NCBI GenBank assembly: GCA_019637105.1
Contig: JAHBWF010000079.1
Span: 1 to 35,743 of the forward strand
DNA from: Labilithrix sp.
GTDB taxonomy: Bacteria > Myxococcota_A > Polyangia > Polyangiales > Polyangiaceae
DNA: 35,743 nucleotides
Direction of reading: 5' to 3'
Under the pieces are notes generated by a model. The model made no database searches. It had not been told where the DNA came from and worked only from the letters and a program-made list of their open reading frames with translations. This document shows positions 1-35,743 of this stretch, piece after piece. Within the stretch, counting starts at the first letter, position 1, and each line of letters begins with the position of its first letter. A program made the translations under genes and the position numbers.

Positions 1-399
1 GACAACAGCTCGGGCGGCTCGAGCTCCGGCGGCTCGAGCTCGGGCGGCTCGAGCTCGGGAGGCTCGAGCTCGGGAGGGAGCGATCTGCCTTCCTGCGGAT
101 CGATCTCCTCGATTTCGTGTCAGTGCACGGGCGACTGCGTCAACAACTGCCCGACCGGCTCGTGCACCTTCGTCGTGCGCGACGGCGCGGACGCCAACAA
201 CGACTGCGCGGGCGGCTCGTGCATCATCCGCTGCGAGTCGGGCGCGACGTGCAACAACTCGTGCTCCGGCGGCGACTGCACGTTCGAGTGCCTCGCAGGT
301 TCTCGTTGCGACAACTACTGCTCCGGTGGAAACTGTGAGTTCAAGTGCGCCGCGGGGGCGAGCTGCGACAACAGCTGCAGCGGCGGCAACTGTTCCTGA
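1..399 (+). CDS. Cys-rich repeat protein, C-terminal part (5' truncated by window edge)
   Basis: The frame is open from base 1 to the TGA at 397-399, so the start lies outside the window. The visible part has a Gly/Ser linker made of GGSSS units (residues 5-26), then a Cys-rich tail. The tail holds three exact 19-residue repeats with cysteines at positions 1, 5, 11 and 15, each ending in SGGD or SGGN, preceded by a degenerate copy that has lost two cysteines. So many regularly spaced cysteines and a Ser/Gly linker suggest an exported, disulfide-rich surface domain. The next gene has the same cysteine spacing and is probably a paralogue. No catalytic motif is seen, and function is unknown. Confidence 0.85.
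   Translation, partial: DNSSGGSSSGGSSSGGSSSGGSSSGGSDLPSCGSISSISCQCTGDCVNNCPTGSCTFVVRDGADANNDCAGGSCIIRCESGATCNNSCSGGDCTFECLAGSRCDNYCSGGNCEFKCAAGASCDNSCSGGNCS
13..78 (+). repeat. 15-bp tandem repeat encoding GGSSS linker
   Basis: Four 15-bp units (13-27, 28-42, 43-57, 58-72) plus a partial fifth are nearly identical and encode Gly-Gly-Ser-Ser-Ser. They form a flexible linker between whatever lies upstream and the Cys-rich tail. The array may continue to the left of the window. Confidence 0.85.
220..390 (+). repeat. 57-bp coding repeat, three units (19-residue Cys repeat)
   Basis: Units are 220-276, 277-333 and 334-390. Each encodes C-x3-C-x5-C-x3-C-x4, with SGGD/SGGN at the end of the unit. 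The frame and length are kept exactly, so each unit is probably one structural turn. Confidence 0.85.
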
Positions 400-486
400 G
401 CGAGGTCGGCGAGCAGCCCGCCTCCCGACGTGGACGGGGTAGGACGAGGCGGGCACGAGCGGAGAGGGCGAGACGCCGATGCACTC

Positions 487-915
487 ATGACGTGGCAAAG
501 CCGGGCATCGATCGTCGTCGTCGCGCTCCCGCTCGTGTGCGCGTGGTCGGCCTGCACGTACGACTTCACCGTCGGCGACGGCGACGGCGGCGGCTCCGCC
601 GGGGGCGACGCGGGGCCCCCCGGCGTCCCGTCCTCCGAGCGCCGCGGCGTCACCTGCCGCAACACCTGCGCGTGCAACCAGAACGAGTCGTGCGAGCTGA
701 ACTGCTCCGGGGCGAACGCGTGCGTCCCGACCTGCAGCGCCGGGAGCGACTGCGTCGTCAACTGCGCCTCGGGCGCCTGTCAGATCGCGTGCGCGGCGAA
801 CGCGACGTGCACGATCCACTGCAGCGCCGGCGTGTGCTCCGCCGACTGCCAGGGCAAATGCACGATCCACTGCGGCGCGGGCTACTGCACGTGCGAGGGC
901 CCGGGGTGTCCATGA
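487..915 (+). CDS. Cys-rich repeat lipoprotein
   Basis: This is a 142-residue protein. An ATG at 487 gives a hydrophobic leader (residues 8-22) ending at Cys23, a plausible though non-ideal lipobox (WSAC). An in-frame upstream codon at 430 would only add a low-complexity extension. A Gly/Asp-rich linker (about 28-50) precedes 20 more cysteines. Cys 79, 83, 89, 93, 98, 102, 108, 112 and 117 follow C-x3-C-x5-C-x3-C-x4, the same 19-residue period as the preceding gene. The stop overlaps the next start (ATGA at 912-915), so the two are probably translationally coupled. It is likely an envelope-anchored disulfide-rich protein of unknown function. Confidence 0.8.
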   Translation: MTWQSRASIVVVALPLVCAWSACTYDFTVGDGDGGGSAGGDAGPPGVPSSERRGVTCRNTCACNQNESCELNCSGANACVPTCSAGSDCVVNCASGACQIACAANATCTIHCSAGVCSADCQGKCTIHCGAGYCTCEGPGCP

Positions 916-1931
916 TCGCCCGCGTACGGCGGCTGCCCACGCTCGTCGCGCTCGCGCTGGTGTTGACCGCCGCGAGCGCCGAGGCCGACTCGACCGACGC
1001 GGATCGAGCGCGCGCCAAGGACGCGTACGCCCGCGGAGTGCGCGCCCACGACGCGGGCGACCTCCGCGCGGCCGCGGCCGCGTTCGCCGAGGCCGACGCG
1101 CTCGCCCCGAGCCCGGTCGCGCTGATGGCGGCGCTCGACGCGGCGGTCGACGCCGACGATCCCGTCCTCGGCGCCGAGCTCCTCGAGCGGAGCACGCGCG
1201 AGCCGCCGACCCCCGCGCTCTCCGCCAGCATCGCCGCGGCGCGCGCGAAGCTCGGCGGCCGCGCCGGCAAGGTGCGGATCGCGTGTCCGGCGTCGGCGAC
1301 GTGCGCGTCGACCGTCGACAGCCGAGCGCTGAACGGGGACGGCCCCGCGTGGGTCTCGGTCGGGCGTCACACCGTGGTCGTGCGCGTCGACGGCGATCCC
1401 CGCGAGCACGTCGTGGACGTGCGCGCGGGCGAGACGTTCGTGCTCTCGCCGATGGAGGCCAAGCCGGCGCCGCTGCCGGCGCCCGCGCCGGAGAGCGCTC
1501 CCGCTCCCGCGGTCGCGCCGCCGCCGAGCGGCGGGGAGCCGAGCCCGGCGCCTCGCTCCGGCCTCTCGCCCGTCGCGTTCTTCGTAGGCGCGGCGGTCAC
1601 GGTCGGCTTCGGCGCCGGCGCCGCCGTGACGGGCCTCCTCGCGAAGGGGAAGTACGACGACTTCGTCGCGAAGAAATGCGACCAGGGCCCGGCGCCCGGG
1701 TGCGCGGCGCTGCAGGACGACGGCGAGCCGCTGGTCGTCGCGACGAACGTGCTCCTCGCCGGCGCCGCCGTCTCGGCGATCGCCACCGCGGTCATCGGAG
1801 CCGCGTTCACCGACTGGGGCGCTCCGCGGGAAGCGCGCGGCGGCGCGGCGCGTCCGCCCACGGCGCCACGCTTCGCCGCCGCGCCGCTCCCGGCGGGCGG
1901 CGCCGTGGGCTCCCTCTCGTTCCGCTTCTGA
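912..1931 (+). CDS. TPR/PEGA-like protein with signal peptide and C-terminal membrane segments
   Basis: This is a 339-residue protein with ATG at 912 overlapping the upstream TGA. Residues 1-25 form a Sec signal peptide (Arg-rich start, hydrophobic core, AEA end). Residues 30-110 are Ala-rich helical, with an AKDAYARGVRAHDAGD segment like a TPR-type repeat. Residues 115-180 resemble the beta-rich PEGA-like domains common in myxobacteria, with two cysteines. A Pro/Ala linker follows, then two hydrophobic segments (about 218-242 and 275-299). This layout is frequent in myxobacterial genomes next to kinases or lipoproteins. Here it sits with two Cys-rich proteins and probably helps present or anchor them. 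Function is unproven. Confidence 0.85.
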   Translation: MIARVRRLPTLVALALVLTAASAEADSTDADRARAKDAYARGVRAHDAGDLRAAAAAFAEADALAPSPVALMAALDAAVDADDPVLGAELLERSTREPPTPALSASIAAARAKLGGRAGKVRIACPASATCASTVDSRALNGDGPAWVSVGRHTVVVRVDGDPREHVVDVRAGETFVLSPMEAKPAPLPAPAPESAPAPAVAPPPSGGEPSPAPRSGLSPVAFFVGAAVTVGFGAGAAVTGLLAKGKYDDFVAKKCDQGPAPGCAALQDDGEPLVVATNVLLAGAAVSAIATAVIGAAFTDWGAPREARGGAARPPTAPRFAAAPLPAGGAVGSLSFRF

Positions 1932-2047
1932 GATCGCGCTCCTCGAACCCGAAGCGCGCGGAGCGCCCCGAATCGCGCTTCTCGAACCCGAATCGCGCGG
2001 AGCGCCCCGAATCGCGCTTCTCGAACCCGAATCGCACGAGCGGCCCC
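1931..2047 (+). repeat. 39-bp tandem repeat, three copies
   Basis: Three direct copies (1931-1969, 1970-2008, 2009-2047) lie immediately after a stop codon. The core of each is TCGAACCCGAATCGC or a one-base variant, followed by GAGCGCCCC or a variant. Copies 1 and 3 differ from copy 2 at a few positions. The array is intergenic and non-coding. Confidence 0.85.
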
Positions 2048-2070
2048 GAATCGCGCGGCGCGGCTCGAGG

Positions 2071-2120
2071 AGGGCCCCGAAAAGACGTTCGCTTTTTCGA
2101 GCCGAGGGGCGCGAGCCTCT
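2071..2120. repeat. Two-hairpin intergenic element, copy A
   Basis: The first hairpin pairs CGAAAA (2078-2083) with TTTTCG (2094-2099). The second pairs GAGG (2104-2107) with CCTC (2116-2119) around a GCGCGAG loop. The order, spacing and motifs match a stronger copy at 6570-6617. Both copies lie in the 3' region of a plus-strand gene. It could act as a terminator, an mRNA-end protector or a REP-like mobile palindrome. Confidence 0.55.
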
Positions 2121-2201
2121 GGGAGGCCAAGGTCCTCGATGGGCCGAGCGCGCGCGACGAGCGCTCGGTCAGGGATCGCGCGGGCGCCGAGGCGCGGCGC
2201 G

Positions 2202-2369
2202 TCAGGCCTTCTTCGCCGGCTTCGCGTCCGGCGCCGTCGCGCTGTACCCCTCCGGGTGGACGGGGAACGCGGGCGTCCCGAGGCGGCGGCGGACGCGCTT
2301 GTTGCGCTTGCCGGCCGTCGTCTGCTTGCGCTTGCGGATACGCTCGAACTGCTGGGTGGACGAAACCAT
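2202..2369 (-). CDS. Small basic protein (55 residues), unknown function
   Basis: ATG at 2369 to TGA at 2202. The first 30 residues are strongly basic (RIRKRKQ, KRNKRVRRR), followed by a conserved-looking GTPAFPVHPEGYSA stretch and a Lys/Ala tail. There are no membrane segments. The charge pattern suits a nucleic-acid or ribosome-associated protein, but no family is recognised with certainty. A good promoter (TTGACA at 2492-2487) lies upstream, which supports a real, probably well-expressed gene. I recall similar small basic proteins in myxobacteria only as hypotheticals. Confidence 0.65.
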   Translation of the reverse strand: MVSSTQQFERIRKRKQTTAGKRNKRVRRRLGTPAFPVHPEGYSATAPDAKPAKKA

Positions 2370-2671
2370 CTCGAAGATCCTCGGTGAGGCCCCGCCGTGG
2401 AGCGGGAGAGGCGGGAAGAGAACCCGGGGGGCGCCCGCGCGGGGCGGGACAACCGGGCCGCGCACCTTGGCGAAAGTAGCGCGGCCTGTCAAGCGAGGCA
2501 GGCCGCCGGCGCATGGCCGCGCCGCGGCCGCCACCGACGCGCGGGGATGCACCGGCCGCGGCCACCACCGGACACGCCGGCCTCGGACGCCGCGTGAAGG
2601 CCGGCGCACCGAAAACGCGAAGAGCGACGCGGCTCGTGCGGCGTCGCTCCTCGATGCGCCTGGGGAGGCGA
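2370..2671. other. 302-bp gap between two minus-strand genes
   Basis: Apart from the promoter at 2464-2492, I see only GC-rich non-coding sequence. The open frames crossing it have shadow-like composition. No convincing terminator with a T-run is visible downstream of the AgmX-tail gene. Confidence 0.5.
2464..2492 (-). promoter_or_regulatory. Putative sigma-70 promoter for the small basic protein
   Basis: A perfect -35 TTGACA (2492-2487) is followed after 17 nt by CAAGGT (2469-2464), a weak -10. Transcription would start near 2457, leaving a leader of about 88 nt before the ATG at 2369. Confidence 0.45.
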
Positions 2672-4177
2672 TCAGTTGTGGCGGACCGTGATGTTCGCCG
2701 TGTAGCTCGGCTCGGCGAAGGGCTGGACCTTCGCCTTCGTGAGCGCGCTCTTGATGCACGCCTCGGCCGGCTTGCCGGCGGCGCTGCCGGAGACGTTCAC
2801 GCTCTGGACGGTGCCGTTCGAGGAGAACACCACCGAGGCGCGCGAGATCGGATCGTCCGGGCCGAGGCACGCGCGCGCGCCCGGGAGGACCGCGCCGAGC
2901 GCGCCGGTGACGGCGCCCTGCGAGGGCTTCTGCGGGACGTTTCCGACCGGCGCGCTCACGCCCGTCGTCGCCGCGGCCGGCGTCTTCGGGGCGTCGTCAC
3001 CGACCTCCTTCTTCATCGCCGCGCCGAGATCTCCGGCGGGGCCGCCCGCGACGGCGCCGAGGTCCTTCTCGGTCATCTTCGCGGGGCCCTCGGCCTTGGC
3101 GGCCGGGGGCGGCGGCTCGCTCTTCGCGCTCTTGGCGGCGATCTTCGGCGTCATCGCGCCCTTGCCGCGCGGGGCGGTCATCGGCGTCGGGGTCGCCTCG
3201 GCCGCAGGCTCCGCGGCCTCGACCGGGTCCGGCGTGGTCTCCTCCGCGGGCGTCGCCTCCGCGGGCGTCGCCGGCGCCGGGTCGGCCTGCGCGACGATCG
3301 CCGGCTCCGTCGTGGCGACGGCGGCCGCCGGCGCGCTCTCGACGTTCGCGCGCGACCTCAAGAAGAGCAGGCCGCCCGCCGCGGCCGCGCTCAGCGCGAC
3401 GACGCCGCCGAGGACGAGCGCGATGACCGCGCCGCCCTTCTTCTTCGGCTGCGGGTACGCTTGAGCCGTCGCCGGGGCGAAGGCGGCCGGCGGCGCGGAC
3501 GGCGTGAGCGCCTGCTGCGGCGCGAGGCTCGGCGGCGGGAGGGACGGCGCCAGCGGCGGGAGCGACGGCGCGGGCTGCGCGTGCGCCTGAGCGCCGAGCG
3601 GCGCGGTGACGGGAGCCTGGCTGAGCGGCGCCGCGCGCTGCGAGAGCGGCTCCTCGTCGAACAGACCCTGGCTCGCGAGCGGGGTGCTCTGCGCGCGGAC
3701 GGCGGCGCCCGGATCGGCCGTCGAGGCGGCGGCGAGATCGACGATGCCGGAGTCGTCGGCGCTGCTCTGCGCGCTCTCGACGGCGCGCTGGACGCTCGGC
3801 ACCGGCGCGATGGACGACGGCGGCGGGGTCAGGCCGTGGGCCATCTTGGCCAGGTCCTGGAGGCTTCGGCGATCGCGCTCTCGGTCAGCAGGCATCGTCA
3901 TCGGTGTTCCCTCGCGCTTCAGGGGGTGGGTCACAGGCGATCCCCCAGGGGCCGCGGAGTTATGACCGTCCTCGGGAGATTGTCCAAGGGGCCCTTCGAA
4001 TAATTTTTCGTCGGAGATGTATGCAGCGGATGCGCCACGCTCGCCGCGCGCGACGAGCTCCATCACGGCGTGGGCTCTGTCGTCCCAGTCTCCCTGGGGT
4101 TTTTCGACTTCGGGCCACGCACGCAGCGCTCGGTCGATGTCGACCGATCCCTTCTTGCTCCCTCTTGTCTCACTCAC
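2672..4177 (-). CDS. Single-TM protein with AgmX/PglI-type C-terminal domain, paired with ECF sigma factor
   Basis: This is a 501-residue protein. The GTG at 4177 overlaps the sigma factor stop by 4 nt (GTGA) and has a GAGGGAGATGG ribosome site. The N-terminal 245 residues are predicted cytoplasmic, mostly Pro/Ala/Ser-rich. A Lys stretch and one TM segment (about 249-272) follow, then a periplasmic Ala/Pro linker and a C-terminal domain (about 415-501) with cysteines 437 and 474. This tail matches the AgmX/PglI C-terminal domain of myxobacterial envelope and motility proteins, where the paired cysteines probably form a disulfide. Its position directly after an ECF sigma gene suggests a regulatory partner, but no zinc-binding anti-sigma HxxxCxxC motif is seen. 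Confidence 0.85.
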   Translation of the reverse strand: MSETRGSKKGSVDIDRALRAWPEVEKPQGDWDDRAHAVMELVARGERGASAAYISDEKLFEGPLGQSPEDGHNSAAPGGSPVTHPLKREGTPMTMPADRERDRRSLQDLAKMAHGLTPPPSSIAPVPSVQRAVESAQSSADDSGIVDLAAASTADPGAAVRAQSTPLASQGLFDEEPLSQRAAPLSQAPVTAPLGAQAHAQPAPSLPPLAPSLPPPSLAPQQALTPSAPPAAFAPATAQAYPQPKKKGGAVIALVLGGVVALSAAAAGGLLFLRSRANVESAPAAAVATTEPAIVAQADPAPATPAEATPAEETTPDPVEAAEPAAEATPTPMTAPRGKGAMTPKIAAKSAKSEPPPPAAKAEGPAKMTEKDLGAVAGGPAGDLGAAMKKEVGDDAPKTPAAATTGVSAPVGNVPQKPSQGAVTGALGAVLPGARACLGPDDPISRASVVFSSNGTVQSVNVSGSAAGKPAEACIKSALTKAKVQPFAEPSYTANITVRHN

Positions 4178-4971
4178 GTCCCATCTCCCTCGGGGTCGAA
4201 GCCCCGGGTCTGCATGAAGTCCTTCAGCTTGCGCCGCGCTTCGTGAATGCGCCACGCGATCGTACCCTCGGGCGCCCCGAGGATCTGCGCGACGTCCTCG
4301 TGCGATCGGCCGTCGATGCACACGAGGATGAGCGTCGTCCGCAGCGTCTCGCTGAGCTGGTCGATCCCCCTGGCGAGGGTCTCGTACAGCTCATGACGTT
4401 GGGCGCTGAGCGCGGGATCGCCGGACTCGGGGCGCTTGTCGACGAGCACGCCGTCGAGGCGGGGATCGTCGGTGTCGTGCGTGGTGCGTGAGGTCTTTCT
4501 CGAGCGGATCCGGTTGAGCGAGAGGTTGATCGTGATGCGGTAAAACCAGGTGTACGGCTCGCTTCGACCGTCGAAGCGCGCGAGGGCCTGGTAGGCGCGG
4601 ATGAACGTCTCCTGCGCCACGTCCTCGGCCTCGGCGCGGTCGCGCAGCATGTGGACGGCGAGCCGGTGGATGCGCTGCTGATGCCGGCGGACGAGCTGGC
4701 CGAACGCCTCGGTATCCCCTTGGTTTTTGGCGCGCTCGACGAGATCGCGGTCGGTGGGTTTCATCGATGTCGTCGAGCGCGAGCGCTTCGGCGGTGGTGC
4801 AGCCGGTCGCGCGTGCGAGACCGGCGGGGCCTCGGGGCGACTCGTTTCCGAACTGCTCGAGCCGCCGTCTCCACCGGCGAGAGAGAGCAGACCGAAGAAC
4901 GGCTCGGTCTCTCCTTCCGCCGAGGCGGTGCCGTCCAAGGTCAGGGCGGCAAGCGACGATACCGTGTCCAC
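4174..4971 (-). CDS. ECF-family RNA polymerase sigma factor
   Basis: Region 2 is clear (DTEAFGQLVRRHQ, then AEDVAQETFIRAYQ), as is region 4 (LSETLRTTLILV, then HEDVAQILGAPEGTIAWR). These recruit core polymerase and read the -10 and -35 boxes. The GTG start at 4971 has an AGAGG 4 nt upstream and gives 265 residues with a 69-residue Ser/Pro-rich extension. An internal ATG at 4764 gives 196 residues, the usual ECF length, but has no ribosome site. Third-base GC in the extension is lower than in the core, so the start is uncertain. The stop overlaps the TM partner gene, suggesting coupled synthesis. The gene is divergent from the MacA-type adaptor. Confidence 0.9.
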   Translation of the reverse strand: MDTVSSLAALTLDGTASAEGETEPFFGLLSLAGGDGGSSSSETSRPEAPPVSHARPAAPPPKRSRSTTSMKPTDRDLVERAKNQGDTEAFGQLVRRHQQRIHRLAVHMLRDRAEAEDVAQETFIRAYQALARFDGRSEPYTWFYRITINLSLNRIRSRKTSRTTHDTDDPRLDGVLVDKRPESGDPALSAQRHELYETLARGIDQLSETLRTTLILVCIDGRSHEDVAQILGAPEGTIAWRIHEARRKLKDFMQTRGFDPEGDGT

Positions 4972-5009
4972 GGGGCCTCTGACAAAAGGACAGTGGGGTT
5001 CTTTGGGTA

Positions 5010-5037
5010 CGGGCGCGTCGAGGCGTCGACGCGCCCG
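5010..5037. promoter_or_regulatory. 12-bp perfect inverted repeat between ECF sigma and MacA-like genes
   Basis: The left arm CGGGCGCGTCGA (5010-5021) and right arm TCGACGCGCCCG (5026-5037) are exact complements around a 4-nt GGCG spacer. It lies 39 bp upstream of the sigma start and about 100 bp upstream of the MacA promoter. It could be an operator for a dimeric repressor or an mRNA hairpin in the sigma leader. Confidence 0.55.
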
Positions 5038-5139
5038 GGAGAGGCGCGCCCGAGCCGGGACGGTCGCGATCGCGAACGTGCCGCGCCTCGAGCGCGCAGC
5101 GACCGAGCGGCATCGGAGAGAAAATGTGCCCGGCGGAGC

Positions 5140-5167
5140 TGGACAGCGGCCGGGGAATATCTATGGT
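5140..5167 (+). promoter_or_regulatory. Putative sigma-70 promoter for the MacA-like efflux operon
   Basis: TGGACA (5140-5145), a 16-nt spacer and TATGGT (5162-5167) make the best plus-strand promoter match in this gap. The predicted start near 5174 gives a leader of about 68 nt to the ATG at 5243. An ATG at 5180 would make the message nearly leaderless, but the codons between 5180 and 5243 look non-coding. Confidence 0.55.
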
Positions 5168-5242
5168 CCGCGCGAGCTTATGGCGCGCGGCGACTCCCCC
5201 GAGCCTTCTGCTGTCCCGGGGCCCCAGGAGCCGGCGCGACCC

Positions 5243-6511
5243 ATGACCGAACGTGCTGCGATCACTCACGATGTCCGCCGCGCCCTCGCCGCCGAGGAGG
5301 GCGGGCGTCGCTGGCTTCGCCGCGTCGCCGCGCTGGGCGTCGTGACCGCGCTGGTCGGCGGCGGGCTCGCGTACCGGGCGAAGAACCGGCCCGCGCCCCC
5401 GGCGAAGTACGTGACCGCCCTCCCGTCCAGCGGGGACGTCGCCGAGAAGGTGCAGGCGACGGGCGCGGTCCAGCCGCTGCTTCAGGTCCACGTCGGCTCG
5501 CAGGTGAACGGTCGGGTCGCCAAGGTGCACGTCGACTTCAACTCGGTCGTGAAGAAGGGCGACATCCTCGCGGAGATCGACCCGATCCAGTACGGCCAGC
5601 AGGTGAGCCAGGCCTCCGCGCAGGTCCTGGCGCAGAAGGCGCAGGTCGAGAGCGCCAAGGCGAACCACGCCGCCGCGAGGGTCGCGTACGAGCGGACGCA
5701 GCGCCTGTTCCAGCAGGGCCTCGCGAGCAAGGGCGAGCTCGACACGGCGCAGGGCCAGTACGAGGTCGCGCGCGCGCAGCAGGCGGCGGCCGAGGCGCAG
5801 ATCGGCGCGATCCAATCCCAGCTCCAGCAGTCGCAGACCAACGTCGGGTGGACGAAGATCTACTCCCCCGTCGACGGCGTCGTCGTCTCGCGCAGCATCG
5901 ATCCGGGCTCCACCGTCGTCGCCAGCTTCCAGGCGCCGGTCCTCTTCGTGATCGCGCAGGACCTCCGGAAGATGCGCGTCATGGCCGACGTCGACGAGGC
6001 CGACGTCGGCAAGCTGAGGGAGGGGATGGAGGCCGAGGCCGTCGTCGACGCGTTCCCCGGCGAGGCGTTCAAGGGCAACGTCCAGCAGGTCCGCTACAGC
6101 CCGAACAACGTCCAGGGGGTGGTCACCTACTCGGCCGTCGTCGAGGTCGAGAACCCGGACGAGAAGCTCCGTCCCGGGATGACGGCCACGGTCACCATCA
6201 AGACCAAGGAGGCGAAGGGCACGCTCCGCGTGCCGAACGCGGCCCTCCGCTACAAGCCCACGCCGCCGATGGGCCCGAACGGCAAGCCCGTCCCGCAGCC
6301 GCCCGAGCCGCCGCTCGCGAAGGGCACCGGCCGCGTCCACGTCCTCGTGGACGACAAGCCGGGCGACGAGAAGACGGAGACGAAGATCATCCGGGTCGGC
6401 GTCACCGACGGGATCTACACGGAGGTCGTGGGCGACCTCGCGTCCGACGCGAAGCTCGTCACCGACGAGATGGACGACCCGGAGAAGAAGAGGAAGGGCA
6501 AGGTCTTCTGA
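5243..6511 (+). CDS. MacA-like periplasmic adaptor (HlyD/RND-type membrane fusion protein)
   Basis: This is a 422-residue protein with ATG at 5243 and an AGGAG upstream. A basic N-terminus and one TM anchor (about 25-44) precede a biotinyl-lipoyl half-motif (VGSQVNGRVAKVHVDFN, then VKKGDILAEIDP). A long coiled-coil hairpin with AQVESAKA and AQQAAAEAQI repeats follows (about 120-200), then the second lipoyl half (YSPVDGVVVSRSIDPG) and a beta-barrel region with RPGMTATVTI. The adaptor links an inner-membrane ABC pump to an outer-membrane channel. The ATPase and two permeases downstream are its likely partners. No TolC-like channel gene is in the window. Confidence 0.93.
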   Translation: MTERAAITHDVRRALAAEEGGRRWLRRVAALGVVTALVGGGLAYRAKNRPAPPAKYVTALPSSGDVAEKVQATGAVQPLLQVHVGSQVNGRVAKVHVDFNSVVKKGDILAEIDPIQYGQQVSQASAQVLAQKAQVESAKANHAAARVAYERTQRLFQQGLASKGELDTAQGQYEVARAQQAAAEAQIGAIQSQLQQSQTNVGWTKIYSPVDGVVVSRSIDPGSTVVASFQAPVLFVIAQDLRKMRVMADVDEADVGKLREGMEAEAVVDAFPGEAFKGNVQQVRYSPNNVQGVVTYSAVVEVENPDEKLRPGMTATVTIKTKEAKGTLRVPNAALRYKPTPPMGPNGKPVPQPPEPPLAKGTGRVHVLVDDKPGDEKTETKIIRVGVTDGIYTEVVGDLASDAKLVTDEMDDPEKKRKGKVF

Positions 6512-6569
6512 AGAACCGTCCGAAATTCGAAATCGGCGACGCGCAGCGGAGCCACGCGGAGGGTGGGGA

Positions 6570-6617
6570 CCCCGAAAAATCCGCGCTTTTTCGGGGAGGG
6601 AAGGCGCGAGCCCTCCC
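6570..6617. repeat. Two-hairpin intergenic element, copy B (possible attenuator/terminator)
   Basis: A perfect 10-bp stem CCCCGAAAAA (6570-6579) / TTTTTCGGGG (6587-6596) with a 7-nt loop is followed by GGGAGGG (6594-6600) / CCCTCCC (6611-6617) around GGCGCGAG. The stems overlap by 3 nt, so they may be alternative folds. It lies between the adaptor and the ATPase genes and could reduce read-through. The same architecture is seen at 2071-2120. Confidence 0.65.
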
Positions 6618-6637
6618 GAGATGACATCGAGGAGAAC

Positions 6638-6661
6638 CTGGCCACGAGAATTCTTGGCCAG
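6638..6661. promoter_or_regulatory. Imperfect palindrome upstream of the ABC ATPase gene
   Basis: Arms CTGGCCA (6638-6644) and TGGCCAG (6655-6661) flank a core that contains AGAATTCT. The site lies about 100 bp before the ATPase start and is a possible operator. No strong promoter is evident beside it. Confidence 0.35.
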
Positions 6662-6756
6662 ATTCTGAGCCCGCCGCGCGCCGGCGACCGAGGACGAAAC
6701 CGAGCATGATCTCCCCGCCGTCACCCTTGCCGTCGCTCGACTGAGGAGCTCCGCCG

Positions 6757-8004
6757 ATGGACGTCCTCATCGCGTGCCGCAACCTGTCGAAGGACTACGA
6801 GTCCGGCGCGGGCGTGGTGCGCGCGCTCCGCGAGATCGACCTCGAGATCGAGCAGGGCGAGTTCGTCGCGATCGTCGGGACGAGCGGCTCCGGGAAGAGC
6901 ACGCTCATGAACATCCTCGGGTGCCTCGACCGGCCGACGCGCGGAGCCTACGAGCTCGCGGGGTTCGACATCGGCGGTCGCTCGAGCGACGCGCGCGCGA
7001 TCCTGCGGAACCGCCTCATCGGCTTCATCTTCCAGGGCTTCAACCTCCTGCCGCGCACGACGGCGCTCGAGAACGTGGAGCTGCCGCTCGTCTACCGCGG
7101 GGCGGGCGCGCGCGAGCGGCGGAGGCGCGCGCTCGAGGCGCTGGCGTCGGTCGGCCTCGCCGACCGAGTGCATCATACACCCAATCAGCTCTCCGGCGGC
7201 CAGCAGCAGCGCGTCGCGATCGCGCGGGCGCTCGTCACCGGGCCGCCGATGCTCCTCGCCGACGAGCCGACGGGCAACCTCGACACGCGGACGAGCCTCG
7301 AGGTCCTGGCGCTCCTCCAGCGGCTGAACCGCGATCGCGGGATCACCATCGTCCTCGTCACGCACGAGCACGACATCGCGGCGTGCGCGTCGCGCGTGGT
7401 CACGTTCCGCGACGGGCGCATCGTGAGCGACGTGCGGGAGACGCCCGTCGACGCCGCCGCGGAGCTCGAGAAGCTTCCTCCGCCCGAGGCGGGGCTCGCC
7501 GACGACGCGGCCGGCGCGCTCGACCCCGCCGCCGCCGAGCGTCTGCGCCTCGGCGGCCCGGTCCCGCGCGGGCTCTACGCGATGATGGCGATCGGCGGCG
7601 CGCTCGGCCTGCTCCTCGGGATCGCCTACTGCCGGGTCGTCCTCGACGTCACGTCGACGGCGATCCCCGCCGCGTTCGGCTTCGTCCTCGAGTCGATCAT
7701 GGCGGTGCGCTACGCGAAGAAGCACCTGGGGCGCCCGCTCACGAGCGATCAGCGCGTGCGCGTGTCGCTCGCCTACACGCTCGCGGTCGCGCTCGTCCTC
7801 GCGCCGCTCACCGCGCTCGGCTGGACGCCGTGGAGCGAGACCGTGCTCGATCGGCTCGTCGAGCTCGAAGGCGGTCGGCTCGCGCTGGCGCTCGCCGGCG
7901 GCTTCGTCGGCCTCGCCGCGGCGGCGCTCGCGCGGTACCTCGTCCTCGCGCTGCTCGCGCCCCTCGTCGCGCCGGCTCCGCCGGCGAAGAAGAAGGCCGC
8001 GTGA
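6757..8004 (+). CDS. MacB-type ABC ATPase with C-terminal membrane domain
   Basis: This is a 415-residue protein; ATG at 6757 with GAGGAG upstream. Residues 1-230 are a complete MacB/LolD-type ATPase: Walker A GTSGSGKST (41-49), Q-loop Q93, signature LSGGQQQR (145-152), Walker B LLADEP (167-171) and H-loop His203. It should hydrolyse ATP to drive the permeases encoded downstream. Usual stand-alone ATPases of this class end near residue 230-250. This one adds about 170 residues with four hydrophobic segments (roughly 275-298, 303-322, 340-362, 378-405), so the ATPase is tethered to the membrane. I could not assign the added domain securely; it resembles small 4-TM proteins of unknown function. 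The GTGA at its end overlaps the next gene. Confidence 0.92.
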   Translation: MDVLIACRNLSKDYESGAGVVRALREIDLEIEQGEFVAIVGTSGSGKSTLMNILGCLDRPTRGAYELAGFDIGGRSSDARAILRNRLIGFIFQGFNLLPRTTALENVELPLVYRGAGARERRRRALEALASVGLADRVHHTPNQLSGGQQQRVAIARALVTGPPMLLADEPTGNLDTRTSLEVLALLQRLNRDRGITIVLVTHEHDIAACASRVVTFRDGRIVSDVRETPVDAAAELEKLPPPEAGLADDAAGALDPAAAERLRLGGPVPRGLYAMMAIGGALGLLLGIAYCRVVLDVTSTAIPAAFGFVLESIMAVRYAKKHLGRPLTSDQRVRVSLAYTLAVALVLAPLTALGWTPWSETVLDRLVELEGGRLALALAGGFVGLAAAALARYLVLALLAPLVAPAPPAKKKAA

Positions 8005-9221
8005 TCCTCTTCTTCGGCGCCGTCCGGCTCGCGCTCTCGGCGATCGTCCGCAACAAGCTCCGGGCGGCGCTGACCGTGCTCGGCATCCTCATCGGCGTGA
8101 CCGCGGTCGTCATGGTCACGGCGCTCGCGGGCGGCGCGTCGGCGAGCGTGGGCGATCAGATCGACAGCTTCGCGTCCAACGCGCTCTTCATCAACCCGGA
8201 GAGCGTGCAGCAGTCGGGCGTCCGCGCGAAGACGCCCGGGCGCCTCACCGAGGGCGACGGCCGCGCGATCGCGCGCGAGGCGGTGAGCGTGACGCACGTA
8301 GCGCCGTGGCTGTCGACGATGGGACAGGTGGTCGCCGGCGACCGCAACGTCGCGACGCTCGTCGTCGGTACGACGACGAGCTACTTCCCGGTCCGCCGCT
8401 TCCGCGTCGCGAAGGGCGAGCTCTGGACGGAGGTCGACGAGAGCGTCAGGTCCAAGGTCTGCGTCCTCGGCCAGACCGTCGCCGAGAAGCTCTTCGGCGA
8501 TCTCGATCCGGTCGGGCGCACCGTCCGGATCGGGAGCTCGCCGTTCCGCGTCATCGGCACCCTCGAGCCGAAGGGCAACTCTCCGTTCGGCGAGGACCAG
8601 GACGACCGCATCCTGATGCCGATCGGAAGCTTCCGCGGGCGGGTGATGAGCACGTCGCCCGGCCGCGTCGACATGCTCCTCGCGAGCGCGAGCTCCGAGG
8701 AGACGGCCACGCGCGCGCAGGCGCAGGTCACGAGCATCCTCCGCCAGCGGCACCGCATCCCCGACGGCAGCGAGCCCGATTTCAGCGTCAACACGCAGTC
8801 GGAGATGAGGGAGACGCAGCGGGCGATCGCGAGCGTGCTCTCTTCGCTGCTCCTCTCCGTCGCCGCGGTGAGCCTCGTCGTCGGCGGGATCGGCGTGATG
8901 AACATCATGCTCGTCAGCGTCGCCGAGCGGACGCGCGAGATCGGCATCCGCCTGTCCATCGGTGCGCGGGAGCGCGACATCCTCGTGCAGTTCCTCGTCG
9001 AGGCGGTCGTGCTCTCGCTCGCCGGCGGCGTCCTCGGGATCGTCGTCGGGTCGGCCGCCACGCTCGGGCTCGGGCACGCGCTCGGCTGGAACGCGACGCC
9101 GACGCCCGCCGCGATCGGCGTCGCGGCCGTGACGAGCGCGGTCATCGGCGTCGTGTTCGGCTTCCTCCCCGCGCGCCGCGCGGCGTCGCTCGATCCGATC
9201 GACGCGCTGAGGACGGAGTAG
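8001..9221 (+). CDS. MacB/FtsX-type ABC permease, first of two
   Basis: This is a 406-residue protein. GTG at 8001 overlaps the ATPase stop (GTGA), so translation is coupled. One N-terminal TM segment (about 16-40) precedes a large periplasmic MacB_PCD-type domain (about 45-270), then three C-terminal TM segments. The signature SLVVGGIGVMNIMLVSV and ERTREIGIRLSIGAR are typical of MacB permeases, as is the C-terminal FGFLPARRAASLDPIDALR. In classic MacB the ATPase is fused to the permease; here they are separate. Together with the adaptor it probably exports a peptide, lipid or toxic compound. The substrate cannot be read from the sequence. Confidence 0.93.
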   Translation: MILFFGAVRLALSAIVRNKLRAALTVLGILIGVTAVVMVTALAGGASASVGDQIDSFASNALFINPESVQQSGVRAKTPGRLTEGDGRAIAREAVSVTHVAPWLSTMGQVVAGDRNVATLVVGTTTSYFPVRRFRVAKGELWTEVDESVRSKVCVLGQTVAEKLFGDLDPVGRTVRIGSSPFRVIGTLEPKGNSPFGEDQDDRILMPIGSFRGRVMSTSPGRVDMLLASASSEETATRAQAQVTSILRQRHRIPDGSEPDFSVNTQSEMRETQRAIASVLSSLLLSVAAVSLVVGGIGVMNIMLVSVAERTREIGIRLSIGARERDILVQFLVEAVVLSLAGGVLGIVVGSAATLGLGHALGWNATPTPAAIGVAAVTSAVIGVVFGFLPARRAASLDPIDALRTE

Positions 9222-9223
9222 CG

Positions 9224-10453
9224 ATGCTCTCCGCGTTCGCCACCGGCGTCCGGCTCGCGCTCTCCTCGATCGCGCGGAGCACCCTCCGCGCGTCGCTGAC
9301 GATCCTCGGGATCCTCATCGGCGTCGCCGCCGTCGTCACCGTCACCGCGCTCGGCGCGGGCGCGCGCGATCGCGTCTCGAGCCAGATCCAGAACATGGGG
9401 TCGAACGTGATCCTGATCGCGCCGCAGAGCGCCGCCGCGTCGGGCGCGAAGGGCGCGCTCGGCGCGGGCGTGCGGCTCACCGAGGACGACGGCCGCGCGA
9501 TCGTCCGCGAGGCCGTGAGCGTGACCGCGGCGGCGCCGGCGCTCCGCTCGCGCGCGCAGATCGTCGCCGGCGAGAAGAACTGGTCGGCGCAGGTCATCGG
9601 CTCGACGCGCTCGTTCTTCCCGGTGCGGAGCTGGAAGGTCGCGCGGGGCGCGGAGTGGGACGAGCACGACGAGGCGACCAAGGCGAAGGTCTGCGTCCTC
9701 GGGACGACGGTCGCGACGCGGCTCTTCGACGCGGAGGACCCCGTCGGCCGCTCGGTGCGCATCGGCCGGTACTCGTGGCGCGTCGTCGGCGTCCTCGAGT
9801 CGAAGGGCGAGGCCCCGTTCGGGGGCGATCAGGACAACATGGTGCTCATGCCCATCGGCTCGATGCGCGATCGGGTCATGCGCACGGCGCCGGGCTTCGC
9901 GGGCGTGCTGCTCGTCTCCGCCACCAGCGCGGACACCACCGATCGCGCCGTGGCGCAGGTGGACGCGATATTGCGGCAGCGCCACCGCATCGAGGACGGT
10001 CGCGAGCCCGACTTCTGGATCCGCACGCAGCAGGAGTTCCAGCAGATGCAGACGGCGATCTACTCGCTGCTCACCGCGCTGCTCGTCATGATCGCGGGCG
10101 TCAGCCTCGTGGTCGGCGGCATCGGCGTGATGAACATCATGCTCGTCAGCGTGACCGAGCGGACGCGCGAGATCGGCATCCGGATGGCGATCGGCGCGCG
10201 GGCGGCGGACATCATGACCCAGTTCCTCGTCGAGGCGGTCGTGCTCGCGCTCATCGGCGGGCTCGCCGGCGCGCTCGCGGGCGTCGGCGTCATCGGCCTC
10301 CTCGGCGAGACGCTCGGCTGGCCGATGAAGCTCGATCCCGTCGCCCTCACCGTCGCGATCCTGACGAGCGCGCTCACCGGGATCGCGTTCGGCTTCTTCC
10401 CCGCGCGGCGCGCGGCGACGCTCGATCCGATCGTCGCGCTCCGTCACGAGTGA
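9224..10453 (+). CDS. MacB/FtsX-type ABC permease, second of two
   Basis: This is a 409-residue paralogue of the preceding gene, starting at ATG 9224 just 2 nt after its stop. It has the same layout of N-terminal TM, periplasmic domain and three C-terminal TM segments, and the same SLVVGGIGVMNIMLVSV signature and ARRAATLDPIVALR tail. Much of the periplasmic domain is conserved with the first copy, for example QVDAILRQRHRIEDG against QVTSILRQRHRIPDG. A tandem duplication suggests a heterodimeric transporter served by one ATPase. Confidence 0.93.
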   Translation: MLSAFATGVRLALSSIARSTLRASLTILGILIGVAAVVTVTALGAGARDRVSSQIQNMGSNVILIAPQSAAASGAKGALGAGVRLTEDDGRAIVREAVSVTAAAPALRSRAQIVAGEKNWSAQVIGSTRSFFPVRSWKVARGAEWDEHDEATKAKVCVLGTTVATRLFDAEDPVGRSVRIGRYSWRVVGVLESKGEAPFGGDQDNMVLMPIGSMRDRVMRTAPGFAGVLLVSATSADTTDRAVAQVDAILRQRHRIEDGREPDFWIRTQQEFQQMQTAIYSLLTALLVMIAGVSLVVGGIGVMNIMLVSVTERTREIGIRMAIGARAADIMTQFLVEAVVLALIGGLAGALAGVGVIGLLGETLGWPMKLDPVALTVAILTSALTGIAFGFFPARRAATLDPIVALRHE

Positions 10454-10474
10454 GCGCGACGGCGGCGCGTCGGT

Positions 10475-10942
10475 TCAGCGGCACCAGTAGCCCTGGATCT
10501 TGAGCGCGGCGGCGGTGCCCGAGCGGCTGTTGCAGCGGCGGCCCCAGTTGCCCTCTTCGATGTAGACCGTGCTCCCGCTGACGCGCTTGACGTAGGCGAC
10601 GTGGCCGTACGCGCTGCCGGTCTTGATGACGGCCACGCAGCCCGCGCGCGGAGTGCGGCTGTTGATGATGCGGAGCTTGTCCCGCCAGTACGTCAGGCCG
10701 TAGGGGAGGCGAGGCTGCTTGCAGCGGGCGAACTTCACGCAGTTCGTGCACTGGTTGCAGCCGCCGAGCTCGCTCGACGTCGTCGCGGTCGCCTCGTCGT
10801 CGTCGTCCAGATCGTCCAGCGAGACCTCGTCGCCGTCGTCGTCGTCGGACGCGTCGACGGCGCAGCCGCCCACGCCGATCGTGCAGCCGGTGACGACGCC
10901 GAGGGTGAGGATGATCTTCGTGAGCAGCGAGCAGCGCTTCAT
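10475..10942 (-). CDS. CHAP-domain lipoprotein
   Basis: This is a 155-residue protein; ATG at 10942. A hydrophobic leader ends at Cys27 after GVGG, a good lipobox. A very acidic linker follows (about 30-65, runs of Asp), then a compact CHAP-like fold: the candidate nucleophile Cys lies in NQCTNCVKFARCK, the His in YGHVAYVKR and the Asn in EEGNWG. CHAP domains are Cys/His amidases or peptidases that often cut peptidoglycan. Several extra cysteines could form disulfides. It is convergent with the permease gene 21 bp away and divergent from the cold-shock/SUKH-like gene. It may be a cell-wall amidase with a regulatory acidic tether; the substrate is unknown. Confidence 0.85.
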   Translation of the reverse strand: MKRCSLLTKIILTLGVVTGCTIGVGGCAVDASDDDDGDEVSLDDLDDDDEATATTSSELGGCNQCTNCVKFARCKQPRLPYGLTYWRDKLRIINSRTPRAGCVAVIKTGSAYGHVAYVKRVSGSTVYIEEGNWGRRCNSRSGTAAALKIQGYWCR

Positions 10943-11300
10943 GGGGCCTCGTGGGGTGGCGGGGACACTTACTCGGCAGCACATGGTGTGCCGACCGGGC
11001 CGCCGCGAGGCAAAGAGCTCGATTTACGTCGATCGCGGCGCTCACCCGGAGCGGATGACCAGTGATCCCGCCCCCGCCTGGGCAACGGCTTCTGAGGAAT
11101 CAGCCCACCAGCCGTCGCCGTCGTTCGCGCGAGCCATTGCTCAACGGAGACGCCGACTTCGAGAGTGTCGGCGCCGGCGGACGGTGCTCGGTTCGTCGGT
11201 TCGCCGCGCGTCGATCGCGTTATGATGCGATTTGATGTCGCGATGTCGGCGCCGCCGACCCTTGATCTCCCGAGGTGCCGGGAGGAAAAGCGGCGGGGTG
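10943..11300. other. 358-bp divergent intergenic region
   Basis: Between the CHAP lipoprotein (-) and the cold-shock/SUKH-like gene (+). It holds a near-consensus TATGAT at 11221-11226 for the plus gene. On the minus side TAAGTG lies about 20 nt before the CHAP start. Open frames here look like shadows. No repeat or RNA gene is seen. Confidence 0.5.
11221..11226 (+). promoter_or_regulatory. -10 box TATGAT upstream of the cold-shock/SUKH-like gene
   Basis: TATGAT differs from consensus at one base. Transcription would start near 11233, leaving a leader of about 68 nt that contains GGAGG (11281-11285). No clear -35 is present. An in-frame ATG at 11235 would be leaderless, but codons 11235-11300 are not coding-like. 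Confidence 0.5.
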
Positions 11301-12320
11301 ATGGCGACCCCCCAGACGACGTTCGAGCTGCCCGTTCGCGGGACGATCACGAGCTGGCTCCCCGACGACTCGATCGGACGGATCCGTCTGCCGTCGGGGG
11401 AGGAGATCCGCTTCGGCCACTCCGCCTGCGTGGGGCTGCGACCGTCCGTCGGCGTGGAGGTCTGGGTCGTCGAGGTCGCTCCGCATCCGCTCGGCGGCCT
11501 CCGCGCCAAGGTGCTCAACGCCACCGGCAAAGCCACGCCGGACCGCGCCACCGCGGCGCTCGCCGCGCATCGTGAGCGCGAGGCGCTCCGTCCCGTCGTC
11601 GAAGCCGAGGTCGACGCGATCAAGAAGGAGTGCGAGGCGGCCTTGACGTCCAGGCTCCCGCCGTGGGCGGTCGCGGCCGCCGCGGGCGTCGAGGGGATCG
11701 CCGACATCGAGGCGCTGCGCGAGCGCATGCCGCGCGACGAGGTCGCCGCGTTCGTCTCGACCATCCCCGCGCTCCGTGACGCCGAGCCCGCGGACGATCT
11801 CCGCCTGTTCGATCTCGAGTGGGCCGACGCGTGGGCGCACCTCGAGATCTGGACCGACCCGTGCTTCGTCCCGTTCGCCATCGAGGGCGGCAATCACCTC
11901 GGCCTGTTCGCGCACCCCACCGCGCTCGCCCAGGGCGCGCCGGCGCCCGTCCTGTTTCGCTTCCACGAGCACGACCCGATCTTCGCGTGGGTCGCCGAGA
12001 GCGCCGAGCACTTCGTCCGGATGATCGACGCGGCCACGCGCGGCGACGACGTCGAGGCGCTCCGCGGGACGTACCACGACGTCGTCGCGTCGCTCGTCGA
12101 GGCCACGCAGCGCGAGGAGGCGTTCGAGGACGTCGAGCGCGAGGACGTCCACGCGCTCTTCTGGAGCGGCGCGCGCGTCCTCGAGTCGGCCGCCGCCGAG
12201 CGCCTGCTCGCCCGCTACCGCGATCGCGGCTGGTCCTTCGCGCGCGCGTCGATCGAGGCGCAGATCGCGATCTCGGGCTGGCAGGATCGCATCGACGCCG
12301 CCTGGGCCAAGCTGCGCTGA
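11301..12320 (+). CDS. Cold-shock-like domain fused to SUKH/SMI1-like domain
   Basis: This is a 339-residue protein with ATG at 11301 and a GGAGG 15 nt upstream. Residues 8-72 resemble a divergent cold-shock/OB domain (RGTITSWLPDDSIGRIRL, EEIRFGHSAC, GVEVWVVEVAP). Residues 75-130 are helical. Around 150-260, PCFVPFAIEGGNHLGLF resembles the SUKH/SMI1-KNR4 core motif, in which a Phe-Val-Pro-Phe strand is followed by a Gly-Asn-hydrophobic strand. SUKH proteins are often immunity or protein-binding modules; cold-shock domains bind nucleic acid. There is no signal peptide. The fusion call rests on motif resemblance only. Confidence 0.75.
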   Translation: MATPQTTFELPVRGTITSWLPDDSIGRIRLPSGEEIRFGHSACVGLRPSVGVEVWVVEVAPHPLGGLRAKVLNATGKATPDRATAALAAHREREALRPVVEAEVDAIKKECEAALTSRLPPWAVAAAAGVEGIADIEALRERMPRDEVAAFVSTIPALRDAEPADDLRLFDLEWADAWAHLEIWTDPCFVPFAIEGGNHLGLFAHPTALAQGAPAPVLFRFHEHDPIFAWVAESAEHFVRMIDAATRGDDVEALRGTYHDVVASLVEATQREEAFEDVEREDVHALFWSGARVLESAAAERLLARYRDRGWSFARASIEAQIAISGWQDRIDAAWAKLR

Positions 12321-12460
12321 CGGCCCGCGGTCCGTCCTCCGCGCCGCGTCCGCGCCCGAGCGACGACCCCGAGCTCCGCCCGCGGGCGCGCTCGTCTCGG
12401 TCGACTCGAAAGACGCCGTACGCCGCCGCCGCGTCCTGTGGCGCGCGGGCAGCGACGGAG

Positions 12461-12466
12461 TAGGAT
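12461..12466 (+). promoter_or_regulatory. -10 box TAGGAT, 6 nt before kinase start
   Basis: TAGGAT ends 6 nt before the GTG at 12473, so the transcript would begin at or next to the start codon. No -35 consensus is seen. The GGAG overlapping this box could instead be read as a distant ribosome site. Confidence 0.45.
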
Positions 12467-12472
12467 GGCGCC

Positions 12473-13339
12473 GTGATCGGCTCTCGGGAGTTCAAGGGGC
12501 GGTCCGGCCAGATCGTGGCCGGTCGCTACGAGCTGCTGGAGATGATCGGCAGCGGCCTGCAAAGCGTCGTCTACAAGGCGCACGACCGCGTCGAGAACGA
12601 CTACGTCGCGCTGAAGGTCTCCGAGTGGAGCGATCCCGACGCGAGCGAGCGGATGTTCCGCGAGGCGTTCGTGATGTGTCAGCTCCAGAACACGGCGGCG
12701 GTCCGTGTCCTCCACCAGTGCGAGACCGACGACGGCGCGACCGCGCTGGTGATGGAGCTCCTCCACGGCGCCGACCTCGGTTCGATCCTCCACCTGCGCG
12801 AGGGCCGCGGGGAGAAGGCCTCGCGCTCGTGGTTGACGGCGCTCCTCGAGCCGATCGTCTTCACGCTCGACGCGGCTCACAAGAACGGCATCGTGCATCG
12901 CGATCTCAAGGCAGAGAACGTCTTCGTGATCGATCCGCGCGCGGGCGGCGGCGTGCGGCTCCTCGACTTCGGCTTCGCGAAGCTGACGCGCAGCCCCAAG
13001 ATCACGTCACCGGAGGCCTTCGCCGGGTCGCCCGGCTACATCGCTCCGGAGGTGTGGCGTCGCGGGGCCTGGCGCGCCGACGCGCGCGCCGACGTCTACG
13101 CCTTCGGCGTGCTCGCCTTCCGCATCCTCGCCGGGCGCATGCCCTTCGAGGGCAGCCCGATCGAGCTCGCGCGCAAGGCGACCACGGAGCCGCGCCCGAG
13201 CCTCCACGCCCTCCGACCCGACCTGCCGGCGGACCTCGACGCCTGGGTCGGCCAGGTGCTCGCCGTCGAGGTCGACGAGCGCTTCGCCAACATCAACGCG
13301 GCCTGGCGCGCGCTCCAGGGCTGCCTCGAGGGGGACTGA
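12473..13339 (+). CDS. Soluble Hanks-type serine/threonine protein kinase
   Basis: This is a 288-residue protein; GTG at 12473. All kinase motifs are present: glycine loop IGSGLQSVVY (25-34), Lys48 in VALK, catalytic loop HRDLKAEN (142-149, Asp144), DFG (165-167), APE (191-193) and ADVYAFG. It should phosphorylate Ser/Thr on protein partners. It is only a kinase domain, with no TM, PASTA, TPR or other sensor region, so activation must come from a partner. Myxobacteria encode many such kinases. It follows the cold-shock/SUKH-like gene by 152 bp and has its own -10 box. Its target is unknown. Confidence 0.93.
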   Translation: MIGSREFKGRSGQIVAGRYELLEMIGSGLQSVVYKAHDRVENDYVALKVSEWSDPDASERMFREAFVMCQLQNTAAVRVLHQCETDDGATALVMELLHGADLGSILHLREGRGEKASRSWLTALLEPIVFTLDAAHKNGIVHRDLKAENVFVIDPRAGGGVRLLDFGFAKLTRSPKITSPEAFAGSPGYIAPEVWRRGAWRADARADVYAFGVLAFRILAGRMPFEGSPIELARKATTEPRPSLHALRPDLPADLDAWVGQVLAVEVDERFANINAAWRALQGCLEGD

Positions 13340-13504
13340 CGGCGTCGATCTCGAGGCGGCCTCGCCGAGCGCCGCCCCGGCGAAGGCGGCGCCCTCACGC
13401 GCGCTCGCGTCGAAGAGCTGCTCGACGCAGGCAACTCGCCTCGGCGCCGGGTGACGAGGCGCGCCGCGTTCGAGGAGCTCGCGAGGCCGGGCGCCGCCGC
13501 CCGA

Positions 13505-14158
13505 TCAGTCGCTCCACACCTGCGCCGCCCACGCGCCCTTGCCGCCGCCGACGGCGACGAGCAGCGAGACCTCGTCGGCGATCGTGAAGCAGACGGCGCC
13601 GCCTTCGGGCGCGGCGGGGCCGGGCGACTCGGCGACGACGTCGCCGGCGGAGTCGCGGAGCACCGCGACGATGTCCGTCACCGCCTCGTCGCCGGCGAAG
13701 TAGACGCGGTAGCACCGGTTCGCCTCCGCGCGGAACGTGCTCGCCTGGTGCGGCTCCCGGTCGGCCTGCTGGCCGCGGAGGACCGCGCCGACGGGCTTCA
13801 TCTTCGACGTCGCCGCGCACGCCTCGCCGAGCTTCTTCACGAGCTCGGCCGGATCCTTCGCGCGCGCCTTCGACGCCCCGCCGCACGAGGCGAGCGCCGC
13901 GTCGCTCCGGAGCTTCGCCTTCTTCGACCCGGCGACGCCCGGCGGAGGCATCGCCGCCATCGGCGGGAGGCCCGTCGGCGGCGGGCTCGTCGCGAGCTCC
14001 ACCGCGGCGCCGCCCTCGATCCCCGCGTCGGCGACGGGGCCGCTGGCCGGTGTCTTCGCGCCGCCGCCGCCGCACGCGAGCGTCACCGCGGTCGCGACGA
14101 CGCTCACGAGCGCGGAGGCCCCGATCCTCGACGACGACCCGACGCGCGAATGGTCCAT
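13505..14158 (-). CDS. Lipoprotein of unknown function
   Basis: This is a 217-residue protein; ATG at 14158. A hydrophobic leader ends in the lipobox LAC, followed by GGGGAKTP. A Pro/Ala/Met-rich stretch (about 60-85) precedes a domain with cysteines in LASCGGA, GEACAAT, NRCYRVYF and AVCFTIAD. The alternating hydrophobic strands (CYRVYFAGDEAV, VSLLVAVGGG) suggest a beta-sandwich. No family recognised. It is divergent from the Sua5 gene, starts about 86 bp apart. Confidence 0.8.
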   Translation of the reverse strand: MDHSRVGSSSRIGASALVSVVATAVTLACGGGGAKTPASGPVADAGIEGGAAVELATSPPPTGLPPMAAMPPPGVAGSKKAKLRSDAALASCGGASKARAKDPAELVKKLGEACAATSKMKPVGAVLRGQQADREPHQASTFRAEANRCYRVYFAGDEAVTDIVAVLRDSAGDVVAESPGPAAPEGGAVCFTIADEVSLLVAVGGGKGAWAAQVWSD

Positions 14159-14229
14159 GGAGCTCGGCAAGGTAACCCGGGATCGCGGCCTTGGGGATCC
14201 TCTCGTGCCGCGAGCGCCGGAGAGCGCGC

Positions 14230-14235
14230 TATGGT
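14230..14235 (+). promoter_or_regulatory. -10 box TATGGT, 8 nt before Sua5 start
   Basis: TATGGT is followed by 8 nt and the GTG at 14244. There is no Shine-Dalgarno. Same box and spacing as upstream of the PAP2 gene on the other strand (32103-32098). Confidence 0.5.
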
Positions 14236-14243
14236 CTCACGCC

Positions 14244-15257
14244 GTGCCGCGCGTCGTCCCCGTCGATCCTGCCGAGCCCGATCCCGCTGCGATCGCCGAC
14301 GCCGCGGGGGTAATGCGGCGAGGCGGCCTCGTCGCGTTCCCGACCGAGACGGTCTACGGCCTCGGCGCGCGCGGGCTCCGCGCGGAGGAGGTGCGGAAGA
14401 TCTTCGCCGCCAAGGGCCGTCCGCCCGGCCACCCCGTGATCCTCCACGTCGACGGCGAGGCGATGGCGCGTGAGCTCGCGGCCGAGTGGAGCTCGAGCGC
14501 GTCGCGCCTCGTCGGCGCGCTCTGGCCGGGGCCGCTCACGCTCGTCGTCCCGCGGGCTCCGGCGGTGCCGCCCGAGGTGAGCGGGGGCCTGGACACGGTC
14601 GGGATCCGCGCGCCGGACCACCCGGTGGCGCTCGCGCTGATCCGCGCCGTCGGCGAGCCGCTCGCGGCGCCCAGCGCCAACGCGCACACGCACGTGTCGC
14701 CGACGACCGCCGAGCACGTCGTCCGCTCGCTCGGCGACCGCGTCGATCTCGTGCTCGACGCGGGGCCGACCGCCTTCGGGATCGAGTCGACCGTGCTCTC
14801 GTTCGGGCACGATCCGCCGCGCGTGCTCCGGCCCGGCGCGGTGTCGCTCGAGCGGCTCCGCGCGCTCGAGCCGCGCGTCGTCCACGAGCGCGTGAGCGTC
14901 GAGGGGGACGAGGCGCGCGCGGCGCCGGGGATGGCCGCGAAGCACTACGCGCCGCGCACGAGCGTGACGCTCGCCGCCCGAGGACAGGAGGGCGTGGCGC
15001 GGGCGATCGCCCGGAGCGGCCTCGCCCGCGCGCGCGTCGCGGCGATCGTCGTCACCGACGGCGCGCGCGACGCTGCGGCCGGGTGCGCGCCGGTCGTCGT
15101 CCTCCCGGGCTCGCCCGAGGGATACGCGCGCGGGCTCTTCGCGGCGCTCCACGAGGTCGACGCGGCCGGCGTGGACCTCGTCGTCGTCGAAGAGGTCCCC
15201 GCGGAGCCGGCGTGGTGGGCGGTCGCCGATCGCCTCGCGCGCGCGGCGCGCCGGTAG
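14244..15257 (+). CDS. tsaC: Threonylcarbamoyl-AMP synthase, Sua5 type
   Basis: This is a 337-residue protein; GTG at 14244. The YrdC/Sua5 catalytic domain has LVAFPTETVYGLGARG, then KGRPPGHPVILHV, WPGPLTLVV, VGIRAPDHPVALALI and APSAN. These bind ATP, bicarbonate and threonine to make threonylcarbamoyl-AMP for the t6A37 modification of ANN-decoding tRNAs. The C-terminal Sua5 domain is present, starting near APGMAAKHYAPRT, so this is the long (TsaC2/Sua5) form. It is a cytoplasmic housekeeping gene with its own putative leaderless promoter. Confidence 0.95.
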   Translation: MPRVVPVDPAEPDPAAIADAAGVMRRGGLVAFPTETVYGLGARGLRAEEVRKIFAAKGRPPGHPVILHVDGEAMARELAAEWSSSASRLVGALWPGPLTLVVPRAPAVPPEVSGGLDTVGIRAPDHPVALALIRAVGEPLAAPSANAHTHVSPTTAEHVVRSLGDRVDLVLDAGPTAFGIESTVLSFGHDPPRVLRPGAVSLERLRALEPRVVHERVSVEGDEARAAPGMAAKHYAPRTSVTLAARGQEGVARAIARSGLARARVAAIVVTDGARDAAAGCAPVVVLPGSPEGYARGLFAALHEVDAAGVDLVVVEEVPAEPAWWAVADRLARAARR

Positions 15258-15267
15258 CGGCCGATCC

Positions 15268-15296
15268 TTTACAACTCAAGCAATCGCGCCTAAGCC
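15268..15296 (+). promoter_or_regulatory. Possible promoter of the RidA-MarR catabolic operon
   Basis: TTTACA (15268-15273) is followed after 17 nt by TAAGCC (15291-15296), a poor -10. TACTCT lies slightly further on. This is the most AT-rich patch before the operon. A 7-bp inverted repeat (GCCGCCG ... CGGCGGC) surrounds the start of the leader. Confidence 0.3.
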
Positions 15297-15345
15297 TCTT
15301 GCCGCCGCTACTCTCGGCTGACGGCTCGGCGGCAGGGAGCCTTCC

Positions 15346-15744
15346 ATGGGATATCAGGTCATCACGCCGGCGCATTTTCCGAAGCCCCGCGGGTACTCGA
15401 ACGGCATCGTCTCGCAGGGGCGCGTGCTCCACATCGCCGGGCAGATCGCCTGGGACAAGGACGCGCGGATCGTCAGCCCCGACTTCGCCACGCAGTTCCT
15501 CCAGGCGCTCGACAACGTCATCGCCGTCGTCCGCGAGGCGGGCGGCGCGACCGAGCACCTCGTGAAGCTCACCGCGTTCGTCACCGACCTCGACGCGTAC
15601 CGCGCGGCGACGCCGGCCATCGGAGAGGGCTGGCGCGCGCGCCTCGGCAAGTACTATCCCGCGATGAGCCTCGTGAAGGTGGCGGGGCTGCTCGAGCCCG
15701 GCGCCCTCGTCGAGATCGAGGGCGTCGCCTCGCTCCCCGGCTGA
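15346..15744 (+). CDS. RidA/YjgF family protein lacking the catalytic arginine
   Basis: This is a 132-residue protein, full length for the family; ATG at 15346, GGGAG upstream. The fold markers are clear (VSQGRVLHIAGQIAWDKDA, LDNVIAVVREAGG, VKLTAFVTDLDAY, LVEIEGVASLPG). Canonical RidA uses an Arg in a Pro-x-Arg-Ser context; here that region reads YYPAMSLVKVAGL, so Met stands where Arg should be. Members without the Arg generally lack enamine/imine deaminase activity, so the role here may be ligand binding or a different hydrolysis. It opens the catabolic operon and is in the same frame as the following MarR gene. Confidence 0.92.
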   Translation: MGYQVITPAHFPKPRGYSNGIVSQGRVLHIAGQIAWDKDARIVSPDFATQFLQALDNVIAVVREAGGATEHLVKLTAFVTDLDAYRAATPAIGEGWRARLGKYYPAMSLVKVAGLLEPGALVEIEGVASLPG

Positions 15745-15825
15745 GGCCTCAGCCGCGAGGGAGCGAAGACCCGGAGCCGCGGAGGCAGGGAGCGGGGCGG
15801 CGACTCCGTCAGCCTCTGGTTCCGC

Positions 15826-16281
15826 TTGCTCGGCTGCCACGCGATGATGCTCGCGGAGCTCCGCCGCGAGCTCGAGGACCGCACGACGCTCGCGCGCTTC
15901 GACCTCCTCGCGAGCCTCGAGCGCGACGACGGCCAGACGCTCGCGGGGCTGAGCCGCGCGCTGCTCGTGACCGCGGGCAACGTCACCGGCCTCGTCGACC
16001 GCGCGGAGCGCGACGGCGTGGTCGAGCGGCGCTCGGAGCCCTCCGATCGCCGCGTCGTCCGCGTGTGGCTGACCCGCGCGGGGCGCGCGCTCATCCGCGA
16101 GCTCTTGCCGCTCCACGCGAGCCAGGTGCGGGAGCTCATCGGCGCGCTCCCGGCGCAGGACCGACGCGAGCTGCGCCGTCTCCTCGGCGCGCTGCGCGAG
16201 CATCTGCTGGCGCAGGCGCGCGCGCGCGAGGTAGGAGCGAGGGGCGCGTCGCGCGACGCCGACCCGACCGAACGAAGCTGA
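15826..16281 (+). CDS. MarR-family transcriptional regulator (start codon unclear)
   Basis: The winged-helix core is clear: LARFDLLASLERD, LAGLSRALLVTAGNVTGLVDR (recognition helix), ERRSEPSDRRVVRVWLT. MarR proteins bind palindromes as dimers and usually repress until a phenolic or acyl-CoA ligand binds. From TTG at 15826 the product is 151 residues; ATGs at 15844 and 15847 would be shorter. The open frame continues upstream into SVSLWFRLLGCH, which resembles the usual N-terminal helix of this subgroup. Yet no ATG, GTG or TTG lies between the RidA stop at 15742-15744 (same frame) and 15826. The gene probably controls this operon. Confidence 0.82.
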   Translation: MLGCHAMMLAELRRELEDRTTLARFDLLASLERDDGQTLAGLSRALLVTAGNVTGLVDRAERDGVVERRSEPSDRRVVRVWLTRAGRALIRELLPLHASQVRELIGALPAQDRRELRRLLGALREHLLAQARAREVGARGASRDADPTERS

Positions 16282-16294
16282 AGAGGACGACCCG

Positions 16295-17167
16295 ATGACG
16301 ATCCAGCCGAAGACCTTCGAGTACGAGCTCTCCCCCAGCGGCGTCGCGACGATCACGCTCGCGCGGCCCGAGCGCCTCAACTCGCTCACGTTCGAGGTCT
16401 ACGAGGAGCTCCGCGACACCTTCGCCGCCCTCGACCACGAGGACGACGTCCGCGCCGTCGTGATCACGGGCAAGGGGCGCGCGTTCTGCTCGGGCGGCGA
16501 CGTCGAGAGCATCATCGGCGAGCTCTTCGCGCGCGACATGAAGGGCCTCGTCGCGTTCACGCGCGTCACCGGCGCGCTCATCCGCAACATCCGCGCGCTC
16601 CGCCGGCCCGTCGTCGCGGCCGTCAACGGCACCGCGGTCGGCGCAGGCGCCGTCATCGCGCTCGCGTGCGACTTCCGGATCGCGAGCTCGGCGGCGAAGA
16701 TCGGCTTCATCTTCCCGAAGGTCGGCCTGTGCGGCGCCGACATGGGCGCGACGTACCTCCTCCCGCGGGTCGTCGGCCTCGGGCGCGCGACCGAGCTCCT
16801 GTTCCTCGGCGACGTCATCGGCGCGGAGGAGGCCGAGCGCATCGGGCTCTTCGGCCGCGTCGTCGCCCCGGAGGCGTGCGTGGAGACGGCGCGCGCCCTG
16901 GCGGAGCGCCTCGCGTACGGCCCCGCCTTCGCGCACGCGATGACGAAGCAGATGCTCGAGAGCGAGCACGCGATGACGCTCGACGTGGCGATCGAGGCCG
17001 AGGCGCAGGTCCAGGCGATCTGCATGCAGCACCCCGATTTCCGCGCCGCCTACGACGCGTGGGTCGCCAAGCGCCCCCTCGTCTTCGAGGGCGCGAAGGC
17101 GCCGTTCGACGCCGGCGGGAGGCGCGGCACCGCCGACGGTCCGGCGGTGAAGGGCGGAGGGCAGTGA
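16295..17167 (+). CDS. Enoyl-CoA hydratase/isomerase (crotonase) family protein
   Basis: This is a 290-residue protein; ATG at 16295 with GAGGA upstream, 13 nt after MarR. The crotonase fold is clear: GVATITLARPERLNSL, oxyanion-hole strands GKGRAFCSGGD and AVNGTAVGAGAVIALACDFR, then GADMGATYLLPRVVG. It should hydrate an unsaturated acyl-CoA, or isomerise or hydrolyse one; which cannot be told. The LCGADMGAT segment replaces the PGAGGT of classic crotonases, as in CoA-dependent aromatic pathways. The last 25 residues are a Gly/Lys-rich tail. It is followed at once by the acyl-CoA dehydrogenase. Confidence 0.93.
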   Translation: MTIQPKTFEYELSPSGVATITLARPERLNSLTFEVYEELRDTFAALDHEDDVRAVVITGKGRAFCSGGDVESIIGELFARDMKGLVAFTRVTGALIRNIRALRRPVVAAVNGTAVGAGAVIALACDFRIASSAAKIGFIFPKVGLCGADMGATYLLPRVVGLGRATELLFLGDVIGAEEAERIGLFGRVVAPEACVETARALAERLAYGPAFAHAMTKQMLESEHAMTLDVAIEAEAQVQAICMQHPDFRAAYDAWVAKRPLVFEGAKAPFDAGGRRGTADGPAVKGGGQ

Positions 17168-17169
17168 CC

Positions 17170-18372
17170 ATGTCCGAGCCGGCGCCCGCGTCGCGCAAGG
17201 TCCGCCCGTCGTGGGCGGCGCTCCCGATGTTCTTCGACGCGTCGCACCGCGCGCTCGGCGAGGAGTGCGACGAGATCACCGACGGCGACGTCGCGCTGCA
17301 CGATCCGCCGCGCGTGATCCCGCGGCTGGGCGCGCTCGGGCTCCTCCAGCTGCTCGTCCCCGCGAATCAGGGCGGCGGCGCGTGGGGAGCGGGCGGCGCG
17401 GCCGTCGACGTCCGCGCGCTGTGCGTGGCGCGCGAGGCGCTCGCGTACTCGTCGGGCCTCGCCGACTCGATCTTCGCGGTCCAGGGCCTGGGCTCGCACC
17501 CGATCCTCCTCGCCGGCGAGGGGGCGAGGCGCGCGTCGGTGCTCGCGGAGGTCGTGCGCGGCGAGCGCGTCTCCGCCTTCGCGCTCACGGAGCCGGAGGC
17601 GGGCAGCGACGTCGCCTCGATGCGGACGACGGCGCGGCGCGAAGGGGACGCGTGGATCCTCGACGGCGAGAAGGTGTTCATCTCGAACGTCGGCATCGCG
17701 CACCACTACGTGGTGTTCGCGAACGCCGATCCGTCCGCCGGCAAGAAGGGCATCAGCGCCTTCCTGGTCGAGGCGAGCTCCGAGGGGCTCCTCACCGAGC
17801 CGATCGCGATGAGCGTGGAGCACCCGCTCGGCCGGCTCGCGATGAAGAGCTGCCGCGTCCCCGCGTCGGCGCTCCTCGGCGAGGTCGGCATGGGCCTCCG
17901 CCTCGCGCTCGGGACGCTCGACGTCTTCCGGACGTCGGTGGGCGCCGCGGCGGTGGGGATGGCCCGGCGCGCGGTGGACGAGTCGATCGCGCGCGTCACG
18001 CGGCGCGTCCAGTTCGGCAAGCCGCTCTCCGACTTCCAGCTCACGCAGGCGGCGCTCGCCGACATGGCGACGGAGCTCGACGCCGCGCGCCTGCTCGTCT
18101 GCCGCGCGGCCTGGGAGAAGGACCAGCCGCGCGACGACTCCGCGAGAGGGCGCGGCGACGGCGTCTCCGTCGCGATGGCGAAGATGTACGCGACCGAGGC
18201 CGCCCAGCGCATCATCGATCGCGGCGTCCAGCTCTTCGGCGGTCTCGGCGTGACCGAGGGCAACGTGCTCGATCGGCTCTACCGCGAGATCCGGCCGCTT
18301 CGGATCTACGAAGGGACGACGGAGATCCAGAAGCTCATCATCGGAGGAGCGCTCACCGCGCGGCCCGGCTGA
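17170..18372 (+). CDS. Acyl-CoA dehydrogenase
   Basis: This is a 400-residue protein; ATG at 17170 with GGAGGG 8 nt upstream. A GTG at 17164 overlapping the hydratase stop is possible but sits too near the ribosome site. Family motifs are present: AFALTEPEAGSD (FAD/substrate binding), WILDGEKVFISN, the RRVQFGKPLSDFQLTQ helix and LYREIRPLRIYEGTTEIQ with the catalytic Glu of the YEGT motif. It oxidises an acyl-CoA to the 2,3-enoyl-CoA and passes electrons to ETF. The preceding hydratase is the natural next enzyme. Confidence 0.95.
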   Translation: MSEPAPASRKVRPSWAALPMFFDASHRALGEECDEITDGDVALHDPPRVIPRLGALGLLQLLVPANQGGGAWGAGGAAVDVRALCVAREALAYSSGLADSIFAVQGLGSHPILLAGEGARRASVLAEVVRGERVSAFALTEPEAGSDVASMRTTARREGDAWILDGEKVFISNVGIAHHYVVFANADPSAGKKGISAFLVEASSEGLLTEPIAMSVEHPLGRLAMKSCRVPASALLGEVGMGLRLALGTLDVFRTSVGAAAVGMARRAVDESIARVTRRVQFGKPLSDFQLTQAALADMATELDAARLLVCRAAWEKDQPRDDSARGRGDGVSVAMAKMYATEAAQRIIDRGVQLFGGLGVTEGNVLDRLYREIRPLRIYEGTTEIQKLIIGGALTARPG

Positions 18373-18391
18373 AGGCCGCCGGGGGATACCC

Positions 18392-19828
18392 ATGAGCGTC
18401 CTCTTCGAGCCCTTCCCGCTGCGGAGCGTCGTCCTGCCGAACCGGCTCGTCCTGCCGGCGATGGTGACGCGGCTGTCGGGCGAGGACGGGCTCGTCAACG
18501 ACGACGTCCGCGCGCGCTACGTGCGCTTCGCGCGCGGCGGGGTCGGGCTGATCGTGCTCGAGGCGATGGCGGTCCACGGCGCGAAGAGCGGCCCGCTCCT
18601 CCGCATCTCTTCGGACGACTTCAAGCCCGGCCTCGCCGATCTGCGCGCGCGCGTCCACGACGCCGGGCCGAGCAAGGTCGTCCCGCAGATCATCCATTTC
18701 CTCAAGATCGCGCGCTCGGGGTGGCGGCAGACCGTCGACATGCTCTCGCTCGAGGAGATCGACGGGATCGTCGACGCGTACGGCGCCGCGGCGTCGCGCG
18801 CGCGCGAGTGCGGGTTCGACGGCGTCGAGCTCCACATGGCGCACGCGTACACGCTCTCGTCGTTCCTCTCGCGCCTCAACCCGCGCAAGGACGAGTACGG
18901 CGGATCGCTCGCCAACCGCCTGCGCCTCCCGCTGCGCGTCGTGCGGAGGGTCCGCGAGCGCGTCGGCGACGACTTCACGGTCGGGGTCCGCTTCCTCGGC
19001 GAGGAGTGCATCCGCAACGGGTACACGGTGCTCGACGCGGGGCCGATCGCGATCGAGCTCGCGCGCGCCGGCGTCGACTACGTGTCGCTCTCGGCCGGCG
19101 GGAAGTTCGAGGACGCGCGCGTCATCGAGGGTGAGCCGCTCTACCCCTACACCGGCTACTCGGGCGATCGCTGCATGCCGGGCAGCGCCTACCCCGACGG
19201 CGCGAACCTCTACATCCCGGAGGCCGTCCGCGCGTCGCTCCGGCGCGCCGGCCTCGACACGCCGGTGATCGCCGCGGGCAAGCTCGGCTCGCTCGAGCTC
19301 GCCGAGAAGGTCGTCGAGCGGGGGCAGGGCGATCTCGTCGGGATGGCGCGCGCGCTCCTCGCCGATCCCGACTTGCCGAACAAGTGGCGCGCGGGGCGCG
19401 AGGACGCGGTCGTCCGCTGCGTCTACGGCAACGTCTGCAAGGCGCTCGACGAGAGCTTCCGCCGCGTCGACTGCACGCTCTGGCCGAAGAAGCTCGGACA
19501 GGCGCCGTCGAGCGCCGACACGGAGCCGCCGTCCTGGCCCCCCGAGGGCGCGGGGCTGCGCGCGGAGTGCAAGGACGGGAAGGTCCTCCTCCGCTGGCAG
19601 GCCGCCTCGGACAACGAGGCGGTCTACGGCTACCAGGTGTTCCGAGGCGAGCGCTCCGCGACCGGGGGCGCGCTCGTGCATCACGCGAGCGTGCGCGCGC
19701 TGTCGACCCGCTACGAGGACAGCCGCGTCGTCGCGGGCGGCGACTACCGCTACGCGCTCCGGCCTTACGATCTCGCCGGCAACCGCGGGCCGATGACCGA
19801 CGTGCTCGACGTCCACGTCCCGAGCTGA
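18392..19828 (+). CDS. Old yellow enzyme-type NADH:flavin oxidoreductase with C-terminal fibronectin III-like domain
   Basis: This is a 478-residue protein; ATG at 18392. Residues 1-370 are an FMN-binding TIM barrel of the OYE family: LFEPFPLRSVVLPNRLVLPAM, ELHMAHAYTLSSFLS, PRKDEYGGSLANR, then VIAAGKLGS and DLVGMARALLADPDLPNK. It should reduce an activated C=C bond, in context an enoyl-CoA or dearomatised intermediate. There is no C-terminal FAD/NAD domain as in the long DCR/BaiCD forms. Instead residues 379-478 look like an FN3 domain: Pro-rich start, LLRWQAASDNEAVYGYQVFR, DYRYALRPYDLAGNRGP. No signal peptide, so the FN3 is in the cytoplasm. This fusion is unusual. Confidence 0.92.
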   Translation: MSVLFEPFPLRSVVLPNRLVLPAMVTRLSGEDGLVNDDVRARYVRFARGGVGLIVLEAMAVHGAKSGPLLRISSDDFKPGLADLRARVHDAGPSKVVPQIIHFLKIARSGWRQTVDMLSLEEIDGIVDAYGAAASRARECGFDGVELHMAHAYTLSSFLSRLNPRKDEYGGSLANRLRLPLRVVRRVRERVGDDFTVGVRFLGEECIRNGYTVLDAGPIAIELARAGVDYVSLSAGGKFEDARVIEGEPLYPYTGYSGDRCMPGSAYPDGANLYIPEAVRASLRRAGLDTPVIAAGKLGSLELAEKVVERGQGDLVGMARALLADPDLPNKWRAGREDAVVRCVYGNVCKALDESFRRVDCTLWPKKLGQAPSSADTEPPSWPPEGAGLRAECKDGKVLLRWQAASDNEAVYGYQVFRGERSATGGALVHHASVRALSTRYEDSRVVAGGDYRYALRPYDLAGNRGPMTDVLDVHVPS

Positions 19829-19948
19829 GCTGCGGCGCGCGGGCGCGCGGCGCCTCGACCAGGAGCGCCGGAGCGCGCACCTCGCGACCCCGGGACGCTC
19901 CCCGGAGCCCGAGCCGCTCCCGCTTCTGCCCTCGCTGCTCGACGAGCC

Positions 19949-19966
19949 CATCTCGGTGACGAGATG
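19949..19966. promoter_or_regulatory. Perfect palindrome CATCTCG-GTGA-CGAGATG at the carrier promoter
   Basis: Arms of 7 bp (19949-19955 and 19960-19966) flank GTGA. It lies immediately upstream of the TCTAGT -10 (19970-19975), over the expected -35 to -10 spacer. Size and position fit an operator for a dimeric regulator such as a MarR or TetR protein. No identical site was seen upstream of the catabolic operon. Confidence 0.5.
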
Positions 19967-19969
19967 TGC

Positions 19970-19975
19970 TCTAGT
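19970..19975 (+). promoter_or_regulatory. -10-like TCTAGT, 9 nt before the AEC carrier start
   Basis: TCTAGT matches the consensus at four of six bases and ends 9 nt before GTG 19985. No ribosome site is present. Confidence 0.35.
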
Positions 19976-19984
19976 CGTCCCGGC

Positions 19985-20890
19985 GTGAGCGCGGCCTCGG
20001 TCTTCGGCGTGATCCTCGTCCTCCTCGCGGTCGGCCGCGCGCTGCGGGCGCGCGGCGTCGTCCCCGAGGGCTCCGCCGATACGCTGAACGTCGTCGCGCT
20101 GTACGTCTCGATGCCGGCGTCGATCCTCCTCAACGTGCCGGAGCTCACGTTCCACCGCGAGCTCTTGGGGCTCGTGGCCATCCCGTGGATCTTGCTCGCC
20201 GCGAGCGTCGCGCTCCTCGCGCCGATCGCGCGCGTCCTCCGCGCCGATCGCGCGACGTCGGCGTGCCTGCTCATGCAGACGCCGCTCGGCAACACCGCGT
20301 TCATGGGCTACGCGCTCGTCCCGGCGCTCGCGGGGGAGGGCGCGCTCCGCTACGCGGTCGTCTACGATCAGTTCGGGAGCTTCCTCATCCTCGCCACCTA
20401 CGGGCTCTTCGTCGTCGCGTCGAAGAGCGGAGCGGCGCGGCCGACGCTCGGGGCGGTCGTCCGGCGCGTCGTGCTCTTTCCCCCGTTCATCGCGCTGGTC
20501 GTCGGCGTCACGATCGTGCCGCGCGAGCTGCCTCCGTCGGTCCGCCTCCCGCTCGAGATGGTCTCGGGGACGCTCCTGCCGCTCGTCGGCCTCGCGCTCG
20601 GCATGCAGCTCAAGCTCGCCCTGCCGCGGCGGCACCTCGGGCCGCTGGGGGTGGCCGTCGTCGGCAAGCTCGTCGTCGTCCCGCTCGGCGCGCTCGGGCT
20701 GTGCGCGCTCTTCGGCGTCGGCGGCGAGATGCGCGCCGCGGCGATCCTCGAGAGCGCGATGCCCACGATGATGACGACCGCCGCGCTGCTCTCGATGGCG
20801 GACCTCGCGCCCGACCTCGCCTCGGCGATCGTCGGCTACGGCACCGTCGCGTCGATGATCTCGCTGCCGCTCTGGAGGAGCGCGCTCTGA
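19985..20890 (+). CDS. AEC-family (auxin efflux carrier-like) permease
   Basis: GTG at 19985 gives 301 residues; an in-frame ATG at 19964 would add MCSSRPG but overlaps the predicted -10. About ten hydrophobic segments span the protein, with the family's two-half arrangement: the first half ends near VVASKSGAARP and the second starts at VRRVVLFPPFIALVVG. Motifs such as LLMQTPLGNTAFMGY and GLALGMQLKLALPRRH fit bacterial AEC carriers, which move small carboxylates (malate, malonate and similar). The operator-like palindrome and its place next to the catabolic operon suggest uptake of a pathway substrate. Confidence 0.88.
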   Translation: MSAASVFGVILVLLAVGRALRARGVVPEGSADTLNVVALYVSMPASILLNVPELTFHRELLGLVAIPWILLAASVALLAPIARVLRADRATSACLLMQTPLGNTAFMGYALVPALAGEGALRYAVVYDQFGSFLILATYGLFVVASKSGAARPTLGAVVRRVVLFPPFIALVVGVTIVPRELPPSVRLPLEMVSGTLLPLVGLALGMQLKLALPRRHLGPLGVAVVGKLVVVPLGALGLCALFGVGGEMRAAAILESAMPTMMTTAALLSMADLAPDLASAIVGYGTVASMISLPLWRSAL

Positions 20891-20909
20891 CGGAGCTCGA
20901 GAGCCCGCC

Positions 20910-21131
20910 TCACGCGGCGGTGGAGCGCGCGCTGCGCCGCGCGAGGAGCTTCGGATCGCGCGACTGACCGACCTCCATCCGGCAGAGGAAGCAGCGGAAC
21001 GAGATGTGGTGCGGGCGCGGCGTCATGCCGAGCATGCTCAGCATGATCCATCCCCACGTCGTGTACTCGGGCTCCTCTTGGATCGCGGCGTCCCCGAGGC
21101 GGTGACCGCAGTGGCAGGTTCGATCGCGCAT
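20910..21131 (-). CDS. Small zinc-ribbon-like protein (73 residues)
   Basis: ATG at 21131 to TGA at 20910. TCHCGHRLG near the start and SFRCFLCRMEVG at 43-54 provide a CxC and a CxxC pair that could hold one zinc ion. The middle is hydrophobic (TTWGWIMLSMLGMTP) and the tail is basic. It lies 119 bp downstream of the sigma-54 activator and 19 bp from the convergent carrier gene. The in-frame stop, regular cysteines and sensible composition favour a real gene. Function unknown. Confidence 0.65.
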   Translation of the reverse strand: MRDRTCHCGHRLGDAAIQEEPEYTTWGWIMLSMLGMTPRPHHISFRCFLCRMEVGQSRDPKLLARRSARSTAA

Positions 21132-21202
21132 GCCCGTCACGGTGCACCGGGGGTGCCAGGCTCGAACCCGCGTAAATCCGCGGGGACGTCGCGGCGTCTC
21201 CC

Positions 21203-21236
21203 CGCCGAAGACCTGGCAGGTGCCGAATCTTCGGCG
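21203..21236 (-). terminator. Hairpin downstream of the sigma-54 activator
   Basis: Arms CGCCGAAGA (21203-21211) and TCTTCGGCG (21228-21236) form a 9-bp perfect stem 15 nt after the activator stop on the minus strand. The loop contains a second small palindrome (ACCTGCCAGGT on the minus strand). There is no T-run, so termination is not certain; it could also stabilise the 3' end. Confidence 0.45.
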
Positions 21237-21250
21237 CACGGGGCCCGCGA

Positions 21251-22771
<1,521 letters not shown>

Positions 22772-22778
22772 CCCCACG

Positions 22779-22784
22779 ACTGTA
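22779..22784 (-). promoter_or_regulatory. -10 box TACAGT, 7 nt before the sigma-54 activator
   Basis: TACAGT (22784-22779) is followed by 7 nt and the ATG at 22771, with no ribosome site. The alternative GTG at 22777 lies only 1 nt away, so the box supports the ATG. Confidence 0.5.
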
Positions 22785-22829
22785 CCGCGCGTCGCGACGA
22801 CCTGCCTCGCGAGCGCGAGCGCGGAGGCG

Positions 22830-23648
22830 TCAGTCGAAGAGCCCGTTCGCCGTGGCGCGCTCGAAGGCGCGTCGGAGCGCGTCGTGGCCCGGCTCGAGGC
22901 CCTCGTGCAGCTCCTCGCCGCCGAACACGGCGCGCAGGAGCTCGCGCGCCTTCGCGTCGTCGGCGACGCGTCGGAGCGCCTCGACGACGCGCTCGTGAGA
23001 GGTCGGGTCGAGGTTCCGGCGCACGGCGATCACGTCGGTCGGGATCGAGCCGAACGTGGCGAGCACGCGGACGTCGACGCCCTCGAGCTCGGACCACGCG
23101 CCCTCGGTCGCCTGCGCGTCGCCGGCGGGCGAGCGGGCGAAGGTCCCGGCGACGTCGCAGTCGCCGCGCGCCAGCGCGAGCAGGGCGTCGCGGTGCGTCC
23201 CGTGGAACGCCTCGCTGCGGAACGCCGTCGTCGGGTCGACGCCCGCGCGCGCGAGCTCGATGCGCGGCACGACGTAGCCGGCGGCGCTCCACGGATCGAC
23301 CCACCCGGCGCGCGTCCCGCGGAGATCGGCGAGCGACGCGATCTTCGCGTCCTTCTGGACGACGAGCGCCGCCGCGTAGCTCGTCCGGCCCGCCCGCGCG
23401 ATGCTGCCGATGGGCGTCACCGCTTCGGCGAGCCACGCGTAGACCACGGGCGGGAGCCACGCGACGTCGCTGGCGCCGTCGCGCACGCTCGCCGCGAGCT
23501 CCTGGTAGGTCCTCGCCGCCTTGCGCTCGAGCGCGAGCCCCGCGTGCACGTCGAGCCACGCCGCGAGCTCGTCGAACGCCGCGAGGACCTTCGCCTCCGG
23601 GGCGGCGGACAGACCGAACGCGAGGCGGAGGCTGCCGACCGAGCTCAC
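22830..23648 (-). CDS. PhnD-like periplasmic-binding-fold protein without signal peptide
   Basis: This is a 272-residue protein; GTG at 23648. The phosphate/phosphonate-binding-protein fold (PhnD/TauA class) is suggested by [72 protein letters not shown] and [13 protein letters not shown]. These proteins clamp phosphonates, phosphite or related anions. Here the sequence starts directly at the mature domain: no signal peptide or lipobox, and no ABC permease or ATPase gene adjoins. It may therefore be a cytoplasmic ligand sensor or enzyme-like derivative, or be exported by another route. It lies upstream of the GAF/sigma-54 activator on the same strand. Confidence 0.85.
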
Positions 23649-23654
23649 GCCCGA

Positions 23655-23660
23655 ACTATG
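23655..23660 (-). promoter_or_regulatory. -10-like CATAGT, 6 nt before PhnD-like start
   Basis: CATAGT (23660-23655) has 6 nt before the GTG at 23648 and no ribosome site. It is a four-of-six match. Confidence 0.4.
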
Positions 23661-23933
23661 CCGGAAATTCGACGCGCGCGTCGGCGCGGACGACGTCGCT
23701 CCGCGCGGACGACGTCCCGGCGAAGGGCGAGGCGCGCTCGTTTCGACGTCACGAGATCATTCTAGCATCATGAAATGCCTGCGCTTGTCGGGTGGGGATG
23801 ACGCGATCCACCGAACGGGACAGGGCGCGTCGTCGGGAGGCCCCGAGCGGCGGTGTCCGTGTGCGCAGGCGTCGGCGAATGAGGTGGGTCGCGCTCGATC
23901 CATGCACCGGTGCGCTTCGTGCAGGCGGCTCGT

Positions 23934-23939
23934 TACGAT
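23934..23939 (+). promoter_or_regulatory. -10 box TACGAT, 7 nt before FGE-like lipoprotein
   Basis: TACGAT ends 7 nt before the ATG at 23947. An earlier in-frame ATG at 23938 overlaps this box, so 23947 is favoured. Confidence 0.5.
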
Positions 23940-23946
23940 GATCGGC

Positions 23947-25344
23947 ATGAACCCTGTCGCCGCTCGATCCTCGCGCCTCTCGCGTATCGCGCTGGGCTTC
24001 GCTTCGGTCGTGAGCATCGTCCTCGCCGGCACGTCCGCGTGCACGAGCGAGACCGAGGCCGGCCCTCCGAACCCGGACGGCAAGGACCAGGGCGAGGAGT
24101 GCACCGACGACGCGGAGTGCAAGTCGCTCACGTGCATGGACGGCAAGTGCACCGCGTTCGTGCCCGGCGGCAACCCGACCGACGGGATCAAGAACGGCGA
24201 CGAGACGGACGTGGACTGCGGCGGCGAAGCGGCGCCGAAGTGCGCCGACGGCAAGTCGTGCAAGATCGCGCGCGACTGCGAGAGCGCGTCGTGCGTCGGC
24301 GGCACGTGCAAGGCGCCGTCGCCCACCGACGGGATCAAGAACGGCGACGAGACGGACGTGGACTGCGGCGGCGCGAAGGCCCCGAAGTGCGGCGTCGACA
24401 AGGGCTGCAAGGCCGACGACGACTGCCAGAGCGAGGCCTGCTCCTACGCCAAGAAGTGCGTCGCGTTCAAGAGCTGCACCGGGCACTTCGGCGGCGACAC
24501 GTGCGGCGCGGGCGAGACCGGCTCCGCCGACGCGAAGCACGAGAGCTGCTGCGCGACCGCGACGTTGAGCAACGGCACGCGCGTCGGCAAGTACCACGTC
24601 ACCGCCGGACGCATGCGCGTCTTCGTCGAGCGCTTCGGCGGCAACCTGCAGCAGTGGGCGGAGACGAGCCCGGACGGCTGGAACGAGGAGTGGACCTCGA
24701 TCCTCCCCGCGTCGATGAGCGACGCGCTCTTCATGCTCGGACCGAACGTCAAGCGCGGCTGCTCGATCACCTCGTCGGGCAAAGGCGCGCGGACGTACTG
24801 GCAGGACCTCCCCGGCGACACGAGCGACTTCTCCAAGGACGTGCTCGACGAGAAGGGCCTCAACTGCGTCCCCTGGCACCTCGCGCAGGCGCTCTGCGTC
24901 TACGACGGCGGGCGACTGACGACCCACGCCGAGAACATCGCGCTGATCACCAACGACGGCGACCGGCACACCTGGCCGTGGCAGTTCCAGGACGACACGC
25001 CCTACAGCGAGCGCGACCACCCCGCCGATCCCAGGCTGGTGCACCGCTACAGCTACGCGACGCCGAACCCGCCGGCGAACATGCGGATGGACGGGAGCGG
25101 CCCGTTCGATCGCAGCTTCTTCGTCGCGCCGCCGGGGCGGCGTCCGCTCGGCACGAACAAGATCGGCGTCGCGGACGCGGTCGGCAACCTGCTCACCTGG
25201 GCGAACGACGGCGTGCGCCGCTTCACGTACTCGATGTCGTGGGAGAACCACGAGAAGCTGAGCACCGTCCGGATCTGGGCGCAGGACTCGCCGAACGAGG
25301 TCAACGGCTACTACGCGATCGGCGCGCGCTGCGCGTTCGACTGA
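23947..25344 (+). CDS. Lipoprotein with Cys-rich repeats and formylglycine-generating-enzyme-like domain
   Basis: This is a 465-residue protein. A hydrophobic leader ends in a lipobox (TSAC). Cys-rich stalk segments follow, two of them with DGIKNGDETDVDCGG, a motif common in myxobacterial surface proteins. The rest (about 175-465) resembles the FGE/SUMF1 sulfatase-modifying fold: GKYHVTAGRMRVFVERFGG, PWHLAQALCVYDGGRLTTHAEN, GVADAVGNLLTWANDG and a terminal IGARCAFD. FGE proper oxidises a sulfatase Cys to formylglycine; secreted bacterial relatives often have other binding roles, and no sulfatase gene is nearby. GGRLTT replaces the usual GGRLPTE-type motif, so activity is doubtful. Confidence 0.88.
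   Translation: MNPVAARSSRLSRIALGFASVVSIVLAGTSACTSETEAGPPNPDGKDQGEECTDDAECKSLTCMDGKCTAFVPGGNPTDGIKNGDETDVDCGGEAAPKCADGKSCKIARDCESASCVGGTCKAPSPTDGIKNGDETDVDCGGAKAPKCGVDKGCKADDDCQSEACSYAKKCVAFKSCTGHFGGDTCGAGETGSADAKHESCCATATLSNGTRVGKYHVTAGRMRVFVERFGGNLQQWAETSPDGWNEEWTSILPASMSDALFMLGPNVKRGCSITSSGKGARTYWQDLPGDTSDFSKDVLDEKGLNCVPWHLAQALCVYDGGRLTTHAENIALITNDGDRHTWPWQFQDDTPYSERDHPADPRLVHRYSYATPNPPANMRMDGSGPFDRSFFVAPPGRRPLGTNKIGVADAVGNLLTWANDGVRRFTYSMSWENHEKLSTVRIWAQDSPNEVNGYYAIGARCAFD
24178..24373 (+). repeat. 49-bp identical direct repeat inside the Cys-rich stalk
   Basis: 24178-24226 and 24325-24373 are identical over 49 bp and are 147 bp (49 codons) apart, so frame is kept. Exact identity at the DNA level, including wobble bases, points to a recent duplication or gene conversion. 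Confidence 0.85.
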
Positions 25345-25436
25345 TCGACCGCGCGGCGCTGCTCCCCCGGGGACCGGCAGAGATCGCGCTCCGCCCCTTG
25401 TCTCGGAGGCCGGCTCGGGGGTAAGCGAGAGCGGCC

Positions 25437-27065
25437 GTGATCACCTTCCCCGAAGACCTGAGCCTCGCGCGCTATTTCCTCTTCGATCGCCTCGCCGAGG
25501 GGATGGGCGCGCGGGTGGCCGTCCGCTTCGGAGACCTGCGCTACACGTACGACGCCGTCGCCGACAAGACGCGCCGGATGACGGGGCTGCTCGCGGCGGC
25601 GGGCGTCCGTCGCGGCGAGCGCGTCCTCATCGTCCTCCCCGACGTGCCGCCGTTCGCCTGGACGTTCTTCGGCGTGCTCGCCCGCGGCGCCGTCGTCGCG
25701 ATGGGCAACCCGCTCGCGCCGCCGGAGACGCTCGAGTACCTCGTCGGCTACACGCGCGCGACGGCGATCGTCACCGTGCCCGCGGTCGCGGAGCTCCTCC
25801 GCGCGCGGGTCGAAGCGGTGTCGAGCGAGGTGCAGGCGATGTTCGTCGTGCCGGACGCGCCCACGGGCAGCGATCCCGAGGCGCGCGTCGCCGGGACGGC
25901 GTTCTCCGGCAAGGTGAAGGAGCTCGCGCCGCTGCTCGCCGCCGCCGAGCCGTGGTCGCCGGTCGAGGTGCACCGCGACGAGCCGGCGATCTGGCTCTTC
26001 ACGAGCGGCTCGACCGGCGAGCCGAAGGCGAACGTGCACACCCACCGCGATTTCGCGTTCAACACCGAGGTCTACGCGAAGCAGACCGTCGGCTACCGGA
26101 GGGACGACGTCACCGTCAGCGTCCCGCGCCTGTTCTTCGGCTACGCGACGGGCACGAACCTGATGTTCCCCTTCGCGGTCGGCGCCGCCGCGGGGCTCTT
26201 CAGCGAGCGGCCGACGCCCGAGAGCCTCGCGAACGCCATCGCGATGTACCGCCCCACGGTCGTGACGAACGTGCCGACGATGCTCGGCAAGCTCCTCGAG
26301 CACGACGAGGCGCTCGTGAAGGAGGGCAAGCCCGGCCTCGACCTCTCGAGCGTCCGCTTCTCGCTGTCGGCCGGCGAGGCGCTCCCCGAGCCGCTCCTCC
26401 GTCGCTGGCTGGACCGCTTCGCGAGCGACGTCTACGACGGGATCGGGTCCGCGGAGATGTTCCACATCTACGCGTCGAACCGGCCCGGCGACGTCAAGCC
26501 CGGCTCGCTCGGCAAGGTGGTCTCCGGCTACGAGCTCCGGATCCTCCCCGAGGACGCCGAGGGCGCCGGCGCGACCCCCTGCGCGCCGGGGGAGATCGGC
26601 GTCCTCTGGGTAAAGGGAGACAGCGTCAGCCAGGGCTACTGGCTCGATCGCGACAAGAGCTGGCGCACCTTCCACGGCCACTGGTGCCGCACCGGGGACC
26701 TCTTCCACGTCGACGCCGAGGGGTACCTCTACTTCGCGGGCCGCGCGGACGATCTCCTCAAGGTCGGCGGCCAGTGGGTCGCGCCGCTGGAGGTCGAGGA
26801 GTGCCTGCTCGAGCACGCGGCCGTCGCCGCCGCCGCCGTCATCGGCGTCGAGGAGGACGGCCTCGTGAAGACGAAGGCGTTCGTCGTCGTACGCGCCGGG
26901 CACGCCGCCACGCCCGCGCTCGCCGCCGCGCTGCAGGAGCACGTGAAGTCCACGCTCGCGCGCTACAAGTACCCGCGCGTGATCGAGTTCGTCGACGATC
27001 TCCCGAAGAACGATCGCGGCAAGGTCGACAAGAAGGCGCTGCGCGCGCGGGGCGGCCCCTCCTGA
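25437..27065 (+). CDS. Benzoate-CoA ligase family enzyme (aromatic acid-CoA ligase)
   Basis: This is a 542-residue protein; GTG at 25437. ANL-superfamily motifs are intact: WLFTSGSTGEPKAN (P-loop, about 182-195), VSVPRLFFGYATGTNLMFPF, the DGIGSAEMFHIYASNRPGDV block that is a hallmark of benzoate-CoA ligases, TGDLF, DLLKVGGQWV and a final PKNDRGKVDKKALR with the catalytic Lys. It activates an aromatic carboxylate to its CoA thioester with ATP. Exact substrate (benzoate, 2-aminobenzoate, salicylate) cannot be read. Its stop overlaps the next gene (TGATG). With the CoA-linked operon at 15-20 kb it suggests the first step of the pathway. Confidence 0.93.
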   Translation: MITFPEDLSLARYFLFDRLAEGMGARVAVRFGDLRYTYDAVADKTRRMTGLLAAAGVRRGERVLIVLPDVPPFAWTFFGVLARGAVVAMGNPLAPPETLEYLVGYTRATAIVTVPAVAELLRARVEAVSSEVQAMFVVPDAPTGSDPEARVAGTAFSGKVKELAPLLAAAEPWSPVEVHRDEPAIWLFTSGSTGEPKANVHTHRDFAFNTEVYAKQTVGYRRDDVTVSVPRLFFGYATGTNLMFPFAVGAAAGLFSERPTPESLANAIAMYRPTVVTNVPTMLGKLLEHDEALVKEGKPGLDLSSVRFSLSAGEALPEPLLRRWLDRFASDVYDGIGSAEMFHIYASNRPGDVKPGSLGKVVSGYELRILPEDAEGAGATPCAPGEIGVLWVKGDSVSQGYWLDRDKSWRTFHGHWCRTGDLFHVDAEGYLYFAGRADDLLKVGGQWVAPLEVEECLLEHAAVAAAAVIGVEEDGLVKTKAFVVVRAGHAATPALAAALQEHVKSTLARYKYPRVIEFVDDLPKNDRGKVDKKALRARGGPS

Positions 27066-27823
27066 TGCCGCGTCACCTCGCCGATCTCACGTACGAGGAG
27101 GTCGCGGAGCTCGTCTCCGCGGGCTCCGCCGTCGCGATCGTCCCCGTCGGGAGCGTGGAGCCCCACGGGCCGCACCTGCCGCTCCGCACGGACACGACCA
27201 TCAGCGAGACGTGCGCCGCGCGCGCGGCCGCGCGGCTCGAGGCGGACGGCGTGGCCGCGGTGATCGCCCCGAGCGTCCCGTACGGGGTGACCGAGTACGC
27301 CCGCGGGTTCGCGGGCGCGATCGGCGTGCCCGCCGCGGCGCTGACCGCGATGCTCCGCGCCGTCGCGGAGCGCCTCCTCGAGTGCGGCTTCGTCCACGTC
27401 TGCTTCGTGAACAACCACCTCGAGCCTGCCCACGACGCCGCCGTCCGCGCGGCGATCGACGGCCTGCCCGCGGGCGCGGCGTCGGTCGCGTGCCCGCTCA
27501 CGCGCCGCTGGGGGCGCACGCTGTCGGACGAGTTCAAGCGCGGCGACTGCCACGCGGGGCGCTACGAGACCTCGCTGGTCCTGGCCGCCGGCGAGGGCGT
27601 GCGCGGCGCGCTCGGCGAGCTCCCGACGATCGGGCTCAGCCTGAGCGACGCGATCAAGGCGGGGAAGGCGACCTTCGCCGAGATCGGGATGGACCGCGCG
27701 TACACCGGCGCCCCGTCGGAGGCGACGCGCGAGGAGGGCGACTCGCTCTACGAGCGCCTCGCCACGATGGTCGTGACCGAGATCGTCGAGGGGCTCGCCA
27801 AGCGCGCGCCGTCCTCCGCGTAG
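27065..27823 (+). CDS. Creatininase-family amidohydrolase
   Basis: This is a 252-residue protein; ATG at 27065 overlaps the ligase stop, so the two are translated together. Metal-ligand motifs are present: PVGSVEPHGPHLPLRTD near residue 24, VNNHLEPAHDAAV, and DCHAGRYETSL. The family uses zinc or manganese to open cyclic amides or hydrolyse formamides. It lacks a signal peptide and should be cytoplasmic. Joined to an aromatic CoA ligase it could act on a nitrogen-containing ring intermediate or on a by-product; a specific reaction is not established. Confidence 0.92.
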   Translation: MPRHLADLTYEEVAELVSAGSAVAIVPVGSVEPHGPHLPLRTDTTISETCAARAAARLEADGVAAVIAPSVPYGVTEYARGFAGAIGVPAAALTAMLRAVAERLLECGFVHVCFVNNHLEPAHDAAVRAAIDGLPAGAASVACPLTRRWGRTLSDEFKRGDCHAGRYETSLVLAAGEGVRGALGELPTIGLSLSDAIKAGKATFAEIGMDRAYTGAPSEATREEGDSLYERLATMVVTEIVEGLAKRAPSSA

Positions 27824-27826
27824 GTC

Positions 27827-28684
27827 GTGCGGAGGCGCCTCGCGGTCGCGATCGTCGCCGGCGCCGCCGCCGTCGTGGCGGCGTGGCGCCTCGAGCAGGC
27901 GCGCCTCGCGCCGGGACGCGCGGCCGCCTGCGGCGAGGCCGGAGGCGCGACGCTGGACCACGACGGCGTTCGCGTGCTCGTCGGGAGCGAGCTCGCGGGC
28001 GACGGCGCGCTCCGGCCGGGCCGCGTCGCGCGCTGCGACGAGCGCGCCGACGCGACCGCGACGTTCGTGGCGGTCCGCGCGGCCGTGCAGGGGGCGCGCT
28101 GGTCGGAGCAGCCTCCCGTCGTCGTCCATTTCGCCCCTCGCGGCGGCGCCGCCGGCGCGCGCACCCACCGCGCGCGGGCCGAGCTCATCCTGCCCGCGGG
28201 CGAGCCGCTCGACGCGACCGTCCTCGCGCACGAGCTCGCCCACGTCGTCGTCCTCGCGCGTCGCGCGGAGGCGCCGCGGAGCGACGTCGGCCGCCGGGTC
28301 GTCGCCGTCATCGACGAGGGGGTCGCGGACTTCGCGGCCGCCGTCGCGACCGGCAGGCGCGTCGTCGGCGATCCGTCGCGCGGCCCGACGCGCGATCTCG
28401 AGCGACCGCCGCGCGTGTCGATCGAGGGCTGGGCGAACCTCGCGTCCACGTCGACCCCGTTCGATCCGCACCTGCTCGGCTGGGACCTCGCCGCCGCCCT
28501 CTTCGCGCGCGCCGGCGTGGACCGTCAGCTCCGCGACGACCTCGCGGCGGCGGCCGCCGCCGCGCGCGGCGAGGACGTGGGGCCGATCCTCGCGTCGCTC
28601 GTCGCCGCGTGCGCGGAGCGCAGCCGAGAGCTCTTGCGGAGCGCCCTCGCGGAGTGGGTACCGAGCGGGCTCGCGCTGGAGTAG
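27827..28684 (+). CDS. Membrane-anchored HExxH metalloprotease-like protein
   Basis: This is a 285-residue protein; GTG at 27827, 3 nt after the creatininase stop. A basic start and hydrophobic segment (5-20) act as signal or anchor. Zinc motif HELAH at 135-139 and, 25 residues on, DEGVADF (Glu164), the third ligand pattern of gluzincins of the peptidase-MA type. Other regions are Arg/Ala-rich with two cysteine pairs. It is probably a periplasmic zinc peptidase; its substrate is unknown, and it may not belong functionally to the catabolic genes. Its final TAG overlaps the -10 box of the next gene. Confidence 0.82.
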   Translation: MRRRLAVAIVAGAAAVVAAWRLEQARLAPGRAAACGEAGGATLDHDGVRVLVGSELAGDGALRPGRVARCDERADATATFVAVRAAVQGARWSEQPPVVVHFAPRGGAAGARTHRARAELILPAGEPLDATVLAHELAHVVVLARRAEAPRSDVGRRVVAVIDEGVADFAAAVATGRRVVGDPSRGPTRDLERPPRVSIEGWANLASTSTPFDPHLLGWDLAAALFARAGVDRQLRDDLAAAAAAARGEDVGPILASLVAACAERSRELLRSALAEWVPSGLALE

Positions 28685-28687
28685 AGT
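28682..28687 (+). promoter_or_regulatory. -10 box TAGAGT, 6 nt before small lipoprotein
   Basis: TAGAGT overlaps the preceding stop codon TAG (28682-28684) and ends 6 nt before GTG 28694. No ribosome site. Confidence 0.5.
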
Positions 28688-28693
28688 GAGCGA

Positions 28694-29047
28694 GTGCGCG
28701 GCGTCCTCTTGACCTGTGCCCTCGCGTGCGCCGGGTGCACGGTTCATCACTCGCGCACGGCGATCGGCGGTGACGTCGCCCACGTACCCCCTCCCGCGGC
28801 GCGCTTCGTGTCGGAGGACGACAGCGGGCTCCTCCTGTTCGGCGCCCTCTCGCTCAGCGAGCCGGATCACTACGCCGTCTTGCTCGAGCGCATCCGTCGC
28901 AAGCACCGCTGCGGGCGGATCGCGCAAGCGCAGCTCGATTTCTACACCGACCACTGGCTGCTCGTCGGCTTCCCCGTCGCGCGCGTGACGGTCTTGTGCG
29001 AGCCGAGCGAGCCACCGCCGAACGCGGCCCCGACCGAACCACGTTGA
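28694..29047 (+). CDS. Small lipoprotein of unknown function
   Basis: This is a 117-residue protein; GTG at 28694. A short leader has a lipobox with Cys15 (CAGC, preceded by LA). The mature part contains FVSEDDSGLLLFGALSLSEPDHYAVLLERIRRKHRC and a further Cys near the C-terminus; the tail is Pro-rich. No family recognised. Two cysteines in the mature domain could pair. It ends 10 bp from the convergent PLC-like gene. Confidence 0.8.
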   Translation: MRGVLLTCALACAGCTVHHSRTAIGGDVAHVPPPAARFVSEDDSGLLLFGALSLSEPDHYAVLLERIRRKHRCGRIAQAQLDFYTDHWLLVGFPVARVTVLCEPSEPPPNAAPTEPR

Positions 29048-29057
29048 CGTGCAGCGC

Positions 29058-29951
29058 TCAGGGACAGAGCGCGACGTGCGCGGCGAAGAAGCCCTCGAGG
29101 GCGCGGTCGAGGTCGTCGTCGTCGCTCTCGAGGTCGCGGACCAGCGCGCCCACGAGCGCGAGGTAGTCGCGCGTCGCGAGGCGCGCTCGGCGCGCCTCGT
29201 CGCCGAGGCAGCCCTCGATCGCCTCGAGGGTCCGAGGATCGTTGCAGTCGCGCCCGGAGCGGTAGATCGAGTCGAGCGACGTGATGTGCCCGATCGTGTC
29301 TCCGCTCCTCCCTCCGTGGTAGAGGTGGCCGGGCAGCTCGAAGCCCGGCGCGCGCGTGATGTACGCCTTGACCTGCTCGATGCACCAGGGGCGCTCGGCG
29401 CCGTCCGGCGCGCGGACGGTGTGGGCCCGGCTGAACGAGTCCTGGATCGTGTGCAGGGCCTCGCCGATCCGCGTGAGCGCGACGACGCGGTCCTCGGTCC
29501 ACGCGGCGAGGGCGAGGCGGGTCCGCGACCGGATGACCTCGCGGGCGAGGCGCGCGGCGTCGGCGCTGTCGTTGTCGGGCCCGAGGAGGAAGTGGAGCGG
29601 CTGGTTCTCCGGTCGGTCCTGGAGCGAGGTCGCGGCGTTGGCGTACGCGACCACGCTGTGGGCCATGTGAACGAGCAGCTCCTTCGGCCAGTCGACGCGC
29701 CGGTTCCCTTCGACGATCTCGTCGACCTCGCGGCTGGGGAAGCGCTCGGCGGCGGGCAGGTCCCGATTGCCGAGCACCGTGATCCACTCGTGCCCGCGGA
29801 ACGACGAGCGGTTCGTCAGCGCGCAGTCGCCCTGCGAGAAGAACCCGTCGCTGTCGTCGTCCGGCACGCACAGGACGAGGGGCGTACACGTGGTCGGCGC
29901 CAGCATGACCGCCGCCACCAGGAGCCACTCGACGAGCCGCGGGTGCCGCAT
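29058..29951 (-). CDS. Zinc-dependent phospholipase C / S1-P1 nuclease-like exported protein
   Basis: This is a 297-residue protein; ATG at 29951. A signal peptide (residues 1-22, ending around TTC) precedes an all-helical domain. His-rich motifs fit the zinc-PLC/S1-P1 superfamily: VHMAHSVVAYANAAT, GEALHTIQDSFSRAHT (HxxxD, with another His 5 residues on) and DTIGHITSLDSIYR. These coordinate a zinc cluster in phosphodiesterases. CIEQVKAYITRAPG and RDCNDPRTLEAIEGC could contain a disulfide. Lacks some family N-terminal features (the first residue of mature PLC is usually Trp), so catalysis is only likely. Its 5' end overlaps the divergent gene by 9 nt. Confidence 0.85.
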   Translation of the reverse strand: MRHPRLVEWLLVAAVMLAPTTCTPLVLCVPDDDSDGFFSQGDCALTNRSSFRGHEWITVLGNRDLPAAERFPSREVDEIVEGNRRVDWPKELLVHMAHSVVAYANAATSLQDRPENQPLHFLLGPDNDSADAARLAREVIRSRTRLALAAWTEDRVVALTRIGEALHTIQDSFSRAHTVRAPDGAERPWCIEQVKAYITRAPGFELPGHLYHGGRSGDTIGHITSLDSIYRSGRDCNDPRTLEAIEGCLGDEARRARLATRDYLALVGALVRDLESDDDDLDRALEGFFAAHVALCP

Positions 29952-30584
29952 CGCCGACGAATACTAGCGGGGAAAGCCCTCGCCGTCGCCGCGGCGGTCG
30001 CCGCGCTCGGCGCCGCGCCCTCGGCCCGCGCCGCGGAGGACGAGGCGCCGACCTTCGAGGACGCCGTCGCGCGGCGTCCCGACTGGACCGCGGGCATCGT
30101 CCTCGAGCGGAGCATCCGGAGCGTCGTCGGCGAGTCGCTGGTCGACGATCAGCTCTTCGGGCTCTCGGCGACGCGCTTCGTCGCCGGGCGCTACGGGATC
30201 CACGCGCGCCTCCTCGTGAGCCCGAACGTCGAGCGGTTCGTCGACACGCGCGGGGTCGCCGCGCTCGGCTTCCGGCTCCGGACGCGCGTGCTCGGCGTCG
30301 ACACGTTCCTCGGCAGCGGCGCTCACGTCGAGGCGCGCCTCCGGACCCACTACTGGCTGGGCTACGTCGCGCCGCTCGAGCTCGGCGTCACGGCGTGGAA
30401 GAAGGGGAGCTTCCGGGTCGAGGTGTTCGTCGGCATGCGGGGGATCCTGGCCGGCGATCTCGTGAACTCGTACCTCATCGATCCCAACGGCGTCGACAAC
30501 GCCCAGGCCGCGGACGCGCTCGCCGCGCGGCGGGCGCGCCCGTGGGAGAGCTACCTGAGCATCGTCCTCGGGAGGGCCATGTGA
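29943..30584 (+). CDS. Exported protein, possible outer-membrane barrel
   Basis: GTG at 29943 gives 213 residues starting MPHRRRILAGKALAV, a normal signal peptide cleaved after SARA. No ATG, GTG or TTG lies nearer that would keep the signal peptide, so this start overlaps the divergent PLC-like start (29951). The mature part alternates strands with aromatic/Gly-rich ends (RYGIHARLLVSPN, FRLRTRVLGVDTFLG, HYWLGYVAPLELGV), as in small outer-membrane barrels. The stop overlaps the next start (ATGTGA), so the two genes are coupled. No family is recognised. Confidence 0.8.
   Translation: MPHRRRILAGKALAVAAAVAALGAAPSARAAEDEAPTFEDAVARRPDWTAGIVLERSIRSVVGESLVDDQLFGLSATRFVAGRYGIHARLLVSPNVERFVDTRGVAALGFRLRTRVLGVDTFLGSGAHVEARLRTHYWLGYVAPLELGVTAWKKGSFRVEVFVGMRGILAGDLVNSYLIDPNGVDNAQAADALAARRARPWESYLSIVLGRAM
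29961..29966 (-). promoter_or_regulatory. -10 box TAGTAT, 9 nt before PLC-like start
   Basis: TAGTAT (29966-29961) lies inside the coding region of the divergent gene and ends 9 nt before the ATG at 29951. No ribosome site. Confidence 0.5.
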
Positions 30585-31246
30585 GGCGCGTCCTGAGGGC
30601 CGCCGCCTCGGCGGTCGTCCTCGCCGCCTCGCCGGCCCTCGCGGGCGAGGGCGACACCGGGCCGGATCCCCGCTCGGGGACGGGCGCGGCGACCACGTCG
30701 CACGTGAAGGACATCGGCGTGCACACGCCTCGCGGCCGCCGGCTCTACCGCGACGAGGAGCCCCTCGAGCGCATCCTCGACAGCCGCCGGCGGATCTTCG
30801 TCATCGAGGCCGTGGCCGGCTCCGGATCGGAGGGCAACCTCGGGCTCGTGCTCGGCTGGATGCCGAGGGAGATCAAGGGCATCGAGTTCTTCGCGGGGGT
30901 CGGGCTCGACGTCAGTCCGGCCGTCCACGTGTCCGGCGCGACGCGCTTCCTCTTCAACTTCCGCGGCGTGCGCCCGTACGTCGGCGTCGGCTACTTCTAC
31001 AAGGGCGCCTTCGCGATCGAGACGTACTCCCACAACGTCTTCCTCGAGCTCGGCCACAGCTGGAAGCTCGGGCCGACCAACCACCTCACGGTGGGCGCGG
31101 GCGTGGCGCGGCTGCTCCACACGGGCGTCGACGAGGACTCGCCGCTCCGCTCGCCCAACGTCGATCCCGCGTCGCTCGAGGCGCAGACCAAGCTGGTCCC
31201 GCCGTATCTCCCGCTGTTCGCGGCTCGATTCAGCCGCGCCTTCTGA
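30581..31246 (+). CDS. Exported protein, possible outer-membrane barrel, paralogue-like partner
   Basis: This is a 221-residue protein; GTG at 30581 overlaps the preceding stop (GTGA). Signal peptide MRRVLRAAASAVVLAASPAL with cleavage near ALAG. The C-terminal half alternates strands: LGLVLGWMPREIKGIEFFAG, VHVSGATRFLFNFRGVRPYVGVG, HLTVGAGVARLLHT. It ends in ARFSRAF, a terminal Phe typical of beta-barrels. It forms a two-gene unit with the upstream exported protein. Function is unknown. Confidence 0.82.
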   Translation: MRRVLRAAASAVVLAASPALAGEGDTGPDPRSGTGAATTSHVKDIGVHTPRGRRLYRDEEPLERILDSRRRIFVIEAVAGSGSEGNLGLVLGWMPREIKGIEFFAGVGLDVSPAVHVSGATRFLFNFRGVRPYVGVGYFYKGAFAIETYSHNVFLELGHSWKLGPTNHLTVGAGVARLLHTGVDEDSPLRSPNVDPASLEAQTKLVPPYLPLFAARFSRAF

Positions 31247-31277
31247 CGCGCCTCGGCCGCCGGTCGGCTCGGCGCGC

Positions 31278-32090
31278 TCAGAAGCTTCCGGACAGCGTGA
31301 GCCCGCTCCCCGACGAGGCGACGCGCGCGCCGGTTCGCTCGTGGAGCGCGGGGAAGAAGACCCCGGACGCGACGCCGACCACGGCGCCCGCCGCGACGTC
31401 CGAGGGGAAGTGATCGCCGGCGAAGATGCGCGCGGCGCCGACGAACGAAGCGCCGAGCACGCCGACGCCGAGCGCGATCCACGACGCGTACGAGCGGTCG
31501 AGGCGCCGGAGCGTGCCGAAGGTCGCCACCGCCGCGGCCGCGGCTCCCGCGGTGTGACCGCTCGTGAACGACAGCGACGCGTTCCCGCTCGTCCGCTCCT
31601 CGACGGGGGCGGCGTCTCCGTAGGCGAGCGGCCTCGGGCGCCGCGCGCCCATCATCGCGACGATCGCGAGCGTGTTCGCGAAGAGCACCGACTCGCCGAC
31701 GACGATCGCGTCGACCGCGGCGTTCCGCGGCGACTCCGCGACGAAGAGCGTCGCGCCGGCGCCGACCAGCACGGCGGCGATGCCGACGTCGGAGGCCGTC
31801 CTCCAGCCGGGCTCCCATCGGCCCGCCGCCCAGCGATCGAAGGCGGGGACGTCCGCGCGGTCGCAGACCGGCGCGCAGTGCGGCGGCGCGAGCGATCCTC
31901 GGAGCAGCCAGGAGCTCGAGACGACGCCGGCGACGGCGACGGCGGGCAGATCGTACGCGAGGTTCACGCGGTACGCGGGGCCCGCGGGCGGCGGCTCGCT
32001 CGGCGGGTCGGCGCGCGCCTCGCGGGCCGGCAAGAGGAGCGACGTCGCGATCGCGGCGGCGGTGGACCAGAGGCTCCCGAGCGAGCGCAC
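31278..32090 (-). CDS. PAP2-family phosphatase, membrane bound
   Basis: The GTG at 32090 gives 270 residues and sits 7 nt after a TATGGT; an ATG at 32102 overlaps that box and is less likely. A signal-like leader (RSLGSLWSTAAAIATSLLLP) is followed by several TM segments. PAP2 active-site motifs are present: RRPRPLAY (KxxxxxxRP-like, Lys replaced), SFTSGHTAG (PSGH-like) and ARIFAGDHFPSDVAAG (SRxxxxxHxxxD-like). Enzymes of this class dephosphorylate lipid phosphates such as undecaprenyl diphosphate or phosphatidate. The weak first motif means activity is not certain. Shares the strand with the DoxX gene. Confidence 0.88.
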   Translation of the reverse strand: MRSLGSLWSTAAAIATSLLLPAREARADPPSEPPPAGPAYRVNLAYDLPAVAVAGVVSSSWLLRGSLAPPHCAPVCDRADVPAFDRWAAGRWEPGWRTASDVGIAAVLVGAGATLFVAESPRNAAVDAIVVGESVLFANTLAIVAMMGARRPRPLAYGDAAPVEERTSGNASLSFTSGHTAGAAAAAVATFGTLRRLDRSYASWIALGVGVLGASFVGAARIFAGDHFPSDVAAGAVVGVASGVFFPALHERTGARVASSGSGLTLSGSF

Positions 32091-32097
32091 GACGCCG

Positions 32098-32103
32098 ACC
32101 ATA
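32098..32103 (-). promoter_or_regulatory. -10 box TATGGT, 7 nt before PAP2 gene
   Basis: TATGGT (32103-32098) with 7 nt before GTG 32090. Same box and nearly the same spacing as at the Sua5 gene. Confidence 0.5.
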
Positions 32104-32189
32104 CACGAGGACCGGAGCGCAGGGAGGGCTCTCGGCGCGCGAAGCTCCCGGCGTGACGGGAGCCCGACGCCGCGCCGTGACCGGCGCCC

Positions 32190-32777
32190 TCAGCGCTGGG
32201 AGAGCGCCGGGCTCACGCCGCCGCCCTCGGCGGGGCGCCAGCGCATCAGCGCGCGATCGATCGAGGCGCGGCCGCCGCCGGCGATCAGGCAGACGACGCC
32301 GAGCGCGATCGCGAGGACGTGATACTCGAAGCCTTCGCCCGCCTGCTGTCCGGACCAGTTCATGAAGAAGCCGTGGGGGAGGTGGACGATCGCGACGGCG
32401 CCGAGCATCACCGCGACGATCGCGGCCGCGGCGGCGCGCGTCAGCAGGCCGAGGACGAGCCCGACGGCGCCGAGGAGCTCGGCGGCGATCGCCAGGAACG
32501 CGAGCGGCCCGGGGATCCCCATCTTCGTCGTGAACGCCGAGTACGCGCCGGAGAGCCCCGGGCCGCCGAACCACCCGAGCACCTTCTGCAGCGCGTGCGG
32601 GAGCATCACGAGCCCGAGCGCGAGGCGCGCGACCGCCGGGGCGATCCGGTCGTCGGTCGCGATGACGCGCTGAAGGAGCGAGCGAGCCGGCTCGGCGAGG
32701 TGCGCGCGCGAGCGACCGACGACGTCGTCGGTGTCGGCCGGCGGGGTCCGGTCCGGAGTGCTGGTCGTCGTGCTCAT
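32190..32777 (-). CDS. DoxX-family membrane protein
   Basis: This is a 195-residue protein; ATG at 32777 with GAGGAGGA 8 nt upstream. A 45-residue polar N-terminus precedes four hydrophobic segments (about 47-67, 85-105, 113-133, 145-165). ARLALGLVMLPHALQKVLGWFGG and FLAIAAELLGAVGLVLGLLTR are typical DoxX/SURF4-like motifs. DoxX proteins are small membrane proteins linked to redox stress and respiration in other bacteria; a precise role is not known here. The coding region ends 87 bp before the PAP2 gene's -10 box, and shares no overlap with it. Confidence 0.9.
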   Translation of the reverse strand: MSTTTSTPDRTPPADTDDVVGRSRAHLAEPARSLLQRVIATDDRIAPAVARLALGLVMLPHALQKVLGWFGGPGLSGAYSAFTTKMGIPGPLAFLAIAAELLGAVGLVLGLLTRAAAAAIVAVMLGAVAIVHLPHGFFMNWSGQQAGEGFEYHVLAIALGVVCLIAGGGRASIDRALMRWRPAEGGGVSPALSQR

Positions 32778-33136
32778 CGTCGAAGTCCTCCTCGCCGTCG
32801 ATCGCCGCGAGCCGCCGACGGAGGGAGCATGTCGCGTGCCGCCGGCGAGCCGAGCCGCGCGACGTCCGCGGGCCGCGGCGCGGAGCGGCGCGACGGCGGC
32901 GAGGTCGCCCGCGCGCGCCGCGCTCGCGCTCCGTCGACGAGCGCTCGCGCTGTGGCGAGGGCCACGAGCTCGTGAGGCAGCTTGTCAGCAAGAGCTCGCG
33001 ACGGATCCGGAGGGGGCGGCGCCCGCCCGATTTTCGCGAGGGCCGGCCGGCTCTTTTCGCGAGCCTCCTCGCGGGGCGGCACGAAGAGCCCCGGCGGGCG
33101 CTTCGTGGCTTTACGCGCGGCGAGGAGGCGGTTCTC
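32778..33136. other. 359-bp divergent region between DoxX and acyltransferase genes
   Basis: It holds the acyltransferase ribosome site (GAGGAGG at 33123-33129) and a pair of direct repeats TTTTCGCGAG (33031-33040, 33054-33063). The second is part of a hairpin CGCGAG-CCTC-CTCGCG (33058-33073). No clear -10/-35 pair stands out. ORFs here are shadow-like. Confidence 0.5.
33031..33063 (+). promoter_or_regulatory. Two direct repeats TTTTCGCGAG, 23 bp apart
   Basis: Exact 10-bp copies at 33031-33040 and 33054-33063, offset 23 bp (about two helical turns). They may be tandem operator half-sites, about 75-100 bp before the acyltransferase start. Confidence 0.35.
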
Positions 33137-34843
33137 ATGGGAGGCGTGAGCGCTCCGATCTTCGGCTTCAACGCCGCACGTTCGTCCATCGTCGAGGAGG
33201 TCGTCCACCGGGTGGCCAACCAGACGCGCGACCCGCTCCTCGCGCTGAACGAGGCGGCCTACCTCGAGTCCAAGCGCCTCCAGAGCTCCGGGCACCCCGA
33301 CCTCGCCGAGTGGCGTTCGCTCGCGGCCCAGCTCGGTCGGATGACCGACTCCGAGCTGCGCGACCGCCTCAAGCACTACGCCGAGCGCTACGCGTGGGAC
33401 GTCGCGGGCAACTTCGACCGTCGCGTCTACAGGTTCGCGTCGCGCGTGACCGCGCCGCTCCTCGGGGCGCTGCTGTCGCCGCGCGCGACGCTCCGCAACC
33501 TGCCCGGGTCGTTCGATCTGACCGCCCTCGACAGCCGGATCCTCGTCCAGGGGCCGCGCGAGCACATCCGGCGCCTCAGCGAGATCGGCACCATCGTGTT
33601 CGTGCCGACGCACCTGTCCAACCTCGACTCGGTCGTCTTCGGGTTCGCCATCGAGCGCGCGGGGCTCCCGCCGGCCGTGTACGGCGCCGGCAAGAACCTC
33701 TTCACCAACCCGGTGCTCAGCTACTTCATGCACAACCTCGGCGCGTACCGCGTCGACCGGCGGCTCCGGCACTCGCTCTACAAGGACGTGCTGAAGACGT
33801 ACTCCTGCGTGCTCATCGAGCGGGGCTATCACTCGCTCTTCTTCCCCGGCGGCACGCGCTCGCGCTCCGGCGGCGTGGAGCGGCGCCTCAAGCTCGGCCT
33901 CGCGGGGACGGGGATCGAGGCCTTCGTGCGCAGCACGGTCCGCGGCAAGAAGCAGCCGGTCTTCTTCGTGCCGGCCACGATCAACTACCTGCTCACGCTC
34001 GAGGCCGAGACGTTGATCGACGATTTTCTCCAGGAAGAGGGCAAGCATCGCTACATCATCGAGGACGACGAGTCGACGCGCTTCGGCCGCGTCGCCTCCT
34101 TCTCGAACAAGCTGCTCGGCCTCGACGGCGCCTGCGTCATCCGCTTCTCGCGCCCGCTCGACTGCTTCGGCAACTACGTCGACGACGAGGGCGTCAGCCA
34201 CGACGCGCGCGGTCGATCGGCGCCCGCCGAGCGGTACGTCGTCGGCCGCGAGGGGAAGCCGGCGCTCGATCCGGCGCGCGACGCCGAGTACACGCGCGAG
34301 CTCGGCGAGCGCATCGTCGACGCCTACAAGCGCGACACGGTCGTGATGTCGACCCACGTGGTGGCCTCGTGCGCGTTCGAGCGTCTCCGCCGCGCCGTGG
34401 GCAAGGCCGACCTCTTCACGGTCCTCCGGCATCGCGACGACGTCACCCTCCCCAAGGCCGAGCTCGCGGAGGACGTCGACGTGCTCGTCGAGCGCCTCGC
34501 CACGATGGAGGCGCGCGGCGAGATCGCGCTTTCGCCCACGATGAAGGGCAAGCGAGGCGACGCCCTCGTCGACGACGCGCTGCGCGCGTTCGCGGGTTAC
34601 CACACGAACGAGGTCCTCGCGCCCCGCGGCACCGAGCTCGTGCTCCGCGACACGCGCCTGCTCTTCTACTACCAGAACCGCCTTGCGGCTCACGGCCTCG
34701 CTTTCGATGCGATCGCGCCGCCGGGCACACGCCCGGCGCACGTCCGCGCTCGGCTTCCGCGCGTCCCGGCCCGGGCGGCGTCGACGGCCCCCGAGGGAAA
34801 ACCTGCCTCGGCGCAGGTTGGCGCGTCACGGGCGAGTCATTAG
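33137..34843 (+). CDS. Glycerol-3-phosphate acyltransferase-like (PlsB-type) 1-acyltransferase
   Basis: This is a 568-residue protein; ATG at 33137, GAGGAGG upstream. LPLAT/GPAT motifs appear in order: HLSNLD (159-164, the HX4D catalytic pair), YGAGKNLFTNPVLSYFMHNLGAYRVDRR (about 182-209), FFPGGTRSRSG (235-245) and FVPATINYL. The third motif usually has FPEGTRS; here Gly replaces the Glu that contacts the phosphate, which also occurs in PlsB-type enzymes (FVEGGRSR-like). Long N- and C-terminal regions (about 130 and 250 residues) match GPAT proteins. It should acylate glycerol-3-phosphate in phospholipid synthesis at the inner membrane. The final 60 residues are Arg/Ala-rich and may be a tail. 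Confidence 0.88.
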   Translation: MGGVSAPIFGFNAARSSIVEEVVHRVANQTRDPLLALNEAAYLESKRLQSSGHPDLAEWRSLAAQLGRMTDSELRDRLKHYAERYAWDVAGNFDRRVYRFASRVTAPLLGALLSPRATLRNLPGSFDLTALDSRILVQGPREHIRRLSEIGTIVFVPTHLSNLDSVVFGFAIERAGLPPAVYGAGKNLFTNPVLSYFMHNLGAYRVDRRLRHSLYKDVLKTYSCVLIERGYHSLFFPGGTRSRSGGVERRLKLGLAGTGIEAFVRSTVRGKKQPVFFVPATINYLLTLEAETLIDDFLQEEGKHRYIIEDDESTRFGRVASFSNKLLGLDGACVIRFSRPLDCFGNYVDDEGVSHDARGRSAPAERYVVGREGKPALDPARDAEYTRELGERIVDAYKRDTVVMSTHVVASCAFERLRRAVGKADLFTVLRHRDDVTLPKAELAEDVDVLVERLATMEARGEIALSPTMKGKRGDALVDDALRAFAGYHTNEVLAPRGTELVLRDTRLLFYYQNRLAAHGLAFDAIAPPGTRPAHVRARLPRVPARAASTAPEGKPASAQVGASRASH

Positions 34844-34852
34844 GTTCTCTTG

Positions 34853-34872
34853 CCCGCGCCTCGGGGCGCGGG
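34853..34872 (+). terminator. Hairpin after the acyltransferase gene
   Basis: CCCGCGCC (34853-34860), loop TCGG, GGCGCGGG (34865-34872) form an 8-bp perfect stem 10 nt after the stop. There is no T-run, so it may be only a partial terminator. Confidence 0.5.
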
Positions 34873-34917
34873 TCCTCCCGCGAAACACGGGTCTGGCGCC
34901 CCTGCCGGCCCGTGCGC

Positions 34918-34923
34918 TAAGGT
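34918..34923 (+). promoter_or_regulatory. Possible -10 box TAAGGT for the S1-domain gene
   Basis: TAAGGT would start transcription near 34930 and give a leader of about 34 nt to the ATG at 34964. No clear -35 and no ribosome site near the ATG. Confidence 0.35.
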
Positions 34924-34963
34924 GCCCCCGTTTTTCCAGGGTGATTTTGCCCGCGCTTTCGTC

Positions 34964-35743
34964 ATGACCGATCCCCAAACCCCCGATCCCAACACTCCTC
35001 CCGCCGCGGACGCTCCGTCTCCGCAGGCACCGGCTCGAGCCGACGACGCTGCGGCGCCGGCCGAGGCGGCTTCACCCACGACGTCCACCGAGCAACCGAA
35101 GGAGGCCGGAGCCGCGGCGCACGTCGATGCGTCAGGCGCCTCTGCGGCGTCGGACGGCGCGGGCGACGACGGGGGAGCCGACGACGGGAGCGACGAGGGG
35201 GACGCCGACGGGGCGGAGGCCGAGGCGGCCGAGGGCGGTGCGCCGGGGACGACGGCCGACGGAGCGCCGAAGAAGCGCCGGCGCCGTCGCCGAAAGAAGA
35301 AGGGGCCGCCTGCCGAAGGTCAAGCGGCGGAGGGCGCCGCGACGACCGAGGGGGCTCCGTCCGCCGAGGGCGGCGAGGCGCGCCCGCCGCGTCCGCCGAA
35401 GCCGAAGCGTGAGCGCGCCGAGCGCGAGCGCCCGGCGTTCAACGTCGGTGACGTCGTCTTCGGCAAGGTGATCGAGTTCACCGAGGACGCGCTCTACGTC
35501 GACCTGTCCGGCAAGGCGAAGGCGATCTTCGACCTCCGCGAGCTGCTCATCACCGAGGACGACGTCGAGGAGTACACGAAGGCCGACCGCAAGGAGGCCG
35601 ACGAGCTCGCGGCCGCGCGCGCCGCCAGCGCCGCGGCCGCCGCCGAGGGCGACGACGCGCCGGCGACGGACGAGTCCCCGAGCGAGCCCGCCGAGGCGAG
35701 CGCGGAGGAGGCTTCGGCCGCCCCCGTGCCCGTCGAGGGCCGC
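34964..35743 (+). CDS. S1 RNA-binding-domain protein with acidic/basic low-complexity N-terminus (3' truncated)
   Basis: ATG at 34964; the frame stays open to the window end (260 codons visible). Residues 1-105 are Ala/Asp/Glu/Pro-rich, followed by a Lys/Arg block (PKKRRRRRRKKKGPP) and a second Pro/Arg patch. An S1/OB domain begins near residue 164 (FNVGDVVFGKVIEFTEDALY, VDLSGKAKAIF), then an acidic Ala-rich stretch. S1 domains bind RNA; ribosomal protein S1 has several in tandem, so more domains may lie beyond the window. The N-terminal extension is unlike standard S1 and suggests a myxobacterial variant or an RNase/translation factor. Confidence 0.85.
   Translation, partial: MTDPQTPDPNTPPAADAPSPQAPARADDAAAPAEAASPTTSTEQPKEAGAAAHVDASGASAASDGAGDDGGADDGSDEGDADGAEAEAAEGGAPGTTADGAPKKRRRRRRKKKGPPAEGQAAEGAATTEGAPSAEGGEARPPRPPKPKRERAERERPAFNVGDVVFGKVIEFTEDALYVDLSGKAKAIFDLRELLITEDDVEEYTKADRKEADELAAARAASAAAAAEGDDAPATDESPSEPAEASAEEASAAPVPVEGR

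Follow-up and report, generated by a model that had tools for sequence, protein, structure and literature searches.

Leaderless genes in described systems

Leaderless expression is well known in the actinobacteria and in Deinococcus (PMC3898074, PMC12340547). In the Deinococcus-Thermus group a −10 motif, TANNNT, lies beside the ORF; a classical −35 region is mostly lacking, and the motif has been tested by mutation and with a reporter (PMC12340547). In actinobacteria such as Mycobacterium leaderless genes stand beside Shine-Dalgarno (SD)-led ones, with leaderless starts mapped by 5′-end sequencing and TANNNT appearing in the text of the paper (PMC3898074). For part of the delta-Proteobacteria, TA-led leaderless genes were predicted in 8 of 33 genomes, with a mean of 15.8% of genes (Zheng et al., 2011; PMC3160421); neither Sorangium nor Myxococcus is named in the main text of that study. 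Cappable-seq data for Myxococcus xanthus are publicly available (ArrayExpress E-MTAB-11042; PMC8844925).

The DNA analysed here, a stretch of 35,743 nucleotides (the window), belongs to an 8.45-Mb MAG (Myxococcota, Polyangiales) that shares its genus with Labilithrix MAGs. It has in common with the TA-led genes (PMC3160421) high GC content, a TANNNT lying some 12 bp ahead of the start and the lack of an SD site, and the excess seen here, approximately 13% of all genes, is close to the mean reported there. It differs in that an uncultured Polyangiales MAG is concerned, and conservation among orthologs and a trace of a −35 region are added. Approximately 18–21% of first genes are affected, the share in D. 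radiodurans being about one third of genes (PMC12340547), and in contrast to the reporter-tested Deinococcus-Thermus motif and the mapped starts of Mycobacterium (PMC3898074), this Gram-negative case is known from sequence alone. With the leaderless mode already described, the Polyangiales MAG is a solid but unsurprising further case.

TANNNT motifs upstream of first genes

The original prediction held that −10 boxes recur directly before start codons. TANNNT was counted at each distance in a sample of 772,634 bases (9% of the MAG; stretches shorter than 3 kb left out), the genes and candidate starts being our own calls and not an annotation. The motif was found 6–9 nt ahead of an in-frame start in 83 of 389 genes standing first in their unit, with 12.0 expected from the other distances; this corresponds to the signal near −12 above background used by Zheng et al. 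(2011). For all genes the figure was 95 of 603 (15.3 expected), and for operon-internal genes 7 of 169 (2.0 expected). Permuted motifs of the same composition gave 9–19 matches at 6–9 nt against the 83 for TANNNT. Two motifs initially used as controls, TNNNAT and TNNANT (46 and 36 of the 603 genes at 6–9 nt), were dropped because their letters are common with TATAAT. By distance from 0 to 13 nt, the TANNNT counts were 3, 3, 0, 1, 0, 1, 33, 21, 12, 19, 12, 4, 6 and 9, and the rise from a single match at 5 nt to 33 matches at 6 nt is what would be expected if the RNA begins at the start codon. A first sample of 286 genes served as a strand control, with the reverse complement matching 3 or 1 times and TANNNT 19 or 29 times under two start rules; starts set blind to the box, as the longest ORF, gave 29 matches in these genes, with about 2 expected. 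The start-adjacent pattern is thus confirmed as real across the genome.

Among the 306 first genes without TANNNT, three variants were raised: TANNNC (32 against 16.0 expected), TANNNG (26 against 15.0) and GANNNT (66 against 44.7, s.d. 10.6). The true share of boxed genes may therefore exceed the estimate. No genome-wide enrichment was detected for TCNNNT (46 against 43.5 expected), CANNNT (27 against 28.5) or, in the same count, AANNNT. The TANNNT excess was also present in samples from the genus, the family, the order and Sorangium, though weaker and with less clean controls, and was absent from one genome of another class and one E. coli stretch.

Individual sites in the window

All nine boxes originally proposed were located at the places stated, with the following gaps.

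12461–12466, + strand: TAGGAT, predicted −10 box 6 nt before the GTG of a protein kinase gene (12473–13339)
14230–14235, + strand: TATGGT, predicted −10 box 8 nt before the GTG of a Sua5/YrdC gene (14244–15257); the best-supported site
19970–19975, + strand: TCTAGT, 9 nt before GTG 19985 of a membrane transport protein gene
22779–22784, − strand: TACAGT, predicted −10 box 7 nt before ATG 22771; the gene (22771–21251) is of the GAF/sigma54-activator (NtrC) type
23655–23660, − strand: CATAGT, weak candidate 6 nt before GTG 23648; gene for an ABC protein of the phosphonate-binding type
23934–23939, + strand: TACGAT, 7 nt before ATG 23947
28682–28687, + strand: TAGAGT, predicted −10 box 6 nt before GTG 28694 of a short gene ending at 29047
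29961–29966, − strand: TAGTAT, predicted −10 box 9 nt before ATG 29951 of a gene ending at 29058
32098–32103, − strand: TATGGT, predicted −10 box 7 nt before GTG 32090; PAP2 phosphatase gene ending at 31278

Seven of the nine are exact TANNNT motifs, the exceptions being CATAGT (23648) and TCTAGT (19985). With the gene caller applied to the window, TANNNT was found at 6–9 nt in 6 of 31 genes, a count that omits the Sua5 gene since its ORF was extended to 13737; nine other distance bins of 4 nt held 0–1 genes each. The boxed genes had been described as mostly first in their unit, which held by spacing or orientation for eight of nine; gene 28694 lies 9 nt after the previous gene on the same strand, and its box overlaps the stop codon of that gene.

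As a criterion of our own, conservation was followed in orthologs, excluding those with less than 45% identity, less than 40% coverage or a match beginning after residue 45. Within the genus, orthologs of boxed window genes had a TANNNT box in 17 of 23 cases, those of unboxed ones in 4 of 136. The Sua5 gene, whose product has Sua5 domains by Pfam, carries TANNNT 6–9 nt before the aligned start in 11 of 11 same-genus orthologs, with T1, A2 and T6 kept; eight of these are at 59–69% protein identity and vary in the middle bases of the box. Outside the genus the exact box was found in none of 28 orthologs (0/27 and 0/1 in two comparisons). Conservation strongly supports the start-adjacent box of this gene as a promoter element.

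The other five supported sites were each compared with one close ortholog (87–92% protein identity), and the box is unchanged in four of them. At 12473 (ortholog in genome G004) the spacing is also unchanged, at 22771 it is 9 nt with an identical ATG, at 28694 it is 7 nt, and at 32090 the GTG is identical. The G004 ortholog of 29951 has TACAAT at equal spacing, differing in the middle bases and keeping T1, A2 and T6. No Pfam match was found for the genes 28694–29047 and 29951–29058. Over the G004 pairs, box positions 1, 2 and 6 were conserved in 21 of 21 cases and the preceding 20 nt in 97 of 140; this difference follows in part from the method, since ortholog boxes were located by their pattern, and no weight is placed on it. 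Site 23648 has an identical CATAGT in its sole ortholog and is plausible as a −10 box, but its motif class, CANNNT, is unenriched. Site 19985 could not be upheld as a leaderless box, since TCNNNT is likewise unenriched; no ortholog was present among the relatives' stretches compared.

Variant motif and a sigma54-like element

Two further upstream elements were detected with the following coordinates.

33133–33138, + strand: TCTCAT, variant −10 box 7 nt before GTG 33146; acyltransferase gene by Pfam
33109–33115, + strand: CTTTACG, upstream of the 33146 box
23909–23923, + strand: GG-N10-GCA, sigma54-like −24/−12 element upstream of 23947, which would leave a leader of about 13 nt

The box before 33146, missed by the original prediction, was read by eye as TCT[CGT]AT at 6–7 nt in six of six orthologs. 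It is possible, though less likely than not, that more than one promoter type is sited before starts: TANNNT, TCTNAT and perhaps sigma54-like elements.

At 23947, which had been proposed as leaderless with its start decided by the box, TANNNT occurs at 6–9 nt in one of six orthologs and the TACGAT is probably a chance match. The GG-N10-GCA element is found in the window copy and in five of five readable orthologs, the sixth having too little upstream sequence; among the 17 other window genes for which four or more orthologs were readable, it occurs in at most 4 of 10. The consensus of sigma54 (RpoN) promoters is TGGCACG-N4-TTGCA. The element has the GG-N10-GC core in common with these promoters, a likeness limited to this site, and by eye it matches 8 of 12 consensus letters, below the scan threshold of at least 9 of 12. 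With a Sigma54_activat domain encoded in the adjoining gene, the somewhat better bet is that 23947 uses a sigma54 promoter, perhaps activated by the NtrC-type protein of 22771; against this stand the weak match of the window copy, an activator link made by neighbourhood alone, and the prospect that the conserved stretch is a different operator. Some relatives of 23947 perhaps have sigma54-like elements leaving leaders of about 5 nt.

The boxes had been said to decide start codons, which is backed by one ortholog each at 22771 and 32090 and is not backed at 23947. The leaderless reading likewise stands for the class of sites, strongly for Sua5 and by one ortholog each for five more; it is unsupported at 23947 and 19985 and weak at 23648.

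Promoter and ribosome binding signals

The absence of a −35 consensus, as originally stated, was borne out for TTGACA: matches (4 of 6 letters, spacer 16–18) precede 9 of 83 boxes, scarcely above the background for TANNNT motifs in coding sequence (5 of 150) and elsewhere upstream (15 of 116), and enrichment of a consensus −35 was judged unconvincing. It did not hold entirely, as 30 of 83 boxed genes have a phased T at −23 relative to the box (p ~1e-9 before correction for 40 columns), the position at which a −35 hexamer would start if the spacer were 17 nt. The −10 letters fit recognition by the housekeeping sigma factor, with only the phased T visible from the −35 region.

A strong SD at any candidate start was found in 12 of 83 boxed against 106 of 306 unboxed first genes (p=2.6e-4), a depletion, not an absence, of the SD sites that TA-led genes as defined by Zheng et al. 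(2011) do without. At the boxed start itself there were none in 83, with 2 of 70 for permuted boxes, and this is partly forced because the box occupies the SD position. The predicted lack of ribosome sites does not hold at 12473 and 28694, where GGAG closely precedes the box at 12 nt from the start. TTG was used in 4 of 84 boxed starts against 30 of 225 other candidate starts of those genes (p=0.04). Downstream genes had been predicted to have SD sites or overlaps, and 6 of 9 close-following window genes showed a 4-base SD-like match.

Loss of the anti-SD was considered and rejected, as readable 16S tails carry CCTCC: an exact tail was found in 18 of 57 genomes of the phylum, the others giving no match, as is common in MAGs, and CCTCC was present in three genomes read directly. 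No 16S was found in the MAG's own assembly, and the tail pattern had no match in eight locus genomes, including two complete Sorangium chromosomes. This is a limit of the data or the search, since with an rRNA model, too, four of seven genomes gave no 16S, both Sorangium included.

Proposed mechanism

It is very probable from these sequence patterns that approximately one fifth of first-in-unit genes in this genome give leaderless mRNAs, transcribed from promoters of the sigma70 type whose −35 is vestigial. These housekeeping promoters would have a −10 hexamer, T-A-N-N-N-T, ending 6–9 nt ahead of the start codon, so that RNA polymerase would initiate on, or a few bases from, its A or G. Ribosomes would then start at the 5′-terminal AUG or GUG without an SD site, presumably by the 70S or IF2-favoured initiation generally known for leaderless mRNAs, and downstream genes would rely on SD sites or translational coupling. 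This is the best reading because of the 6-nt edge, the strand and motif specificity, the SD depletion, the conservation in orthologs and the weak phased −35 T.

A shade of this reading, rather than its opposite, is that ordinary −10 elements leave very short leaders of 1–6 nt, an SD still being unneeded. The spread of spacing over 6–9 nt, some excess at 10–13 nt and the precision of about 3 nt to which sequence can fix a start site make this possible, but the count peaks at the shortest distance used, 6 nt, and boxed starts are seldom TTG, and we hold it the lesser possibility. It is very unlikely that the box acts in the RNA as a signal for translation, a ribosome site of non-SD type: it does occupy and replace the SD position, but the conserved letters are T1, A2 and T6 of a −10 hexamer with a free middle, the 6-nt minimum is strict, a T is phased at −35 and the excess lies mainly in first genes. 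Chance AT-rich hexamers with start codons chosen to fit, as the box-guided choice of starts in the original prediction might suggest and as 19985 and 23947 appear to be, are refuted as a general explanation by the box-blind starts and the permuted motifs.

The myxobacteria are predators and major makers of natural products, and their start codons are mostly predicted. If about one fifth of first genes are leaderless, as proposed here, gene starts could be corrected from promoter position, a leader would not be added by default in expression constructs, and these organisms would offer a Gram-negative test bed for leaderless and SD-led initiation on one ribosome.

Distribution of the boxes across the genome

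The stretch is contig C312 of an assembly of 8,454,228 bases in 334 contigs (91.5% complete) and has a GC content of about 70–76%. Labilithrix is placed in the Myxococcota, Polyangiales, and the closest relatives of this genome are the same-genus genomes G001–G012. The distance count that the original prediction had proposed as a check was done on 40 stretches of the same genome, picked by contig number (772,634 bases including the window), in which 603 genes were called with a self-trained codon model. Every in-frame start scoring within a margin of the top candidate was allowed, so the choice of start was blind to the boxes. A gene was taken as first if its neighbour was divergent or the gap was at least 50 nt, judged from our best start, as a result of which a few genes, such as that starting at 28694, are misfiled.

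The TANNNT hexamer was found 6–9 nt before the start codon in 83 of 389 first genes, against a background mean of 12.0 (six 4-nt windows at 16–39 nt), with five permuted motifs giving 9, 13, 14, 15 and 19 at the same distance. The counts at gaps of 0 to 13 nt were 3, 3, 0, 1, 0, 1, 33, 21, 12, 19, 12, 4, 6 and 9, with almost none below 6 nt and an abrupt rise at 6. Both the excess and its distance had been predicted, and the edge is that expected of leaderless mRNAs, as a box closer than 6 nt would start the RNA inside the gene. Using a longest-ORF rule, for which start scoring is not needed, 29 matches were obtained among 286 genes of the first sample versus about 2. For all genes the count was 95/603 (15.3 in background) and for operon-internal genes 7/169 (2.0), which leaves, net of background, a boxed share of about 18% for first genes and 13% overall.

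A strong Shine-Dalgarno (SD) sequence at any candidate start was present in 12/83 first genes with a box versus 106/306 without one (p=2.6e-4); the permuted-box cases gave 24/70. At the boxed start itself the figure was 0/83 (2/70 for permuted boxes), which was not counted as evidence because the box fills that place. TTG was rare among boxed starts (4/84 versus 30/225, p=0.04). The absence of a −35 consensus, noted at the outset, was borne out, with TTGACA-like hexamers at spacers of 16–18 preceding only 9/83 boxed genes, compared with 5/150 coding and 15/116 other upstream TANNNT sequences. A T was found 23 nt 5′ of the box in 30/83 cases (background 11%), where a −35 hexamer would start if its spacer were 17 nt long, and a vestige of the −35 region may accompany the boxes.

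The nine sites and their start codons

All nine boxes originally listed (12473, 14244, 19985, 22771, 23648, 23947, 28694, 29951 and 32090) lie at the positions claimed, with gaps of 6–9 nt; seven fit TANNNT and the other two do not. Genes in the window were called automatically in two runs, start codons being picked from coding signal alone. Four of the nine claimed starts (12473, 19985, 23648 and 29951) were recovered in both runs and the other five were not, the caller being 4 to 38 codons off in the first run. In the second run the caller added 169 codons to the Sua5/YrdC gene (14244) and left the remaining four disagreeing starts as they were, with the boxed starts at 22771, 23947, 28694 and 32090 still among the allowed candidates. 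No stop codon interrupts the Sua5 frame for a long way 5′ of the gene, as far back as a GTG at 13737 (13737–15257, plus strand); the 169-residue extension, which crosses the divergent region, is likely an annotation trap. It should also be noted that the divergent genes 29951 (minus) and 29943 (plus) as called share 9 nt (29943–29966), so either the minus-strand box lies inside the plus-strand gene or the latter begins later.

Conservation among orthologs

Sua5 was examined in 12 relatives, namely 11 of the 12 same-genus genomes (without G001) and G021 of another genus; the named Sua5 loci come from the same genomes as the relatives and are not independent. In 11/11 same-genus orthologs TANNNT lies 6–9 nt before the same aligned start (ten GTG, one ATG). 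Eight of these, at 59–69% protein identity, carry the middle bases TGG, CCG, TGC, CGA, GAG, TCC, AGC and ACG. TANNNT was absent at this distance in G021, and permuted motifs occurred in 0–2 of the 12 relatives. Window-wide, boxes were found in 17/23 orthologs of boxed genes (the 23 comprising 12 of Sua5, 6 of 23947 and 5 single close orthologs) versus 4/136 for unboxed genes, three of the four belonging to a single gene, 14107. In 3/6 orthologs of this gene (minus strand, divergent to Sua5; region 13505–14229) TANNNT precedes a more upstream in-frame start by 6–9 nt, so in some relatives the two divergent genes may both be leaderless. In a close relative the 29951 box differs at two middle bases and keeps T1, A2 and T6.

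At an E-value of 1e-40, Sua5 was matched in 33/57 genomes of the order, own included. The exact Sua5 box was found in 0/27 orthologs outside the genus, and among the 29 scored only in the two from the same genus, which counts against long-term conservation of this box. Several of the 27 have a TA-type hexamer without the last T, such as TATACC, TAGGAA, TAGGAC and TAGACC about 6–9 nt before the start (L171, L172, L181, L182 and L190).

Sites of a different kind

The box claimed for 23947 did not hold up, being present in 1/6 orthologs. A GG-N10-GCA element 5′ of this gene (23909–23923, plus strand) was kept in 5/5 readable orthologs, the upstream sequence of the sixth being too short to read; among 17 other window genes it reached at most 4/10 orthologs. 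The element adjoins gene 22771 (minus strand), which encodes an NtrC-type regulator with the domains Sigma54_activat, GAF and HTH_8. Its conservation together with this regulator suggests a putative sigma54 promoter at 23947, from which the transcript would carry a leader of some 13 nt; counted by eye, the leader left by this sigma54-like element would be only about 5 nt in some relatives. The site at 19985 could not be upheld, as its motif class was not enriched and the stretches searched yielded no ortholog. For 23648, CATAGT was identical in one relative and its motif class was again not enriched.

A further gene, absent from the original prediction, encodes an acyltransferase and has TCTCAT 7 nt before its GTG:

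33109–33145, plus strand, CTTTACG and TCTCAT, 5′ of the acyltransferase gene 33146

By eye, TCT[CGT]AT was found 6–7 nt before the start in 6/6 orthologs, and hexamers of the T[CGT]TNAT class exceed background in this genome (6 versus 1.8 among 306 first genes). Gene 33146 is thus a candidate leaderless gene without TANNNT.

Taxonomic reach and relation to known work

The same method was applied to other samples, with the range of five permuted motifs at 6–9 nt in brackets. The genus pool gave 45/243 versus 14.3 (8–23), other genera of the family 27/143 versus 8.3 (12–23), other families of the order (Sorangium apart) 37/225 versus 15.3 (13–32), and two strains of Sorangium cellulosum 17/121 versus 5.3 (2–14). 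The Sorangium result is uneven, since the first sample of So ce26 alone (5/82) had no excess. No excess was detected in one genome of another class (14/105 versus 16.8; 9–20) or in one 50-kb stretch of E. coli K-12 (4/25 versus 8.7; 4–11). The claim weakens with distance as the permuted motifs come closer outside the own genome, whose excess is the cleanest of all samples, partly owing to the low background at 73% GC.

Myxobacteria were in 2011 counted among the delta-Proteobacteria. TA-led leaderless genes were defined by the same TANNNT (Zheng et al., 2011; PMC3160421), with delta-Proteobacteria given there as 8/33 genomes and a mean of 15.8%. StartLink cites leaderless transcription predictions for 21.6% of bacterial species (PMC9581028), and mutation and reporter experiments have tested the motif in Deinococcus-Thermus (PMC12340547). 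A Cappable-seq set exists for Myxococcus xanthus, and the word 'leaderless' is absent from the main text of the paper (PMC8844925). Among the open-licence matches listed for Sorangium, Myxococcus xanthus, myxobacterial transcription start sites, Myxococcota and Polyangi/Labilithrix, none treated leaderless mRNAs of myxobacteria, judging by title or start of abstract. The mechanism is already known and the wider group already predicted, so the addition made by a documented Polyangiales case with evidence of conservation is a modest one.
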